DNA from: an uncultured Flavobacteriaceae bacterium
GTDB taxonomy: Bacteria; Bacteroidota; Bacteroidia; Flavobacteriales; Flavobacteriaceae
Assembly (NCBI GenBank): GCA_947502635.1
Contig: CANNAN010000006.1
Location: forward strand, 124,001-188,000
DNA: 64,000 nucleotides
Direction of reading: 5' to 3'
The notes under the pieces were generated by a model. The model saw only the letters and a program-made list of their open reading frames with translations, was not told the DNA's origin and did not search any database. Below, piece after piece: positions 1-64,000 of the stretch (position 1 is its first letter; each line of letters opens with the position of its first letter). The translations under genes were made by a program, and so were the position numbers.

Positions 1-11
1 TTCGTGACATT

Positions 12-290
12 TTAGTTTAATATTTTATAAATCGCATTAGAAGGTTTTTCACAATCTTTATCAGTTAACCAAAGGCTAAAAGCTTGATTTATTACTTCTT
101 TGACTATATTTCGAATTCTTTTTTGAGGTTCTTTGTTTTTTTTGAAATTAATTTCAGTATTTATGTGAAATAAGATGTCCGTAGCTTCAGTGTTATATTC
201 ATCAAGATCGGATATTTGATTTGCTTTTTCACCTAATGGATTCCACTCATCCAATATCTTCTTTATTTCTTCTATATGTTTTTCGTCCAT
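12..290 (-). CDS. Small soluble protein, DUF1871-like
   Basis: A 92-residue acidic protein without signal peptide or membrane segment. The pattern (helix, then D-EWNPLG near residues 14-19, a D-EYNTEA segment near 31-36, and a helical C-terminus) recalls the small DUF1871 family, whose function is unknown; I recognise it only by pattern. It starts 3 bp after the stop of the upstream minus-strand gene at 294-554, so the two are probably co-transcribed. Such small paired cytoplasmic proteins in accessory DNA are sometimes immunity proteins or antitoxins, but nothing here shows that. Confidence 0.6.
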   Translation of the reverse strand: MDEKHIEEIKKILDEWNPLGEKANQISDLDEYNTEATDILFHINTEINFKKNKEPQKRIRNIVKEVINQAFSLWLTDKDCEKPSNAIYKILN

Positions 291-293
291 TTT

Positions 294-554
294 TTATCTA
301 TTTGAGACAAATTGAGCACGGGCTTTTCCGTCAATTTTTATAGCCTTTGCTAAACAATATTTTTTCAGTTCGTCCAAATCTACAATAAAATCGTTGACAA
401 TAAAGCCTTGAGAAGCTAAGTCTTTTTTAGTTTTTAAATATGCTTTATTCCACTCTTTCCAAGTATTATACATACTTTCCTTGTCGTCAATTAATTCCAA
501 AAACCTCTTCCAATCTTTTTTTTGATAATAAGCTAAGTTTATTACTCCCGCCAT
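294..554 (-). CDS. Small hypothetical protein
   Basis: An 86-residue protein of unknown function, first gene of a two-gene unit with 12-290. It is rich in aromatic and charged residues (DWKRFLELIDD, TWKEWNKAY) and ends with a motif-like stretch IDGKARAQFVSNR that looks conserved rather than random. There is no signal peptide or TM helix. I do not recognise the family. The AT-rich region just upstream (593-691) carries one copy of a direct repeat, so this gene marks the left edge of a probable insertion. Confidence 0.6.
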   Translation of the reverse strand: MAGVINLAYYQKKDWKRFLELIDDKESMYNTWKEWNKAYLKTKKDLASQGFIVNDFIVDLDELKKYCLAKAIKIDGKARAQFVSNR

Positions 555-592
555 TTTGTTTGCAGTTTTGTATCAAGAAGCACAACAAAAAT

Positions 593-691
593 ATATAGTT
601 AACATTAACCATATATTTATTATACCAACGAATATAATAAAACTTTTACGTTAACATTAATTAGAAATGTTGAAGTTCATTTCTATTTTAC
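593..691. repeat. Imperfect direct repeat, copy 1 (about 99 bp)
   Basis: This segment aligns over its whole length with 4893-4991 in the same orientation at roughly 80 percent identity by eye. Shared blocks include TTTTACGTTAACAT and TTTCTATTTTA. The two copies bracket the MATE gene and the HpaII restriction-modification genes. Confidence 0.75.
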
Positions 692-760
692 TTTAAAAAT
701 AAGGTATTCTTTCTCATTTATTCAGAATAATGTACTTTCGCTTCCCGAAAAAAAGAAACT

Positions 761-2128
761 ATGGAAAGCAAGATTCAACTAGGCAAGGATCCAATAAAGC
801 CATTGTTTTTTAAATATTATATTCCCATTCTAACAAGTCTATTGTCAATTACTATACATCAAGTAATAGACGGTGCAATTCTTGCGCAGTATGTAGGGAA
901 AGAAGGCGTGGCGGCCGTTGGAATGTTTGGGTCTATAATTACTGTCTTCATTGCGTTTGGACTCACATTGGTTATAGGAGGAGGTATTTTAATAGGAAAA
1001 AACATTGGAGCTGGTAATTATAGCGCAGCGCAGGGGGTTTTTCAATTTACAACCACTCTTACGATATTGTTTGGTCTTATAATAATAATATTAACACCGT
1101 TTGTAGCAAGTGATATTGTTTCTTTATTAGTCGGTAATGCGGAAACTGAATTATTCGACAAAACCTTAGATTATATGTTTTGGGGATTTATGTGGACGCC
1201 CATTTTTCTCTTGAGAATGATTTTAGGAAATGCTGTTAGCCATGATGGAGCTCCAAAAGTGACTAGGAATGCCTCCATTTTTGCTGTAGTGCTAAATATC
1301 TTGTTAGACATATTGCTAATTATCGTATTCCCTTTAGGCACTGAAGGCGCTTCAATTGCTACAGGTATTTCGGTGTTGTTATCAGCATCTTATCTGGTTT
1401 ATTATATTAATAAGGAGAAAGGGCATTTAAAGATTCGGCATTTTAAATTCACAGTTAAAATAAAGGAATGGAAAGAATTATTCAATTATGGGGTGCCGTC
1501 GTTTGTATCTGAAATTTCTTTTTCCATTGGGTTATTGTTGATTAATATGAGATTGGCTCAATTCGGAGCTGTAGCTGTTTCTGTTTTTGGTATAATTAAT
1601 TACTTGAGTTTCATTTTCTTGAGGTTATTTACTGCGGCTATGATTTCTACCTTACCTATTATGTCTTTTAATATAGGGGCATTACAACCAAATAGGGTGC
1701 TTGGTATTTTCAAATTTTCACTTTTGTTTACCTTTGTTCTTGGTGTTGCTGTTGTTGCTTTAGGTTTTCTAATCCCAGAGTTTCTTGTGAGAATATTTTC
1801 AGGTTCTGAACCTGAGGAGTTTAAAAAAATGGCATCAGATTCATTAGGCTTATTTTTTCTTTTTTTCATAGTGGCAGGGCCTAATTATATTTTTGGGGCT
1901 TATCTTCAAAGTATTGGCAAATTGCTTCCATCAATTATCTTAAACCTACTTAAAGGGTGCGTCTTAGTAGCTATACCTCTGTTTTTATTACCCGATTATT
2001 TAGATAATGAAGAGAAATGGATATGGCTTTCTCGTACCTTTTCAGAAATTGGTGCTTTTTTGCTGGTCGGTTTCTATACACTTAATCGACGCAAGTTGTT
2101 TTTTAGTGATACAGCGATATTGAAGTAA
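761..2128 (+). CDS. MATE family efflux transporter
   Basis: A 455-residue polytopic protein with about 12 hydrophobic segments, the usual MATE length. The N-terminus shows the MATE pattern of membrane segment 1 (ITIHQVIDGAILAQYVGKEGVAAVG) with the following glycine-rich helix (GGGILIGKNIGAGN), repeated in degenerate form in the second half, as expected for the two six-helix bundles. It probably exports cationic or aromatic compounds in exchange for Na+ or H+; the substrate cannot be told. It stands alone. A near-match to the Bacteroidetes -7 element (TACTTTCG) lies about 20 bp before the ATG. It sits between two direct repeats together with the HpaII system, so it may have arrived with it. 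Confidence 0.9.
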   Translation: MESKIQLGKDPIKPLFFKYYIPILTSLLSITIHQVIDGAILAQYVGKEGVAAVGMFGSIITVFIAFGLTLVIGGGILIGKNIGAGNYSAAQGVFQFTTTLTILFGLIIIILTPFVASDIVSLLVGNAETELFDKTLDYMFWGFMWTPIFLLRMILGNAVSHDGAPKVTRNASIFAVVLNILLDILLIIVFPLGTEGASIATGISVLLSASYLVYYINKEKGHLKIRHFKFTVKIKEWKELFNYGVPSFVSEISFSIGLLLINMRLAQFGAVAVSVFGIINYLSFIFLRLFTAAMISTLPIMSFNIGALQPNRVLGIFKFSLLFTFVLGVAVVALGFLIPEFLVRIFSGSEPEEFKKMASDSLGLFFLFFIVAGPNYIFGAYLQSIGKLLPSIILNLLKGCVLVAIPLFLLPDYLDNEEKWIWLSRTFSEIGAFLLVGFYTLNRRKLFFSDTAILK

Positions 2129-2346
2129 TTTTTTGGCGGCATTAAAAGGATTACAACTAATAATATGGTTTGCAATATTTTCACTCTAATGCTTTAAACT
2201 ATGGTTCTATTACTAATTATTTGTTTCCGAATTAGCTTAGAATTATATGTTTTTAACTCTGTTCTTCTTAAGAAAGGATTAGAATGCCTTTTATTATCAT
2301 TTTGTTAGACTTGTGCGACTGTAAATGTGTATGACTTCAGCGTTTG

Positions 2347-3426
2347 CTATTTCGTAAATCGAATTTGTAAGTTCAGATTAAAATATAGTTGGTCGTTCTC
2401 TTTGTAAATTTCTCCAAATCCGTGTCGAGACGAGCTTGCTGTATCTAGTTTTGTGTTATTCAGTAAATAGTCCTCAAATTCATTCTTGTTATAAATATGG
2501 TAACACAAAACATCTCCATTTTCTTTTACAATCAAATAACCACCTGTAGCATCGTATTGACCTGTCCAAACTTTCGAAGGCATCATTCCAAGTGAGACAT
2601 CGGTTAAGAATCTTTTGATTTTGTATTCGTAAAACTTATGTTCGTTTTCAATATCGAAGTTCAATGGGTTTTTCTCTGCTATTGCATTTACTAAATCAGT
2701 CAAATGTGAAAACTCACTTGAATAAAAGTCAAAAACGATTTTAGACAAAATTTCAGGAAGCAAGCTATCTATTAAAACAAGATTATTGGAAAATATTTTT
2801 CGCTCGGTTTTCACAAATACAAATTCACCACCTTTGTTTTGAATTTGAAGGACTCTATCTATTATTTTACTTCTAGTATCAATTAAATTAATATCATTAA
2901 TGTCGGTTTCTGTTAAGCTTGAACCGACAATTTTAAAAATGAAGTTTGTTGTTTTTCCTGCATTCAGTAGAGTAGAAGGGCTTCCAAGTTGAGATTTTAT
3001 GCTAAATCCAAGAGTTGGTTGCTGATTTGTTCTTTGGTCGTGAACTACAATCGTAATGTCTGTTTTTGCAGAAGAACTTGCTTTTAATGAAATGCAATTA
3101 ATAGATTGCATAAATTCTTCTATTTCTGGAACCGAAAAAGTTCTTTCTTTATTGTCTTTAATTGCATCTAGTAGAAATAGTGCGTTCTTTTTAAATTCTG
3201 ATATTGGAATTTTTAAGATTTCTTCACTTCCTGAAATTATAATTAACTCATCTTGGATTGCGTATTCAAAATTGCCATTATTTTCTGTGCGTAGTATCTT
3301 AATTATGGGATAAACTAAACCTTCTAATTTTTCAATGTTTTTGTTTCCAAGAAATAGTTGTTTATCGCCTAATAATTTGAATAGAGCATAAATTTCACTC
3401 CATTCCCCTTTGTTTCCTGTAATCAT
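2347..3426 (-). CDS. HpaII-type type II restriction endonuclease
   Basis: 359 residues, similar throughout to the HpaII restriction endonuclease family (recognition CCGG): the N-terminal NKGEWSEIYALFKLLGD block, a central DITIVVHDQRT segment and the C-terminal SKVWTGQYDATGGYLIVKENGDVLCYH block are family hallmarks as I remember them. It overlaps the 3' end of the methyltransferase gene by 4 bp (ATGA), so synthesis is coupled and the methylase is translated first, which protects the host DNA. The enzyme should cut unmethylated CCGG. Specificity is inferred from the family, not from the sequence itself, but CCGG is almost absent from this window (see findings). Confidence 0.9.
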   Translation of the reverse strand: MITGNKGEWSEIYALFKLLGDKQLFLGNKNIEKLEGLVYPIIKILRTENNGNFEYAIQDELIIISGSEEILKIPISEFKKNALFLLDAIKDNKERTFSVPEIEEFMQSINCISLKASSSAKTDITIVVHDQRTNQQPTLGFSIKSQLGSPSTLLNAGKTTNFIFKIVGSSLTETDINDINLIDTRSKIIDRVLQIQNKGGEFVFVKTERKIFSNNLVLIDSLLPEILSKIVFDFYSSEFSHLTDLVNAIAEKNPLNFDIENEHKFYEYKIKRFLTDVSLGMMPSKVWTGQYDATGGYLIVKENGDVLCYHIYNKNEFEDYLLNNTKLDTASSSRHGFGEIYKENDQLYFNLNLQIRFTK

Positions 3427-4688
3427 TTACAGTTTAATTTTTCCATTATTTTTTCTGCTGTTGCTTGAATTGCAGGGACCGCAACAGAATTACCAAATTG
3501 TTTGTATGCTTGTGCGTCTGAAACTACGATTTTAAAATGATCTGGAAAGCCTTGTAGTCTTGCCCATTCTCGTGGTGTCATTTTTCTTATTCCTTCTCGA
3601 TTCACTTCTCCCGTTATACGAGTAATAGGTACAAAATTTGTTAACCTATCATCTAGTACTAAATTCCTTTCTCGACCCATTCCACCACAAACTACAGCAT
3701 TAGCAGTTCCTTCATTTGGAATTATTTCATAACCAAAACCATTTCCTTTACTCTCGTGTCTTGCTCTATGGTTCTTTAAAGTTTGTACATAAGTTGTCGA
3801 TAAATAATACTTTACAGAAACCTCATTTTTCTCTAAAATATCTTCTAAAATGGCTTCTTTGTTTGTTGCTTTAGGATACTGAAAATCTGTAATTCCTAAA
3901 TCTTTCCTGAAACCAACGATAAAAATTCGTTCTCTATTTTGAGGAACTCCAAATTCTTTTGCGTTTAGAGTTTGAGGTTCAGGAACATAATAGTTTAAAT
4001 CTTCTCGGAGCACATTTAAAATTGTAGCTAAAGTTTTTCCTTTGTCGTGGTTACGAAGCCCTTTTACATTTTCAAGAAAAATAGCTTTTGGTTGCTTCTT
4101 TTTTATAATTTCGGCAACATCAAAAAATAATGTTCCTCGTGTGTCTTCAAATCCGCCACGCCTTCCCGCTATCGAGAATGCTTGACAAGGAAAACCTGCA
4201 CATAGCACATCAAAATTGTCTGGTACGTAATTCTTTGTTTCGGGTTTCGTTATATCTCCAAATGGAATTTCTCCAAAATTAGCTTTGTAAGTTTGTTTGG
4301 AATATTTATCCCATTCACTTGTAAAGACACATTTGCCTTTTAAGTTTTGAAATGCTAAGCGAAATCCACCAATTCCAGCAAAAAGGTCAATAAATTTGAA
4401 TTTTGGTTTTTCAGGTGCTGGAAATGGAACCGACTTATTAAGGTCTGAAATCAAATATTGAAGCGCTTCTTCTACAATTTTATTCGTTACTTCTCCTGTT
4501 GGATATTCTTTTTCGAGAATTTCTTTTACAAACGAAAGCGCATCTTTTTTATAAAATTGAGAAACTCCGTTTTTATGATTATGTAAATAATGCGTAAATG
4601 AGGCTGGTTTAGAATTATTTGGGTCAACTATTTTTGTTTCAAATAGTTGTACGTCAATGTTTTCTATGTTAATTCTCTCTTTAAGCAT
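3423..4688 (-). CDS. DNA (cytosine-5-)-methyltransferase, M.HpaII-like
   Basis: 421 residues. The catalytic part carries all major C5-methylase motifs: motif I DLFAGIGGFR at 101-110, the PCQ catalytic cysteine at 167-169, ENV at 206-208, QNRERIFIVGFR, and the C-terminal ARLQGFP and QFGNSVAVP motifs. The variable target-recognition region lies between the QNRER motif and the TPREWARLQGF block. A roughly 95-residue N-terminal extension precedes motif I, longer than in minimal C5 methylases. It is co-transcribed with the HpaII-like nuclease (4-bp overlap) and so should protect CCGG. No controller (C) protein gene is visible. Confidence 0.95.
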   Translation of the reverse strand: MLKERINIENIDVQLFETKIVDPNNSKPASFTHYLHNHKNGVSQFYKKDALSFVKEILEKEYPTGEVTNKIVEEALQYLISDLNKSVPFPAPEKPKFKFIDLFAGIGGFRLAFQNLKGKCVFTSEWDKYSKQTYKANFGEIPFGDITKPETKNYVPDNFDVLCAGFPCQAFSIAGRRGGFEDTRGTLFFDVAEIIKKKQPKAIFLENVKGLRNHDKGKTLATILNVLREDLNYYVPEPQTLNAKEFGVPQNRERIFIVGFRKDLGITDFQYPKATNKEAILEDILEKNEVSVKYYLSTTYVQTLKNHRARHESKGNGFGYEIIPNEGTANAVVCGGMGRERNLVLDDRLTNFVPITRITGEVNREGIRKMTPREWARLQGFPDHFKIVVSDAQAYKQFGNSVAVPAIQATAEKIMEKLNCK

Positions 4689-4892
4689 AATTCTTATTTA
4701 ACTGTACAAGTTAATAAAGTTTCTGAATGATGTTAGGCGGTTTTTTAAATTTTATCCACAATCTTTTCACGTTATTTTTTGATCACAAAGGTAAAAACAG
4801 CGCCTTTATTTTTCAACTTTGGTATTGAACGTTTGGGAAAAAGTAAATGTGCAGCTTACACATAATCCTTTTAGCTTGCAGGTAACAATATT

Positions 4893-4991
4893 ATACAGTT
4901 AATATTAACTATATGTCAATTACACCAACGAAATATAACAAATCTTTTACGTTAACATCGATCAGGAATGTTGTAGTTCTTTTCTATTTTA
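4893..4991. repeat. Imperfect direct repeat, copy 2 (about 99 bp), inside a 464-bp intergenic region
   Basis: Second copy of the repeat at 593-691, same orientation. It lies in the 4689-5152 gap between the methyltransferase and narK. Apart from this repeat and the narK promoter palindrome I see only AT-rich sequence in the gap, including an isolated GTTAGGC at 4732. Confidence 0.75.
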
Positions 4992-5105
4992 TTAATTCTA
5001 ATAAATCTCCTACTAATTTCTTTCCTTTTTTACCAAATCCATAAAATCCTCGTTCCAAAATTGTCAATCTGATATTTATTCAAAATTACGTATTTAAGTA
5101 TTTTT

Positions 5106-5131
5106 AAATTAAGTATAAATACTTAATTTTG
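5106..5131 (+). promoter_or_regulatory. narK promoter with palindromic operator over the -7 element
   Basis: AAATTAAGTAT at 5106-5116 and its exact reverse complement at 5119-5129 form a perfect 11-bp inverted repeat with a 2-bp centre. Its right arm overlaps a perfect Bacteroidetes -7 element TAATTTTG at 5124-5131, giving a start site about 15 bp before the narK ATG. A further half-site (AATACTTAATT) follows at 5143-5153. Position over the -7 suggests a repressor site; the protein is unknown. Confidence 0.6.
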
Positions 5132-5152
5132 TACGTATAAAAATACTTAATT

Positions 5153-6574
5153 ATGAATACACCGACACAAACTAAGTCTACAAAATTAAATTTATTAAAT
5201 TTTAAAAATGTATCCATTCGTACGTTTTGGATTACGTCTATATCTTTTTTTATGTGTTTCTTCTCATGGTTCGGTATTATACCTTTTATGCCAGATGTAG
5301 TTAGGGATTTAGGACTAACTCCAGACCAAAAGTGGAATTCCATTATTCTAGCCGTTTCAGGAACTGTATTTGCACGTTTACTTATTGGTAAATTATGTGA
5401 TAAATACGGACCAAGAAAATGCTATACCTGGTTATTAGTTTTAGGAGCCATTCCAGTTATTTTATGTGGACTGGTACAAACACCATTTCAATTTCTAGTT
5501 TGTAGATTATTTATTGGTTTTATAGGGGCCTCATTTGTTATTACACAAGTACATACATCTTTAATGTTTGCACCTAATATTGTTGGAACTGCTAATGCAA
5601 CATCTGCAGGTTGGGGTAATTTAGGAGGCGGTGCGAATCGTTTAGGGATGCCTTTAATAGCTGCCGCTGTTATAGGTTTTGGAGTTGCAGAAGCTGAAGC
5701 TTGGAGATATTCTATGGTTGTTGCAGGTGTTATTTGTTTTTTAATGGGTATCGTGTATCATTTATTTACTCAAGATACTCCAGAAGGAAATATAAGCGAT
5801 TTAAAAGCGGCTGGTAAAATCATTAAAACTAAGAAGGATCAAGTGCGTTTTGCAACGGTGTTGAAAGATTATAGAATTTGGATTCTTTTCATTGTATATG
5901 CTGCTAGTTTTGGTATTGAACTTACAGTTTATGGTACTATGGATGATTACCTTCAAAATACCTTTCAGTTAGAAAGAATTACAGCAGGTAACATTGTTTT
6001 GTCATTTGCATTAATGAATATATTCGCGCGGACATTAGGTGGATTTTTTGGTGATAAATTCGGAAAATTAAAAGGATTAAGAGGTCGTGTATTATTTCTA
6101 TCATTTATATTAACGCTCCAGGGCATCATGCTTATAACATTTTCATTAACAACTAGCATTATTATTGGCTTTGTGTTTCTAATTCTATTTAGCCTATCAG
6201 TTCAAATGGCTGAAGGTGCTACTTTTTCGGTAGTACCATTTATAAATAAAAAAGCCATTGGTTCGGTATCTGGTATTGTTGGTGCTGGTGGAAATGTTGG
6301 AGCGTTTTTAGCAGCAATACTACTCAAATCTAAATCTGCTGTAGCAGAAAAGGCTGCCATAGCTGCAAATCGAGGTATGGGAGAAGATATTATAAATAGT
6401 GCACAAGCTGCGGCATCATCGGCGGCAGTTTCTCAAGGCTATTTATTAATAGGAGGTATTGTTGTAATCACAGGAATTGTTGCACTTTCTATTAGATTCT
6501 CTAGAGAAGATGAAAAAATAGCAGATACAGAATTGAAACAATCACTAGGAGAATTAACACCAGTAAATAGTTAA
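5153..6574 (+). CDS. narK: NarK/NasA-type nitrate/nitrite MFS transporter
   Basis: 473 residues with 12 predicted TM segments, the length of nitrate/nitrite porter (NNP) family members. The signature WGNLGGGANR in TM5 (near residues 164-173) and the second glycine-rich motif GIVGAGGNVGAF in TM11 are the NNP nitrate signatures. It imports nitrate and may also exchange nitrite. It lies 184 bp before the assimilatory nitrate reductase on the same strand, which fits nitrate uptake. The C-terminal loop 405-425 is alanine-rich. Transcription probably starts at the promoter at 5124-5131. Confidence 0.93.
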   Translation: MNTPTQTKSTKLNLLNFKNVSIRTFWITSISFFMCFFSWFGIIPFMPDVVRDLGLTPDQKWNSIILAVSGTVFARLLIGKLCDKYGPRKCYTWLLVLGAIPVILCGLVQTPFQFLVCRLFIGFIGASFVITQVHTSLMFAPNIVGTANATSAGWGNLGGGANRLGMPLIAAAVIGFGVAEAEAWRYSMVVAGVICFLMGIVYHLFTQDTPEGNISDLKAAGKIIKTKKDQVRFATVLKDYRIWILFIVYAASFGIELTVYGTMDDYLQNTFQLERITAGNIVLSFALMNIFARTLGGFFGDKFGKLKGLRGRVLFLSFILTLQGIMLITFSLTTSIIIGFVFLILFSLSVQMAEGATFSVVPFINKKAIGSVSGIVGAGGNVGAFLAAILLKSKSAVAEKAAIAANRGMGEDIINSAQAAASSAAVSQGYLLIGGIVVITGIVALSIRFSREDEKIADTELKQSLGELTPVNS

Positions 6575-6758
6575 TAGTAAAAATAGCTTCTCAGGATGAT
6601 TAATGTGCTGAATTGGAATTGTCATTCCTATTAAATTGAGAATCTAAAATTATCATTTTGTGAATATCAGTATTGATTTTTATGGTATTCAGAATAATTA
6701 AAACAGAAGTTGTATCGTGTTGTTTTATTTTTTTAATTAGTGTAAAATGTTATAGTAA

Positions 6759-9700
6759 ATGGTTAAGAACGAAGTAAAAACAACATGCTCTTATTGTGGC
6801 GTGGGATGCGGTATCATTGTTAAGAAAGACATTAATAATAAGGTTTTTGTAGAAGGTGATAAAGAGCACCCAGTTAATAAAGGGATGCTTTGTTCTAAAG
6901 GTATGAATTTGCATTATGTGGTAAATGATACGTCTGATAGGATTTTGTATCCAGAAATGAGATGGAGTAGATCGCATCCACGTGAACGTGTAAGTTGGGA
7001 TGATGCCTTAGATAGAGCTAGTAGTGCTTTTAAATCTATTATTAAAAAATACGGACCCGATAGTGTAGGGTTTTATGTCTCAGGACAAAGCCTTACCGAA
7101 GAATACTATATCGCCAATAAGCTTACAAAAGGGTTTTTAGGAACCAATAACATAGATACCAACTCACGTTTATGTATGAGTTCTGCTGTGGTTGGTTATA
7201 AAAAAACATTTGGAGAAGATAGTGTGCCTATTTCTTATGAAGATATAGAATTAGCAGATTGTTTTTTAATTACTGGGGCAAATCCAGCGTGGTGTCATCC
7301 CATTCTTTTCAGACGGATTGAAAAACGTAAAGAAGAAAATCCAGATGTTAAAATCATAGTCATCGATCCTCGTAAAACAGACTCTGCTAATTTTGCAGAT
7401 TTACACCTTCAATTAATTCCAGGAACCGATGTTATTCTATATAATGCTATTGGAAGACGTTTGTTTGAACGTGGTTTAGTTGATGAGAAATTTATTAAAC
7501 ATCATACAGAAGGTTACGCTGCTTACAAAGATTTAATCTTTTCAACATCTTTAAAACAAGCGTCAAAATTTTGTGGTGTACCAGAAAAAGATATTAAAAA
7601 AGCAGCAGACATCATAGGCCTTTCCAAGGGGTTTATTAGTATGTGGGCTATGGGACTCAATCAAAGTATTGTAGGAACCGATAAAAATGTATCTCTTTTA
7701 AACCTGTCACTTATAACAGGGCAGATAGGCAAGCCTGGCTCAGGTCCTTTTTCACTTACAGGGCAACCCAATGCTATGGGAGGTCGTGAAGTAGGAGGTA
7801 TGGCTAACTTATTGGCTGTACATAAAGATTTAATGAATGAAGAGCACAGGCGAGAAGTGGCTCAGTTTTGGGGGGTTGATAAAATATCTGCAAAACCAGG
7901 TTATACGGCTACCGAAATGTTTGAAGCATTGGAAAGCGGCAAATTAAAGGCTGTTTGGATTGCTTGTACTAATCCTTTGGTGAGTATGCCAAATATACAT
8001 CAAATTGAACGTGCCATGAAAAAGGCCAAGTTTGTAGTAGTTCAGGATATTTCACATAAATCGGATACTGTAGACTATGCAGATTTAGTACTACCTGCTG
8101 CTGGATGGTTAGAGAAGGAAGGTACCATGACAAATTCAGAAAGGCGTATTTCATATTTACCAAAAGAAATTGATGCTCCTGGAGAAGCAAGACCAGATGT
8201 TGAAATTTTCTGCGATTTTGCAAAACGTATGGGTTTTAGAGGCTTTAATTACAATAATACCAGCGAAATTTATGATGAGTATGCATCAATGACCAAGGGC
8301 ACTAATATTGATGTCTCGTTTTTAAACTATGATAGATTAAAGAGTGAGGGCACATTTCAATGGCCAGTCCCTGAACATAGGCATCAAGGAACACCAAGAC
8401 TTTTTGAGGATAAAAAGTTTTATACACCTAGTCAAAAAGCACAATTTAATCTGCCAAGTACTATTAAGAATACTTCGGTACAGCCCAGCGAGGACTTTCC
8501 TTTAATATTGACTACAGGTCGTGTTCGTGATCAATGGCATACAATGACCAAAACAGGGAAAGTATCTCGGTTAAAAACACATTATCCGACGCCTGTATTA
8601 GAGATTAATCCAGTGGATGCTTATTTATGTAAGTTAAAAGATGGTAGTATAGCCGAGATTAGAAGTGAAAATGGTGTTGTTAGAGTACGCGCTAAAATTA
8701 CTGATACCATTAAAAAAGGGGTCGTGTTTTTACCGATGCATTGGGGTAAACAGCTTCAAAGTGATTTGAATAGGACTAATAATTTAACCAATACACATAT
8801 AGACCCAATATCAAAAGAACCAGATTTTAAGTTTACTTGTGTTTCGGTTACAAAATATAAAAAACCTGTTGAAAAAATAATCATAGTGGGTGCAGGTGCT
8901 GCAGCATTCAGATTTGTACAAAATTACCGTGAGTTTAATGAAGTTGATGAAATTCATGTGTTTTCAAAAGAACCTAATTTATTTTATAACCGAGTATTAT
9001 TACCCGAATATGTTACAGAGGAGCTCACATGGGAACAGCTGCTTAAGATTAAAAAAACAGAGCTCGACAAGTTAAATATTAAGGTGCATCCAGAAACATC
9101 CATTTCCAATATAGATAAGGAAAATAAGATTGTAACAGATAGCCATAACGAAAAACATACGTTCGATAAATTGATTTTAGCAACAGGTAGTCGTGCTTTT
9201 ATTCCAAAGGGGGTTCAAATAGATTTACCAGGTCGTTTTACCATGCGTAATAAAATTGATGCCGATAGATTTAAAGCTTATTTAGATGCCACAAATTTAC
9301 CACCAGAAGAACAGCACGTTGTAATTGTTGGAGGCGGATTGTTAGGGTTAGAGTTAGCTGCTGCCATGAAGCATAAGAATGCTAAAATTACAATTGTTCA
9401 ACGTGCTTCACGTTTAATGGAGCGTCAACTAGATAAGGTTTCTAGCAAATTATTGGCTTTAGATGTCCAAGAACGTGGCATTCAAATTTATTTTGATAAT
9501 GAAGTGAGTACTGTTTTTGATGATGAAGATACAGGCGAATTAAATATCACCTTAAAAAGTGGCAAGCTTATTACAGCAAATGCCATTGTATATGCCATAG
9601 GGACGATACCTAATATAGAAATAGCAAGAGAGAATGGTATTGATTGTAGTAGGGGGGTAAAAGTTAATCAACATTTACAGTCCACGCATCCAGATATATT

Positions 9701-10280
9701 TGCCATTGGAGAAATTGCCGAATTTAACAATCAGTTATTCGGAATTACATCGGCAGCAGAAGAACAAGCGACCATATTAGCAAACTTCATTGCTGGAGAT
9801 ATTAGCTGTTCATATAATGGTTCTGTATTAATGAATATTCTTAAGTTTAATGACTTGAATCTTTGTAGTATAGGAGATATTATTGTTCCTGATAATGATG
9901 ATAGTTACGAAGAGATTATTTTCACTGATATTAAAAAACGCTATTACAAAAAATGTATAGTTAAAGATGATTTATTGATTGGAGCTGTTTTAATGGGCGA
10001 TAAAAATGAATTTGCCGAGTTTAAAACCATGATTGAGAGTAAAATTGAAATGGCAGATAAGCGGAATACATTGCTTCGAGGTTCATCAAATGATACGCCT
10101 GTATTAGGCAAATTAGTATGTTCTTGTAGTCAGGTAGGTGCAGGTAATTTAGAAGAAGCCATTGCAAAAGGGTGCACGGATTTTACAGAATTATGTAATA
10201 AGACAGGAGCTGGCTTAGGCTGCGGAAGTTGTAAAACAGAAGTTAGAGAAATACTTCATAACGCAAAAGTATTAGCATAA
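6759..10280 (+). CDS. nasA: Assimilatory nitrate reductase fused to FAD/NAD(P) reductase and BFD-type Fe-S domain
   Basis: 1173 residues in three modules. Residues 1-700 are the Mo-bisMGD catalytic subunit, with [4Fe-4S] ligands C10, C13, C17 and C45 and the Mo ligand C139 in RLCMSSA; there is no Tat signal, so it is cytoplasmic. Residues about 705-1090 are a pyridine-nucleotide disulfide oxidoreductase domain like NasB or the NirB N-terminus, with GxGxxA near 712 and the NAD-binding GGGLLGLE near 856. Residues about 1118-1170 are a BFD-like [2Fe-2S] domain (CSCSQ and CGSCK). In many bacteria the catalytic chain and the electron-transfer flavoprotein are separate genes; here one chain could pass electrons from NAD(P)H to nitrate. 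The stop codon overlaps the next gene by 1 bp. Confidence 0.93.
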   Translation: MVKNEVKTTCSYCGVGCGIIVKKDINNKVFVEGDKEHPVNKGMLCSKGMNLHYVVNDTSDRILYPEMRWSRSHPRERVSWDDALDRASSAFKSIIKKYGPDSVGFYVSGQSLTEEYYIANKLTKGFLGTNNIDTNSRLCMSSAVVGYKKTFGEDSVPISYEDIELADCFLITGANPAWCHPILFRRIEKRKEENPDVKIIVIDPRKTDSANFADLHLQLIPGTDVILYNAIGRRLFERGLVDEKFIKHHTEGYAAYKDLIFSTSLKQASKFCGVPEKDIKKAADIIGLSKGFISMWAMGLNQSIVGTDKNVSLLNLSLITGQIGKPGSGPFSLTGQPNAMGGREVGGMANLLAVHKDLMNEEHRREVAQFWGVDKISAKPGYTATEMFEALESGKLKAVWIACTNPLVSMPNIHQIERAMKKAKFVVVQDISHKSDTVDYADLVLPAAGWLEKEGTMTNSERRISYLPKEIDAPGEARPDVEIFCDFAKRMGFRGFNYNNTSEIYDEYASMTKGTNIDVSFLNYDRLKSEGTFQWPVPEHRHQGTPRLFEDKKFYTPSQKAQFNLPSTIKNTSVQPSEDFPLILTTGRVRDQWHTMTKTGKVSRLKTHYPTPVLEINPVDAYLCKLKDGSIAEIRSENGVVRVRAKITDTIKKGVVFLPMHWGKQLQSDLNRTNNLTNTHIDPISKEPDFKFTCVSVTKYKKPVEKIIIVGAGAAAFRFVQNYREFNEVDEIHVFSKEPNLFYNRVLLPEYVTEELTWEQLLKIKKTELDKLNIKVHPETSISNIDKENKIVTDSHNEKHTFDKLILATGSRAFIPKGVQIDLPGRFTMRNKIDADRFKAYLDATNLPPEEQHVVIVGGGLLGLELAAAMKHKNAKITIVQRASRLMERQLDKVSSKLLALDVQERGIQIYFDNEVSTVFDDEDTGELNITLKSGKLITANAIVYAIGTIPNIEIARENGIDCSRGVKVNQHLQSTHPDIFAIGEIAEFNNQLFGITSAAEEQATILANFIAGDISCSYNGSVLMNILKFNDLNLCSIGDIIVPDNDDSYEEIIFTDIKKRYYKKCIVKDDLLIGAVLMGDKNEFAEFKTMIESKIEMADKRNTLLRGSSNDTPVLGKLVCSCSQVGAGNLEEAIAKGCTDFTELCNKTGAGLGCGSCKTEVREILHNAKVLA

Positions 10281-11710
10281 TGAAAGAACCATATAGATTA
10301 AGAATTAACGGAGGTGTTGTGTCTCCTGGTGAATTAAAATATATTTGTGAGGCAGCAGAAGGCTTAGGTTTAGATGCAATTTCTTTTGGTTCTCGTCAAG
10401 ACATTATATTTCCTGAAGAAATAGATAAAAGTAAGTTTGATACATTCGATAAAATTCAGTTTATCAAACCTAAAAGAGATGGTATAGAAAATATTGTATC
10501 CTCCTACGTTTCGGCAGATATACTCTCAAGTACGTCATGGCTTACTAGTGACAAGTATTTATATGTTATAGAGCAATTTAAACACAAAGTAAGCTTAAGA
10601 ATAAATGTTACCGATCCAAAACAACGTTTAGTACCTTTATTTACTGGGAACGTTAATTTTATAGCTTCAAAGTACGAAGATTATTGGTATTTATATGTAA
10701 GGCTTCCTGGTTGGGAAAAGACACGTATGTACCCAGCACTTATCTATAGTTGGGATATGGATAAAGTAGAATTAGCTATTGAAAATGTGTTACAAGAAGA
10801 GCCCGAAACCATTGAAACCCTTTTTGAGTTAGTAAGCGATGCGGTAGATACTAATAATAGAACGGTGGATAAACCTTTAGAAGTCCCTTTTTACCCGTTC
10901 CCGTATTATGAGGGGATGAATCGTATTGGTCCAGATAGCTATTGGTTGGGATTATATTGGAGGAATAATAGATACGATTTAGCTTTTTTAAAAGCAATGT
11001 GCGATTTATGTGCTGAAAATAAAATTGGTAAAATTTCAATTACACCATGGAAATCTTTTATTGTTAAAGGGATTCCATCAAAATCAAAATTGCAATGGGA
11101 AAAGCTTTTAGGTAAATTTGGTATCAACGTTCGCCATTCTATGTTAGAAATGAATTGGCATGTTCCTGTAAATGATAAAGCGGCTTTAAGCTTAAAAAAA
11201 TACCTTGTTACCAATTTTGACCAAAACGATATTAGTACCTATGGCTTAACTTTTGGTATTACGAGTTATGAGAGTGATACTTATAATTTCACATCCATTG
11301 TTATAGAGAAAAATAAGCAACCAGAAGTCATTGGAGATTTTACAATAAGGGATACTTATAATTTGCTATATGCTAAAAATTTCGACCCAAATACGCGTGA
11401 GTATATCATGCACGTTCAGGACGTCGATAAAGTAGAATTACCAGGTCTTTTAATGGAATTAAGTCAGTTGTATTTCGAACAATTGGGAACAGAACGTGAA
11501 GAAGAAAGGATTATTGAAGCCATTTCAGAGAAATTTGAAGAAGAAGTCTATCAATGTAAAGATTGCTTAACTATTTATAATGAAGTTTACGGTGATATGA
11601 CTCAAAATATAGCACCTAAAACACCTTTTGAAAGCCTTCCTGAAACTTATGAATGTTCGCTTTGTGAAGCACCAAAGAGTCATTTTGAAAAGAAAGTATT
11701 GGTAAAGTAG
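10280..11710 (+). CDS. Nitrite/sulfite reductase-like protein with C-terminal rubredoxin, lacking siroheme ligands
   Basis: 476 residues, translationally coupled to the nitrate reductase (start overlaps its stop). The first ~400 residues show the two ferredoxin-like half domains of the nitrite/sulfite reductase fold (LRINGGVVSPGELKYICEAAEGLGL near the start, KISITPWKSFIVKGIP in the second half). The four cysteines that bind siroheme and [4Fe-4S] in true NirA/CysI proteins are missing. The C-terminus is a complete rubredoxin with CKDC (near 424) and CSLC (near 458). It therefore cannot be an ordinary siroheme nitrite reductase. An electron-transfer or assembly role in nitrate or nitrite reduction is likely from context; exact activity is unknown. 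Confidence 0.8.
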   Translation: MKEPYRLRINGGVVSPGELKYICEAAEGLGLDAISFGSRQDIIFPEEIDKSKFDTFDKIQFIKPKRDGIENIVSSYVSADILSSTSWLTSDKYLYVIEQFKHKVSLRINVTDPKQRLVPLFTGNVNFIASKYEDYWYLYVRLPGWEKTRMYPALIYSWDMDKVELAIENVLQEEPETIETLFELVSDAVDTNNRTVDKPLEVPFYPFPYYEGMNRIGPDSYWLGLYWRNNRYDLAFLKAMCDLCAENKIGKISITPWKSFIVKGIPSKSKLQWEKLLGKFGINVRHSMLEMNWHVPVNDKAALSLKKYLVTNFDQNDISTYGLTFGITSYESDTYNFTSIVIEKNKQPEVIGDFTIRDTYNLLYAKNFDPNTREYIMHVQDVDKVELPGLLMELSQLYFEQLGTEREEERIIEAISEKFEEEVYQCKDCLTIYNEVYGDMTQNIAPKTPFESLPETYECSLCEAPKSHFEKKVLVK

Positions 11711-11736
11711 TAACAACAAGTCTTCTTTTTAAAAAT

Positions 11737-11768
11737 ATAGTTGCCAATCGAATAAGATTGACAACTAT
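11737..11768. terminator. Hairpin terminator between convergent operons
   Basis: ATAGTTGCCAATC at 11737-11749 pairs with GATTGACAACTAT at 11756-11768 (13-bp stem, one mismatch, 6-nt loop). Read on the minus strand it is followed by a T-run, so it mainly ends the NO-defence operon; it may also stop the plus-strand nitrate operon. Confidence 0.7.
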
Positions 11769-11793
11769 AATTATATACTCAGATGGGGAGTTT

Positions 11794-12192
11794 TTAGTTT
11801 ACTTCCGCAGATCTGGCTTTGAATATGGATATATATTGTCCTGTTGCCATTTTTCTAGAGGCCTCTTTTGCTCTATTGGCTAAAGGACCTTCAAATAAAT
11901 CGTCTATCGTATTGAACCACAAGTTGAGCCAGAGTCCAAAGTGTTCTTGATCTATGGTATGATTTAAATTTTTATCAACCTTTCTGTGAGCTTCGGTTGG
12001 ATTTCCTTTAAAACAAACCACTCCAAAAAGACCTGTCATCCAAAAATCGGTTAGTTTATTGATATGAGCTGGCCATTTATCATCTTCAATATGACCATTA
12101 AAAATGGGACCTAAAACGGTGTCTATTCTTATCTTACTATAAAAATCCGACACCAGTTTATAAACATCATCACGGGATTCTATATCTTTCAT
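11794..12192 (-). CDS. Group III truncated haemoglobin
   Basis: 132 residues, typical for TrHb3 proteins. Hallmarks are the early helix FYSKIRIDTVLGPIF, the W-x-x-H-x-x-K-L-x-D-F-W segment, and the proximal histidine in the PTEAHRKVD motif (near 68). Globins of this group bind O2 and NO and are linked to nitrosative stress. It is the last gene of the NO operon, overlapping the NO reductase gene by 4 bp. Together they suggest NO removal by reduction to N2O and perhaps by haem-based NO scavenging. Confidence 0.9.
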   Translation of the reverse strand: MKDIESRDDVYKLVSDFYSKIRIDTVLGPIFNGHIEDDKWPAHINKLTDFWMTGLFGVVCFKGNPTEAHRKVDKNLNHTIDQEHFGLWLNLWFNTIDDLFEGPLANRAKEASRKMATGQYISIFKARSAEVN

Positions 12193-14408
12193 TTTTTTCT
12201 TTTGAAATTATAAATGGTCTCTCCAATGGTAAACCAACAGAAATAGAAAATACCTACTGAGAAAATAATATCGCCTATCATACGTAACCATTTTAAGGTT
12301 TGTATAGTAGGTGAGTATAATAACTCTGAATCTCTGGCAAATGAATAGCCTTGGGTGATGGAAGTATATGCTTGAATGATTCCAATAGGTAATAAACTAA
12401 ACAAAACCATGGCTATGAGCCCAATATTTAAGAACCAAAAAGCACGTTTTAGCTTTTTGTTTTCCCAAGTTCTATTAGAATAGAAACGTAAACATATAAG
12501 TATGAATCCCATTCCTAGCATACCATAAACACCAAATAAGGCTGTATGTGCATGTACTGCTGTCGTATTTAAACCTTGTATATAGTATAATGCAATAGGC
12601 GGGTTAATAAGGAAGCCAAAGACGCCAGCACCAACAAAATTCCAAAAGGCAACCGCTATAAAGAAAAAGATAGGCCATTTGTATTTTTGCATCCATTGTT
12701 TACTTTTTAAAAGATTCCAGTTTTCTCTAATTTCGAAACCCATTAAGGTAAGCGGCACGACTTCTAAAGCACTAAATGTAGCGCCTAGAGCAATTGCTTG
12801 TATGGGCGTTCCTGAATAATACAAATGGTGTAAGGTCCCAATAATACCACCAGATAAAAAGATACTTGCAGATGCAATAGATACACGGCCAGCCGTTTTT
12901 GCTGATATTATTTTCATTCTGGAAAAAATAAAAGCAATCACGACAGTTGCAAAGACCTCAAAGAATCCTTCAACCCATAAATGCACGAGCCACCATCTCC
13001 AATAATTGATTACTGGTAAGCTACTATTTTCTCCGTACATAAGTCCAGAGAAGAAAAACATACCAATAGCCATAACCGCGACTAATAATATGATTAAGAG
13101 ATGTTTTGAATCATCATTTTTTCGAATGGCATACAGTATATGTCTACTTACCATAACAACCCAAAGTACTAAACCAATGGCTAAGAATATTTGCCAAAAA
13201 CGCCCCAGATCCATATACTCATAACCTTGGTGACCAAAGAAGAAATTCGTTGTTAGGTCTAAAAATTGATGTACACCAAGCCATTCTCCAAACATGGAAC
13301 CCAATACAATTATTAAGAGTGCGACAAATAAAAAATTAATACCAAAAACTTGGTATTTCATTTCTTTACCAGAAATTATAGGTGCTAAGAATAAACCTGT
13401 AGCTAGCCAAGTTGCTGCGATCCAGAATACAGCTAATTGTGTGTGCCAGGTCCTAGTAATAGAATAGGGTAAGTAGTTTGCCAATTCAAATCCAAAAAAG
13501 GCTTGACCTTCAACCGTATAATGAACGGTAATAATACCCAAAACCACCTGCAAGGCAATTAATCCTGAAATGACAATAAAATACTTTAATATGGCTTTTT
13601 GAGAACGGAACAGTTTCATATTGGTTAAAGGATCGCTCTCTGGTTTTGTTAGTAATTCACCTTTTTCATGATTTATTAAATAGTAATAGGTTAAGATTCC
13701 TATAAACAAAAGCAGTAATACAATCGATAATCCTGACCAAATAATAGAGTCGTCTGTAATATCGTTGTCAATTAAAGGTTCATGTGGCCAATTAGATGTA
13801 TACGTATAATCTTTGTTTGGCCTATTAGTACTTGCTGCCCAAGATGTCCAGAAAAGAAATGCATTTAATTGTTCTAACTTTTCAGGATTTACCAAAGCGC
13901 CTTCAGGAATGGCATATTCTTCTTTACCTTCAGAAAAAATGTTGGAGTAATGTGCAATATTGTTTTTTATTGCGGCGAATCGTTCTTTAGAAATTGTAAT
14001 GGTCTTAGAAGCTTCATCAAAAGTATTTGTTTTAATATCTTTGATGAGTCTTGCTTTAAGTGCCGCTTTATTTTCAACATCTAAGCTATTATATTCTTTT
14101 TGGAACTCTTTTTTAGACCAGGATTCAAGCATAAAAACGGCTTCTTTGTGAATCCAATCTGCAGTCCAATCTGGTGCTACGTAACTCCCATGCCCCCAAA
14201 TAGAGCCTACTTCCATACCTCCAATAGACTCCCATACATTTTGTCCGATCTGGATATCGTCTTTTGTATAAACAACATGTTGCGACCCTTGAACGATGAC
14301 CTGCTCTGGTATTGGTGGTTGTGTTTGATAGACTTCAGTCCCTACCCAAATTAGTGCTGCAAACGATAAAACGATGACACTAATAAATGCACCCCATACT
14401 TTTTTCAT
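12189..14408 (-). CDS. norB: Quinol-dependent nitric oxide reductase (qNor, NorZ type)
   Basis: 739 residues with about 14 TM segments. A periplasmic cytochrome-c-like region between TM1 and TM2 (residues ~40-210, with the conserved GSIWGHGSYVAPDWTADW stretch) marks the single-subunit quinol form rather than cNor. Conserved haem and non-haem iron ligands are visible: TRTWHTQLAVFW, HLWVEGFFEVF (FeB His and Glu), GTLHHLYY and HAHTALFGVYGMLG. It reduces 2 NO to N2O with electrons from menaquinol in the inner membrane. Its place beside an NsrR-like regulator and a globin fits detoxification at least as well as denitrification, since no nirS/nirK is in the window. Confidence 0.95.
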   Translation of the reverse strand: MKKVWGAFISVIVLSFAALIWVGTEVYQTQPPIPEQVIVQGSQHVVYTKDDIQIGQNVWESIGGMEVGSIWGHGSYVAPDWTADWIHKEAVFMLESWSKKEFQKEYNSLDVENKAALKARLIKDIKTNTFDEASKTITISKERFAAIKNNIAHYSNIFSEGKEEYAIPEGALVNPEKLEQLNAFLFWTSWAASTNRPNKDYTYTSNWPHEPLIDNDITDDSIIWSGLSIVLLLLFIGILTYYYLINHEKGELLTKPESDPLTNMKLFRSQKAILKYFIVISGLIALQVVLGIITVHYTVEGQAFFGFELANYLPYSITRTWHTQLAVFWIAATWLATGLFLAPIISGKEMKYQVFGINFLFVALLIIVLGSMFGEWLGVHQFLDLTTNFFFGHQGYEYMDLGRFWQIFLAIGLVLWVVMVSRHILYAIRKNDDSKHLLIILLVAVMAIGMFFFSGLMYGENSSLPVINYWRWWLVHLWVEGFFEVFATVVIAFIFSRMKIISAKTAGRVSIASASIFLSGGIIGTLHHLYYSGTPIQAIALGATFSALEVVPLTLMGFEIRENWNLLKSKQWMQKYKWPIFFFIAVAFWNFVGAGVFGFLINPPIALYYIQGLNTTAVHAHTALFGVYGMLGMGFILICLRFYSNRTWENKKLKRAFWFLNIGLIAMVLFSLLPIGIIQAYTSITQGYSFARDSELLYSPTIQTLKWLRMIGDIIFSVGIFYFCWFTIGETIYNFKRKK

Positions 14409-14438
14409 TTTATTATGTTTTAGTAATTGATATTAAAT

Positions 14439-14783
14439 TTATTCGTTGATTACTTTTTTAACCCTTTCAACAGTGTCTAGAACAGATACCGAAAGACGAA
14501 TGATGCAATCGGTAACACATTTTAAATCATGTGGGACATTTTCATCAAGGGCTATTAAATCGCCTTTTTTTAGAATTTGTTTTTTACCATTAATTCCAAA
14601 TTCTATAGTGCCTTCAAAAAGCTCTATAATGATTGGGAATGGTGCTTTATGTTCATTCATAAACTGTCCTTTTTTCATGACTATTCTAACTTCTTTTGAA
14701 GTCTTTGTTTTTAGCAAAACAGTTACGCTAGGTTTATCATCTTCTCTGTAAGTAATCTTCTCTAATAATGATGCTGTATTCAT
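14439..14783 (-). CDS. Small cupin-domain protein
   Basis: 114 residues, one cupin barrel: an H-x-n-P-F motif (EHKAPFPIIIELFEGTIEFGING) followed by GDLIALDENVPHDLKC. The histidines and the glutamate fit a metal site, although motif 1 is shortened. Its start overlaps the stop of the ferredoxin gene by 4 bp and it lies 30 bp before norB, so it belongs to the NO operon. Small cupins occur beside NO-stress genes in several bacteria; no reaction is established for this one. Confidence 0.75.
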   Translation of the reverse strand: MNTASLLEKITYREDDKPSVTVLLKTKTSKEVRIVMKKGQFMNEHKAPFPIIIELFEGTIEFGINGKKQILKKGDLIALDENVPHDLKCVTDCIIRLSVSVLDTVERVKKVINE

Positions 14784-15112
14784 AATTTTATGTGTTTATG
14801 TTCAGTTATAATTTTGAAAGTCATATTGTTAATCTTTTCATCTAGGATTATTTGACAGGCTAATCGGCTGTTAATACCTGTATTATTTAGTTTTGAAAGG
14901 GTTTCTTTTTCATTTATATCTAATATTTCGCTTATTACATGGTCTGAAACTAATTCTACATGACAGGTGCCACACAGGCCTCTTCCCAGGCATTCTCCAA
15001 TGTCATCGTATAGATTGTTTATGATTAATTCCATAAGGTTAGGATATTCAAATCGCCGATAAGACAGTTTATAAACCTCATTGTAAGCATCTATTATGTT
15101 GATATGATTCAT
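14780..15112 (-). CDS. [2Fe-2S] ferredoxin-like protein
   Basis: 110 residues. The loop C-LGRGL-C-GT-C followed about 40 residues later by RLACQ gives the C-x5-C-x2-C...C ligand set of plant/adrenodoxin-type [2Fe-2S] ferredoxins. It overlaps both neighbours by 4 bp in the NO operon. It probably carries electrons for a partner in this operon, such as reduction of the globin; this is inference. The N-terminal half is less conserved than in standard ferredoxins. Confidence 0.8.
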   Translation of the reverse strand: MNHINIIDAYNEVYKLSYRRFEYPNLMELIINNLYDDIGECLGRGLCGTCHVELVSDHVISEILDINEKETLSKLNNTGINSRLACQIILDEKINNMTFKIITEHKHIKL

Positions 15113-15609
15113 AGCGTTTTTGAATTTTCTTTAATATCATCAATCTCTTGATGGTTCTTTTTAAATGCTATGCTTTCTCTAAATAATTTTTTACCAAATA
15201 GATTTAGACAAATAATTTTGATAATTTCTAAGATGACAAACAGGAGATGCATATAACTGTCGGGTACCTTAAAACCATTAATAATCTGGCTGGCGCGAAC
15301 ATTTAAATATGGTAATAACCATAAAGATTGTATTGCTAAAATGGCTAAAACCAGACTAAAACTAATAGGAGGTAAGTAGTTCTTGTTTTTATGTTTTAAT
15401 AATAGCATAGTTGTAACAATAATGATGGCACATACGATTTCTATTTTATTCAATGCTGAAAAAACAAGTTGACCAATACCTAAACCTAATTTTGTATCAA
15501 TACCTGGTGCTTGAAATTTTAACCAGGATTCCATAAAGCTGATGGCACATACAAATCCAATCCAAATATATAGGGCCGCAATACTTATATTTCTATATTT
15601 TTGTTTCAT
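15109..15609 (-). CDS. Four-TM membrane protein of the NO operon
   Basis: 166 residues with four hydrophobic segments (about 10-30, 50-70, 80-100, 120-140) and a charged C-terminal tail. The first helix ends in a distinctive FMESWLKFQAPGI stretch followed by GLGIGQLVFSALNKIE. I do not recognise the family name. It is second in the operon, 42 bp downstream of the Rrf2 regulator and overlapping the ferredoxin by 4 bp, so a role in NO handling or repair at the membrane is likely from context only. Confidence 0.7.
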   Translation of the reverse strand: MKQKYRNISIAALYIWIGFVCAISFMESWLKFQAPGIDTKLGLGIGQLVFSALNKIEIVCAIIIVTTMLLLKHKNKNYLPPISFSLVLAILAIQSLWLLPYLNVRASQIINGFKVPDSYMHLLFVILEIIKIICLNLFGKKLFRESIAFKKNHQEIDDIKENSKTL

Positions 15610-15651
15610 AATAGATATAAAGATCTTTTTATCCTTTATTATTTTAAATTT

Positions 15652-16086
15652 TTACCGTTTAAGCCAAACTAAACCACTATCATTCATTTCATTTACCAAT
15701 ATTTCTAGTGTTGTACTTTCTAACATTGTTTTTAAATCATTACGTATTTCAATAAACTTGTTGTGTAACGGGCAAGGGGAGCTAGCATCACATTGTTTTA
15801 GGCCAAGTCCACAACCGTTATAAATACTGTCACCATCAAATAAGAACACCACATTACTAATTTTAGTTTGCATCTTATCAGGTTCAATTGTAAACCCACC
15901 GTGTGGTCCTTTTACAGATTTCACAACATTATTACGTGTTAACTGTTGTAAAATTTTTGCTGTAAATGCCTGAGGAGAATTGATTGCTTCTGAAATAGTC
16001 GTTAGACTTACCTTTTTATTTAGGTTTGTTTGTTGCGCAATATAAATAATTGCTCTAAGGCCATATTCACAAGATTTTGAAAACAT
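15652..16086 (-). CDS. Rrf2 family transcriptional regulator, NsrR-like
   Basis: 144 residues, the usual Rrf2 length. The winged helix is at 1-65 (SKSCEYGLRAIIYIA, then KGPHGGF in the wing). Three cysteines at C92, C99 and C105 match the Fe-S cluster loop of NsrR and IscR proteins. As first gene of an operon encoding NO reductase and a globin it is best read as an NO-sensing repressor whose cluster is destroyed by NO. An inverted repeat overlaps its own -7 element, which fits autoregulation. IscR-like or other Rrf2 roles cannot be excluded from sequence. Confidence 0.88.
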   Translation of the reverse strand: MFSKSCEYGLRAIIYIAQQTNLNKKVSLTTISEAINSPQAFTAKILQQLTRNNVVKSVKGPHGGFTIEPDKMQTKISNVVFLFDGDSIYNGCGLGLKQCDASSPCPLHNKFIEIRNDLKTMLESTTLEILVNEMNDSGLVWLKR

Positions 16087-16129
16087 ATTTCTTTAATTAT
16101 GCTACAAATGTAATACTAAATTTTACAAC

Positions 16130-16144
16130 GGACAAAAATATCCT
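16130..16144 (-). promoter_or_regulatory. Rrf2/NO operon promoter with inverted repeat over the -7 element
   Basis: Read on the minus strand: AGGATATTTTTGTCC. It contains a perfect -7 element TATTTTTG (16133-16140) embedded in an imperfect inverted repeat. The start site would be about 40 bp upstream of the Rrf2 ATG. Almost the same sequence, AGGATATTTTTATCCT, lies upstream of napD at 60738-60753. Confidence 0.55.
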
Positions 16145-16182
16145 TTATAAGATTCGTGTTTATTCTAAAGGAATCAAAAACC

Positions 16183-16214
16183 ATTCGTCGACACTTAATT
16201 GCGATTCATCTACA
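16183..16214 (+). promoter_or_regulatory. Predicted LytTR operator, site A (H-NOX operon)
   Basis: ATTCGTCGACA at 16183-16193 and ATTCATCTACA at 16204-16214 are direct repeats with a 21-bp period. A -7-like TATTTTTC begins 31 bp after the site, and the ATG of the receiver gene follows at 16291. Four other promoters in the window carry the same arrangement. Autoregulation of the phosphorelay is inferred. Confidence 0.6.
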
Positions 16215-16290
16215 CTTGAATTGAGTTTAACGAAGTATCATCACTATTTTTCACTATAACGCTATTTTTACATATAGTTAAATTTATACA

Positions 16291-16704
16291 ATGAAAAATA
16301 ATTTAAAAGTACTCCTTATAGAAGATGATATGATTGAGGTTATGAAATTAAATAGAGTCGTTGCGTCTCTAAACCTTAAGTATAACATCGTAGAAGCTAA
16401 CAATGGAGAGGAAGCTCTAAAAATTTTAGAAGAAAAAGACGAATTACCTGACATAATTTTGTTAGATTTAAACATGCCAAAAATTAATGGTATGGAATTT
16501 TTGTCTATTATAAAAAAAGAAGAACGTTTAAGACATATTCCAGCTATTATATTAACAACCTCTAATAATCAAAAAGATTTATTAGAATGTTATAAGTTAG
16601 GTATTGCTGGTTATGTTCTAAAACCATTGAAATATGAAGAATATGTGTCGAAGATTGAAAAACTATTGGCCTATTGGAGTATTAACGAATTAAAACAAAT
16701 ATAA
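16291..16704 (+). CDS. Single-domain response regulator
   Basis: 137 residues, a lone receiver domain of the Rcp1 type with no output domain. The acidic pocket EDD (11-13), the phospho-acceptor D59 in LLDLNMP, T90 in ILTTS and K111 in VLKP are all present. It is the first gene of the H-NOX operon and lies 1 bp before the H-NOX gene. It may be a phosphate sink or a diffusible carrier between the kinase and the HPt protein; direct output is unlikely because there is no effector domain. Confidence 0.92.
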   Translation: MKNNLKVLLIEDDMIEVMKLNRVVASLNLKYNIVEANNGEEALKILEEKDELPDIILLDLNMPKINGMEFLSIIKKEERLRHIPAIILTTSNNQKDLLECYKLGIAGYVLKPLKYEEYVSKIEKLLAYWSINELKQI

Positions 16705-16705
16705 T

Positions 16706-17245
16706 ATGAAAGGTATTGTTTTTACAGAGTTTTTGGATTTAGTAGAAAATAAATTCGGACTTGAAATGGTGGATAAAATCATTAGCGCTTCCCATTTAGA
16801 GTCTGAAGGCATTTACACCTCTGTAGGAACCTATAAGTTTTCAGAAATGCTTCAATTACTTCAGCATTTGAGTGTGAATACAAATATTAAAATAGACGAT
16901 TTGTTACTCGTTTATGCAGAGCATTTTTTTAGTGTTTTAAAGGATAGCTATCCAGGACTTATTGCAACTTATAAAGATCCTATAGAGATGTTGGCGTCTA
17001 TTGAAGACCATATTCATGTAGAGGTCAGGAAAATTTATCCAGATGCGGAATTACCAACTTTTGAAGTTCTTGAAAAAACAGACAATACTCTTGTAATGAT
17101 TTATAAGTCCAGTAGAGCGATGCATCATTTTGGTTTAGGTTTAATGAATAAAACGTTTGAACATTTTAACTCTACAGCTACAATTGAGTTAGAAAAAATA
17201 AAAGAAGACGGCACAGAAGTTAAGTTTTTAATTAATAAAAATTAA
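16706..17245 (+). CDS. H-NOX haem nitric oxide sensor
   Basis: 179 residues, a stand-alone H-NOX domain of standard length. The proximal haem histidine lies in the DHIHVEVRKIYPDAELP segment (H102 or H104), and the haem-propionate motif YxSxR is Y133-S135-R137. H-NOX proteins in facultative or aerobic bacteria bind NO at ferrous haem and inhibit or modulate a partner kinase. The partner is the next gene, whose start overlaps this stop. Lack of a clear distal tyrosine pattern favours an NO rather than O2 sensor, but that residue cannot be assigned with certainty by eye. Confidence 0.93.
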   Translation: MKGIVFTEFLDLVENKFGLEMVDKIISASHLESEGIYTSVGTYKFSEMLQLLQHLSVNTNIKIDDLLLVYAEHFFSVLKDSYPGLIATYKDPIEMLASIEDHIHVEVRKIYPDAELPTFEVLEKTDNTLVMIYKSSRAMHHFGLGLMNKTFEHFNSTATIELEKIKEDGTEVKFLINKN

Positions 17246-19221
17246 TGAGTCAAGATCAAATTGACATGTTAAAACGTGCGCTTGCTCGTGAAAAAGCTGC
17301 CAGAAAACAAGCAGAAAATATTCTTGAAGATAAAGCAGCCGAATTATATGAAGCAAAGCAGAAGTTAGAAAAATCTTATTCTGAGTTGGAAGCGTTACTT
17401 GATAAAACAGATTCTCAGTTACAAGGTGTTTTTGAAAATATTGTAGATGCTTATGTTATTATAGACCTTAAAGGATACATTCTTAAAATGAATGATGCTG
17501 CTGTAGATTTATTAGGGTTTGAAAATGCCAAGGTAAATTTTAACCTTTTAAAAATGGCGGCCCCTGAGGAAACTCATCGCGTTACAGAATCGTTTCAATC
17601 ACTACTAAAAAATGGTTCTATTACAGACTTCTATCTAAATATAATTACCAAAAAAAATGAAGCTAAATTGGTTCATGTTAATGCCAGTGTTATCTATGAT
17701 AAAGGCATTCCTGTAGCTGCTCAGGGTATCGTTAGAGATATAACCATAGCGAAGCAAAACGAAGAACAATTAATTGAGTCAGAAAACAGGTTGTCTACAC
17801 TTATTCTTAATTTAGATAGTGGGGTTTTACTGGAAGATGAAAATAGGCAGATAGCACTTACTAACAAGATGTTTTGCGAATTGTTTAATATTCCAATATC
17901 TCCAGATTTAATGATAGGACAAGATTGTTCAAATGCCGTAGAGCAGAGCAAAAATCTGTTTGTAAACCCTGAAAAATTTGTATCAAAAATTAATAATATC
18001 CTAAATAGTAGAACAATTGTTTTAGGTGATGAGCTTAAAATGCAAGATGGTAAAATTTTAGAGCGTGACTACATTCCTATTTTTAAGAATAATGAATATA
18101 AAGGACATTTATGGAGTTATAGAGATGTGACTTTAAAACGAAAATATAGCCAAAGTTTAGAAGCCCAAAAACAAAAATATAGCAGCATTATTGCCAATAT
18201 GAATTTAGGTTTGGTTGAAGTTGGAAATGATGATAAAATATTAATGATTAATCAGAGTTTTACCGAAATGTCTGGGTATTCAGAAAAAGAACTCATAGGA
18301 AAAAAAGGCAATGAACTATTTTTAACAAAGGAAAATGCTGAAACCATTGAAACTAAAGACTTAAAACGTCGTAAAGGAGAATCACACTCTTACGAATTAA
18401 AAGTAAAAAATAAAGAAGGGCTCGTTAGACATTGGTTAATAAGTGGTGCGCCGAATTATAATTTGAATGGGGAAGTTGTGGGCTCTATAGGGGTTCATTT
18501 AGATATTACCGATTTAAAAAGTTTACAAATACAAAAAGAAAAATTATTAAATCAATTAGAAAAAAGTAATGATGAGTTGCAAGAGTATGCGCATATAGTA
18601 TCGCATGATTTAAAATCCCCATTGCGAAGTATAGATGCCTTAGTCAATTGGATTAAGGAAGATAATAAAGACAAATTAGATGCTGCAAGTATGCAGAATT
18701 TCGAATTAATAGAAACGACCTTAGAGAAGATGGAACAGCTTATTTCTGATGTTTTGTTGTATTCTAGTATGGGGTCAAAAACATTAGAAAAAGAAAATGT
18801 TGATTTAAATAGTGTTGTAGATGAATTACAAAAAATACTATTTATACCAGAGCATATTTCTATAAACATACTTAATTCATTACCGAAAATAAAAGGGGAT
18901 AAGACTAAGCTTCAGCAATTGTTTCAAAATTTAATAAGTAATGCTGTAAAGTTTAATAATAAAGAGCAAGGTATCATTGAAATAGATGTATTAGATAAAA
19001 AATCGTTTTATCAATTTTCGATTAAAGACAACGGGATAGGTATTGAAAAAAAGTATCATGACAAGATTTTTAAAATATTTCATTCACTTAATAAGAGTAA
19101 GGAATCTACAGGCATAGGCTTGTCTATTGTTAAGAAAATTATTGACCTATATAAAGGTGAAATTTGGATTGATTCCGAAGCAGATAAGGGAACAACATTC
19201 CATTTTACAATCAAGAAATAG
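17245..19221 (+). CDS. Multi-PAS sensor histidine kinase, H-NOX partner
   Basis: 658 residues, soluble, no TM segment. An N-terminal coiled coil (MLKRALAREKAARKQAE) resembles the head of H-NOX-associated kinases and is the likely docking site. Three PAS-like units follow at about 60-170, 180-300 and 310-425. The dimerisation domain has H454 in the H-box HIVSHDLKSPL, and the ATPase domain shows NLISNAVKFN, DNGIGI and STGIGLSIVKK. It lacks a receiver domain, so its phosphate must go to the separate receivers of this operon. It overlaps the H-NOX stop and is followed 4 bp later by the HPt gene. Confidence 0.92.
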   Translation: MSQDQIDMLKRALAREKAARKQAENILEDKAAELYEAKQKLEKSYSELEALLDKTDSQLQGVFENIVDAYVIIDLKGYILKMNDAAVDLLGFENAKVNFNLLKMAAPEETHRVTESFQSLLKNGSITDFYLNIITKKNEAKLVHVNASVIYDKGIPVAAQGIVRDITIAKQNEEQLIESENRLSTLILNLDSGVLLEDENRQIALTNKMFCELFNIPISPDLMIGQDCSNAVEQSKNLFVNPEKFVSKINNILNSRTIVLGDELKMQDGKILERDYIPIFKNNEYKGHLWSYRDVTLKRKYSQSLEAQKQKYSSIIANMNLGLVEVGNDDKILMINQSFTEMSGYSEKELIGKKGNELFLTKENAETIETKDLKRRKGESHSYELKVKNKEGLVRHWLISGAPNYNLNGEVVGSIGVHLDITDLKSLQIQKEKLLNQLEKSNDELQEYAHIVSHDLKSPLRSIDALVNWIKEDNKDKLDAASMQNFELIETTLEKMEQLISDVLLYSSMGSKTLEKENVDLNSVVDELQKILFIPEHISINILNSLPKIKGDKTKLQQLFQNLISNAVKFNNKEQGIIEIDVLDKKSFYQFSIKDNGIGIEKKYHDKIFKIFHSLNKSKESTGIGLSIVKKIIDLYKGEIWIDSEADKGTTFHFTIKK

Positions 19222-19225
19222 TACA

Positions 19226-19543
19226 ATGGAACAACCTAATATATCATATATAGATCAACTTTCAGGAGGCGATAAAGCTTTTAAAGACAAGTTGATAACT
19301 ATTATTAAAGCAGAGTTTCCAAGTGAAAAAAAAGTCTATTTCGAAAACATTGAAGCTAAAAACTTTAAAAAAGCTTCAGAAAATGTACACAAAATTAAGC
19401 ATAAAATTAGTATTTTAGGACTTGAAAAGAGTTATGCCAAAGCTGCAGATTTTGAAAATAATTTAAAAGAAAACAGTGATGAGGGTAAAGAAATGTTTAA
19501 AAACATTCTTGAAAATATAACCAATTTTTTAAAGACTATATAA
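19226..19543 (+). CDS. HPt phosphotransfer protein
   Basis: 105 residues, using the ATG at 19226. An in-frame start lies about 100 bp upstream but is inside the kinase gene; the internal ATG leaves a 4-bp gap and a compact HPt protein. The motif HKIKHKISILG gives H55, K58 and G65, matching the HxxK...G phosphohistidine helix. It can relay phosphate between the receiver at 16291 and the LytTR regulator, making the operon a complete multi-step phosphorelay of separate proteins. Confidence 0.85.
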   Translation: MEQPNISYIDQLSGGDKAFKDKLITIIKAEFPSEKKVYFENIEAKNFKKASENVHKIKHKISILGLEKSYAKAADFENNLKENSDEGKEMFKNILENITNFLKTI

Positions 19544-19553
19544 CCAATTTTTT

Positions 19554-20267
19554 ATGAATTGTATCATTATTGATGACGAAGCTACGGCCAGAGCTATTAT
19601 CTCACAACTCTGTACAAATATTCCAAGTTTAAACGTTCTTGAAGAGTTCTCTAATGCAATTCAAGCCATTAAATACTTAAATCAGAATGATGTAGATCTT
19701 ATTTTTCTGGATATTCATATGCCAGATTTTACAGGTTTCGATTTTATCCAGACACTAAAAAATCCGCCAAAAATAATTTTAACCACTTCGGATGCTAATT
19801 TTGCAATTGAAGCTTTTGAGTATGATTGTATTGTAGATTATTTAGTAAAACCTATTGTTTTACCACGTTTTGAAAAGGCTATACAAAAAGCAGAAGCGAC
19901 CACTTCTAAAACACCAGAAAGCATAATACCAGCAAATGCAATAGAAACAACTTCAGGCAACGATTTGTATATAAATATAGACAGGCGTTTAATAAAGCTA
20001 GATATTCCCAGTATTTATCTTATTGAAGCCAAGGGGGATTATATCAATGTAAAAACTGAAGAGAAAAATTATACAGTGCATTCCACTTTAAAAAAGATTG
20101 AAGAAAAATTACCAGATTCATTATTCCTAAAAGTACATCGCTCTTACATTATCAATATTAAAAAAATCATAGATATTGAAGACAATAGTGTACTTATTAA
20201 AAAAGATGTTATACCAGTTAGCCGCTCAAACAGACCTGAGTTAATGAAGCGTTTAAATTTATTGTAA
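19554..20267 (+). CDS. LytTR-family response regulator
   Basis: 237 residues: receiver at 1-120 with D53 in FLDIHMP and the lysine of YLVKP near 100, then a LytTR DNA-binding domain at about 135-235 (YLIEAKGDYINVKT, FLKVHRSYIINIKKI, IPVSRSNR). LytTR proteins bind two direct repeats one period of about 21-22 bp apart, next to the promoter, and usually activate. It is the last gene of the H-NOX operon, 10 bp after HPt. Five promoters in this window carry a 21-bp-period direct repeat that is the natural candidate operator. Confidence 0.93.
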   Translation: MNCIIIDDEATARAIISQLCTNIPSLNVLEEFSNAIQAIKYLNQNDVDLIFLDIHMPDFTGFDFIQTLKNPPKIILTTSDANFAIEAFEYDCIVDYLVKPIVLPRFEKAIQKAEATTSKTPESIIPANAIETTSGNDLYINIDRRLIKLDIPSIYLIEAKGDYINVKTEEKNYTVHSTLKKIEEKLPDSLFLKVHRSYIINIKKIIDIEDNSVLIKKDVIPVSRSNRPELMKRLNLL

Positions 20268-20315
20268 GCGTAAAAAAACACCTGGTTATTTCTGCAAAGG
20301 TTAAGTAGTTTGGCA

Positions 20316-20421
20316 CTTGCCAGCAGGCAAGGAGCGAAGCATGGGTAACGAGAAATCGCATAATCATAGTAATAAAGCATTAAGCATTAGATGTCTCAAT
20401 CGTGCCTCATTTCAATATGAC
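20316..20421. repeat. Intergenic repeat, reverse copy of the element at 56930
   Basis: A small perfect hairpin (CTTGCC/GGCAAG, 20316-20331) is followed by GAGAAATCGCATAATCATAG (20350-20369) and by GATGTCTCAATCGTGCC with flanks to 20421. The last two blocks are the reverse complement, with few changes, of blocks at 56930-57006. This is a dispersed, probably non-coding repeat of the kind common between genes in flavobacteria. Confidence 0.7.
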
Positions 20422-20448
20422 AAATAGCTTAAACTTTACAAAACAACC

Positions 20449-20515
20449 ACTCGTCTACACTAAATTCTCACCTACCGAAAATTAAAATTTAAACACTTAT
20501 AGTCCTATAGCTTTG
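20449..20515 (+). promoter_or_regulatory. Predicted LytTR operator and promoter, site B (T9SS protein)
   Basis: ACTCGTCTACA at 20449-20459 and ACCTACCGAAA at 20470-20480, period 21 bp. A perfect -7 element TAGCTTTG sits at 20508-20515, 28 bp after the site, and there is no TTG at the -33 position, as expected for an activator-dependent promoter. The ATG is at 20536. Confidence 0.6.
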
Positions 20516-20535
20516 TGATATAAAATACAGATATC

Positions 20536-23115
20536 ATGAAAAAAATACTACTATTACTCGTTCTTATATATGTAGATGTATATGCACAAGACATCCCATT
20601 TAATTGCGATTATAATGCCTACTTATTCCAATACAACGATGTGTACGCTATAGATTTAGCCTCTGGAAATTCGTATACAGTTGCAACAGATATAACAGAA
20701 GGCACTGTTAACGCAACCGCATATAACCCTGCCGATGGATTTATTTGGGGGTCGCTAAGCTATCCAGCAAAATCGATAGTTAGAATAGGTAAAGACTTCT
20801 CAACCCTTACATTTTATGTAGATGAGTTACCAACTTCTGGAAGATATGTTGGTGATATTAGCGCAGAAGGCATTTATTATTTAAAAGCGGGCGGAACACC
20901 ATATTATGCAATAGACCTAAATCCAGATTCTGATAATTATGGAAATTATATAGCAACTAAGAATTTATCAAAAAGTATAAGTATTCATGACTGGGCATTT
21001 AATGCTGTAGATGGTAAATTATATGCCGTAGAAAAGAAAACCAATATATTATATCGTATAGAAGCAGAAAACGGCACCATGGAAAATTTAGGAGAAGTCC
21101 CAATCTTATCTGGCTTAAATTACACATATGGTGCCGTTTATTTTGATGCATCCGGACGTTTTTATGTGTCAGCAAATCAAACAGGAACCATTTATGTTAT
21201 TAAAAATGTTCAAGATTTAGATGGAACTAATACTATGGATTCCAATTTGTTTGCTTTCGGTCCTTCAAGTTCTCAAAATGACGGTGCGCGTTGCCCAACG
21301 GCTCCTGTACCGCAAGAAGATTGTACCAATGGTATTGATGATGATGGCGATGGTTTAATAGACTGTGAAGACCCTTCGTGTTCTGGTTATGCAGCTTGTC
21401 CTGTTATAGAGGCGCCAACATCTACTGCTAATTCAGGAGGTTTAGAAAGTAACAACAGATTGTCCGAGCAGATTAATAAAAGAAACTTTGATCGTGCTAA
21501 GAACAATTACAAATTTGATAAAGTATCCGCAAAGCGATTTACAAAATCAGCTAAATATGGTAAAAAAACAGGTAAAATCGGATTACAATTATCAGATTTC
21601 GTACCGCTAGAAATTTTAAATGAAGACCATGTTATAGAGTCGTCTCCAACAGATTTGTTAAACATTACGAATGCCACAGACATTTATTCGGTAGATTATA
21701 TGAAAGCAGACGAAGCTGTAGCATCAATTCTTGTACTTAAAACCGATAAAGGGGTTTACGAACACACTAAATATATTTGTGATAGGTTATTAGGTGCGGA
21801 GTTAATTTCTGTTTCAACTATAGAAATCAATGAACAAAAATTTATAAAAGCTTTAATTCGAAATATTGATGGCTCTCTGGAATTTGTATTGAGTTTATCT
21901 GCAAAACCGATAAATGATAATACTAACTTCGGAATTGAAAGTCATTGGAATTTAGATAAATATGAAAACAATGCGTCATTTTATAATTTCCAAATATGGT
22001 CTAATTCTTTAGATGATTTATTACGTCTTGGTGAAGAAGTTGTAAGATTATTAGATGTTCAAAAACCAGTGACCAATTATAACAATTCAACACCACCAAC
22101 GGTTTTTGTTAGAAAAGGCAAGTATCATCATGGAAAACTCGATTTAGAAATCGTTAATACGAATAGGAGTGAAGCTGTTAAGTTTGATGGTGGATTGCGA
22201 GCCACAGAAACTAATACCGTAGAGTATGTATCGTCTACTATCGATTTATATGGTAATTACATTACGAATGTAGAAGTAGATGCTGGAAATTTGTTTGATA
22301 TCGGATTTAGAATTGGTGATGGCATACAAACTCCAGATGATTTATTTATGTCTGATGGTCCTTGGGGATATGATAATGCAGCACCAACTACAGTAGTTAC
22401 CGCGTATAACATAGAATCTAATGAAGAGGAATTTAGCGATGAAGAGTTTCCTATTGAACGTAATATAGCATTAGTAGCGAACACGAGCGAATATATTGCG
22501 GCCTACAGAGCTTTAACACCTAAGTTTAACCCCATAGAGCTGTCTGCTTATAATAGCTTTCAGTTTAAAGCTAAAGGCACAGGTACTTTAATTATTAGAT
22601 TGGTAAAAGCAAGTGTCGCTAATTGGGAAGAACAATATCAAACTAGCATAGCTTTAACTAATACATTAAAAGACTATAGTGTACCGTTCTCTGAGTTCAT
22701 GTCTATTACAGGACATGATTTTGAAACTCATGATATAACTTCTATTGTATTTACCATGTTAGCAGAAACAGGTGAGATTGAGACTAAGGAAATGACTTTA
22801 CAACAATTGCGTTTTTCAACAAGTAACACACTTTCAGTAAAATCGTTGAATGATGTTGAGTTACATAAAACATTTGCGTCTCCAAACCCTATGGTGTCTG
22901 GTACAACAATACATTTTACAAGTCAGAATTCAGAACCTGTTGAGTTATTGGTTTTTAATCAATTAGGTAGTTTGGTACAAAAAATGACTTATACAGCTGT
23001 TGCTGGTAAAAATGAAATAAAACTAGAAAGAAAAGGCTTTATGGCAGGCATGTATTTCTGTAATATAAAAAGTAAAACAAAGACTTACAAAACAATTAAA
23101 TTGCTTGTAGAATAA
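20536..23115 (+). CDS. Large secreted T9SS cargo protein
   Basis: 859 residues. An N-terminal signal peptide (1-17) is followed by a propeller-like domain at about 20-260 resembling DUF6923 (NAYLFQYNDVYAIDLASG...). A calcium-loop motif NGIDDDGDGLIDCEDPSC lies near 265-285. The central region is of unknown fold. A beta-sandwich resembling carbohydrate-binding or CIA30-like domains is at about 655-760, and the C-terminus (~770-859) is a type A T9SS sorting domain (PNPMVSGTTIHF ... GMYFCNI). It should be exported, cleaved and attached to the cell surface. It follows the LytTR gene and has its own predicted LytTR site, so it is a likely adhesin or matrix protein of the NO-controlled regulon; that role is inference. 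Confidence 0.85.
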   Translation: MKKILLLLVLIYVDVYAQDIPFNCDYNAYLFQYNDVYAIDLASGNSYTVATDITEGTVNATAYNPADGFIWGSLSYPAKSIVRIGKDFSTLTFYVDELPTSGRYVGDISAEGIYYLKAGGTPYYAIDLNPDSDNYGNYIATKNLSKSISIHDWAFNAVDGKLYAVEKKTNILYRIEAENGTMENLGEVPILSGLNYTYGAVYFDASGRFYVSANQTGTIYVIKNVQDLDGTNTMDSNLFAFGPSSSQNDGARCPTAPVPQEDCTNGIDDDGDGLIDCEDPSCSGYAACPVIEAPTSTANSGGLESNNRLSEQINKRNFDRAKNNYKFDKVSAKRFTKSAKYGKKTGKIGLQLSDFVPLEILNEDHVIESSPTDLLNITNATDIYSVDYMKADEAVASILVLKTDKGVYEHTKYICDRLLGAELISVSTIEINEQKFIKALIRNIDGSLEFVLSLSAKPINDNTNFGIESHWNLDKYENNASFYNFQIWSNSLDDLLRLGEEVVRLLDVQKPVTNYNNSTPPTVFVRKGKYHHGKLDLEIVNTNRSEAVKFDGGLRATETNTVEYVSSTIDLYGNYITNVEVDAGNLFDIGFRIGDGIQTPDDLFMSDGPWGYDNAAPTTVVTAYNIESNEEEFSDEEFPIERNIALVANTSEYIAAYRALTPKFNPIELSAYNSFQFKAKGTGTLIIRLVKASVANWEEQYQTSIALTNTLKDYSVPFSEFMSITGHDFETHDITSIVFTMLAETGEIETKEMTLQQLRFSTSNTLSVKSLNDVELHKTFASPNPMVSGTTIHFTSQNSEPVELLVFNQLGSLVQKMTYTAVAGKNEIKLERKGFMAGMYFCNIKSKTKTYKTIKLLVE

Positions 23116-23138
23116 TTAATAACTACTCTAACTTCATT

Positions 23139-23172
23139 AAAAAGGTAAAAGACATTCGTTTTTTGCCTTTTT
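23139..23172 (+). terminator. Rho-independent terminator
   Basis: AAAAAGGTAAAA (23139-23150) pairs with TTTTTTGCCTTTTT (23159-23172) around an 8-nt loop, with a terminal T-run, 24 bp after the T9SS gene. Confidence 0.75.
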
Positions 23173-23240
23173 ATATTTTAAGTAATTTGTAAGCCTGCAT
23201 TTTTAAAGAAAAATCTTATTATATTAGTGGCAATTAAGAA
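23145..23240. repeat. Imperfect direct repeat, left copy (terminator plus leader)
   Basis: This ~96-bp stretch aligns with 24977-25073 in the same orientation: the terminator hairpin, then a block containing AAGAAAAATCTTA. Identity is about 70 percent by eye. The two copies bracket the genes at 23242 and 23890. Confidence 0.55.
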
Positions 23241-23241
23241 A

Positions 23242-23781
23242 ATGATAATCAGAAAAATCATAATACATTTTATATTGCTAGCTTTATTTTTAAGTTGTAA
23301 TACCTCGAAAAGTATGTTGACTGAAAAACAAGATTCAAAAAATAATTTCACAAAAGTTTCAGGTTTAATATCCAGTAATGAGTTTGAAGAGATAAAAGAA
23401 TTTATACTCAAGAATGGAAATAGAATAACTTATAGAAATTTTGACAATAACAACCCTCATTATAAATTTAAGAGTTGTGATATCTTTTTGGGTGCTGACA
23501 TAGGACAAAGAAATATAAATAATGACCCTGAAACTTCAGATTTTAACCAACTTATTATTGCAGATAGAGATTCAAACATTAAATATTATGAGCTTGTCAC
23601 TGTTAGAAAAGGAGACCTGGCAGCTGCAAAAGCTTGGACAAAAAAAGGAATGAAAGAAAAACAGGTATACCTTGTAGATGGGTATGGTAAAGGACTGAAA
23701 TTAATGCAAAGTAATTTGTCTAACTACTTAGAACAAATAAAGGAAGAAGTAACTACTATTAACAGTGGTAATAAAAAATAG
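23242..23781 (+). CDS. Putative lipoprotein
   Basis: 179 residues from the ATG at 23242; a GTG 15 bp upstream would add five residues before the signal, but the ATG gives a normal lipoprotein signal (hydrophobic 5-17 ending in LFLSC). The mature part is mixed alpha/beta with no recognised domain. A KGDLAAAKAWTKKGM helix near 130 is the most distinctive feature. It is followed 108 bp later by a serine hydrolase gene; the two may form a small unit between direct repeats. Function unknown. Confidence 0.7.
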   Translation: MIIRKIIIHFILLALFLSCNTSKSMLTEKQDSKNNFTKVSGLISSNEFEEIKEFILKNGNRITYRNFDNNNPHYKFKSCDIFLGADIGQRNINNDPETSDFNQLIIADRDSNIKYYELVTVRKGDLAAAKAWTKKGMKEKQVYLVDGYGKGLKLMQSNLSNYLEQIKEEVTTINSGNKK

Positions 23782-23889
23782 TGGCGTAAGTGCTAAAATC
23801 AAAGTAAAAATATAAATAAAGGTTAGTTATGACCTGAAAAATTAAGTGCTAACCCATTAAATACGTATATATAATCATTATCCTTTATT

Positions 23890-24990
23890 ATGAAAAACAT
23901 AGTTACCCTAACAATTTTTATTCTATTGATTAATACATTTTGTTATGGGCAAAACACTTATGAGTATGCTCAACCTAAAAACCTTGAGGATGGGTGGAAA
24001 ACAATAAATCTACAGTCGCAGCGTGTAGATACAACAAAAATCTATAAATTATTCAACCAATTATATCGTAAAGAAAATAAGTTACATAGTATTTTGTTGG
24101 TCAAAAATGGTAAAATCGTTATTGAAGAATATTTCAAAAACCATTCAGTAAATAGGCAACATGACCTTCGTTCTACGACAAAAAGTATACGATCAATTTT
24201 ATTAGGTATTGCTATTGATAAAGGTTTTATAGATAGTATTGATGACCCAATATCAAAGTATCTCATAAGTCCAGTACCAATTAAAAATATTGATGAAAGG
24301 AAAGATAAAATTACCATTAAACACTTATTAACAATGTCAGCAGGGTTTGATTGTAATGATTGGGATAAAAAATCAAAAGGTCAAGAAGATAAAGTGCATA
24401 AAACGAAGAATTGGCTTCAATACACACTTAATCTACCTATGGTCAATGAACCAGGAGTTGTGTCAAATTATTGTTCTATGGGAACAGTTCTGATAGCAGA
24501 AATAATAAGTCAAGCTTCAGGAATGGCAATTGATGAATTTGCGAAGCAACACCTGTTTAACCCTTTGAATATTAGTAATGTAAAATGGGATCACACTTCT
24601 AATAAAAAAGTGATCCCTTCTGCCAAAAGATTGTATATGACTTCACGTGATATGGCCAAAATAGGACAATTAATACTCGATCATGGAAAGTGGAATGAAA
24701 AACAAATTGTCTCCAAAAAATGGATTGAAGAATCGACTACCCCAAAAACAAAAATCACGGAAATTGATTATGGTTATTTATGGTGGAACATTCCATTTAA
24801 GTATAAAGAGCAAATAATTGTCTCTAAAGCTGCAACTGGAAATGGTGGCCAGTATATTATAATTTTTCCCGAGCTAAATATCGTTGCAATATTTACAGGT
24901 GGTGCATACAATTCAGAAGAACAGATGTTGCCATTTGTAATAATGAATGAAATTTTCCTTCCTACATTCATGAGTGGGCAAAAGACCTAA
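23890..24990 (+). CDS. Serine hydrolase of the class C beta-lactamase family
   Basis: 366 residues with a signal peptide (1-20), so periplasmic or exported. The catalytic SxxK motif is STTK at S95-K98, the YxN-type motif appears as SNYCS near 194, and a KHLLTMSAGFDC stretch is typical of the family. The third motif is not the classic KTG. Proteins like this include esterases, D-aminopeptidases and penicillin-binding-like enzymes; the substrate cannot be deduced. The end of the gene overlaps its terminator hairpin. Confidence 0.88.
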   Translation: MKNIVTLTIFILLINTFCYGQNTYEYAQPKNLEDGWKTINLQSQRVDTTKIYKLFNQLYRKENKLHSILLVKNGKIVIEEYFKNHSVNRQHDLRSTTKSIRSILLGIAIDKGFIDSIDDPISKYLISPVPIKNIDERKDKITIKHLLTMSAGFDCNDWDKKSKGQEDKVHKTKNWLQYTLNLPMVNEPGVVSNYCSMGTVLIAEIISQASGMAIDEFAKQHLFNPLNISNVKWDHTSNKKVIPSAKRLYMTSRDMAKIGQLILDHGKWNEKQIVSKKWIEESTTPKTKITEIDYGYLWWNIPFKYKEQIIVSKAATGNGGQYIIIFPELNIVAIFTGGAYNSEEQMLPFVIMNEIFLPTFMSGQKT

Positions 24991-25073
24991 GTTTTTTGCC
25001 TTTTATATTATAAAATATTTATAAATTCACATATTGAAGAAAAATCTTAGTAGTTTGTATAATAGAAATAAAG
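24977..25073. repeat. Imperfect direct repeat, right copy, including a terminator
   Basis: Right copy of 23145-23240. Its first part is a terminator: GGCAAAA (24977-24983) pairs with TTTTGCC (24994-25000), followed by TTTTAT. The stem begins inside the last codons of the serine hydrolase gene. Confidence 0.55.
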
Positions 25074-25137
25074 TTGCCTAGTAACTATATTCAAAATGTT
25101 CTAAACAATTAGCTCACTTAACCTAAAAAAGAAAATT

Positions 25138-28100
25138 ATGGCAGGAAAACCAGCAGCAACAATAGGAAGTAATCATATTTGCCCAATGTGTAGCGGAACT
25201 GTTCCTCATATTGGAGGACCTGTTGCGCAAGGTTCGCCAAATATTTTATTTAATGGAAAACCTGCTGCTCGTATGGGGGATATGTGTACTTGTGTAGGTC
25301 CTCCCGATGTCATTGCACAAGGTAATCCAGCTGTTTTAATTAATGGGGTTCCAATAGCAACGGTTGGAGATATGACTGCGCATGGTGGTATAATTGTATC
25401 TGGAGAAGTTAATATACTTATTGGTAGTGTAACGCCAGAACCCTCTAAAGCGACAATGGCCAAAGAAATGATTCCTTTTCCAGAGATTAAGCCAATAAAC
25501 AGAGTTAAATCTGCACTTTCGGGGAATGCAAAAACGTTAAAAGAAGCCGAAACAAACCAACAAAAATTAAAAGAGCAAGCCCAACAGGAATCGGAAGAAA
25601 AAAGAGAAATTACTCTCGAAACCACCTACCCTTTAGACGAGTTAAATGAATACGCAAGACAATTTGGGGCCTCCTTTTTTACCTATGCCATGCAAGCCAT
25701 TTTTGGCAATTCTGTAAAGGACGAAGATTTACCGTTGCATGCGTATGACTATTTGTATAGAGATTTAAGTGACAAAAAGGTAGAAATGCCAGAAATTAAA
25801 ATCCATACAAGTAAATTTCCTGAAGCCAAATACAAGTCTAGTGATAATACCATTTGGATTGCCCAGTACCTCGTTATAAAAGCAACCGAAGAAGAAGATA
25901 TTGAAGCTATGGGAAAACTCTACCAAGCCATTATGGAGGAGTTTGGGCATTATATCGATTTTCAATTACGTCATCATTATACAACACTGGGTGGCGATGC
26001 TAAACTTGATGAAGGGGCTATTTTTGGCTATTGTTTAACCACCTTTAATATTTTTGAAGACACCACTATTAATTTTGGTAAAGCAACTATAGATGGCACG
26101 CCTTACGATTTACTCATAGACCTTACCGAAATACAAGAACAAATTAACGAACTCGTTACCCAAGAACGTATAAAGCGCGACGAACAAAAAGACGACGAAG
26201 AATATTTCTCGGCGGGAAAACTAACCCTAAAAGAAGCTGGAGGATTTACACATTATGGAATTGAATATGTACTTAGGGATAACGAAATATTAGATAGTGA
26301 TGCAGATTTAAATTATGTTTATTTAGGGAATTTATTGAGAGATTGGTCGCAATTAATCACCCCAAGTACCGAGCGTTATACCAAAGCACAAAAACAACAC
26401 ATTACCAATGCACTTGGACTGCAAGAGAAGGAAAAGGAAGATTTTTTTGGGATGCAATTTCTAAACCCTATTAAGCTGTCTCGTAAATACTTATCTTTTG
26501 TTATTGAGCTTATCGCTGCTCACGAATTAGTTGGTGATGATTTTAGTGTAGATCAAATTGGAGCAGGAAAAGGCGATGATTGGGTAGGAATTAATCCTAA
26601 AAAAGCAACAGATGCTATTGAAGACAGCACAAACGATTCCTCTTCAATTAAAAAATGGATTTTAGAAAAAGGAAAAAGTTTGGGTTTAACAGCTTTAGAA
26701 TTTTCATTAGAATATTATCTTTTTTCTAAAAACTTCCCTAAAATCACTTCTGATTTAATTGGAGTGTATCGCCCCGAAGAACATATCGATAATCCTATTG
26801 GGGCTTGTGTCGTAGATTTAGAAAAAGAGGAGTTTTTGTATTGGGGATCAAATTTAGATACTGACATCAACAATCATTTTGGGATGAAAAGCTACATTCG
26901 TAATTACGATACCAAAAATAATTGCGAAAAATTTGAAGTCTCACAAACAGGCGTAAAACCTAATAATACTAAACTAGCTACAGCTAGTGCTTATTTAACG
27001 GCGCAATTAGAAAAAAGTTTTACAGCTCATAAAAAAGGAGATAAAAAACTGTCATTACTCCATTTTGGTAATGCCATGCATACCATTGAAGATTATTTTG
27101 CGCATTCTAATTTTGTAGAACTTTCCTTAATAAAATTAGGTTACAGCCAAGTCATACCATGGGTAAATCGTAACGATTCTAAAGCAAAACAATTTAACAA
27201 AGCCAAACGTGATACAGATGTTTTTGATGAAAGGCTTGAAGAGGAAAACTATTTTGACAGTAAAACTAAAGTTGGTGATTTTGAAAATGCAGAACAGTTA
27301 TACAAAACCTATCCAGAAGCTAAAAAACCGTTATTAAAAGAAGCGACCTATTTTATCTTCGAAAAAGGAGGGGCAACCTACCAGTTTATACATGACAAAC
27401 GTGCTTTTTTAGATTTAAAAGGAGAACTACACATCTTAAGAGGGGCGTCTATTACCAAAGACACCAAACGTGAAGGGGATTATTTAAATCATTTACCCAT
27501 TGTAACAGGTAAATTTGGTCCATTGGATATGATTTATTCACTTTCCGACAAACTAGAAGGGATGTTCGAGACGGATGCGTTTTCTTGGAAAGATGCCATT
27601 TCATCGGAATGGGAAGGCAAACCTGTGGTACGGATTATCGATTTAATTGTACTAACCATACTCACCGATTTAAAATATGCGCAAAAAAGTGAGGAACATA
27701 AAAGTGACACTTATCAAGGTATTGACTATGCTACTCTTATCGAGTATTACGAATACATTATTACGTTTAGAGGCGTCATATTAGGAGTACTCGAAAAAGC
27801 TAAAAAAGGAAAAGATTGGCTTGCCGTTGGGTCTTGGGTAGTAATTAATCTAATTAACAGCATCGAAAAAGCCTTAATGAATGTTGTAAAAATGGTGGTG
27901 CAATATATTATTCATGGGGTTGCCATGGGGATTAGGGAATCACAAAACGTACAAAAACTAGATACCAATCCTACTCATACACAAATTGCTAAAGATAGTA
28001 TGGACCATCCATTACACTTGTTGGCGGGTAATTTAGCACGTGTTGCAGTGTCTGATATAGGAAAGCAATATACTCAAGCAAACTTGGGTAGGGTTTCGAA

Positions 28101-28431
28101 AGAAAATGTAATAAAACTAGCGCAAGAATATCTCTCACATCCTGCTGATGTGGATTGGATGGATGTTACCACTATGAAATGGGCAAGTACACATATAGGC
28201 AGTGTGCAAAACGCACAAAACAAAGGGTTTTTAGATAAACTCCAAAAAGAACATCACGACCATTTGGAACACGCTAATCATAGCAGGCAAGAATTTTTAG
28301 AACACATTTCTGAAGGGCTTAGAGAGCTTAAAAAATTCTATGAAAAAGCAAAAGACATGGAAAAAGATTTGGAAATTTCAGACAGCATTACTAATTCTAT
28401 TGAGTATATTAAGCAAAAATTAAAATTCTAA
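25138..28431 (+). CDS. PAAR-domain effector with Het-C-like domain and metallopeptidase-like motif
   Basis: 1097 residues. Residues 1-100 form a PAAR tip domain (PAATIGSNHICP, GKPAARMGDMC, VPIATVGDMTAHGG), which caps the spike of type VI secretion or related contractile systems. A linker follows at 100-165. At 267-293 the motif EEFGHYID...DEGAIF resembles zinc-peptidase-like EExxH signatures. From about 540 to 800 lies a Het-C-like domain (YRPEEHIDNP, ATASAYLTAQLEKSF, HTIEDYFAHSNFVEL). The C-terminus (1010-1097) is helical. No secretion machinery genes are in the window, so this is an orphan effector module. Its stop overlaps the start of the first of five lipoprotein paralogues, a typical effector-immunity layout. 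Toxicity and immunity are inferred. Confidence 0.85.
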   Translation: MAGKPAATIGSNHICPMCSGTVPHIGGPVAQGSPNILFNGKPAARMGDMCTCVGPPDVIAQGNPAVLINGVPIATVGDMTAHGGIIVSGEVNILIGSVTPEPSKATMAKEMIPFPEIKPINRVKSALSGNAKTLKEAETNQQKLKEQAQQESEEKREITLETTYPLDELNEYARQFGASFFTYAMQAIFGNSVKDEDLPLHAYDYLYRDLSDKKVEMPEIKIHTSKFPEAKYKSSDNTIWIAQYLVIKATEEEDIEAMGKLYQAIMEEFGHYIDFQLRHHYTTLGGDAKLDEGAIFGYCLTTFNIFEDTTINFGKATIDGTPYDLLIDLTEIQEQINELVTQERIKRDEQKDDEEYFSAGKLTLKEAGGFTHYGIEYVLRDNEILDSDADLNYVYLGNLLRDWSQLITPSTERYTKAQKQHITNALGLQEKEKEDFFGMQFLNPIKLSRKYLSFVIELIAAHELVGDDFSVDQIGAGKGDDWVGINPKKATDAIEDSTNDSSSIKKWILEKGKSLGLTALEFSLEYYLFSKNFPKITSDLIGVYRPEEHIDNPIGACVVDLEKEEFLYWGSNLDTDINNHFGMKSYIRNYDTKNNCEKFEVSQTGVKPNNTKLATASAYLTAQLEKSFTAHKKGDKKLSLLHFGNAMHTIEDYFAHSNFVELSLIKLGYSQVIPWVNRNDSKAKQFNKAKRDTDVFDERLEEENYFDSKTKVGDFENAEQLYKTYPEAKKPLLKEATYFIFEKGGATYQFIHDKRAFLDLKGELHILRGASITKDTKREGDYLNHLPIVTGKFGPLDMIYSLSDKLEGMFETDAFSWKDAISSEWEGKPVVRIIDLIVLTILTDLKYAQKSEEHKSDTYQGIDYATLIEYYEYIITFRGVILGVLEKAKKGKDWLAVGSWVVINLINSIEKALMNVVKMVVQYIIHGVAMGIRESQNVQKLDTNPTHTQIAKDSMDHPLHLLAGNLARVAVSDIGKQYTQANLGRVSKENVIKLAQEYLSHPADVDWMDVTTMKWASTHIGSVQNAQNKGFLDKLQKEHHDHLEHANHSRQEFLEHISEGLRELKKFYEKAKDMEKDLEISDSITNSIEYIKQKLKF

Positions 28432-29087
28432 TGTCACGATTTATAGTATATATCTTATGTATTGGGCTATTAACCCAATGTAATGGACAAACAAACAAAA
28501 ATAAAGCTATGGGGATAGAAACTTATAATCCCGAACCGCAAATAGAACAGTTTAACAAACAACAACACCGTTTAGAGTTCCGAGAAGAAAAATTGTTTTA
28601 TAACGATACCCATGTAAAACTAGACCAAAATATGGCGTATTATGAAGCGATTTTTGGAAAGGATTATATTTTGGGTGATTCTTACGGAGATAAAATAAAA
28701 TACAACAGCATTCCTATTTCTATAAACAAAGGCGCTGATGATATAATAGACAATATTCGCATTCAATTGTATTACTACAATCAAAAAATGCTTAATCATA
28801 AATCGGATAATGAAGCATGGGGGTTTCCTCCAAAAATTTTGGACAATGAGTATATTTTAATTGATGGTCTTCCTCTTAATAAAGATACCGATATCGCTGT
28901 TTTTAATGATATGCTTATTAGTTCTAAAAAAAGAACGTTTAAACAGCGGTTTAAAGGAGTTGATGCTGTGTCTAGGCAATACCTGAACTCTGATGATATT
29001 TTCTCTGAAACAATTAGTATTTCAAGAGGTGAACTTTCTAACTTGGATTATGTAGCATATAGTGACGGCTCAACAAGTTCCGATTAA
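28431..29087 (+). CDS. Lipoprotein paralogue 1 of 5, candidate immunity protein
   Basis: 218 residues with a lipoprotein signal (lipobox LLTQC at 13-17). It starts on the stop codon of the PAAR effector (TAATG), so the two are translated together. Residues 17-78 are nearly identical in all five paralogues; differences are confined to three blocks. This copy has block 1 type a (ILGDSYGDKIKYN), block 2 QKMLNHKSD and block 3 type alpha (VDAVSRQYLNSDDIFSET). A membrane-anchored periplasmic protein coupled to an effector suggests immunity; no known family is recognised. Confidence 0.8.
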   Translation: MSRFIVYILCIGLLTQCNGQTNKNKAMGIETYNPEPQIEQFNKQQHRLEFREEKLFYNDTHVKLDQNMAYYEAIFGKDYILGDSYGDKIKYNSIPISINKGADDIIDNIRIQLYYYNQKMLNHKSDNEAWGFPPKILDNEYILIDGLPLNKDTDIAVFNDMLISSKKRTFKQRFKGVDAVSRQYLNSDDIFSETISISRGELSNLDYVAYSDGSTSSD

Positions 29088-29104
29088 ATATAACATGTAC
29101 TAGT

Positions 29105-29737
29105 ATGAGGTTTTTAATTTATGTGTTATCTGCTTTTTTGTTTGCCCAATGTAATGGACAAACAAACAAAAATAAAGCTATGGGGATAGAAACTTATAAT
29201 CCCGAACCGCAAATAGAACAGTTTAAGAAACAACAATACCGTTTAGAGTTTCGAGAAGAAAAATTGTTTTATAACGATACCCATGTAAAACTAGACCAAA
29301 ATATGGCGTATTATGAAACCATATTTGGGAAAGATTATTCAATTGACATTGATGATATTGTTATCTATAAGAACATTCCAATATCTTTGAATAAAGGTAT
29401 TGATGACCAAGTAGACAACATTCGTATTCAATTGTACTACTATAACAAAAAAATGTTAGGTCATAAGCGGCATAATGAAGCATGGGGGTTTCCTCCAAAA
29501 ATTTTGGACAATGAGTATATTTTAATTGATGGTCTTCCTCTTAATAAAGATACTGATATCGCTGTTTTTAATGATATGCTTATCGATTCTCAAAAAAAAA
29601 CTTTCAAACAAAAATTTAAAGGTGCAAATTCAATTGAAAGGGGCTATTTGGGCCAGAAAAATATATACATTTCTTTAGGAGAATTATCTAATTTAGATTA
29701 TATAATGTATAGTGACGGAGGAACAACATCTAACTAA
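29105..29737 (+). CDS. Lipoprotein paralogue 2 of 5
   Basis: 210 residues, lipobox LFAQC. It has block 1 type b (SIDIDDIVIYKN), block 2 KKMLGHKRH and its own block 3 (ANSIERGYLGQKNIYIS), which is the shortest of the array. It lies 17 bp after copy 1. Sharing of exact DNA stretches with the other copies points to recent tandem duplication and recombination. Confidence 0.8.
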   Translation: MRFLIYVLSAFLFAQCNGQTNKNKAMGIETYNPEPQIEQFKKQQYRLEFREEKLFYNDTHVKLDQNMAYYETIFGKDYSIDIDDIVIYKNIPISLNKGIDDQVDNIRIQLYYYNKKMLGHKRHNEAWGFPPKILDNEYILIDGLPLNKDTDIAVFNDMLIDSQKKTFKQKFKGANSIERGYLGQKNIYISLGELSNLDYIMYSDGGTTSN

Positions 29738-29748
29738 TTAATAAAGTG

Positions 29749-30399
29749 ATGAGATTTGTTTTTAAAATTATTTTTGTGCTGTTATTAACCCAATGTAATG
29801 GACAAACAAACAAAAATAAAGCTATGGGGATAGAAACTTATAATCCCGAACCGCAAATAGAACAGTTTAAGAAACAACAATACCGCTTGGAATTTCGAGA
29901 AGAAAAATTGTTTTATAATGATATTCATGTAAAACTAGACCAAAACATGGCGTATTATGAAGCTATTTTTGGAAAGGATTATAACATCACAGATAGAGAA
30001 AGAATTATTGAATATAAAAATTTACCGATAAGTTTAAACAAAGGTAAAGATGATCAAGTAGACAACATTCGTATTCAATTGTATTACTACAATCAAAAAA
30101 TGCTTAATCATAAATCGGATAATGAAGCATGGGGGTTTCCTCCAAAAATCTTGGATAATGAGTATATTTTAATTGATGGTCTTCCTCTTAATAAAGATAC
30201 CGATATCGCTGTTTTTAATGATATGCTTATCAGCTCTAAAAAAAGAACGTTTAAACAACGGTTTAAAGGTACTAGGTCCGTGGAGAGAAATTATATCTCA
30301 AAGGATTATGATTATCTAGAGAATATATACATATATATGGGAGAGTTGACAAAATTAGCGTTTATACAGTATAGTGATAGCTCAACAAGTTCCGATTAA
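29749..30399 (+). CDS. Lipoprotein paralogue 3 of 5
   Basis: 216 residues from the ATG at 29749; a GTG just before it is less likely to be the start. Lipobox LLTQC. It combines block 1 type c (NITDRERIIEYKN), block 2 QKMLNHKSD and block 3 type gamma (TRSVERNYISKDYDYLEN). The signal peptide region differs from copies 2, 4 and 5, whereas the mature N-terminus is almost the same. Confidence 0.8.
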   Translation: MRFVFKIIFVLLLTQCNGQTNKNKAMGIETYNPEPQIEQFKKQQYRLEFREEKLFYNDIHVKLDQNMAYYEAIFGKDYNITDRERIIEYKNLPISLNKGKDDQVDNIRIQLYYYNQKMLNHKSDNEAWGFPPKILDNEYILIDGLPLNKDTDIAVFNDMLISSKKRTFKQRFKGTRSVERNYISKDYDYLENIYIYMGELTKLAFIQYSDSSTSSD

Positions 30400-30417
30400 A
30401 TATAACATGTAACTATT

Positions 30418-31065
30418 ATGAGGTTTTTAATTTATGTGTTATCTGCTTTTGTATTTGTTCAATGTAATGGACAAACAAACAAAAATAAAGCTATGGGGAT
30501 AGAAACTTATAATCCCGAACCGCAAATAGAACAGTTTAACAAACAACAACACCGTTTAGAGTTTCGAGAAGAAAAATTGTTTTATAACGATACCCATGTA
30601 AAACTAGACCAAAATATGGCGTATTATGAAACCATATTTGGGAAAGATTATTCAATTGACATTGATGATATTGTTATCTATAAGAACATTCCAATATCTA
30701 TGAATAAAGGTATTGATGACCAAGTAGACAACATTCGTATTCAATTGTACTACTATAACAAAAAAATGTTAGGTCATAAGCGGCATAATGAAGCATGGGG
30801 GTTTCCTCCAAAAATCTTGGATAATGAGTATATTTTAATTGATGGTCTTCCTCTTAATAAAGATACCGATATTGCTATATTTAACGATATGCTTATCAGC
30901 TCTAAAAAAAGAACGTTTAAACAGCGGTTTAAAGGTACTAGGTCCGTGGAGAGAAATTATATCTCAAAGGATTATGATTATCTAGAGAATATATACATAT
31001 ATATGGGAGAGTTGACAAAATTAGCGTTTATACAGTATAGTGATAGTTCAACAAGTTCCGATTAA
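30418..31065 (+). CDS. Lipoprotein paralogue 4 of 5
   Basis: 215 residues, lipobox VFVQC. It carries block 1 type b and block 2 KKMLGHKRH like copy 2, but block 3 type gamma like copy 3. It is therefore a clear mosaic of its neighbours. The spacer before it (ATATAACATGTAACTATT) is repeated before copy 5. Confidence 0.8.
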   Translation: MRFLIYVLSAFVFVQCNGQTNKNKAMGIETYNPEPQIEQFNKQQHRLEFREEKLFYNDTHVKLDQNMAYYETIFGKDYSIDIDDIVIYKNIPISMNKGIDDQVDNIRIQLYYYNKKMLGHKRHNEAWGFPPKILDNEYILIDGLPLNKDTDIAIFNDMLISSKKRTFKQRFKGTRSVERNYISKDYDYLENIYIYMGELTKLAFIQYSDSSTSSD

Positions 31066-31083
31066 ATATAACATGTAACTATT

Positions 31084-31734
31084 ATGAGGTTTTTAATTTA
31101 TGTGTTATCTGCTTTTTTGTTTGCCCAATGTAATGGACAAATAAACAAAAATAAAGCTATGGGGATAGAAACTTATAATCCCGAACCACAAATAGCGCTG
31201 TTTAACAAACAACAACACCGTTTAGAGTTTCGAGAAGAAAAATTGTTTTATAACGATACCCATGTAAAACTAGATCAAAATATGGCGTATTATGAAGCTA
31301 TTTTTGGAAAGGAATATAACATCACAGATAGAGAAAGAATTATTGAATATAAAAATTTACCGATAAGTTTAAACAAAGGTAAAGATGATCAAGTAGACAA
31401 CATTCGTATTCAATTGTATTACTACAATCAAAAAATGCTTAATCATAAATCGGATAATGAAGCATGGGGGTTTCCTCCAAAAATTTTGGATAATGAGTAT
31501 ATTTTAATTGATGGTCTTCCTCTTAATAAAGATACCGATATCGCTGTTTTTAATGATATGCTTATCAGCTCTAAAAAAAGAACGTTTAAACAGCGGTTTA
31601 AAGGAGTTGATGCTGTGTCTAGGCAATACCTGAACTCTGATGATATTTTCTCTGAAACAATTAGTATTTCAAGAGGTGAACTTTCTAACTTGGATTATGT
31701 GACTTACAGTGATGGATCAACATCATCTGACTAA
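31084..31734 (+). CDS. Lipoprotein paralogue 5 of 5
   Basis: 216 residues, lipobox LFAQC. It carries block 1 type c like copy 3, block 2 QKMLNHKSD, and block 3 type alpha like copy 1, another mosaic. Two unique changes (IALF for IEQF, and a changed residue after NGQ) show it has begun to diverge. It ends the array; a palindromic junction element follows. Confidence 0.8.
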   Translation: MRFLIYVLSAFLFAQCNGQINKNKAMGIETYNPEPQIALFNKQQHRLEFREEKLFYNDTHVKLDQNMAYYEAIFGKEYNITDRERIIEYKNLPISLNKGKDDQVDNIRIQLYYYNQKMLNHKSDNEAWGFPPKILDNEYILIDGLPLNKDTDIAVFNDMLISSKKRTFKQRFKGVDAVSRQYLNSDDIFSETISISRGELSNLDYVTYSDGSTSSD

Positions 31735-31742
31735 ATATAACT

Positions 31743-31939
31743 GCTTAGAACAATGTAAGAAAACATAGGGCGTTTGTGTTGAACTGGAAGTTTTGTACAT
31801 TTTAACAAATGTCCGTTAAATATAAAATTTGGCGTTTATAGGAAAAAAATAAAAGCAAAATATTTATATTTAGCTAAGTAATAAACCGAAACAATAGTGC
31901 CTATCATCCACCCTAAGTTTCTTATGCTGAACGTTAGCC
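31743..31939. repeat. attC-like palindromic junction J1
   Basis: The 291-bp gap before the next gene is filled by a ~197-bp imperfect palindrome. It starts with a degenerate copy of the GGCTAACAA end, includes AACATAGGGCG, and ends ...CTTATGCTGAACGTTAGCC (GTTAGCC at 31933-31939). It is homologous along its length to junction J3 at 35081-35280, including AAATATAAAATTTG and AAAATATTTATATTT blocks. Confidence 0.6.
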
Positions 31940-32025
31940 AAAAACATCAAGCGTATTTTAGAATATTATTCAAATAATAATTTTTATTAATTTTAACCTA
32001 TTGTTTATCAATAAAACATCAAATT

Positions 32026-33216
32026 ATGAAAATCAAATTTCTATTGGTGGCTTTTTTGCTTACTACCTCAATTTTTGCACAAGAATGGACTCAAAAAAAT
32101 GACTTTCCTATTTCTGGGATTAATCTTTCTTCTTTTGTCTTTAATAATGAGGCGTATGTTCTTGCTTCGTTCGAAGCAAAACTGTATAAGTACGATGTAA
32201 ATCAAGATTCTTGGAGTAGTACCACTGTGAATTGGATGGAAAATATGGGTTATCAAGATGGTTTTGTAATGCCTATCGGAAATAAAGTGTATGTAGCAGC
32301 TGGACTACCTTCAGATCCAAACAATAATCAAAAAATATTTTATGAATTTGATCCTACTACAAATATTTGGACTCAAAAAAATGATTTACCTAATTTTATA
32401 GGTTTATCATCTTTACAATTTTCAAATTTTTCATATAACAACAAAGGTTATATTCTGTATTTAGGCAAAATATCTACTTATGATCCTATTGCAGATATGT
32501 GGGAATATAATATTTCAACATACCCAGGTAGCCCTTATAATTTCAAGTTTGCTTATTTTGTTATTGATGACAAGTTTTACGCAGGGTCTGGATATAACTC
32601 TGCTGTTGAAACATCTCCTAATTTCTTTCAATATGATCCTGCACAAAACACTTGGATAGATATAGCTCCGTACCCTGATCCATTACAACCTTCTAATATG
32701 TTAAGTTTTGTAATAGACGCAACCGCTTATACTGGGATGGGGGCTCATACTTCTGGTAGTGGTTTTAATTATAATCCACAGTATTACAGTTATTCACCTT
32801 CAAACGATAGTTGGTCCTTGATCCCAGACTGTGGCTACTCAGCAAAGGACGGTTTTTCATTTACTCTTAATGGAAAAGCCTATGTTGGAACAGGCTGGAC
32901 AACAACACCTAATTTAAGTTTTTACGACAATATTTGGGAATATACGCCCTCTACTACATTAAATATAGAAGAATATAATCATTCTCTTATCGAAATAGAA
33001 TTATATCCAAATCCTACTTCTGGCTTGTTACACTTCAAAACAGATAGGAATGTTTCTAAAATTCAGATTGCAAACTTATTAGGACAACAAATTAAAGAAT
33101 TTCAAATTAAAGGAAATAACCAGATTGATATAAAAGAATTTCAAAATGGCATTTACATTTTATCGTTTTTCGATGAACATAGAAAACTAGAATCAAAAAT
33201 GATTTTTAAAGAATAA
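32026..33216 (+). CDS. Secreted kelch-like protein with T9SS sorting domain
   Basis: 396 residues. Signal peptide 1-18, then about five to six kelch-type blades (repeated W-x-x-x-x-D and Y-x-Y-D-P-x-x-N-x-W motifs) forming a propeller at 20-315, and a C-terminal type A sorting domain (ELYPNPTSGLLHF ... NGIYILSF) at about 325-396. It should be exported by T9SS and anchored at the cell surface. It stands alone between junctions J1 and J2. Binding partner unknown. Confidence 0.85.
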   Translation: MKIKFLLVAFLLTTSIFAQEWTQKNDFPISGINLSSFVFNNEAYVLASFEAKLYKYDVNQDSWSSTTVNWMENMGYQDGFVMPIGNKVYVAAGLPSDPNNNQKIFYEFDPTTNIWTQKNDLPNFIGLSSLQFSNFSYNNKGYILYLGKISTYDPIADMWEYNISTYPGSPYNFKFAYFVIDDKFYAGSGYNSAVETSPNFFQYDPAQNTWIDIAPYPDPLQPSNMLSFVIDATAYTGMGAHTSGSGFNYNPQYYSYSPSNDSWSLIPDCGYSAKDGFSFTLNGKAYVGTGWTTTPNLSFYDNIWEYTPSTTLNIEEYNHSLIEIELYPNPTSGLLHFKTDRNVSKIQIANLLGQQIKEFQIKGNNQIDIKEFQNGIYILSFFDEHRKLESKMIFKE

Positions 33217-33288
33217 ACAGCGAGAGATGTTGAATATACAAATACTCCGCAAAGTAAGAGGAAATAAGTTTTTATGTGATAAAAAACT

Positions 33289-33357
33289 GGCTATAACACT
33301 TTATATGAAATCATAGCTCCCATTCGGTTGCTGCGTTTCATGTAATAACCGTTAGCC
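33289..33357. repeat. attC-like palindromic junction J2 (69 bp)
   Basis: Begins GGCTATAAC (33289-33297) and ends CCGTTAGCC (GTTAGCC 33351-33357). The two sides are imperfect inverted repeats (TTATATGAAA against TTTCATGTAA) with a short unpaired centre, the general shape of an integron attC site. Confidence 0.55.
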
Positions 33358-33414
33358 AGAAGCAAAAAATAACATCAAATATTTGTTTCTTAAAATAATA
33401 TTTAAATAACTAAA

Positions 33415-33669
33415 ATGAATTCTCTGTTTAAAGCTCTCAATGATGAAACTCGTAGAGAGATTATCGAATTACTTAAAGAAAGAGATATGAATGCAGGAGA
33501 AATTTCTGAGAAATTCAATATTTCTAAACCAAGTATTTCACATCATTTAGATATTCTAAAAATGGCTGATTCAATATTTGGTAAAAAAAAAGGGCAGTAT
33601 GTAGAATACTCATTAAACACTAGCATATTAGAGGATTTGCTAAACTGGATACTAACTTTAAAAAAATAA
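33415..33669 (+). CDS. ArsR-family repressor, SdpR-like
   Basis: 84 residues, a minimal winged helix: FKALNDETRREIIELL, then recognition helix KFNISKPSISHHLDIL and wing GKKKGQYVEYSLN. The short length and the SdpI-like gene that follows 2 bp later match the SdpR autorepressor type known from Bacillus, which controls an immunity/signal protein pair. No metal-binding cysteines are present. Confidence 0.88.
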   Translation: MNSLFKALNDETRREIIELLKERDMNAGEISEKFNISKPSISHHLDILKMADSIFGKKKGQYVEYSLNTSILEDLLNWILTLKK

Positions 33670-33671
33670 AT

Positions 33672-34314
33672 ATGAGCTTCAAAAAAGAATTACCTATTAT
33701 TTCAATTATTCTTTTGCCATTTATCTATTTGGCTTATCTATGGAATGATTTACCTAATAAATATTCATTGGAATTTTAAAGGTGAGGTAGACAAATATGG
33801 AGATAAAATAGAGTTGATAATGATACCGCTCTTATTGCCATTTTTTGTCTACCTTTTATTTGTAGTTATTCCTAAAATTGACCCAAAAAACAAGCTGAAT
33901 AAAATGGGAAATAAATTTCAAAAATTAAAAATGATGTTAACCATTTTTTTGTCAGTATTGGCCTTATTCATATTACATACAGTCAAAAATCAATCTTTTA
34001 CTAATCTAAATTATATAGTTTTATTAATTGGAGTATTATATATTATTCTTGGCAACTACCTTAAAACAATAAGAGCAAATTATTTTCTAGGTATTAGAAC
34101 CCCTTGGACTCTTGAAAATGAAACTGTTTGGAAAGAAACCCACAAATTAGGAGGAATGATGTGGTTTATAGCTGGTATTATTGTGGTTTTATCAAGTTTA
34201 ATTTTACACAAAAAATTGAATTTCCAATTATTCTTTATCATTACAGGAATAATTTCAATAACCCCAATTGCATATTCATACTATATCCATAGTAAAATCA
34301 AATCCAAAAGATGA
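33672..34314 (+). pseudogene. SdpI-family membrane protein, frameshifted
   Basis: The N-terminus (MSFKKELPIISIILLPF..WNDLPNK) is read from 33672 and stops at about 33779, while the rest (IHWNFKGEVDKYGDK...) continues in the next frame from about 33758 to 34314. Together they give a normal SdpI protein with a DUF1648-like start, the conserved FLGIRTPWTLENETVWKETH motif and about six TM segments. A single frameshift near 33757 breaks it. It may be a pseudogene, a sequencing error in an A/T-rich run, or an internally restarted protein from 33745. The stop overlaps the following protease gene. Confidence 0.75.
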
Positions 34315-35069
34315 AAACCAAAAAAACACTTTTGGGAATAATATTAGTAGCAGTTGGAATTGTCGGGATTCTATCCATGTTAACAATGGATATTCCATTA
34401 CCTACTGAAGCAGAGGCCATTTTTAAGGATAAATTTACAACAGGGCAAATCAAATTACTTATATTAATCAATCCAACAATTCTGTTAGTTGTTTGTGCAA
34501 TTATTGGTACAATATTATATCAAAAAGTTAATTTAAAGGTTCCGATTATCGAAAAATTGATTGGAATACGAAAAGAAAGAGTCAACATTTCAGACATTCT
34601 TAAATATGGAATTTTAGGGGGCATCTTATCTGGTATTCTATTGAGTCTTGTTAGCTTAATTTTTAATCCTATTTTACCTATTGAATTTATTAAACTAGGG
34701 AAGTCTATAAAACCGACATTATTAGCAAGGTTTTTATATGGAGGACTAACCGAGGAAATATTAATGAGATTTGGCTTAATGACATTAATTATTTGGATAT
34801 GCTCAAAAATATTTAAAGGAATAAAACCATTTGTATTTTGGGCAGGTATAATAATAACAGCAATACTATTTGGTTTTGGGCATTTCCCTATTGCTTATCA
34901 AGCTATTGATAATCCTTCAACTGGATTATTAGCTTATATTCTAATTGGAAACTCAATTGGCGGGATTATTTTTGGTTGGTTATACTGGAAAAAAGGATTA
35001 GAAAGTGCTTTTATTGCTCATATTTTTACTCACGTAATTATGGTATTAACTGAACAATTTTTGAATTAA
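34311..35069 (+). CDS. CPBP-family intramembrane metalloprotease (CAAX/Abi)
   Basis: 252 residues with about 6-8 TM segments. The CPBP active-site motifs are present: EExxxR (E148, E149, R153), FGFGH with H190, and a third motif AHIFTH near 240. Such proteases process prenylated or peptide substrates in the membrane and often serve as bacteriocin immunity proteins. It is the third gene of an ArsR/SdpI/CPBP module and overlaps the SdpI frame by 4 bp. Confidence 0.88.
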   Translation: MKTKKTLLGIILVAVGIVGILSMLTMDIPLPTEAEAIFKDKFTTGQIKLLILINPTILLVVCAIIGTILYQKVNLKVPIIEKLIGIRKERVNISDILKYGILGGILSGILLSLVSLIFNPILPIEFIKLGKSIKPTLLARFLYGGLTEEILMRFGLMTLIIWICSKIFKGIKPFVFWAGIIITAILFGFGHFPIAYQAIDNPSTGLLAYILIGNSIGGIIFGWLYWKKGLESAFIAHIFTHVIMVLTEQFLN

Positions 35070-35080
35070 ACAAGGCCAGT

Positions 35081-35280
35081 GGCTAACAAAGATGTATAAA
35101 AAAACATGGGGCGGGTTAAGTGTTTTGTCAATGGTCTGGGCTTTTTTGTTGGGTCGTCAAATATAAAATTTGACATTTACAGCTGAGTAGATAAATATAA
35201 AATATTTATATTTGGCTTAGTATCAAATCGAAATGCAGCGCCGATCGACAGCCCTACGTTTCTTATGCTTACTGTTAGCC
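35081..35280. repeat. attC-like palindromic junction J3 (200 bp), in a 352-bp intergenic region
   Basis: Starts GGCTAACAAAGATGTATAAA and ends TTCTTATGCTTACTGTTAGCC-like (GTTAGCC 35274-35280). The last ~30 bp are the imperfect reverse complement of the first ~30. It is homologous to J1. The remainder of the gap up to 35421 is AT-rich with no other signal that I can see. Confidence 0.6.
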
Positions 35281-35421
35281 ATTAAACGTCTTCATAAATA
35301 ATAAAGAATAGATAAGAATATTTATTTTTTTGCAATCAAATCATCCTTCAGTGCGTATTCAATATATAAACCTTAATATGGGGATTTTTAGGTCGAGAAA
35401 ACTAACTGTATATTTTACTGA

Positions 35422-35877
35422 ATGATATCCGAAGAACTAAATGAATTATTAAATAGAGCATACAGATACTCTTTATCTCTAACAAATAATAAGGATGATG
35501 CATTTGATTTAGTTCAAGATACTTATCTGAAATTATATCAAAAAAATAAGCCATTAGTTATTTCATACTTTATAACCTCACTTCGAAATAAGTTTATTGA
35601 TAACAAGCGTAAAGAAAAAACAGAAAATAACTATCTAAACATCAGGTTAACAGAGTCAGAAAACCCAAGTTTCACGCCAGAACCTTATTTAGAAAGATTA
35701 TTACTAGAACTAAAAAAAAGAGACGGAGAAATTATTTTTTTGTCAATTGTTGAAGAATATACAGCACAAGAAATATCTGACTTAATGAATATTCCGAGAG
35801 GAACAATTCTTTCAATTTTAGCTAGAACTAAAAAAAAACTAAAAAGAAAATTGGAAGAAAAAAAGAAAGTGATATGA
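35422..35877 (+). CDS. ECF-type RNA polymerase sigma factor
   Basis: 151 residues. Region 2 is LTNNKDDAFDLVQDTYLKLYQKN and region 4 is IIFLSIVEEYTAQEISDLMNIPRGTILSILARTKKKLKRKL, the helix-turn-helix that reads the -35 element. Its end overlaps the next gene by 4 bp. With the small single-TM protein that follows it forms a sigma/anti-sigma-like pair inside a junction-delimited module. Confidence 0.9.
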   Translation: MISEELNELLNRAYRYSLSLTNNKDDAFDLVQDTYLKLYQKNKPLVISYFITSLRNKFIDNKRKEKTENNYLNIRLTESENPSFTPEPYLERLLLELKKRDGEIIFLSIVEEYTAQEISDLMNIPRGTILSILARTKKKLKRKLEEKKKVI

Positions 35878-36437
35878 AAAACCTAGATGAGCAAATTAAA
35901 AACATATACAGTTCTAAATCACTATCAATAGAACAAATAGAATTAATACAACAAAAAGCATTAAGAAATAATAGAAGTGTAAAAAAATCTATCAAGTATT
36001 TATTTAGATATGCAGCTATTTTCATTTTAATATTAAGCAGCTATTTTATGTTTATTTACCCTAAAAACCAACAAAATATTGTTGTAAATAATTTCGCGAA
36101 GGAAATTGCTTTTAAACATCAATTACAAGTGCCATCTGTATTTAAAGGCAATGATATAAAAGAAATTAATAGCCAAATGGGAAAATTAGATTTCAATCTA
36201 ATTCTACCTGATAAAAACACTTCTAAATTAGAATTAATAGGTGCAAAATATTGTTCTGTAAATAATAGAATTGCTGCCAAATTAGAATTAGTAAACAAAA
36301 ACAATGAAATAGTTACCTGTTATGTTTTTAAAAAAATAGAAAAGTTCAAGTTCAATAATCAAGTCAATAACGAAGATACAAAAGTAACATTTTGGGATAA
36401 CGAGGATGTTGTTTTCGCTCTTGCACAAAATCAATAA
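35874..36437 (+). CDS. Single-TM protein, probable anti-sigma factor
   Basis: 187 residues: a cytoplasmic N-terminus of about 45 residues, one TM helix (~46-62, YAAIFILILSSYFMFIYP) and a periplasmic domain of about 120 residues. No zinc-binding HxxxCxxC motif is seen. The position directly after an ECF sigma gene, with overlapping ends, supports an anti-sigma role; the sequence alone does not prove it. Confidence 0.65.
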   Translation: MKNLDEQIKNIYSSKSLSIEQIELIQQKALRNNRSVKKSIKYLFRYAAIFILILSSYFMFIYPKNQQNIVVNNFAKEIAFKHQLQVPSVFKGNDIKEINSQMGKLDFNLILPDKNTSKLELIGAKYCSVNNRIAAKLELVNKNNEIVTCYVFKKIEKFKFNNQVNNEDTKVTFWDNEDVVFALAQNQ

Positions 36438-36446
36438 AACAACACA

Positions 36447-37511
36447 ATGAAAAATACAATATCAATACTTCTAGCTCTAATTTTTATTACTTCTTGCAAA
36501 GAAAATCCACCAAAAAGTAAAATTTCAGAAAAAAATGAATTTTATGTTCTCCAAGGAAATAATTTAAAATCTATTGAAATTACTAAGAATGCATTATATC
36601 CTGAAACAATTTTGTATCATTCCAAAAATGAAAAATTTATAGTTGGCTCATTTCGAGATGGAAGCATTTATGAAATTGATAATGATGGAAATGCGAAAAT
36701 ATTTATTGAAACTAATTTGCGAAGTATATTAGGAATACAAATTGATTATAAGCATAATAAGTTTTTTGCACTTAGTTCTGATATTGGCGCAAGTATAAAT
36801 AGATATAATAAGGGTTTAAAAAAAGAAGCAACACTAAATACTTACAATTTAACGACTAAAGAGCTAATAAGAACAGTTAGTTTAGCTAAACTAAAACCCA
36901 ATTCTGCCCATTTAGCTAACGGTTTAACAATTGATAATGATGGAAACGCTTACATAACAGATAGTTTTTCTCCTGTGATTTATAAGGTAGACGCAAACGG
37001 AAATGCATCCATATTTTTAGAAGATAATCAGTTTGTAGGTGATGGAATTAATTTAAACGGAATTGTTTATCATCCTGATGGCTATTTAATAACAGTAAAA
37101 AAGAGTGATGGTACATTATTTAAAATTCCTATTTCAGAGCCTGAAAAATTTTCTAAAATTGAATTAGACACAAAGCTCTATGGAGGAGATGGGCTTTTAA
37201 TTTTAGATAAGAACAATTTAGCTATAGCATCAAATATAGCTTCTGGAGAAGCTACCGAATCCGTTTTTTTGTTACAAACGGATAATGACTGGAAATCTGC
37301 TCATATCACAGACAAAAAATATTTAGGAAATGTTTACCCAACAACAATTGTAGCTAAAAAAAATAATTTATATGTTTTACATAGCAATTTAAATGTATTG
37401 GTTAGTAGTTCTAAAGAAGCTTCTAAAGCAGAATTATTAGAAGAAAATACCAATAATAATGAAGTCTTAAAAAAGAGAGCAACTATCCAACATATTGGTA
37501 TGGTAAAATAA
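36447..37511 (+). CDS. Lipoprotein with SMP-30/NHL-like propeller
   Basis: 354 residues. Lipobox ITSC at residues 14-17, then a beta-propeller of the SMP-30/gluconolactonase-like type (LANGLTIDNDGNAYITDSFSPVIYKVDANGNASIF, LNGIVYHPDGYLITVKKSDGTLFKI). It may bind or hydrolyse a small molecule in the periplasm or at the outer membrane. It is third in the sigma/anti-sigma module and may be its effector or target. Confidence 0.78.
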   Translation: MKNTISILLALIFITSCKENPPKSKISEKNEFYVLQGNNLKSIEITKNALYPETILYHSKNEKFIVGSFRDGSIYEIDNDGNAKIFIETNLRSILGIQIDYKHNKFFALSSDIGASINRYNKGLKKEATLNTYNLTTKELIRTVSLAKLKPNSAHLANGLTIDNDGNAYITDSFSPVIYKVDANGNASIFLEDNQFVGDGINLNGIVYHPDGYLITVKKSDGTLFKIPISEPEKFSKIELDTKLYGGDGLLILDKNNLAIASNIASGEATESVFLLQTDNDWKSAHITDKKYLGNVYPTTIVAKKNNLYVLHSNLNVLVSSSKEASKAELLEENTNNNEVLKKRATIQHIGMVK

Positions 37512-37515
37512 CAAT

Positions 37516-37522
37516 GGCTAAC
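37516..37522. repeat. Left end of a fourth attC-like junction
   Basis: GGCTAAC followed by AAGGTATC directly after the lipoprotein stop. It matches the left arm of J3, but no matching GTTAGCC right arm follows; the next sequence is a decayed gene, so the junction looks truncated. Confidence 0.4.
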
Positions 37523-37587
37523 AAGGTATCTTAAGCAAAGCCCTTTCGCTAAATCCTAGGCTATAAAAATACGATATTCTTTATTTT

Positions 37588-38128
37588 TTCAGTCATTTTG
37601 CTGAACCAGATATTAAATACGGTATAGAATATGATTATGATAGACCAAGGGCAGAACATAAAGTTTTGTTTTATGATGGTGACACTGCAAACTTGAAATA
37701 TACACAGTTCCCTAAAAAACTTCCTCCTGTTTATCACATGGAGTGCTCAAAAATAAATTTAGAAACATATTATCAGATTCCATCAGTTTATGAAATGAAT
37801 ATCTACTTGAGATTTTGAAAGATTGACTGATAAAGATAAGGAACCACATTAAGATTATACCGATAAGTATGATTGGTGTCCAGAAGATTATCAAATTTTA
37901 GGGATTCCTTATGCACTTCAACATGCAATATTTGATGAGTGGGCAAGGCTTTATTTAGAGGAGGAGTTGGATGTTGATCAAAAAGAAATTTCTAGTAAAT
38001 TCATCAACCTTTTGTCAATGCCATTTTTTTATGAAATTATGGATGATATTGCTTTTTTTTGGATTTTAAAAGAAGATTTATTGGCAAAAAGATTTGACAA
38101 AACAATACTTGCATTACAGGGTACATAA
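37588..38128 (+). pseudogene. Decayed gene of unknown function
   Basis: Coding-like sequence without a start codon. One frame reads FSHFAEPDIKYGIEYDYDRP... to a stop near 37818; a second frame continues from about 37823, contains a TAA after KEPH, and runs YDWCPEDYQILGIPYALQHA... to the stop at 38126. The first part faintly recalls DUF1963 proteins (HKVLFYDGD). Frameshift, internal stop and missing 5' end show that it is broken. It lies where a right-hand junction arm would be expected. Confidence 0.6.
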
Positions 38129-38184
38129 TATAAGGAGCTTTCAAGAAACAGTAATTAATAGCGATTATTTTATTAGAAAAGAGC

Positions 38185-38212
38185 AAAAGGTATTAGTTTT
38201 TTACCTTTTTTT
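38185..38212. terminator. Terminator at the 3' end of the TPR exporter gene
   Basis: AAAAGGTA (38185-38192) pairs with TACCTTTT (38202-38209), followed by more T. The stop codon of the minus-strand gene at 38193 lies in the loop. T-runs on both strands suggest bidirectional action. Confidence 0.55.
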
Positions 38213-40268
38213 CTGTCTCAACAGGTTTCTCAAACAAATACCACTTAAATCTTAAACCAATTTCAGTAAATGTGAAACCAGCAGCAGTTGCTGAAGCAAT
38301 ATTACTTCGAGTACCGTAAATATTTAATAAAGTACGGTCGCTAAATTTATAGCCTAATTTTCCTTGAACACGGTAAGTACTTTGTTTTGTATTGTTTTCA
38401 ATAAATTGGTAACCAGTAGCAGCTGTTAATTCATAAAACCATTCTTTAGGTTTGGTGATAATTTCATCTTTTATCAAATTGATAAAAACTTCGGTCGCAT
38501 TAAATCGCTCTGGGCTAAAATAAATGGTTGGTACTTGATTTTTAAAAGCAATGTATTGGTAGTTAAAACCTGCTTTTAATGCTGGTTTATTCAATAGGTT
38601 ATAATACAGTGATGTGAACAGTATATTTCTAGTATTATTGTCGTTTTGTGAGGTGTAATAATACTGCGTAAACCAACCCAGATTAAAATTAGTATTAAGG
38701 TTATAATTGGCATAAAAATGATTCATAACAATTTCACGCTCTAATAACTCGGCATTAAAATTTTGGATTTCCCGTTTATAGCCTAGATCTAAAACTTGTA
38801 ATTTAAAGGGTTTGATATTAAACGATAGATCGGTTAGTAATTGGGTATAATTATCTGTATTAGCCTTCGCTGAGGTCATACCAGCAGTTCCTTTAAAGAT
38901 AATATTAGGTAATAATTGATAGGCTAAACCTAAAGAAAAATTGTTTGAGGTCGCTTTATTATTTGTTACCGAGTTACTGGTCGTTCTAAACCCATAATTC
39001 GCTAACCATTTAAACTTTGTAGATGTTGGAAATTCCAAAGTTGTTTGGAATGCATAAGCTTCATTATCACCATTATCAAAGGTGTAAGATCCTTTGGTTT
39101 CTATAAACGGTGTAAAACGCGTATCCAAGTCTTTAATAAACTGAATGGCATCTTTTTGATTCTTATAAAAGCGAAGTGTATTATTCGCAGACTTATAAGC
39201 TTCTTCATATAATCCTAAAGCTTTTAATGTATTTGCTTTTCCTAAGTTACCATCAAAAGAACTGCTATTGCTTTCTAAAATCCGATTGTAATCTGTAAGG
39301 CTCTTTTTAAAATCACTTTTATAGATGTTTAATGTAGCTCGTAAGGCTAAAACCCAACTATCATCAGGTTTGATTTTAATTAATTCATCGATTAAAACTT
39401 GAGACTCTTTATACTTCTTATTCCAAATGAGGGCTTGTATATAGCGTTCCTCGGTTTGTTGTATTAATGTAGCATCTTTTAAATTAGGTTTGGTGTTATA
39501 AGCCTCTTTACTAATTTTTAAAGCAGTTTTTTCTTTACCTTTTAAGTGTTGTACTAGAGCAAGTCCGTTTAATGCGATCGTTTTATTGGTTTCATTATTA
39601 CCAATGGTTTTATATATAGTTTCAGCTTTATCAAATGCTTCAATAATTAAATACAGATTGGCTAAGTTGATTAAGGTTTCTTTATCATTATCAAAAAGAG
39701 TTAGGTTTTCTTTTAAAAGGCGTTCAGCTTCCACATAGTTTTGTTGCTGCTGATTTTGGTATGCATATCCCAAATAGATATACTTTTTTGAAGTCAAGGC
39801 ATTTTGGTTACCAGGAGATACTACTAAAGCTTTATTGACATACACTAAGGCTTTAGCATAGGTCTTTAAATTGGATAGGGTATTGGCATAGCCTAAAAGT
39901 GCTGGAAAACTTTGATTGTCTTCTTTTACTAAACCTTCATAAAAGCTTTTGGCTTTAGTATAGTTTTTATTCCAAAGCAAGGATTCGGCATAGTTTAATT
40001 TAATTTCAAAATCATTAGGATAGGTTTTAAGCAAGTTGGTAAATATTGAAACCGCTTCTTTAGAATTTCCATTTAAACCTACAGCGCGCCCATAACACAA
40101 TATGGCTGTTTTGTTATCTGGGTGGGTATTTAAAACATTTTTAAAAAACGTTTCGGCAGCTTCATATTTACCAGTTTCCAAGTAAGTAAAGCCTTCTTGC
40201 ATGTTTTGAGATATACCTATTGTACTTATAAAGAGGAGTATTACTGTTAGATGTGAATTAAAATTCAT
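38193..40268 (-). CDS. TPR and beta-barrel outer-membrane protein, likely polysaccharide exporter
   Basis: 691 residues. Signal peptide 1-20, about ten TPR units at 20-385 (GKYEAAETFFKNVLNTHPDN and similar), then a C-terminal region at ~390-680 of alternating amphipathic strands typical of an outer-membrane beta-barrel. This two-part plan is that of BcsC, PgaA and related exopolysaccharide exporters, which pair periplasmic TPRs with a barrel. It is divergent from the STAS/flippase operon and next to glycosyltransferases, which supports polysaccharide export. No cellulose or PNAG synthase is present, so the polymer is unknown. Confidence 0.78.
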   Translation of the reverse strand: MNFNSHLTVILLFISTIGISQNMQEGFTYLETGKYEAAETFFKNVLNTHPDNKTAILCYGRAVGLNGNSKEAVSIFTNLLKTYPNDFEIKLNYAESLLWNKNYTKAKSFYEGLVKEDNQSFPALLGYANTLSNLKTYAKALVYVNKALVVSPGNQNALTSKKYIYLGYAYQNQQQQNYVEAERLLKENLTLFDNDKETLINLANLYLIIEAFDKAETIYKTIGNNETNKTIALNGLALVQHLKGKEKTALKISKEAYNTKPNLKDATLIQQTEERYIQALIWNKKYKESQVLIDELIKIKPDDSWVLALRATLNIYKSDFKKSLTDYNRILESNSSSFDGNLGKANTLKALGLYEEAYKSANNTLRFYKNQKDAIQFIKDLDTRFTPFIETKGSYTFDNGDNEAYAFQTTLEFPTSTKFKWLANYGFRTTSNSVTNNKATSNNFSLGLAYQLLPNIIFKGTAGMTSAKANTDNYTQLLTDLSFNIKPFKLQVLDLGYKREIQNFNAELLEREIVMNHFYANYNLNTNFNLGWFTQYYYTSQNDNNTRNILFTSLYYNLLNKPALKAGFNYQYIAFKNQVPTIYFSPERFNATEVFINLIKDEIITKPKEWFYELTAATGYQFIENNTKQSTYRVQGKLGYKFSDRTLLNIYGTRSNIASATAAGFTFTEIGLRFKWYLFEKPVETEKKVKN

Positions 40269-40311
40269 GAGCGATTTTTAGTACTTGCAAGTTAAGCAAT
40301 AGATTTCAATC

Positions 40312-40379
40312 ATTCATCTACAGCAAACTGCAACTCACCGAATCTAACCAATAAAATTAAGGATTAGAATGCATCTTTA
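40312..40379 (+). promoter_or_regulatory. Predicted LytTR operator and promoter, site C (STAS/flippase operon)
   Basis: ATTCATCTACA at 40312-40322 and ACTCACCGAAT at 40333-40343, period 21 bp. A -7-like CATCTTTA begins 29 bp after the site at 40372-40379; no -33 TTG. The first gene starts at 40421. Confidence 0.55.
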
Positions 40380-40420
40380 CATCAGAAATCAAAATCATAT
40401 TAATTAAAAAAATAGAAATT

Positions 40421-40699
40421 ATGGCACTTAAAATCACAGAACAAAACGGCACATTTTTAGTAGAAGGAATTATTAACGCTACTACTGCAATGAATTTTCA
40501 AAATCACTTAGAGGCTATTCTAAATACTTATGGAGCTCTTACTATTGATATTGAAAAAGTAACAGGAATTGACACGAATGGTATGAATGCTTTAAGAGCC
40601 CTTTATAGCAATGCTTTAATTTATAACAGACCCTTTTATGTGGTTGGTGCAGGATGTAAAGAAATCCATGACGATTTCACTTTTACAAATGTGGCATAA
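40421..40699 (+). CDS. STAS-domain protein 1
   Basis: 92 residues, one STAS fold like anti-anti-sigma factors (LTIDIEKVTGIDTNGMNALRALYSNA). The usual phospho-acceptor pair Asp-Ser-Ser appears as Asp-Thr-Asn, so phosphorylation on the threonine is possible but unproven. It opens the operon 40421-44488. No SpoIIE-like phosphatase or anti-sigma kinase is in the window, so a partner must lie elsewhere or the protein may act as a structural switch. Confidence 0.78.
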   Translation: MALKITEQNGTFLVEGIINATTAMNFQNHLEAILNTYGALTIDIEKVTGIDTNGMNALRALYSNALIYNRPFYVVGAGCKEIHDDFTFTNVA

Positions 40700-40732
40700 T
40701 TAATACTTAGTATAAACCCAAATCTAAATATT

Positions 40733-41041
40733 ATGAACTTCGAAATTATAAACAATAGAGGCGTTTTTGAAATACACGGTCATTTTACAAACGCATATAC
40801 CAATCAAGTAGCAGATTTTTTTAATAATCTGTTAGATAGATATTATGAGATAACAATATGTCTTAAACAAGTTAAGCGTATGGATACTAAAGCTTTAAAT
40901 GTGATGCAGTTTATAACTGCTAAAGCTAAAAGACGAAGTAAAGTACTATTCATTTTAGGAAAAGATAATAAGCGTATTAAGAAGCAATTTGAAGAAGCTA
41001 ATCTAATAAACATATTTAGAGATGATTACAATAGCAAATAA
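40733..41041 (+). CDS. STAS-domain protein 2
   Basis: 102 residues, paralogue of the previous gene (ITICLKQVKRMDTKALNVMQFITAKAKRRSKVLFILG). The acceptor site is Asp-Thr-Lys, also degenerate. It overlaps the flippase gene by 20 bp. Two tandem STAS genes before a flippase are unusual; they may regulate polysaccharide synthesis after translation, an inference from position. Confidence 0.75.
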   Translation: MNFEIINNRGVFEIHGHFTNAYTNQVADFFNNLLDRYYEITICLKQVKRMDTKALNVMQFITAKAKRRSKVLFILGKDNKRIKKQFEEANLINIFRDDYNSK

Positions 41042-42278
41042 TTTAAGAAAAAGGATTTCTCCAGAGCAGTTATTTATGATAAGTGTTTTGGCTGTAAACG
41101 GTGGAAATTATTTGTATAATCTAATTCTTGGTCGTTTGCTAGGACCCGCACAGTTTGCCGATGCTGCCGTATTAATAACATTTTTATTGGTGTTGTCTTT
41201 TGTAGCGATGACGTTTCAATTAGTAACAGCTAAGTTTTCAGTACTTTTTGAAAACCAATTATTTAATAATTTCATTTCAAAAATCTATAAAAATGCTTTG
41301 ATGGTTGGTATCATCATGGGAGTTTTAATAGTTTGTTTTGCTACTCAATTACAAGAACTGTTTAATACCTCATCATCTAGTATGTTTGTAATATTTGGTT
41401 GTGGGGTGCCATTATACTTTTTAATGAGTGTGAATAGAGGTGTTTTTCAAGGAAAAAAAGCGTTTAAATCATTATCTATAACATATCAATTGGAAATGTT
41501 AAGTCGTTTGTTATTCACTTTGGTTTTAATCTTTTTGTTTAACATACAATCCTCAGTAGTTATTGCGTTTGGTATTTTAATCTCTTTCGGGTTTGGTTTA
41601 ATACCCTTTAAATCTCAGTTAATTAATTTTAAATCAAAATTAAAAATAGAGACTACACAGGCTAAACAAGTAAAACACTTTTTTATATTGACTGCTTTTT
41701 ACGAGTTAACACAAATCATCATTAATAATAGTGACATTCTTTTGGTAAAACACTATTTTGAATCTTATGAAGCAGGTTTATATGCTTCTTTAGCTTTAAT
41801 AGGACGCATTGTTTATTTTATTGCCTGGATGTTCGTAATGTTATTATTACCAACAGTAGTACAACTTAAAAAAGAAGGTAAAGAAACAGCATCAATATTG
41901 TTTAAGTACGTTGGCTATATCGCGGCCATCTCAATAACCATTGTTTTAGCATGTTTAAGTTTTCCAGAAACGATTATTAAATTATTGTTTGGAGAGCATT
42001 ACATAGCTATGGCATCACTTTTATGGAAATATGCTATTGCAACAAGTATGTTTGCTATTTCTAACATATTTGCATATTACTATTTGTCTTTAGATAAGTA
42101 TGTACCAGTTATTATATCTGGTGTGTTTGGAATGCTACAAATGGGCCTTGTAATTGTATACCATAATAGTTTGGAACAAGTGGTACATATGCAAATAATA
42201 GCTATGGTCTTATTATTAGCTATTCAAATAGTTTTTTTCAAAGCAGATATATTAAAAGATAAAAAATCTAGTTCATAA
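41022..42278 (+). CDS. Polysaccharide flippase (Wzx/MOP superfamily)
   Basis: 418 residues with 12 hydrophobic segments. The N-terminus NGGNYLYNLILGRLLGPAQFADAAVLITF is the typical first repeat of oligosaccharide flippases. It moves lipid-linked glycans across the inner membrane. The start codon inside the previous gene and the length fit. It lies in the operon between STAS and flavin enzyme genes, supporting surface-glycan synthesis. Confidence 0.85.
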   Translation: MITIANNLRKRISPEQLFMISVLAVNGGNYLYNLILGRLLGPAQFADAAVLITFLLVLSFVAMTFQLVTAKFSVLFENQLFNNFISKIYKNALMVGIIMGVLIVCFATQLQELFNTSSSSMFVIFGCGVPLYFLMSVNRGVFQGKKAFKSLSITYQLEMLSRLLFTLVLIFLFNIQSSVVIAFGILISFGFGLIPFKSQLINFKSKLKIETTQAKQVKHFFILTAFYELTQIIINNSDILLVKHYFESYEAGLYASLALIGRIVYFIAWMFVMLLLPTVVQLKKEGKETASILFKYVGYIAAISITIVLACLSFPETIIKLLFGEHYIAMASLLWKYAIATSMFAISNIFAYYYLSLDKYVPVIISGVFGMLQMGLVIVYHNSLEQVVHMQIIAMVLLLAIQIVFFKADILKDKKSSS

Positions 42279-42426
42279 TACTTTTCTTTCACTATTGCGT
42301 TTTGTCGTTAAAAAAAGACCTTATAAAGATTTTTGTTTTGTGTTTAGATGTATTTTCGCTTTTTTTTGTAGGTTTTTTGTCATTGTTTGTATTTTGAAAT
42401 TTCTCAAAACACTAACAACATATAAT

Positions 42427-42960
42427 ATGAACAATCTACCTGAGGAATATATTTCAGAATATGTTTCGAAAAAAATCTTTGATTTTAATTTACAAGAAAA
42501 CTTTTCAATTGCCTACAAGTTATCAATGGCCTCATCATTATTAACGCCTCACCTAATTATGGCTTTTGGCGATATTTTTGTGATTGAGGATAAGAATACA
42601 GAAAACCTTGAAGCTGCAAATTTTTATTATAGAGAATCATCAATTTTTCAAACCTGCTCAAAGACTAAAATCTTAGAGGCTAGTTTAAAAATATCAAAAA
42701 AACATTTACCTAAAGCACTTATTAATGATTTAAGAAATACTACGATTCCTTTTGGTAAACTATTAACGAAATATAAGATAAAAGTAGACGTAAAAGACCA
42801 CAAAATATGTATGCATAGAGATGTGGCTAATTCTAGTACACGAATAGGACGAAGCTTAAAAATATATGAAAAACAAAGTAATGTAATTATTGCTTTTGTT
42901 AGAGAATTATTTGTTCCCGAAAAAGAATTATCACGTGCTAAAATATATATAAACTCTTAA
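42427..42960 (+). CDS. Chorismate-lyase/UTRA-fold-like protein, unknown
   Basis: 177 residues from the ATG at 42427. A longer frame begins at 42295, but its first 44 residues are basic and phenylalanine-rich, unlike the rest, and overlap an ordinary intergenic leader, so the internal ATG is preferred. The pattern NTTIPFGKLLTKYKI followed by GRSLKIYEKQSNVIIAFVRELFVPE resembles the UbiC/UTRA fold (PLG-x-L, then the closing RE-x-F-x-P strand). If so, it may bind or make an aromatic acid. The match is by eye only and the call is weak. Confidence 0.6.
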   Translation: MNNLPEEYISEYVSKKIFDFNLQENFSIAYKLSMASSLLTPHLIMAFGDIFVIEDKNTENLEAANFYYRESSIFQTCSKTKILEASLKISKKHLPKALINDLRNTTIPFGKLLTKYKIKVDVKDHKICMHRDVANSSTRIGRSLKIYEKQSNVIIAFVRELFVPEKELSRAKIYINS

Positions 42961-42970
42961 AAGAATAGGA

Positions 42971-44488
42971 ATGTTTGATAGTATTATAATTGGTTCTGGA
43001 CCTGCTGGAATCGTGGCTTTAAAAGAATTACTAGAACAAGACATTAAGAATGTAGTATGTTTAGAGAAAACCTCTAAAATTGGAGGTACTTTTTCACATT
43101 CTTACGATAATCTAAAACTAACATCATCTACCACTTTTAGTATGTTTTCAGATTTTTGGATTGGAGATAATGCAAATGATCATTTTTGGTCAAAAGAAGA
43201 AGCAGTGAATTATTGGAATAATTATTCAGAACATTTTGGTATTAAAAAGTATATTAATTACAACAGTGAAGTCACTAAAATAGTTGATAAAAAAAGACAT
43301 TGGGAATTAACAACATCTACAGGTAAAGTGTTTTTAGCAAAAAATGTCATTTTAGCTTTAGGCAATAATCGAGTGACTAAATTTCCAGATTGGAAAAGTG
43401 ATTTAAGTAAAATAAAATACACCCACTCATCATCTTATAAAAATGCTGATAGATTTAAAGGAAAAAGAGTTCTTATAGTTGGAGGCGGAGAATCTGGTTC
43501 GGATATCGCTTACGAAATTTCTGCTGTTGCCAGTAAAAGCTGGGTAAGTTTAAGGAATTCCACAGGATGGGTTGTTCCCAGAAAAAGAGGTGATATTGCT
43601 GCCGATAATTCTACCCATAGGGGCATATGGAATTTACCAAAGTCGCATGGCCCTAGATTAAGTAAAAGATTAAACAAGAATGAATTATCTAAAAAAGACC
43701 CTGTTTTTGATACTGTTGTCATGTTAAACAAACTGGCTCAGACAAAATACGGGTTAAGAGGCATTTATGGAACAAAAACACTTTCGCTACCTAAGGCCAT
43801 TGCAGAAAATGGTTGTGAACTTGTTAAGGAAGTTGTTGAGATTGATGACATGAATAATACGATTAAAACATCGGATAACAAAATATTGGAAAATATTGAT
43901 GAAATCGTCTTCTGTACTGGGTATAAAAATGAAATAAAGATGTTGCCTGAGCAATATCAAAAGGTGAATCCAAGGGAATTATATAAACATATGATTCATC
44001 CAGATTTATCAGACCGTATTTTTTGGTTAGGATTTGCAAGACCAGGGTTTGGAAGCCAATTCCCGATAATGGAAATGCAATCAAGATTAATGGCACTTAT
44101 TATTTCAAAAAAGCATAGTCTTCCTTCTAAAATAGAGATGAAAAAAACAACTCTTATAGATACTTATGAAAACCTGGAACGTTTTCAGGAAAATGGATAC
44201 AATATAAAAAGTCTTGTCGATTATCATAGCTATATGGACGATTTGTCTCAGGTTATTGGATGTAAACCTCCACTAAAAAAACTTTTCTTTACTAAACCTA
44301 AATTATGGTTTAAAGTGTTTTTAGGCCCTACCCAAGCCACTCAGTTTAGGTTAAAAGGTCCAGGAAAGAAAACAGAATTAGCCCAAGATATTATTTATAA
44401 ACTCCCTAAAGTAAAATATAATAACATAATAAAAGAGGGAATTAAAGGGCGTATTCATTATGCTATGCCTTGGAACAACTCTAAATAA
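42971..44488 (+). CDS. FAD-dependent monooxygenase (FMO-like)
   Basis: 505 residues. FAD-binding GSGPAG at 8-13, an IGGTFSHSYDNLKLTSS segment after the second strand, and an NADPH-binding GGGESGSD near 172-179 are the flavin monooxygenase layout. A conserved FCTGYKN motif lies near 318. It follows the UbiC-like gene by 10 bp and ends the operon. Modification of an aromatic or lipid-linked precursor is possible; no substrate can be assigned. The position in a glycan operon is unusual. Confidence 0.8.
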   Translation: MFDSIIIGSGPAGIVALKELLEQDIKNVVCLEKTSKIGGTFSHSYDNLKLTSSTTFSMFSDFWIGDNANDHFWSKEEAVNYWNNYSEHFGIKKYINYNSEVTKIVDKKRHWELTTSTGKVFLAKNVILALGNNRVTKFPDWKSDLSKIKYTHSSSYKNADRFKGKRVLIVGGGESGSDIAYEISAVASKSWVSLRNSTGWVVPRKRGDIAADNSTHRGIWNLPKSHGPRLSKRLNKNELSKKDPVFDTVVMLNKLAQTKYGLRGIYGTKTLSLPKAIAENGCELVKEVVEIDDMNNTIKTSDNKILENIDEIVFCTGYKNEIKMLPEQYQKVNPRELYKHMIHPDLSDRIFWLGFARPGFGSQFPIMEMQSRLMALIISKKHSLPSKIEMKKTTLIDTYENLERFQENGYNIKSLVDYHSYMDDLSQVIGCKPPLKKLFFTKPKLWFKVFLGPTQATQFRLKGPGKKTELAQDIIYKLPKVKYNNIIKEGIKGRIHYAMPWNNSK

Positions 44489-44550
44489 AATTAGATTATA
44501 AGTTAAGCACATTTAAAAACGACTGTCTTACTATGGCAGTGCTATTTATA

Positions 44551-44582
44551 CCTGAACAATAATATTATTGTTCAGGTTTTTT
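44551..44582 (+). terminator. Strong Rho-independent terminator, in a 351-bp intergenic region
   Basis: CCTGAACAATAAT (44551-44563) and its exact reverse complement (44564-44576) form a perfect 13-bp palindrome followed by six T. It closes the operon 40421-44488. The rest of the gap up to 44840 holds the LytTR site D and no gene that I can see. Confidence 0.9.
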
Positions 44583-44746
44583 GATTTATAGTGTTTCGGT
44601 TTTGCATCACGAATTATAAGAATCTGGTTTGTTCTCTACCAAATCAACCTCATAGGTTTACTGTTTTATTAGCTTCTATTTATTCATTATTAGATGATTA
44701 TGGCTTTAATACTAATTAAAAAAGAGCTAATCTAAAGAAAATTACC

Positions 44747-44814
44747 ATTCGTCTACAGTAAATGTTGACCTATCTACAACCACCCATTTTTAGGATTTAA
44801 AAGCTGCAATTTTA
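44747..44814 (+). promoter_or_regulatory. Predicted LytTR operator and promoter, site D (GT4)
   Basis: ATTCGTCTACA at 44747-44757 and ACCTATCTACA at 44768-44778, period 21 bp; this is one of the two best-matched repeat pairs. A -7-like CAATTTTA begins 29 bp after the site at 44807-44814. The ATG is at 44840. Confidence 0.62.
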
Positions 44815-44839
44815 TACTATAATTTAAAAACTAAACCTC

Positions 44840-46054
44840 ATGAAACTAGCAATCGTAACAGCATATCCGCCGAGTAAAGTCACTTTAAATGAATATGCTT
44901 ATCATTTAGTAAAACACTTCAGACAGAAAGAAGATATTACAGAACTTGTATTATTAACAGATACTACCGAAGGTAAAAAAGATATTAAGTTTACCGAAGC
45001 TGGTTGTAAAATAACAATTAGAGCATGTTGGACTTTTAATAGCTATAAAAATATTTTTAGTGTGACTAAAGCTATTAATGAAACGGCGCCAGATGCTGTA
45101 TTATTCAATCTTCAGTTTATGAAATTTGGCGACAAAAAAATAGCTGCAGCTTTAGGGTTGATGTTGCCACTGGTTTGTAAGCTAAAAAAAATACCAAACA
45201 TTGTTTTATTACATAATATATTAGAAGAAGTTGACCTGGGAAGCGCTGGGTTTACCAACAATAAAATGATGCAGAAAATCTACGGATTTATAGGAAGTAT
45301 GTTAACACGATTAATTCTTCAAGCCGATGTGGTTGCTTTAACAATGCAAAAGTATGTTGATATTCTAGAAGATAAATACCATGCCAAAAATGTAAAACTC
45401 ATACCACATGGAACGTTTGAAATTCTTGAAGAACCCAATTACGATATCCCTTTACAACCTTTCAAAGTGATGACTTTTGGGAAATTTGGAACCTATAAGA
45501 AAGTAGAATCATTAATTGAAGCCGTTGAAAGTATTAAAAAGCATTCAAATTTAAACTTAGAAGTAGTTATAGCAGGAACAGATAATCCTAATACACCAGG
45601 ATATTTAGAGTCTGTAGAAAAGACCTATAGTCATGTAGAAGGGGTAACTTTTACAGGTTATGTTGAAGAACAGGATGTACCAAAATTGTTTAAAGAAAGT
45701 GCGCTTGTGGTGTTTCCTTATACGTCTACAACAGGAAGTTCTGGTGTTTTACATCAAGCTGGGAGTTATGGTAAGGCTGTGGTTATGCCAGACTTAGGAG
45801 ATTTAGCTTTATTAGTAAAAGATGAAGGTTACAAAGGTGAATTTTTTGACCCAACGAGTGTAAACAGTTTAGCTTTAGCTATTCAAAAGATTCTTGAAAA
45901 CAATGCTTATAGAGTCGAGTTGGAAAAGGCAAATTATAAAGCAGCAACAGCCTATCCAATGTCTAAAATTGCAGAGATGTACTTAAACACATTTGAGTCT
46001 ATAGCTTATAAAAAGAAAGGAGTAAGCTTACAAAAAGAACAAGCTATTGCTTAG
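44840..46054 (+). CDS. Glycosyltransferase family 4
   Basis: 404 residues with the GT-B fold. The N-terminal domain begins MKLAIVTAYPPSKV; the C-terminal nucleotide-sugar domain shows FGKFGTYKKVESLIEA, FTGYVEEQDVPKLFKES and the E-x7-E-like region VVFPYTSTTGSSGVLHQAGSYGKAVV. Here the usual first Glu is replaced by a Thr/Ser-rich loop, as in some GT4 members. It should add a sugar to a growing lipid-linked glycan at the cytoplasmic face. It is a single-gene unit under site D and its 3' end overlaps the convergent glycoside hydrolase gene by 11 bp. Confidence 0.88.
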   Translation: MKLAIVTAYPPSKVTLNEYAYHLVKHFRQKEDITELVLLTDTTEGKKDIKFTEAGCKITIRACWTFNSYKNIFSVTKAINETAPDAVLFNLQFMKFGDKKIAAALGLMLPLVCKLKKIPNIVLLHNILEEVDLGSAGFTNNKMMQKIYGFIGSMLTRLILQADVVALTMQKYVDILEDKYHAKNVKLIPHGTFEILEEPNYDIPLQPFKVMTFGKFGTYKKVESLIEAVESIKKHSNLNLEVVIAGTDNPNTPGYLESVEKTYSHVEGVTFTGYVEEQDVPKLFKESALVVFPYTSTTGSSGVLHQAGSYGKAVVMPDLGDLALLVKDEGYKGEFFDPTSVNSLALAIQKILENNAYRVELEKANYKAATAYPMSKIAEMYLNTFESIAYKKKGVSLQKEQAIA

Positions 46055-47561
46055 AGATATATTTATAAGCGGGTTTAGTCTCTCCCTTTTGGTTTATAAA
46101 TCCGAAATACTCTTGAGTCCGCTTATGCCAAGGAAGTCGTCCAACGACTTCCTTTGGTATTTCAACAAAATCATAAAGTGTCCAAGACATGAATGATATC
46201 TCATTTTTACTAAAAATACTTTGCGCTTGTTCATGATATTCTGCCTGATCATCCTCTGAATGCCCAAAAGGATTCCAAAATCCTTTATATGACGACATTC
46301 CAAATTCAGTAATTGTTATAGGTTTATTGGGTATGTCACGTTTTAGGTTTTGATATGTTTTTTCTAAATCATCCAGATTTTCATAATAATGAAAGGATAT
46401 AAAATCTAGTTTGTCTTTTAGAATTGGTGCACTTTCAGCATCAGACCAACCAATGGTGATAGGATGTTTCTGGTCAATAGATTTTACCAAAGCGATCATG
46501 TGATCTAACCATGCAATTACTAGCTGTTGACCACGGGATTCAAAATCTAAATTTGGTTCGTTTTTAATATCCCAAGCCAATAAAGCGTTGTGGTCTTTTA
46601 AAGTAGAAACGATGGTTTCTGCGTGACGTTGATTTAATGTCCAGTCCAATACCGAATAATCACCATAAAAATCAAATAATGTTACGAGGACTTTCAATTC
46701 ATGTGTTTCAGCCAGATCTAATACTTGAGTAAGTTTTTTTAGTTTTTCGGTGTTGACATTCGCTTTCCCAAAATCTTCATAAGGCACAAAAATTCGAATA
46801 CTATTAAGTTGCGCTTCTTTAATGAGCCTGAAATCTTTTGAGATAACCTCAGCATCAAAAGTATCACCAAACATATCCCAAGGTGTTGCTTGCGGATAGT
46901 AATTAATGCCTTTTAGTGTTGTTATTTTCCTCAAAGCAGGGGCAAGGTCTTCTTTATAATTATGTGTATCTTTTTTTATGATATGTCTAATACGCCAAAA
47001 ACCATCTTCTAATAGTAAAATGATTTTATAGGTTGATTTTTCTTCAGTCTCTATAATGATATTTTCATTTTCATAAATACGTTTATATTCAATAACATTT
47101 TTATCGGTTATTACGACTAGTTGACCATCTTCACTAAAAAAATCTAGGGTAGGGTGGTGCTCTAAAGTAGTGCTTTCAATAGAGATGTTTTCCGAGGCAT
47201 TGTGTACAATAATATTAAAAATATTTTTACGGGCACTTTCTGTATAATAATCGTCAACGCCTTCTGTTTTATTGGTTTTGTAGGCTATATGCTTAACATA
47301 CCAAGCATCTAAATAATCATTTTCAATAGCATTTAAGGTTTGCGCATCCATAGGGCGTCCTTCATTATTTAAAGGGGACCATATTATTTTAGGGAGGTAC
47401 TGATCTATTTTCTTAATTTCTGTATGTAGCATAGCACTCCTGTCTGCTCCCGTATTAAGATAACTGTATAAACTACTAATCCCAAAGACGACTAACGCAA
47501 TGATAGCCACATAAGAAAGCATTAAAATGATACGTAGTATGTTCTTATTAATACGGATCAT
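46044..47561 (-). CDS. Membrane-anchored glycoside hydrolase, GH5/clan A type
   Basis: 505 residues. One N-terminal TM helix (10-32), a linker-like domain at 40-205, then a TIM-barrel at 215-500. The clan A acid/base is E335 in WDIKNEP and the nucleophile E419 in TITEFGM; FHYYENLDD near 390-397 is also typical. It probably cleaves beta-linked glucan or mannan at the outer face of the inner membrane, as trimming enzymes in glycan synthesis loci do. It is last of a three-gene minus-strand operon and overlaps the gene before it by 4 bp. Confidence 0.85.
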   Translation of the reverse strand: MIRINKNILRIILMLSYVAIIALVVFGISSLYSYLNTGADRSAMLHTEIKKIDQYLPKIIWSPLNNEGRPMDAQTLNAIENDYLDAWYVKHIAYKTNKTEGVDDYYTESARKNIFNIIVHNASENISIESTTLEHHPTLDFFSEDGQLVVITDKNVIEYKRIYENENIIIETEEKSTYKIILLLEDGFWRIRHIIKKDTHNYKEDLAPALRKITTLKGINYYPQATPWDMFGDTFDAEVISKDFRLIKEAQLNSIRIFVPYEDFGKANVNTEKLKKLTQVLDLAETHELKVLVTLFDFYGDYSVLDWTLNQRHAETIVSTLKDHNALLAWDIKNEPNLDFESRGQQLVIAWLDHMIALVKSIDQKHPITIGWSDAESAPILKDKLDFISFHYYENLDDLEKTYQNLKRDIPNKPITITEFGMSSYKGFWNPFGHSEDDQAEYHEQAQSIFSKNEISFMSWTLYDFVEIPKEVVGRLPWHKRTQEYFGFINQKGETKPAYKYISKQ

Positions 47562-48769
47562 AGTTTTATATTTTGATATGTTTTTTCGATACCAGCAGTT
47601 TCTATTTTAAAAGTATAGGTGTTCTTTGGAAAACTATCAAGATTTAGTTTGAAGCTCGTATAGCCTTCAAATGAACTTTTATAAAGTGTTTTAATTTTTA
47701 TATCATTTTGATAAACATGTAGTTTTACTTCTAAACCATCAGGAATCATTTGGTTCATAAAACTTTTTAAAGGCCCGATGGTTAGCGTTCGGTGATTTTC
47801 AGAAAAATCAACCTGAAAATCTAAAACAGCCTGTTTGTAAACTAATGAGATACTGTCACTTTCTGCCATGCCCTCTATAAAGGCTTTAATTTCCCAAATA
47901 TCTTGATGGTCTGGATGGATCATTTTGGCTGTAGCTATGCCATTAATTGTACTCCCAGAGGTTTTAAGCACATGGTTTGAAGCATTATTAATAAAGAAAT
48001 CTACATAAGTGCCATCACTAACGATGTTATCATATCGGTCTTTTATAATAGTAGTTGAAAAGTTTGTTATTTGATTACCATCTGCATACTCGTGATTACG
48101 ATTATAAGTTATCATAAAATTGGTTGGAATTGCTGGTAGTACATTAACATCATATTCTTTTGAGTTTTTACCCAAACACTCTGAACTGATAAGTATTCTC
48201 CCTGTTTTGGTTTCAGAATAGATATTTTTATAACTGATACCATTTTTCATGTAAATAGTATCATGACTTTCGTTTGTCAAAAATTGATGCTTTACAGAAA
48301 TTTGGGTGCTGTCTTTTAAAGGATTATCATAAGTATCTGTTGGAATAACAACTAACATCGTGTAATCTATTCCCCCAGCTTCAATACTTGGTGGACCTAA
48401 ATAGCTTTCCATTGTTAATACTTCCTGTTTTGAGTATATGTTTAACTTACCAGACAATGGCATATCACTTAAAAATTTCCAGTGTATCATTCCTGTTTTA
48501 TTACCAAATGATTTTGGGATTAGGTAACTTAAAAAACTTCTTTTAATAATTGGTTTTAGAATTATAGATCCATAGCTATTGCTCAAATATAAATTGGGTT
48601 TAGAATCATTATTAGCAGAAAACTTTAAAACAATATCACTTCCTGCTTCAAATTCGGTTTGAGTCGTTAGTAATTGAAATACACTATTAATTTTCACAGG
48701 TTTTATAGACGCCGTGAATGATAATGATATCATTATTAATATGAATAAATATGTAGATTTTAATCTCAT
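47558..48769 (-). CDS. Secreted protein with Ig-like (invasin-type) domain
   Basis: 403 residues with a signal peptide (1-20). Mature parts are beta-rich; residues ~230-305 (TNFSTTIIKDRYDNIVSDGTYVDFFI...GSTINGIATAKMIH) match the Big_1 Ig-like pattern, with a weaker copy near 130-200. There is no sorting domain or lipobox. It sits between the GT-C and hydrolase genes with no gap, so it likely works in the same periplasmic complex. Specific function unknown. Confidence 0.72.
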   Translation of the reverse strand: MRLKSTYLFILIMISLSFTASIKPVKINSVFQLLTTQTEFEAGSDIVLKFSANNDSKPNLYLSNSYGSIILKPIIKRSFLSYLIPKSFGNKTGMIHWKFLSDMPLSGKLNIYSKQEVLTMESYLGPPSIEAGGIDYTMLVVIPTDTYDNPLKDSTQISVKHQFLTNESHDTIYMKNGISYKNIYSETKTGRILISSECLGKNSKEYDVNVLPAIPTNFMITYNRNHEYADGNQITNFSTTIIKDRYDNIVSDGTYVDFFINNASNHVLKTSGSTINGIATAKMIHPDHQDIWEIKAFIEGMAESDSISLVYKQAVLDFQVDFSENHRTLTIGPLKSFMNQMIPDGLEVKLHVYQNDIKIKTLYKSSFEGYTSFKLNLDSFPKNTYTFKIETAGIEKTYQNIKL

Positions 48770-51700
48770 TTAATTCGGGTTTCCTATGTAACTGTTTATT
48801 TCAATTTTTATAAACTTATAGTTCGGGGTGTCTATAGGTTGTAGTTTAGTATGTGTTTGGTTTTTTATTCTATTCGGCACTATTTTATTTGAAATAGCTT
48901 CATTTGGCAAACCGTTTACAAAGCAATTTGTCATATCATCACTTATCACGAATATGCTATGATCTTTTAAAATCTCATATTCAAAAGCTTGTTGTCGTTG
49001 TTGCCTGATACCTTCTTGTAAAAACAAATGATCGACCCAAATCATATTTTTATTGGTATCATAGTAGGTGAATAATAATTGTGGGATGGTTATTTCGTTT
49101 AATCCAGAATTAAATAACTTTCCGCTAATCATATTTGGAGACAAGTCTAAATCACTTAGAGTTGCTTTTTTATATAAATCTGAACCTGAAACATTACCAG
49201 CAACCTGCAAGTTAAATTTAGTAGGTTGTCCATGAAACTCAACAGGAGTAAATTCATCTGGGTTGAAGGTTTTCGGAATAGAATCTTGGGTTTTAGACCA
49301 GGCAATGCCTTCAAAATTGATTTTAAAAGAACTCACTTCTTTTGGCATTAATTTATGCTTTACATGATATTTGGCGTTGAAGCTTGCTAATTCTTCATCC
49401 TTATCATTGTACAAGGTCCCTTTTAAAACCACATCGGCTGGTACATTGTCTATATTTTGGATTTCACCTATAAGTGCATAGCTATTATGATATTTTATCA
49501 ATTTGGCTGAAAGCACCTCTAAAACAGGTTGTTTTAAAACATCTTCATGATGTGTTTGTTCTGTGGTAATACGTCTGCGTCCTTGATTAAAATAGCTCGT
49601 AGTATTGTCTGAGTACAATTGATCTGGGGGTAAATCTAAATCAATAGCTTCTGGCTGAATAAACCACTTACCATTTAACTTAATCAATGATTTATAATCT
49701 GTTTTATTGATTTTCTCTAAAGGGGTTATCCAATCGGTATGCACTTTTACCGTTGCTAAATGATCTGTTTTATTGGTTATTACGGTTTCTATAGCATCTA
49801 ATTTTGCATAAGAGCTTAATAAACCATCGGTTACCGAAATTTCTAACATATACTGGGCAATTGGCATATTGCTTTCTGGGTTAATCAGGCTATGCGCTTT
49901 TTCAAATTCCTTAAAATCAAGCGCATCGTAGTAAGCCATAATCGCATTTTCAGGGGAATAATGTGCATCGTTTTTAATGTAAAACTTATATATTCCAAAA
50001 CATATAGCAATAGCCAGAAAAACAGACCAGATATGTGTTGTTTTAAGAAGCCCTTTTGAAAACTGAGTGTAATTATTTTTAAATTTTAAATATTCTGGAA
50101 TCGGTTTAATTCTCGTTTTTAAAGCACGAATCCATAACCATTGAATGTTTAGTATAAATGCTATAATAACCGTTAAAAAGGGGACAATCCCCCAAAGGAT
50201 TTTTTGCCATGTGGCAACATCATCTTTTGGCAAAATAGAAGATATGGGTGGAATGTTTAACTTTTCCCATACCAGAATGCCATTTTCTAACTGTCTTAAA
50301 CGCTGCCATCCACAGAAATACAAGATAGGGTCGTAAAACTTATCATTAGAAAAAATATACTTAAGGTGATATTTTTCTGGTGTAGTTAAGAATTGTTGCA
50401 AAGAGCCAATACCTTCAATGCCTTTAAATTTAGAATTCTCTAAACGCTCAATAGGTCTTGTGGTGAGTTCTGGTAACCGCCTTGCCGAATGGTAATTACC
50501 ATCTACACTCATGGCATTCGTTTGAGCAGATAACCAAGCCATTTGATCTCCAAAACCTAAAGTCATATAACGCCATTGGTCATGTTGATCCTGATTGAGA
50601 AAATTAACAATAGGCAACATCTTTATTTGCTGAGGTTGTGATGGTCTAAAATAGCCTAAACTCATGGTGAAAACAGTCATGAATATAAATAAACTGGCTA
50701 GTAATCCGCCAACAATGCGATGATAAATAGCCCCAAACCTTTCCTGAATTAAAATTTTTAAATCACCTTCAGCAAAACGATATGTAAACTCACCAAAAAG
50801 AGGTAATGACATGATGGAAGCCCAAAGCGTAAAACGGTCGAGTGTTAAAATATTAAAAGCAGTGTCTCCTAATACCAGTTTTGGAATAAATGTTGTACCA
50901 CCTGTTCCTAAAATGAATAATATGGTTATAGATAAACCAAAAAATAAATAGCGCTTACTATAATATCTATAAAAAATATAGGGGAGGAGTATAAGTAAAA
51001 TTCCCCAAGGAATTAAGAAGAATACCAAACCAGAAGAAGTGATTTCTAAAAAATTATCACGAGACCCATGTGGAATAGGTACTTGAGTGATGGGATTGTT
51101 TTTAGAATTTATCCAATAGGGTAGAATACATCCAACAATAATAACCAAAGAAAGCATTCCAAAACTTATAATGCGTTTAAAAAGCTTAAAAAAGTTCCTT
51201 AAAAAAACTTTAAATGTAACAGCTTTAATAGCATCAACCTGTTCTTTAGAGGCATCCATAATAACCAGACCTATTAAAGGGAAAATAAAGAACACCATAC
51301 CAAATATAGGCGTTACATGATGTGATGTTACTGTAACTGCTATTAAGGATAAAGCTGTTAAGAGATAGCGATACTTACCTGTTTTTATCCATAAGTAGAT
51401 TTCTGGTAGCGCATGCATTAAAATAGAAATACCTATAATACTTGGTAATTGTCCGAAGACGTGTAAGGTCTCCACAAATGATGACGATAATACAGCGAGT
51501 ATAGCGGCATAACCAGCAGCAGTTTTATTTGAAGTCATTAATAAAGCGAATCGGTAAACTCCAGTTATAAATAGTATAACACTGATAATTGCTACCGTGA
51601 ATAACCCAAATTTTAATCCCCCAATAAAAGAAAATGCTGCGATGGCCTGATGTACTAATGGCGGATAACTCATTACTGTAAAGCCTGTATACCATTTATA

Positions 51701-51859
51701 ATTCCATGGTTCGAACCAGCTGTTGGCATAATGATCTGCAAAAAACAAGTGTATTAGTGCATCATAGGTCGTCTCTAAAGTAAAGAATATAGAAGTCCCG
51801 TGAAATACCAATCCAAAGAGTAAAGCAACAATTAAATATTTATTAGACTTTTCTTTCAT
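48770..51859 (-). CDS. Large GT-C-like integral membrane protein (PTPS-related membrane family)
   Basis: 1029 residues. About 11-12 TM segments at 8-400 and two more near 565 and 615, then a periplasmic C-terminal part of ~380 residues. The first periplasmic loop has TYDALIHLFFADHY (D33, H37, D42), the acidic motif of GT-C glycosyltransferases that use polyprenyl-phosphate sugars. It resembles the membrane family annotated as 6-pyruvoyl-tetrahydropterin synthase related. It probably adds a sugar on the outer face, using the donor made by the divergent GT2 at 52035. It heads the operon 51859 to 46044; a weak single half-site of the LytTR type (51907-51917, minus strand) is nearby. Confidence 0.75.
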   Translation of the reverse strand: MKEKSNKYLIVALLFGLVFHGTSIFFTLETTYDALIHLFFADHYANSWFEPWNYKWYTGFTVMSYPPLVHQAIAAFSFIGGLKFGLFTVAIISVILFITGVYRFALLMTSNKTAAGYAAILAVLSSSFVETLHVFGQLPSIIGISILMHALPEIYLWIKTGKYRYLLTALSLIAVTVTSHHVTPIFGMVFFIFPLIGLVIMDASKEQVDAIKAVTFKVFLRNFFKLFKRIISFGMLSLVIIVGCILPYWINSKNNPITQVPIPHGSRDNFLEITSSGLVFFLIPWGILLILLPYIFYRYYSKRYLFFGLSITILFILGTGGTTFIPKLVLGDTAFNILTLDRFTLWASIMSLPLFGEFTYRFAEGDLKILIQERFGAIYHRIVGGLLASLFIFMTVFTMSLGYFRPSQPQQIKMLPIVNFLNQDQHDQWRYMTLGFGDQMAWLSAQTNAMSVDGNYHSARRLPELTTRPIERLENSKFKGIEGIGSLQQFLTTPEKYHLKYIFSNDKFYDPILYFCGWQRLRQLENGILVWEKLNIPPISSILPKDDVATWQKILWGIVPFLTVIIAFILNIQWLWIRALKTRIKPIPEYLKFKNNYTQFSKGLLKTTHIWSVFLAIAICFGIYKFYIKNDAHYSPENAIMAYYDALDFKEFEKAHSLINPESNMPIAQYMLEISVTDGLLSSYAKLDAIETVITNKTDHLATVKVHTDWITPLEKINKTDYKSLIKLNGKWFIQPEAIDLDLPPDQLYSDNTTSYFNQGRRRITTEQTHHEDVLKQPVLEVLSAKLIKYHNSYALIGEIQNIDNVPADVVLKGTLYNDKDEELASFNAKYHVKHKLMPKEVSSFKINFEGIAWSKTQDSIPKTFNPDEFTPVEFHGQPTKFNLQVAGNVSGSDLYKKATLSDLDLSPNMISGKLFNSGLNEITIPQLLFTYYDTNKNMIWVDHLFLQEGIRQQRQQAFEYEILKDHSIFVISDDMTNCFVNGLPNEAISNKIVPNRIKNQTHTKLQPIDTPNYKFIKIEINSYIGNPN

Positions 51860-51941
51860 TAAAATGTAAGCTGTTTTCTACGAATTAAAGATATGATAAA
51901 GTTTTGTATCGACGAGTGGTATTTATCGAAGTAAAATTTTC

Positions 51942-52009
51942 ATTCGTCTACACAACGTTTACAACCAACGAATTACCCCATAAAAAGGGGCTAATCGCTA
52001 CTACTTTTG
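51942..52009 (+). promoter_or_regulatory. Predicted LytTR operator and promoter, site E (GT2)
   Basis: ATTCGTCTACA at 51942-51952 and AACCAACGAAT at 51963-51973, period 21 bp. A perfect -7 element TACTTTTG lies at 52002-52009, 29 bp after the site, with no -33 TTG. The ATG is at 52035. Confidence 0.6.
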
Positions 52010-52034
52010 ACATATAAATCAAAACAAATTTATC

Positions 52035-52859
52035 ATGAAAACAGGAATAATTATACCGTGCTACAATGAAGAAAAAAGATTGAATGTTAATGCATTTGTT
52101 GAATTTATTCAATCACATAAACAATATCATTTATGTTTTGTAAATGATGGGAGTAAAGACAACACATTAGAGGTTTTACAAGGCATTCAAACACAAGCTC
52201 AACAAGGAGTTAGTATCGTAGATGTGAAAAAGAATGCTGGTAAAGCAGCAGCAGTAAGGTCTGGTGCGCGTTATCTATTTAGTAGACAAGATGTCGATTA
52301 TATTGGATTTATTGATGCAGATTTATCTACAGATTTTAACGACTTTAAAAAGTTGGTAAATACGTTACATAATAATGATAATTTATCATTGGTTTATGGT
52401 TCAAGGGGAAAAGGAGAAGGGCAAATTGAAAGAAATTTGTTTAGAAATATATTTTCAAAAATGGTTAAAATGATTGTATTCCTAATTTTAGGTTTACCAA
52501 TCGAGGATACACAATGTGGTGCTAAAGTTTTTAGACGTCATATCATTCCTGTGGCTTATAATCAAACATTTTTAACAAGATGGTTATTTGATGTTGAGAT
52601 CTTTTTAAGACTTAAAAAACATTTTGGATCAAAAGATATTATGAATAAAATGTACGAGCAACCTTTAGAAAGATGGGTACATGTTGATGATTCTAAATTA
52701 GGAATGAAAGATGCTTTACAGATTCCTTATATGTTAATGAGTATTTGGTTCTCATATACAATCTTATCAGTTTTTACTTCTACTCTTGAAGCTGGTAAAG
52801 TAATAGCCTTAGATAACATTAATGTAATCAACGGTTCAGACATAGAAATAGCAGCCTAA
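52035..52859 (+). CDS. Glycosyltransferase family 2, dolichyl-phosphate-glucose-synthase-like
   Basis: 274 residues of GT-A fold. IIIPCYNEE, VNDGSKDNT, NAGKAAAVRSGARY, IDADLSTD (DXD-type metal site), YGSRGKGEG and DTQCGAKVFRR are the signature blocks of DPG/DPM synthases. These make a polyprenyl-phosphate sugar from NDP-sugar at the inner membrane; a hydrophobic patch at 142-152 may hold it there. The product is a plausible donor for the GT-C protein encoded divergently. Single-gene unit with its own predicted LytTR site and a terminator. Confidence 0.9.
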   Translation: MKTGIIIPCYNEEKRLNVNAFVEFIQSHKQYHLCFVNDGSKDNTLEVLQGIQTQAQQGVSIVDVKKNAGKAAAVRSGARYLFSRQDVDYIGFIDADLSTDFNDFKKLVNTLHNNDNLSLVYGSRGKGEGQIERNLFRNIFSKMVKMIVFLILGLPIEDTQCGAKVFRRHIIPVAYNQTFLTRWLFDVEIFLRLKKHFGSKDIMNKMYEQPLERWVHVDDSKLGMKDALQIPYMLMSIWFSYTILSVFTSTLEAGKVIALDNINVINGSDIEIAA

Positions 52860-52891
52860 ACTAACCACACATACTTTGTTTGATTTAAAAG

Positions 52892-52920
52892 CAGTGCTTT
52901 ATTTTAAGCGCTGTTTTTTT
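52892..52920 (+). terminator. Rho-independent terminator after GT2
   Basis: CAGTGCTT (52892-52899) pairs with AAGCGCTG (52906-52913) with one G-U pair and a 6-nt loop, followed by at least seven T. It separates the polysaccharide locus from the convergent molybdenum cofactor operon. Confidence 0.85.
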
Positions 52921-53933
52921 TATCCCCCAATAGTAATCATACTTCTATTGTTATTGTGCAATTTAGGTTCTTGTAGTTTTTTTAAAGTATCCATACCACC
53001 ACGAACTTTAAATTTGGCTTGTACTGCTTTTTGAATGATTGGTTCAATAGGTTTTCCTTCTCGTAGGGTAGTTAGTAAATCGGATTCTGTTGCAGAAAAC
53101 AAACAGTTTTTTAATTGTCCGTTGGCAGTTAACCGTAGCCTGTTGCAAGAATCACAAAACGGATTTGTAACAGAGCTAATAATAGCAAAAGACCCTTTGT
53201 AACCTTTTATTTTATAGTTTTTGGACGTGTCGTTTGGTGCATCTTGTAAACGTTCTATATGGTCTTCGGAAAAAGAATGATTTACATAGTCCATAACTTC
53301 TTTATACGATACCATTTTACTCATATCCCACTTGTTACCATCAAACGGCATGAATTCAATAAAGCGAATAGAAATTGGTAAGTCTTTCGTGAAATTGATA
53401 AAGTCTATAATTTCATTATCATTAAAACCTTTCATTAAAACAGCATTCACTTTTACTTTAAAGCCTTCTTTAACTAGTAGTAAAATGTTGTTATAAACTT
53501 TTTCGAATTGATCACGCCTCGTAATATGCTTGAATTTTTCTTTGTCTAATGAATCCAAACTCACATTGATACTATGAACACCATTAGTTTTTAAAACGGT
53601 AATAAACTTATCGATAATGACTGCATTGGATGTGATGGATAACTCTACAGGAAGCGTTGCCAATTTTTCTAAAATAATGGGAATATCTTTTCTAATTAAG
53701 GGTTCACCACCAGTTAATCGAATCTTGGTCACGCCATGTTCTACAAAGGTTTTTGCTATCTCGTAAATTTCCTCGTAGGTCATTAAATGACTTTTGGGAG
53801 ACAGTTGTACACCTTCTTCTGGCATGCAGTAAGAACACCGTAAATTACAGCGCTCTATTAAAGAGATTCGTAAATACGCATGGTCTCTACCATGTAAATC
53901 TTGTAAAATATTTTTATTCTGATTTCTATTCAT
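52920..53933 (-). CDS. moaA: GTP 3',8-cyclase MoaA
   Basis: 337 residues, standard length. The radical-SAM cluster is C29-x3-C33-x2-C36 (CNLRCSYC). The second cluster is CDSCNRLRLTANGQLKNC near 260-277, and the protein ends in the essential GG pair. It converts GTP to 3',8-cyclo-dihydro-GTP, the first step of molybdenum cofactor synthesis, with MoaC completing cyclic pyranopterin monophosphate. It is the last gene of the minus-strand moa/moe operon, 67 bp after moaCB; a small hairpin (53972-53989) lies in that gap. Confidence 0.96.
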   Translation of the reverse strand: MNRNQNKNILQDLHGRDHAYLRISLIERCNLRCSYCMPEEGVQLSPKSHLMTYEEIYEIAKTFVEHGVTKIRLTGGEPLIRKDIPIILEKLATLPVELSITSNAVIIDKFITVLKTNGVHSINVSLDSLDKEKFKHITRRDQFEKVYNNILLLVKEGFKVKVNAVLMKGFNDNEIIDFINFTKDLPISIRFIEFMPFDGNKWDMSKMVSYKEVMDYVNHSFSEDHIERLQDAPNDTSKNYKIKGYKGSFAIISSVTNPFCDSCNRLRLTANGQLKNCLFSATESDLLTTLREGKPIEPIIQKAVQAKFKVRGGMDTLKKLQEPKLHNNNRSMITIGG

Positions 53934-54000
53934 TTTAAATCCTAATTATACCTGTCTTTTGAGGAGGTCGTAATTGCTATTCTGCAATTTCGGGTGGTGT

Positions 54001-54912
54001 TTAATCGTGTCTTGCACCTTTTAATATTCTAAAAATATGTAGTACCGATGGAAATATAGCATCCATGGATTCTTTAGCGCCATTAGTAGAACCTGGTAAA
54101 GCTAATACCAACGTGTTATCAATAGTTCCTGCAACACTTCTGGAAAGCATAGAGAAAGGTGTTCTGTCTTGTCCGTAATTGCGAATAGCCTCTTCAATTC
54201 CAGGAATTCTTCTGTCTAAAAGAGGTAAAAGCGCTTCTGGAGTGATGTCTCTAACAGAAAGTCCCGTACCTCCAGTATAAATGATCAAGTCTATACCTTG
54301 TTTTTGATAGCTTTTTGCTTTCTCCTGAATGATCTCTTTTTCGTCAGGAATAATGATGTAATCTTCAATTTTCACATCACTTTCTTCCAATTTTTTTATA
54401 ATGGCTTTGCCTGCTTTATCTTCTTTATGTCCTGCTGAAATGGTATCGGAACATACAATAACTGTTGCTTTTAAATCTTTTCTAAAACGGTCTCTAAAAT
54501 CGGATTTCCCGCCTTTTTTATCGAGTAATTTTATTGCATGAATTTCAATACCCTTATCGATAGGCTTTAACATATCGTACATGTTTAAAGCGACGACGCT
54601 GGCACCGTGCATGGCTTCCACTTCAACACCTGTTTTATATATGGTTTTAACTGTGAATAAAACAGTAATCTCCAATCCGTTTATTTCATATTCAACCCCA
54701 GTAAATTCGATAGGTAAAGGGTGACAATCGGGAAGAATATCTGGTGTGCGTTTTACGCCTAATAATCCTGCAGCTTTACTCATAGCAAATACATGGCCCT
54801 TAGGAACCGTATTATTCTGAATGGCTGTAATAGTTTCTGGCTTGCTCACCTTAACAATAGCCTGAGCAACTGCGGTTCTTAATGTGGTACTTTTATGTGT
54901 GATATCGACCAT
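54001..54912 (-). CDS. moaCB: Bifunctional MoaC/MoaB fusion
   Basis: 303 residues. Residues 1-150 are MoaC, cyclic pyranopterin monophosphate synthase ([23 protein letters not shown] and [19 protein letters not shown]). Residues about 157-303 are MoaB/MogA, molybdopterin adenylyltransferase-like ([52 protein letters not shown]). The fusion joins an early and a late step of cofactor synthesis. In MoaC, the usual LIPLCHPL appears as ILPDCHPL, a change seen in fused forms. Confidence 0.93.
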
Positions 54913-54937
54913 TTTATAATTGAATATTTTTTATTGA

Positions 54938-55300
54938 TTATTTGTTATTAATACTTGCTGTTTTTCTTGAAGCTATAAAGATTGCTGTTAATTCGCTGGA
55001 TTCTTTTAATAAAGATTCTATCTTATCTTTTTGAATAAGATTTTCGTCTAGAGCAAATTCTAACCAAAAATTAGATTCATCAACTTCCTCAATAACAATG
55101 CTTATTTTTGCAATAAAACTGGGTTTTGATTGAGCAACACATGTCGCTCTATAATTAGCAGCTACGGAAGTTGAGCATCTAATGAGTTGCATTTTAATAT
55201 GATTAGCGAGGTAAATTTTTGGTAAAAACTCAGTAGCCTTAATGCAATTATGAGCAAAAATTTTAGTTCTTTTTTTTAATGCTTCCTTCATAATAATCAA
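54938..55300 (-). CDS. Four-helix-bundle protein (23S rRNA intervening-sequence family)
   Basis: 120 residues, all-helical, with the family pattern QLIRCSTSVAANYRAT, SFIAKISIVIEEVDESNFWLEFA. The family is known from intervening sequences in 23S rRNA genes and is also scattered as single genes in Bacteroidetes; function unknown. It lies between moaE and moaCB with 17- and 25-bp gaps, so it is probably transcribed with them. A broken paralogue lies in the same operon at 58615-58965. Confidence 0.85.
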   Translation of the reverse strand: MIIMKEALKKRTKIFAHNCIKATEFLPKIYLANHIKMQLIRCSTSVAANYRATCVAQSKPSFIAKISIVIEEVDESNFWLEFALDENLIQKDKIESLLKESSELTAIFIASRKTASINNK

Positions 55301-55317
55301 TAATAATTAATCAATAA

Positions 55318-55761
55318 TCAATTGTTTACTTTCCATTGATGCGATTCGTCTTCAAAAACTTCTTTGCCAAACACAGGAACATCTGCTTTTATGGCTTCAA
55401 CTATAAATTCCAAAGCTTTAAAAACCACCTTACGTCTTGGAGAGGATACAAAAACGAATAAACAGATCTCACCAGCTTTTACGGTGCCTAAACTATGATA
55501 GATGTGCATACAGGTTAATTCGAATTTTTCAAATGCAGCTTCACGGATCTCATGAAATTTTGCATTAGCCATATCCTCATAAGCTGTATACTCTATAGCT
55601 GATACGGTTTTATCATCAATAACATCAGCTCTTACTTGTCCTAAGAAAATATTATGAGCGCCGATACTTGTTTTTGCCTGGTGTTTTGCAATAGAATCTC
55701 CTATAAATTCTGAAGAAATGGCACCTTGTCTAAATACGTTTTTTATTTTTTTATCTTTCAT
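55318..55761 (-). CDS. moaE: Molybdopterin synthase catalytic subunit MoaE
   Basis: 147 residues. The conserved blocks are HNIFLGQVRAD, IEYTAYEDMA, HSLGTVKAGEICLFVFVSSPRRKVVFKALEFIVEAIKADVPVFGKEVFED; the last contains the catalytic lysine region. With MoaD it inserts two sulfurs into cyclic pyranopterin monophosphate to give molybdopterin. The start overlaps the moeB-like gene by 11 bp. Confidence 0.95.
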   Translation of the reverse strand: MKDKKIKNVFRQGAISSEFIGDSIAKHQAKTSIGAHNIFLGQVRADVIDDKTVSAIEYTAYEDMANAKFHEIREAAFEKFELTCMHIYHSLGTVKAGEICLFVFVSSPRRKVVFKALEFIVEAIKADVPVFGKEVFEDESHQWKVNN

Positions 55762-56851
55762 CTGATAATACTTTATGCTGTTCTTTTAAATATGATTTTA
55801 TTTCTAAAGCCCCTTCAATAATACTATAACAATTAGTGATTTCTAATGTTTTTAATATGGAGACTGCTTTTTTACTTCTAATTCCAGATTGGCAAAAAAT
55901 AGCTTTTTGTTTTTCGGAATCTATTTTGTCTATAGATTGTTCTAATTCGCTTAGCGGAATAGCTGTTACCTCTAAATTTTCAATTTTTGGTGTTTCGTGA
56001 GCCTCACGAACATCTATGGTTTGAATATTTGCTTGATCGACCACTTCTTTTATTGAAATGATATGGTTGTCCACTTCACAAAATTCGTCAATATGATACG
56101 TATGAAAGTTTTTCTTTTTACTTAAAACAGTGTCAATTTTAGACTCCGACTTGTTGAATTTAAGTGTCGTAGTTTTATTGTTTAAAGCGTTGTAACAAAG
56201 TAATTCTCCTGAAAGTGCTTTACCAAGACCTAATATAATTTTTAAGACTTCGTTAGCTTGCATGCTTCCAATAATACCAGGTAATACGCCTAAAACTCCA
56301 ATTTCGGAACAATTAGGAACAGTGCCTTTTTCTGGAGGGCTTGGAAATAAACACCGATAACTAGGACCATTATTATAATTGAATACAGAAACCTGCCCCT
56401 CAAACTTGTAAATAGAACCAAAAACTAATGGTTTGTTGGTTATTATTGATGCATCATTGACCAAGTAACGTGTTGCAAAATTGTCGGATCCATCAACTAT
56501 AATATCATATTGATTAAATAAACCAATGGCATTTTTATGTGTTAGTTTTTCAGGGTATGCTATAATGGAAATAGCCTCATTTAAATCCTCTAAACGTTTT
56601 TTAGCTGCTTCAGCTTTATTTTTTCCTAATGATGAGGTGCCAAATAATACTTGGCGTTGTAAATTAGATATTTCTACCACATCAAAATCGACAATACCAA
56701 TAGTTCCAATGCCAGCAGCAGTCAGATATTGTAAAACAGGGCATCCCAGGCCACCAGCACCAATTACAAGCACTTTAGCCTTAGAAATTTTATCTTGACC
56801 TTCTTGTCCGATTTCGGATAAAATAATGTGTCTGTTGTATCTGTTATTCAT
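55751..56851 (-). CDS. moeB: MoeB-type adenylyltransferase with rhodanese domain
   Basis: 366 residues. The E1-like domain (1-240) has GAGGLGCPVLQYL for ATP, DGSDNFATRY and the catalytic-cysteine block GTVPNCSEIGVLG. The rhodanese domain (~265-366) has the active-site loop FCQSGIRS. It adenylates the C-terminal Gly of MoaD and could supply sulfur by its rhodanese part, like eukaryotic MOCS3. The first Zn-binding CxxC appears as SYRC, so the zinc site may be incomplete. Confidence 0.93.
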   Translation of the reverse strand: MNNRYNRHIILSEIGQEGQDKISKAKVLVIGAGGLGCPVLQYLTAAGIGTIGIVDFDVVEISNLQRQVLFGTSSLGKNKAEAAKKRLEDLNEAISIIAYPEKLTHKNAIGLFNQYDIIVDGSDNFATRYLVNDASIITNKPLVFGSIYKFEGQVSVFNYNNGPSYRCLFPSPPEKGTVPNCSEIGVLGVLPGIIGSMQANEVLKIILGLGKALSGELLCYNALNNKTTTLKFNKSESKIDTVLSKKKNFHTYHIDEFCEVDNHIISIKEVVDQANIQTIDVREAHETPKIENLEVTAIPLSELEQSIDKIDSEKQKAIFCQSGIRSKKAVSILKTLEITNCYSIIEGALEIKSYLKEQHKVLSDER

Positions 56852-56857
56852 TTTTAA

Positions 56858-56877
56858 ATTCCTGCGAAGGCAGGAAT
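56858..56877. repeat. Small palindromic repeat
   Basis: ATTCCTGC-GAAG-GCAGGAAT, a perfect 8-bp stem with a tetraloop, 6 bp upstream of the moeB start. This hairpin sequence is common as an interspersed repeat in many bacterial genomes. Confidence 0.75.
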
Positions 56878-56929
56878 CTCACCCTACCATTTGTTATTTT
56901 CATTATTACTATATACTAATTCTACATTT

Positions 56930-57019
56930 TGTCATGTCGAAATGAGGTACGATTGAGACATCTCATAACAATAAATTATTTTTTATGATTATGTGATTTC
57001 TCCCTCTAGGTCGAAATGA
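56930..57019. repeat. Interspersed flavobacterial repeat (90 bp)
   Basis: Contains GTCGAAATGA at both ends (56936-56945 and 57010-57019) and, between them, blocks that match the reverse complement of 20350-20421. It fills the moaD-moeB gap inside the operon. No coding capacity. Confidence 0.7.
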
Positions 57020-57253
57020 TTAGCCCCCTGCAAAAGGTGGCAAAAGCGCAATCTCATTTCCAGATACTTGTGTTTCTAATGTCACCAATTCCTGATTTTG
57101 TGCAATTTGAAAATCTTTATTCTTTAAGGGAGTATACTTTTCATAAAGCTGTTCTATGAGTTCAGAAATCAACACTCCTGAGAATTCCAAAGACTCTTCT
57201 TCCTGCTGAGTAACTTCAGCTATTTGGCCAAAGTATTTAATTTTCAATTCCAT
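57020..57253 (-). CDS. moaD: Molybdopterin synthase sulfur carrier subunit MoaD
   Basis: 77 residues of ubiquitin-like fold ending in PPFAGG; the terminal Gly-Gly is adenylated by MoeB and thiocarboxylated. Start overlaps the mobA stop region by 17 bp, showing translational coupling. Confidence 0.94.
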   Translation of the reverse strand: MELKIKYFGQIAEVTQQEEESLEFSGVLISELIEQLYEKYTPLKNKDFQIAQNQELVTLETQVSGNEIALLPPFAGG

Positions 57254-57821
57254 TTCTTAATTCGATTAGTTGTTCTATGGTATTTATATTTTCTACATAT
57301 TGATCCATCTCAGAATCAATTGTAATTGTTTTAGTATTCAATTGTGCAACTGCTACACGTAATCGTTTCTCTCCTCTGTCTAATAAATCTTTAAAAGGGA
57401 TTAAACAGTCTTTTTTATACATGGCTATTAAAGGCATAGTTTTACCTTGACTTTCTATTTGAATGATATCCGAATTTATATCAGCATGAATTATTAACAT
57501 TTCTAAAACTTCCGTTTTTATCTGCGGTATGTCACAGCTTAAAATAAGATTGTATTCTGTTTTAGAATTTTTCAACCCTGTGTAAATACCTGCAACTGGT
57601 CCAGAATCTTTAATTAGGTCATTCACTCTTTTATAACCAAATTCATCATAATGACTACTGTTACTAACAATGATGATATTATTTACCAAAGGAGTTAAAG
57701 CATTAATTATATGCTCAATGAAAAGAGATTTATTTAATGTTAAAAGCCCCTTATCAGATTTCATACGAGAACTTTTTCCTCCAGCAAGGATAATACCTGT
57801 TATGTCTTTTTTGTCTATCAT
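57237..57821 (-). CDS. mobA: Molybdenum cofactor guanylyltransferase MobA
   Basis: 194 residues. The nucleotide-binding loop GIILAGGKSSRMKSDKGLL at 9-27 and the metal site region LSCDIPQIK near 93-101 identify MobA. It attaches GMP to the cofactor to make the bis-MGD form used by NapA and NasA, both encoded in this window. The stop of the preceding permease gene is adjacent (1 bp). Confidence 0.92.
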   Translation of the reverse strand: MIDKKDITGIILAGGKSSRMKSDKGLLTLNKSLFIEHIINALTPLVNNIIIVSNSSHYDEFGYKRVNDLIKDSGPVAGIYTGLKNSKTEYNLILSCDIPQIKTEVLEMLIIHADINSDIIQIESQGKTMPLIAMYKKDCLIPFKDLLDRGEKRLRVAVAQLNTKTITIDSEMDQYVENINTIEQLIELRNGIEN

Positions 57822-58562
57822 TTAAGTGAAAAATAATTTAAAACAAGCAATTATTAATACAAAGGCTAAAATGTATTGTAAGTTCTGATTGTTAATTTTT
57901 TTACTACCATAGTAACCACCTAAAACACCTCCAATTAGTGCGATTGCAACTAATAAAAAAGATGCTTTTTCTAAAGTGACACCAACGCTAAGTTGACCTA
58001 TAAGCCCTGAAGCTGAATTCACCCAAATAAATAAAGCAGAAACGGCTGCAGCTTCTTTCATTTTACCCCAGTGCAATAACAAGATAACGGGTGTTAATAT
58101 AATGCCGCCTCCAATACCGATAAGTCCAGAGAAAAAACCAATAATTCCACCAACTAATAGCCCTTGCCAAAGTTTAGGTTCTTTTATAGATTGACTTTCT
58201 TTTCCGAAAACATTTAGCATTTTCAAAATGGCAAAAATCAATAAAATGGCTAAGATTTTTTTATATATGGAAGCATCTACTTCAATCATACCACCAATAA
58301 AGGCTAATGGTATAGAAGCCATTGCAAATGATATAAATAACTTTTTGTTAAAGAAACCTTCTTTGTAATAATAGTAAAACGAAATACCAGCAACGAATAA
58401 GTTTAGTAGTAGGGCAGTGGGTTTCATACTTTCTGGGGCAAAAGAAAACAAAGCCATAAGAGCCAAATATCCACTAGCACCACCATGACCCACGCTAGAA
58501 TAGAGAAACGATACTACTGGTAGTATGATTAAAAATAGGTATATGTTTTCTGTTTGCAGCAT
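57822..58562 (-). CDS. TauE/SafE family membrane permease
   Basis: 246 residues with 7-8 TM segments. The two repeats FLYSSVGHGGASGYLALMALFSF and FFSGLIGIGGGIILTPVILLL are the TauE/SafE signatures. Members move sulfite, sulfonates, sulfoacetate or related oxyanions. Its place inside the Moco operon suggests export or uptake of sulfur species or of an oxyanion such as molybdate, but this is inference. Confidence 0.88.
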   Translation of the reverse strand: MLQTENIYLFLIILPVVSFLYSSVGHGGASGYLALMALFSFAPESMKPTALLLNLFVAGISFYYYYKEGFFNKKLFISFAMASIPLAFIGGMIEVDASIYKKILAILLIFAILKMLNVFGKESQSIKEPKLWQGLLVGGIIGFFSGLIGIGGGIILTPVILLLHWGKMKEAAAVSALFIWVNSASGLIGQLSVGVTLEKASFLLVAIALIGGVLGGYYGSKKINNQNLQYILAFVLIIACFKLFFT

Positions 58563-58614
58563 TGTTAATTATAAGTGTCTAAAGTGTTCTAAAATATTTA
58601 AAGTTATAAGTAGT

Positions 58615-58965
58615 TTAAAGTTTGTTTGAAATGGAAGTAAAAAGTGCTAAAAGTTCTTTTGCTTCTTTCTCAATAGGATTTAATGAATTTAACTCAGTCC
58701 ATTTTAAATCATGAATAATTTCTAGCTAATATTCTGTTTCGCTTGCTTCACTTTCAGATATTTTAATTTTTTTTTAATCTTTTTTACTTCTTAACCGATT
58801 CGCTTCTCTATAATTTACTCCAATACTAGTACCTGATTTAGTAATTTGATTTCTTATGACTTTCTCTTCTATAGTATTTGGTAACGAGCTTGATAATTTG
58901 ATAATTGATATTCCAAATTGCCGTGTTCTATATTCAAGTTTTTTAGCAAATTCTTTATTATCCAT
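58615..58965 (-). pseudogene. Broken four-helix-bundle protein gene
   Basis: Read on the minus strand, residues 1-63 (MDNKEFAKKLEYRTRQFGIS...YREANRLRSKKD) end at a stop created by a frameshift in an A-run near 58772. The remainder continues in another frame (KIKISESEASETEY-stop-LEIIHDLKWTELNSL...LLALFTSISNKL), where a TAG stands for the conserved Trp codon. It is a paralogue of 54938-55300 and lies between TauE/SafE and modE. Confidence 0.8.
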
Positions 58966-59035
58966 AATCTTGGTTTTTTAGATTTTAAGTATTTACAACT
59001 TTAGGCATTTTAAGTACTTTGTATTTTAGTCACTT

Positions 59036-59380
59036 TTATATTCGTTCAATTTTCTCCAATTGCTTGTCCAAAAAAGCCCAACAATTTTTGTTAATCTCAT
59101 CAAACGCTTTAATTAAGGATTTTCCATAATCGGTAAGCTCGGCACCACCACCACCTTTACCGCCAATACTATTGATCGTCACAGGCTTTTTAGCCGATTT
59201 ATTTACCGAATCTAAAAGTTGCCACGCCTTCTTATAGGATATATTTAAAGATCTGGCTGCTTTTGAAAGTGAACCTTCTTCTTGAATAGCCTTTAGTAAA
59301 TGTACACGACCTTCTCCTAGAAGGACATTATTATCAGATTCAATCCAAATTCGACTTTTAATTTTATATCCCATAATCAT
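59036..59380 (-). CDS. modE: ModE-type winged-helix regulator without molybdate-binding domain
   Basis: 114 residues, corresponding to the DNA-binding half of ModE: LLGEGRVHLLKAIQEEGSLSKAARSLNISYKKAWQLLDSVN, then the SIGGKGGGGAELTDYGKSLI wing. The C-terminal MOP domains that bind molybdate in E. coli ModE are absent. It lies 3 bp after moeA, whose promoter carries a near-perfect ModE box, so it probably regulates its own operon. How it senses molybdate or tungstate, if it does, is not clear. Confidence 0.88.
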   Translation of the reverse strand: MIMGYKIKSRIWIESDNNVLLGEGRVHLLKAIQEEGSLSKAARSLNISYKKAWQLLDSVNKSAKKPVTINSIGGKGGGGAELTDYGKSLIKAFDEINKNCWAFLDKQLEKIERI

Positions 59381-59383
59381 AGT

Positions 59384-60562
59384 TTAAACTGGTAATAAAA
59401 TGACTTCTATTTCGTCTTTAATATTAATGATAGAAACATCTCCAGGAATAAAAACCAATGCATTTGAAAGTGCAAATGTTTGCAACATGGATGAATTTTG
59501 TCCTTCTAATATTTCAACTTGATCGTCCTTATATATCGCTTTTAAAAACTGAGGTCTATCTCCTCTTTTCTCAAATTTAGAAATAGACTTTGCTTTAATT
59601 CGTGGTAATTCGACCGTATCATTATTCATCATTTTTTGTAATGCGATATACACATAAGCATAAAAGCAAGATAGGGCAGCTGCTGGGTTACCAGGTAAAG
59701 CAAATATGGCAGTGTCCTCTTTTTTTCCAAAAAACAAAGGTTTACCAGGCTTTTGCTTTACTTTATAGAATACTTCTTTTACTTGTAGCTCTTTAAGGGC
59801 TTTACCCACAAAATCGTAATCGCCAACCGAAATACCACCAGTTGCAATAACCAGGTCGTTGTCATTGATAACCTTTTCAAGTTTGTTTTTGGTTTGTATA
59901 TAATCATCTTCTATTTTGTGAATAGTGACATCATAAAACTTAAGATTATACAAAGCATTTAAAAGCATTTTAGAGTTGCTTTCATATATCTTTCCATATG
60001 TTAGGGGCTCTCCAGCCTCAACAAGCTCGTTGCCTGTTGTAATTAAAGCTATTGAAGGCTTTTGATAAACATGAGCTTCGGTTATACCCAAGGATGTTAA
60101 ATAACCTATGGCAGCAGGCGTTAATTTTGTTCCTTTTTTTAAGGCCAATTCACCTGTTTTAACTTGTTCTCCCATTGGGCGAATATTATGCCCTTCAGAT
60201 AAACCACTCTCTATTGTAATTTTTGAATTATTAACCACCACTTTTTCTTGCATCATAACAGCATTGGCAGTTTCTGGAACTGGAGCTCCCGTAAATATTC
60301 TAATAGCTTCACCTGCTTTTAAAATAGGTTGATGGTGATCACCTGCTTTTACTTCATCTATTAAAGTATACGATACATCATTATGCAAAGACAAAGCATA
60401 ACCATCCATCGCAGATTGCCTAAAAGGTGGCATGTTTATAGGAGAAACAATATCCTTTGAGAGGTAATAACTACCAGACCTTTCTAAAGATTTAACCGTT
60501 TCTTTAAAAAGTGGATTAACATTGTTTTTAACAGCATTTATAGCATCGTTTATAGATATCAT
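59384..60562 (-). CDS. moeA: Molybdopterin molybdenumtransferase MoeA
   Basis: 392 residues. MPPFRQSAMDGYAL near 43-56, FTGAPVPETANAVMMQE, ATGGISVGDYDFV and FALPGNPAAALSCFYAYV are the MoeA hallmarks. It inserts molybdenum into adenylated molybdopterin. It is the first gene of the minus-strand Moco operon (60562 down to 52920). The promoter just upstream has a -7 element TATATTTG (60586-60593, minus strand) lying inside a ModE box. Confidence 0.95.
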   Translation of the reverse strand: MISINDAINAVKNNVNPLFKETVKSLERSGSYYLSKDIVSPINMPPFRQSAMDGYALSLHNDVSYTLIDEVKAGDHHQPILKAGEAIRIFTGAPVPETANAVMMQEKVVVNNSKITIESGLSEGHNIRPMGEQVKTGELALKKGTKLTPAAIGYLTSLGITEAHVYQKPSIALITTGNELVEAGEPLTYGKIYESNSKMLLNALYNLKFYDVTIHKIEDDYIQTKNKLEKVINDNDLVIATGGISVGDYDFVGKALKELQVKEVFYKVKQKPGKPLFFGKKEDTAIFALPGNPAAALSCFYAYVYIALQKMMNNDTVELPRIKAKSISKFEKRGDRPQFLKAIYKDDQVEILEGQNSSMLQTFALSNALVFIPGDVSIINIKDEIEVILLPV

Positions 60563-60568
60563 GTATTT

Positions 60569-60600
60569 AAATCGTTATGTCTGTGCAAATATAACGATTT
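60569..60600 (-). promoter_or_regulatory. ModE box over the moeA promoter
   Basis: AAATCGTTAT (60569-60578) and its exact reverse complement ATAACGATTT (60591-60600), separated by 12 bp. The CGTTAT-N12-ATAACG geometry equals the E. coli ModE operator consensus. The -7 element TATATTTG lies inside it, so binding should repress. Confidence 0.75.
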
Positions 60601-60617
60601 TGATTTTCATCTAAATA

Positions 60618-60629
60618 TGATATTAGTCA
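60618..60629. promoter_or_regulatory. CRP/FNR-like palindrome, site 1 (moeA side)
   Basis: TGATATTAGTCA, a TGA-N6-TCA palindrome, centred about 61 bp before the moeA start codon and about 34 bp upstream of its -7 element. The sequence around it (ATATGATA..., GTCAGTTTTT) is repeated at site 2. Confidence 0.45.
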
Positions 60630-60706
60630 GTTTTTTTATGCCTTTAGAAAGAGACCTATTTGTATTATTTAGATCAAGTTTAAATAACGGAGCTACATTA
60701 TTTATA

Positions 60707-60718
60707 TGATAATTGTCA
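60707..60718. promoter_or_regulatory. CRP/FNR-like palindrome, site 2 (napD side)
   Basis: TGATAATTGTCA, centred about 64 bp before the napD start codon and about 30 bp upstream of a -7-like TATTTTTA. Same flanks as site 1, 89 bp away. The regulator is unknown and not encoded here. Confidence 0.45.
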
Positions 60719-60737
60719 GTTTTTATCTTTTTTAATT

Positions 60738-60753
60738 AGGATATTTTTATCCT
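60738..60753 (+). promoter_or_regulatory. nap promoter inverted repeat over the -7 element
   Basis: AGGATA-TTTT-TATCCT, a perfect 6-bp inverted repeat containing the -7-like TATTTTTA (60742-60749). It matches the sequence over the -7 of the Rrf2/NO operon at 16130-16144 in 14 of 15 positions. Confidence 0.5.
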
Positions 60754-60776
60754 GTTATAAAACAAACGTATTTCTT

Positions 60777-61016
60777 ATGCCTATTAAAAGTTACTTAGCA
60801 CATCCTCAGGAAGGAAAGAAGGAAGCCCTTATGGAGGCTTTGTCTAAGATTGATCATTGCGATGTTATTCCTGCTGAAAACAAAGAGTTACTTATAGTGG
60901 TAACAGATACAGAAAGTAAAACAGATGACGAAAAAGTAAAAGAGTCTATTGAAGCTATTAAGTATTTAAAATTACTAGCATTGGTTTCTGGCTTTAATAC
61001 ACCGAAAAACAATTAA
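60777..61016 (+). CDS. napD: NapD-type chaperone of periplasmic nitrate reductase
   Basis: 79 residues, ferredoxin-like fold: SYLAHPQEGKKEALMEALSKIDHCDVIPAENKELLIVVTD. NapD binds the Tat signal peptide of NapA and holds back export until the Mo cofactor is inserted. The NapA gene, with a matching Tat signal, begins 2 bp later. Confidence 0.85.
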   Translation: MPIKSYLAHPQEGKKEALMEALSKIDHCDVIPAENKELLIVVTDTESKTDDEKVKESIEAIKYLKLLALVSGFNTPKNN

Positions 61017-61018
61017 AT

Positions 61019-63346
61019 ATGCAAAACTCTTTAACAAACAGAAGGAATTTTATTAAAAAAATGGCTGCAGCTGCAGCAATGACAGCAGCGGCAACTATGT
61101 TTCCTGGAATTATATTTGCTTCAGAACAAGAAGCTAATTTACCAAAAGGAGGCAATCTGGATTGGAAAAAAGGCCCTTGTCGTTTTTGCGGTGTAGGGTG
61201 TGGTATTTTAGTAGGCGTCGATCAAGGCAAAGCAGTAGCTGTAAAAGGAGATCCTAATTCTTCTGTAAACAAAGGATTGCTTTGTGTAAAAGGGTATCAT
61301 CAAATTATGTGTACCCAGGCCAAAGATAGATTAACACATGCTTTGGTTAAGAAAAATGGGAAATATGTTCAAACGCCTATTAATGAAGCCTTAGATATTG
61401 TTGCTAATAAAATGAAAGAAACCATTGAGAAACATGGTAAAGACTCGGTAGCGATGTATACATCTGGTCAATCAACAATTCCTGAAGGTTATGTCGCTTC
61501 TAAATTAATGAAAGGCGCTATTGGTACTAATAATTTAGATTGTAATGCGCGTTTATGTATGGCGAGTGCGGTGGCAGGGTTTTTAACCTCTTTTGGTGCC
61601 GATGAACCTATGGGATGCTATGACGATATAGATCACGCAGATTATTTTATTACCTGGGGAAATAATATGGCAGAAATGCATCCTGTATTATTTTCAAGAA
61701 TGTTAGAACAAAAAAATAGAAGAGGTGCAAAAATTATAGATTTTGCAACCAGAACAACACGTTCTAGTACAGCATCTAATAAGTCTATTTTATTTGAACC
61801 TCAAACAGATTTAGCTGTTGCCAATGCTATTTGTTATGAAATTATTAATAATGGTTGGGTCAATAAATCCTTTGTAGAGAATCATGTCAATTTTAATAAG
61901 GGACTCACAAATATGGGTTATGGCTTAGAAGATAAATTCAAGTTTAAAGACAAGCCTACCAAAATTGATTTTGAAGCTTATAAAAAATTCTTAGAAGACT
62001 ATACACCAGAGAAAGTAGCAAAATACTCTAAAGTATCTGTAAAAGACATTAAATATTTAGCTGCTATTTATGGCGACCCTAATAAAAAAGTAGTGTCTTA
62101 CTGGTGTATGGGCATGAACCAGCATACAAGAGGAACTTGGATGAATAACTTGGTTTATAACATTCATTTACTAACTGGTAAAATTTCGCAACCAGGAAAC
62201 GGTCCCTTTTCTTTAACGGGGCAACCGTCAGCTTGCGGAACAGCAAGAGAGGTTGGGACTTTTACACATAAACTGCCAAAAGGAGTGGTTATGAATGAAA
62301 AACACCGACGTTTAGCAGCTAAAATATGGAAAGTACCTTATGAAAGAATTCCATCGAAACCGACCTATCATGCCACAGAAATGTTTAGAGCTGTAGATCG
62401 CGGTGATATTAAATTTATTTGGACTCAAGTTACAAACCCCTTAGTGTCACTGCCAAAGACAGGTCGTTACCGTCCAGCTATGGAGAAAGAATCTTGTTTT
62501 GTTGTGGTTTCTGATGTGTTTCCAACACCAACATCCGATGTCGCTGATGTCATTTTACCAGCGTCCTGGCATATAGAAAAAAGTGGCTTGTACGGAAACT
62601 CAGAGCGCAGAACGCAGCATTGGGATAAAATGGTAGAAGGTCCAGGGGAAACAACTCCAGATGCTTGGATGACTATTGAAATCGCAAAACGAATGGGATA
62701 CGGTGATTTATTCCCTTATAGTGAAGAAAATCACGTCGAAGAGATTTATAACGAATACAGACAGTTTCATGAGGGGGCAAAACATGGGATGGCTCCTTTA
62801 GAAGTTCTTAAAAAAGAATCGGGTGCTATTTGGCCGTATGTAAATGGAAAATCTACACAATGGCGTTTTAATGCGAAGTACGATCCCGCATGTAGTAACG
62901 ATAAAGACTTCCATTTTTATGGAAAACCAGATGGCAAAGCAGTGATTTGGCAACGTCCTTACGAGCCAGCTCCAGAAGTTCCAGATGCAGAATATCCATT
63001 TTGGTTAAATACAGGACGTGTTATAGAGCATTGGCATACAGGTTCTATGACGCGCAGAATTCCTGTGTTACATAAAGCAATGCCAGAAGCTTATGTGGAA
63101 TTTCATCCAGACGACGCTAACAGTTTAGGGATTAGAAATGGTGAAAAAATAAAAGTAAGTTCACGAAGAGGTTCGTGTGTATTACCAGCATCAATAAACC
63201 AAAGAGGTCTGCCTACTAAAGGGCAAGTCTTTGTGCCTTTCTTTGATGAAAATATGCTGATTAATGATGTTACTTTAGATGCTTTTTGTCCTATTTCTAA
63301 AGAGCCAGACTATAAAAAATGTGCTGTTAAAGTTGAAAAAGCATAA
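61019..63346 (+). CDS. napA: Periplasmic nitrate reductase catalytic subunit NapA
   Basis: 775 residues. A Tat signal NRRNFIKK with an alanine-rich hydrophobic part occupies 1-35. The [4Fe-4S] ligands are C54, C57, C61 and C89, and the molybdenum ligand is the cysteine of NARLCMASA near 180. RVIEHWHTGSMTRR and FVPFFDENMLIND in the C-terminus are NapA-type cofactor-binding blocks. It reduces nitrate to nitrite in the periplasm, giving respiratory or redox-balancing capacity alongside the cytoplasmic NasA fusion at 6759. It uses bis-MGD made by the neighbouring moa/moe/mob genes. Confidence 0.95.
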   Translation: MQNSLTNRRNFIKKMAAAAAMTAAATMFPGIIFASEQEANLPKGGNLDWKKGPCRFCGVGCGILVGVDQGKAVAVKGDPNSSVNKGLLCVKGYHQIMCTQAKDRLTHALVKKNGKYVQTPINEALDIVANKMKETIEKHGKDSVAMYTSGQSTIPEGYVASKLMKGAIGTNNLDCNARLCMASAVAGFLTSFGADEPMGCYDDIDHADYFITWGNNMAEMHPVLFSRMLEQKNRRGAKIIDFATRTTRSSTASNKSILFEPQTDLAVANAICYEIINNGWVNKSFVENHVNFNKGLTNMGYGLEDKFKFKDKPTKIDFEAYKKFLEDYTPEKVAKYSKVSVKDIKYLAAIYGDPNKKVVSYWCMGMNQHTRGTWMNNLVYNIHLLTGKISQPGNGPFSLTGQPSACGTAREVGTFTHKLPKGVVMNEKHRRLAAKIWKVPYERIPSKPTYHATEMFRAVDRGDIKFIWTQVTNPLVSLPKTGRYRPAMEKESCFVVVSDVFPTPTSDVADVILPASWHIEKSGLYGNSERRTQHWDKMVEGPGETTPDAWMTIEIAKRMGYGDLFPYSEENHVEEIYNEYRQFHEGAKHGMAPLEVLKKESGAIWPYVNGKSTQWRFNAKYDPACSNDKDFHFYGKPDGKAVIWQRPYEPAPEVPDAEYPFWLNTGRVIEHWHTGSMTRRIPVLHKAMPEAYVEFHPDDANSLGIRNGEKIKVSSRRGSCVLPASINQRGLPTKGQVFVPFFDENMLINDVTLDAFCPISKEPDYKKCAVKVEKA

Positions 63347-63348
63347 CA

Positions 63349-64000
63349 ATGAAAAAGAGACTAGGTATCATATCGTTATTTGTAATTCTTTTTATAGCAT
63401 TTATTACTATTTGGAATTACAGCTATCAAATAGGACTTGAAGAAGCTTATATTCCAGTTGAAGATGAACAACATATATATGTGATTCCTTCAGAATCAGG
63501 TGTTTTTAAGCGTTCTCAACATGCTTTAGATTATGAAAATATGCCCATAGATGAGCATCATCAACGGTCACTTACAACTTACTATCAAAATAGAGCATAT
63601 CATGGCGCGCCACCAAGTATTCCACATCCAGTAGACGAGCATCAAAATATGGGCGGAACAAGTTGTTTAAAATGTCATGAAAATGGTGGGTTTACAGAAA
63701 AATTTCAAGCTTATGCACCTGTTACACCACATCCAGAGTTGGTAAACTGTAAACAATGTCATGTAGAACAAAACACGAATACATTGTTTAAAAGTGGTTA
63801 TTATGCAAGTGTGAAGGCACCAGAAGCAGGCGTTAACAATGCTTTATTAGGAAGCCCGCCAATGATTCCGCATCAAATTCAATTAAGAGAGAATTGCTTG
63901 TCTTGTCATGCAGGGCCAAGTGCACCTAAAGAAATAAGAGTATCTCATCCAAATCGTGTGAATTGTAGACAATGTCATGTACCTAATAATAAAGAGATGG
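63349..64000 (+). CDS. NapB-like multihaem cytochrome c, cut by the window end
   Basis: 217 residues are visible, without a stop. An uncleaved or signal-type N-terminal helix (5-22) is followed by a periplasmic part with four CxxCH haem motifs: 106-110, 134-138, 183-187 and 206-210. The spacing repeats as a pair: IPH...CLxCH...HP...CxQCHV, then IPH...CLxCH...HP...CxQCHV. Standard NapB has only one such pair (two haems). This looks like a duplicated NapB unit, so a tetrahaem electron donor for NapA. It starts 2 bp after napA. More haems may follow beyond 64000. Confidence 0.82.
   Translation, partial: MKKRLGIISLFVILFIAFITIWNYSYQIGLEEAYIPVEDEQHIYVIPSESGVFKRSQHALDYENMPIDEHHQRSLTTYYQNRAYHGAPPSIPHPVDEHQNMGGTSCLKCHENGGFTEKFQAYAPVTPHPELVNCKQCHVEQNTNTLFKSGYYASVKAPEAGVNNALLGSPPMIPHQIQLRENCLSCHAGPSAPKEIRVSHPNRVNCRQCHVPNNKEM

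What the first reader, a model, noticed from the sequence alone, without database searches (positions are those of the whole stretch)
16183..52009. A 21-bp-period direct repeat marks five promoters: a candidate NO-responsive LytTR regulon
Upstream of five transcription units I find two 11-bp half-sites with start-to-start distance of exactly 21 bp: 16183/16204, 20449/20470, 40312/40333, 44747/44768 and 51942/51963. All fit AYYYRYCKAMW closely. Each site ends 28-31 bp before a -7-like element (TAGCTTTG, TACTTTTG, CATCTTTA, CAATTTTA, TATTTTTC), and four of the five lack a -33 TTG. LytTR regulators are known to bind direct repeats of about one 21-22 bp period next to activated promoters, and the only LytTR gene in the window ends the operon carrying site A. 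The targets are the phosphorelay itself, a T9SS surface protein, a STAS/flippase operon, a GT4 and a GT2. I infer a regulon linking NO sensing to surface glycan and matrix.
Basis: partly seen in the sequence, partly recalled or inferred. Interest (0 to 1): 0.9.

Follow-up and report, generated by a model that had tools for sequence, protein, structure and literature searches.

The report
Nitric-oxide-linked LytTR promoter switch
Five promoters in this marine bacterium carry the same two- or three-part DNA tag, conserved in many related species together with one regulator gene that sits beside a nitric-oxide sensor, so they probably form one switch that controls surface-sugar and surface-protein genes.

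Summary
In the 5.44-Mb genome the motif occurs without mismatch only at sites A-D; outside the window there are 3 two-mismatch hits against 4 for the reversed pattern; E is a weaker, conserved copy. In relatives, a matrix built from the five window sites finds sites upstream of the same five units (18/21, 12/13, 9/13, 11/21, 6/7) and of 0 of 57 neighbour genes. Half-sites lie 21 bp apart; the TAnnTTTG -7 box lies at +59/+60 or one period later; no -33 TTG in the window promoters. Across 397 family genomes the motif tracks the LytTR orthologue (120/35/13/229; in 32 mixed genera 21:0, 11 ties), also without H-NOX (12/16 against 1/7). Half-site CCATTCGTC differs at one of nine bases from the AlgR core (PMC4064291). 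H-NOX, kinase, receiver and Hpt share the LytTR operon; no GGDEF match in the genome. Against: 35 of 155 LytTR genomes lack the motif, as do 7 of 18 distal regions read. Best reading: an H-NOX phosphorelay ending in a LytTR activator of a local polysaccharide/T9SS regulon. Binding, sign and NO response are untested.

The parts
16183..16235 (+). Site A: half-sites 16183, 16204 and a weak third at 16225; operator of the H-NOX/LytTR operon
   Evidence: conserved upstream of the 137-aa receiver gene in 18/21 and 71/78
16263..16270 (+). Likely -7 box of promoter A (TATTTTTA), offset +80 from the site start
   Evidence: other candidate TATTTTTC at 16245
16291..16704 (+). 137-aa single-domain response regulator
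   Evidence: PF00072
16706..17245 (+). H-NOX (haem NO-binding) protein, 152/179 identical to chain 6bdd (Kordia algicida H-NOX)
   Evidence: PF07700; source organism of 6bdd from PMC7356049
17245..19221 (+). PAS-rich histidine kinase, 658 aa
   Evidence: PAS, HisKA, HATPase_c
19226..19543 (+). Hpt phosphotransfer protein, 105 aa (the listed 138-aa ORF starts upstream inside the kinase gene); invariant His55
   Evidence: Pfam Hpt below cut-off; alignment of 21; model pLDDT 95; best folds are Hpt domains, TM to 0.76, but E 0.16 or more
19554..20267 (+). REC-LytTR response regulator, 237 aa: proposed binding protein
   Evidence: PF00072 + PF04397; co-occurrence
20449..20480 (+). Site B
   Evidence: conserved 12/13, 31/53
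20508..20515 (+). -7 box of promoter B (TAGCTTTG)
20536..23115 (+). 859-aa secreted protein, DUF6923 plus T9SS C-terminal sorting domain
40312..40343 (+). Site C
   Evidence: conserved 9/13
40372..40379 (+). -7 box of promoter C (CATCTTTA, 2 mismatches)
40421..42278 (+). STAS protein (92 aa), second STAS-like protein (102 aa), flippase (418 aa)
   Evidence: PF01740, PF13440; TIGR00377 below its cut-off for the 102-aa protein
44747..44778 (+). Site D
   Evidence: conserved 11/21
44807..44814 (+). -7 box of promoter D (CAATTTTA, 2 mismatches)
44840..46054 (+). GT4 glycosyltransferase
   Evidence: PF00534
51942..51973 (+). Site E (weaker, 2 mismatches to the consensus)
   Evidence: conserved 6/7
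52002..52009 (+). -7 box of promoter E (TACTTTTG)
52035..52859 (+). GT2 glycosyltransferase
   Evidence: PF00535
38193..40268 (-). 691-aa TPR protein with matches below cut-off to polysaccharide exporters (PgaA, BcsC); divergent from C; itself without a site
   Evidence: 0/17 sites upstream on its own strand
46044..51859 (-). Conserved polysaccharide-locus genes without a site of their own: glycoside hydrolase (505 aa), 403-aa protein (weak Ig-like match), 1029-aa membrane protein (weak PTPS_related match)
   Evidence: 0/15 sites upstream of the 1029-aa gene

Best explanation
The repeat is the operator of the LytTR response regulator at 19554-20267. Shown by sequence comparison: half-site CC-ATTCRTCKACA, repeated at 21 bp (two turns of DNA) two or three times, sits just upstream of a -7 box (TAnnTTTG) that begins about 39 bp after the start of the last half-site; a -33 TTG is missing; the arrangement is conserved at orthologous promoters of one gene set in Flavobacteriaceae. 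Inferred: phosphorylated LytTR dimers bind the repeats and recruit RNA polymerase in place of the -33 contact, so they activate the promoters. H-NOX senses NO and sets the activity of the neighbouring PAS histidine kinase; phosphate passes by the single-domain receiver and Hpt to LytTR. The output is autoregulation plus a polysaccharide export/assembly locus (STAS pair, flippase, GT4, GT2) and a T9SS-secreted surface protein. By analogy with H-NOX/kinase pairs elsewhere, NO probably turns the kinase, and so these genes, down.
For: Whole-genome uniqueness. Promoter-specific conservation: 56 of 75 target promoters against 0 of 57 neighbour genes. Spacing: of 206 strong half-sites in 80 named loci 119 have a partner at +21, 6 at +22. 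Position: 23 of 280 sites lie in ORFs though about 88% of the DNA is ORF (mechanical, >=80 aa); 234 lie upstream of a gene in the same orientation, 4 upstream of a gene in the reverse one only. -7 box: 56 matches at +59/+60 and 34 at +80 to +82 in 119 sites, background 0.67 per offset. Partner: 120/35/13/229 in 397 genomes, 21:0 in mixed genera; LytTR without H-NOX 12/16 with motif, H-NOX without LytTR 1/7, p=0.019. AlgR core CCGTTCGTC and the LytTR rule of direct repeats about 10-13 bp apart (PMC4064291 and PMC11347149, passages). H-NOX in 77/80 LytTR loci. No site near the 8 other LytTR loci of this genome that I read, of 19. No GGDEF match in the genome.
Against: No binding, expression or NO data. 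35 of 155 LytTR genomes have no motif at <=1 mismatch; 7 of 78 named loci lack site A and 22 of 53 lack site B; D is missing at 10 of 21. Of 18 further regions read, 7 have no site: G022, G205, G260, G379, G414 and G385, where the polysaccharide genes lie apart from LytTR, and G213, where LytTR lies next to them. Most sites lie close to LytTR, so part of the co-occurrence is inheritance of one locus. 13 genomes hold the motif without a detected orthologue, where the reversed control rings in 5. C and D have imperfect -7 boxes, and a smaller peak of -7-like matches (17) lies at +33/+34. G139 keeps a weak site without a detected LytTR orthologue. Genome counts are not independent; only the within-genus test reduces this.
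Confidence: 0.8

Rival explanations
1. Same LytTR regulon, but the dominant input is not NO: H-NOX is accessory and the PAS domains of the kinase sense something else (redox, oxygen), or the receiver is fed by another kinase.
For: Motif and LytTR persist in 12 of 16 genomes without H-NOX; the kinase has several PAS stretches and in some relatives is matched only in separate pieces.
Against: H-NOX is in the operon in 77 of 80 named loci and 130 of 146 LytTR genomes hold H-NOX; norB and molybdopterin oxidoreductases that I read as nitrate reductases (the nitrate assignment is my reading) lie close by.
Confidence: 0.3
2. The sites are bound mainly as repressor sites: LytTR covers the -33 region and blocks polymerase, as CoxC does.
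For: The last half-site ends about 28 bp upstream of the -7 box, near the -33 region; CoxC is a LytTR repressor with three repeats over -35 (PMC11347149, passages).
Against: No TTG at -33 spacing in any of the five promoters, and in 58 relatives' sites TTG occurs at one spacing only, 3 times: a promoter without that element usually needs an activator (general knowledge); fixed phasing fits activation.
Confidence: 0.12
3. The motif belongs to another DNA-binding protein that happens to be inherited with the locus.
For: Co-occurrence alone cannot name the binder; 20 LytTR matches exist in the genome, 11 of them unread for sites at close range.
Against: LytTR is the only DNA-binding family found in the operon; AlgR-like half-site; no sites at 8 other LytTR loci; far-away clusters of sites (G238, G320, G133) imply a trans-acting factor; the same-genus genome G009 keeps LytTR paralogues at 40-43% but lacks orthologue and motif.
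Confidence: 0.08
4. Chance or non-regulatory repeats.
For: None found.
Against: Reversed-pattern and reversed-matrix controls, simulations and neighbour-gene controls.
Confidence: 0.01

Closest known systems
AlgR-type LytTR operators (Pseudomonas aeruginosa)
   Same: Half-site CCATTCGTC against the AlgR core CCGTTCGTC (8 of 9); LytTR response regulator; exopolysaccharide genes as targets
   Different: AlgR sites are not necessarily repeats at a fixed spacing and can lie far upstream (PMC4064291, passages); here 21-bp arrays next to the -7 box
RcoM and CoxC LytTR operators
   Same: Two or three direct repeats with 10-13 bp spacers; gas-linked control
   Different: One-component CO sensors; here a separate H-NOX plus phosphorelay (PMC11347149, passages)
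Vibrio fischeri HnoX-HahK-SypF-SypG control of the syp polysaccharide locus
   Same: H-NOX next to a histidine kinase, Hpt step, DNA-binding response regulator, polysaccharide locus as target (PMC12369376, passages)
   Different: There HahK feeds a network of several kinases; here one operon, a Bacteroidota promoter and a LytTR output (that SypG is not a LytTR protein is recalled)
Shewanella and Vibrio H-NOX/kinase pathways ending in c-di-GMP enzymes
   Same: H-NOX plus histidine kinase phosphorelay (PMC8738867, passages)
   Different: No GGDEF match in this genome; the inferred output is transcription

Membership tests
LytTR response regulators with direct-repeat operators | Receiver plus LytTR DNA-binding domain in one protein | tested here: met
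   PF00072 66 bits, PF04397 77 bits
LytTR response regulators with direct-repeat operators | Pair of about 9-bp direct repeats 10-13 bp apart | tested here: met
   21-bp period; 119 of 206 anchors at +21; rule from PMC11347149
LytTR response regulators with direct-repeat operators | Site next to the promoter it controls | tested here: met
   -7 box at +59/+60 or +80 to +82
LytTR response regulators with direct-repeat operators | Protein binds the site | not testable with these tools
   needs a gel shift or footprint
H-NOX / histidine-kinase NO signalling | H-NOX domain with haem histidine | tested here: met
   PF07700 134 bits; alignment to 6bdd over all 179 residues; that H102 is the haem ligand is recalled
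H-NOX / histidine-kinase NO signalling | Adjacent histidine kinase | tested here: met
   next gene in the operon; kinase (at any coverage), Hpt and LytTR matches in 80 of 80 named loci, H-NOX in 77; two of the three misses are on contigs cut short upstream
H-NOX / histidine-kinase NO signalling | NO alters kinase activity | not testable with these tools
   biochemistry needed
H-NOX pathways that act on c-di-GMP | GGDEF diguanylate cyclase as effector | tested here: not met
   0 matches at E<=0.001 in the own genome; 8 of 14 control genomes ring
Hpt phosphotransfer proteins | Helical bundle with conserved phospho-accepting His | tested here: met
   invariant H55 in 21 sequences, Hpt folds rank first; but all Foldseek E-values were 0.16 or more and the Pfam match is below its cut-off

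The most novel reading that the evidence does not exclude
Flavobacteriaceae carry a family-wide NO-to-transcription circuit in which H-NOX drives a LytTR activator of polysaccharide and T9SS surface genes without c-di-GMP, and promoter strength or order is set by the number of 21-bp half-sites, each extra one shifting the -7 box by one full period.
Probability: 0.5. Interest if true: 0.8.

Novelty: new variant of a known kind. Interest (0 to 1): 0.68.

Why it matters
H-NOX is the bacterial relative of the animal NO receptor, and the bacterial outputs reviewed in PMC8738867 (passages) mostly run through c-di-GMP or quorum sensing. A direct LytTR output in a bacterium without a detectable GGDEF protein would be a separate way for NO to control matrix. 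It would give a defined operator and regulon in Flavobacteriaceae, make the function of a conserved polysaccharide locus testable, and tie NO to surface properties of marine bacteria.

Tried and rejected
Genome-wide regulon: rejected, 3 hits outside the window against 4 for the control; my genome-wide tests were pattern searches (up to 3 mismatches), so strongly divergent sites could be missed. Chance repeat: rejected. A Pel-like cluster for the polysaccharide genes: considered from memory; no family match pointed to it. Fold of the 1029-aa membrane protein: model too poor (mean pLDDT 47), not used. G104 and G213 were first counted as lacking LytTR and corrected after (60% orthologue just under the threshold; orthologue split in two pieces); the table is given before (119/34/14/230) and after (120/35/13/229). 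For the H-NOX table I took the 369 genomes to be the first 369 of the 397-genome draw, up to handle G400; all 137 positives fit this, but the call does not list all members. Literature: searches. None of the listed papers is, by title and abstract start, about an H-NOX-LytTR regulon or a Bacteroidota LytTR operator; the lists were capped (20 of 24, 15 of 268, 15 of 43, 12 of 104 and 10 of 161 shown), and the library holds open-licence papers only. I saw passages of PMC4064291, PMC6769237, PMC8738867, PMC12369376, PMC11347149 and PMC7356049 and read none in full. The paper on the Kordia H-NOX structure I saw only as a reference in PMC7356049.
Full report
Check of the observation. A-D fit the consensus exactly, E with two mismatches. 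In the window no other gap between 0 and 30 gives an exact pair, and ten simulated windows gave none at <=1 mismatch. In the whole genome (5,439,710 bases, 81 contigs) the exact hits are A-D only; at two mismatches four more appear, E and three outside the window, against four for the reversed pattern. A refined 34-bp pattern at up to three mismatches returns A-D and nothing else, control zero; it does not reach E. The motif is therefore a local signal: A-E span 36 kb.

What surrounds it. Site A precedes a receiver (137 aa), H-NOX, PAS histidine kinase, a 105-aa Hpt protein and the REC-LytTR protein. The Hpt assignment rests on an invariant histidine and on fold ranks, with Foldseek E-values of 0.16 or more and a sub-threshold Pfam match. 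H-NOX is 152/179 identical to the solved chain 6bdd, which PMC7356049 names as Kordia algicida H-NOX; the PDB listing itself carries another molecule name. Divergent from A lie an Rrf2 regulator and norB; molybdopterin oxidoreductases lie at 6759-10280 and 61019-63346. B precedes a T9SS-secreted DUF6923 protein; C a STAS protein, a second STAS-like protein, a flippase, a 221-aa protein and an FMO-like enzyme; D a GT4; E a GT2. Two of the three nearest named relatives of the LytTR gene are from Flavivirga, the third from an unnamed Flavobacteriaceae bacterium.

Conservation. From 22 relatives I fetched the DNA around the LytTR orthologue or around a motif hit. With a matrix built from the five window sites only, a site at >=16 bits within 350 bp upstream on the gene's strand was found for 18 of 21 orthologues of unit A, 12 of 13 of B, 9 of 13 of C, 11 of 21 of D (some genomes have two copies) and 6 of 7 of E. 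The flippase gene, which usually stands later in unit C, had one in 3 of 17. For eight neighbour genes it was found in 0 of 57, and for the 1029-aa gene in 0 of 15; the reversed matrix gave none. In 80 named loci the same matrix gave 280 sites against 15 for its reverse; unit A had a site in 71 of 78 and unit B in 31 of 53. Of the 280, 23 lie inside ORFs though 88% of this DNA is ORF, 234 are upstream of a gene in the same orientation, 4 upstream of a gene in the reverse orientation only and 19 elsewhere between genes; of the 15 control hits 12 lie in ORFs. Across 60 relatives the pattern at <=1 mismatch is found in 22, the reversed one in 1.

Geometry. Of 206 strong half-sites in those loci, tested from 8 to 60 bp away on both sides, 119 have a second at +21, 6 at +22, 9 at +10, 10 at +42 and at most 3 at any other downstream distance; 27 have one at -21. 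These loci include close relatives and were not thinned for this count. The first half-site is preceded by CC; a weak third half-site follows at +42. TAnnTTTG with <=1 mismatch has 56 matches at +59/+60 and 34 at +80 to +82, against a mean of 0.67 (maximum 5) per offset in the stretch +100 to +189; a smaller peak of 17 lies at +33/+34. By unit, over distinct promoters with a site, the best such box lies for A at +80 to +82 in 34 of 71 (two more at +79, 20 elsewhere, 15 none), for B at +59/+60 in 21 of 30 and at +80 in 9, for C at +60 in 20 of 32, for D at +59/+60 in 20 of 23; a third half-site of 4 bits or more is found in 38 of 71, 9 of 30, 1 of 32 and 0 of 23. So the -7 box begins about 39 bp after the start of the last half-site, and an extra half-site moves it by one period. 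TTG at -33 spacing is missing in all five window promoters and nearly so in relatives (3 of 58, at one spacing).

Who binds it. In 397 family genomes the LytTR orthologue (E<=1e-80) is in 153 and the motif (<=1 mismatch) in 133; the reversed pattern rings in 8. The table is 119/34/14/230, or 120/35/13/229 after adding two orthologues that the threshold had missed. Within 32 genera that hold both kinds of genome, the LytTR-bearing members have the motif more often in 21, less often in none, and 11 tie (p=9.5e-7). H-NOX and LytTR co-occur (130 both, 7 H-NOX only, 16 LytTR only, 216 neither). Where they part, the motif stays with LytTR: 12 of 16 against 1 of 7, p=0.019; the one exception, G082, has a stop codon inside its H-NOX reading frame. 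Some far-away loci also carry sites: two clusters at other places in G238 and G320, and the polysaccharide locus more than 1.7 Mb away in G133, on another contig in its genus mate G333 and in G210. That argues for a trans-acting factor. The half-site CCATTCGTC differs from the AlgR core CCGTTCGTC at one of nine positions, and LytTR proteins are known to bind direct repeats about 10-13 bp apart, three in RcoM and CoxC (PMC4064291, PMC11347149; passages). Eight of the 19 other LytTR loci of the same genome were read and have no such site. Outside the family the gene thins out: in an order-wide draw of 296 genomes 24 have a match, two of them from other families, at 53% and 47% identity.

Against it. 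35 of 155 LytTR genomes have no motif at <=1 mismatch. Seven of 78 named loci lack site A; six of these seven are the last six in the similarity ranking. Of 18 further regions read with the trained matrix, 7 have no site at 12 bits: G022, G205, G260, G379, G414 and G385, where the polysaccharide genes lie apart from LytTR, and G213, where LytTR is next to them (its unit-A promoter lay outside the stretch); the reversed matrix gave 0 against 31 in all 18. In G022, G205, G260, G379 and G414 Hpt genes, and kinase genes in all but G022 and G379 within the stretch read, lie beside the polysaccharide locus, and in the first four H-NOX is near too. G139 has a weak site and H-NOX but no detected LytTR orthologue. 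Much of the co-occurrence reflects one inherited locus. Nothing here shows binding or NO dependence.

Mechanism. Shown: operator geometry, conservation, partner gene. Inferred: LytTR~P activates by standing in for the -33 contact; H-NOX/kinase/receiver/Hpt feed it; NO lowers kinase activity as in other H-NOX/kinase pairs (PMC8738867 and PMC12369376, passages). The genome has no GGDEF match, so the usual c-di-GMP output seems not to be available. The -33/-7 promoter type of Bacteroidota is recalled, not looked up.

Known or new. Each element is known; I found no paper on this combination (searches; capped lists, open-licence papers only). I file it as a new variant: a LytTR regulon under an H-NOX phosphorelay in Flavobacteriaceae.

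Noticed in passing
window 25138-31734: PAAR/Het-C-domain protein followed by five tandem paralogues of about 215 aa (first one with a DUF7738 match just below cut-off; the others 76-87% identical to it): looks like a secreted toxin with an array of immunity copies, inserted between units B and C where several same-genus relatives have only a few kb.
   Followed up: partly
window 42295-44488: A 221-aa protein and an FMO-like enzyme stand between flippase and GT4 here; the maps of the relatives show no match to them.
   Followed up: no
L238 (G104) 12442, 12680, 12918: Three identical copies of a site at exact 238-bp spacing downstream of a LytTR orthologue: a tandem duplication that carries the operator.
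   Followed up: no
G082 contig C9 21150-22172: H-NOX reading frame with an in-frame TAG and the motif upstream, but no LytTR match above 42% identity in the genome: perhaps a decaying copy of the operon.
   Followed up: no
L234/L235 (G238), L236/L237 (G320): Clusters of strong sites far from LytTR, beside a receiver-like gene and a GT2-like gene: possible further regulon locus.
   Followed up: partly
L240-L244 (G022, G260, G414, G205, G379): Hpt genes (kinase genes too in three within the stretch read, H-NOX near in four of the five; G414 was not in the H-NOX search) lie beside the polysaccharide locus while LytTR lies elsewhere; the phosphorelay seems split between two places.
   Followed up: partly
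L117 (G034) 10039-11590; G164 C1:1376298-1378238: Two adjacent LytTR homologues in one locus.
   Followed up: no
window 44726 and 51921: Weak extra half-sites 21 bp upstream of sites D and E.
   Followed up: no
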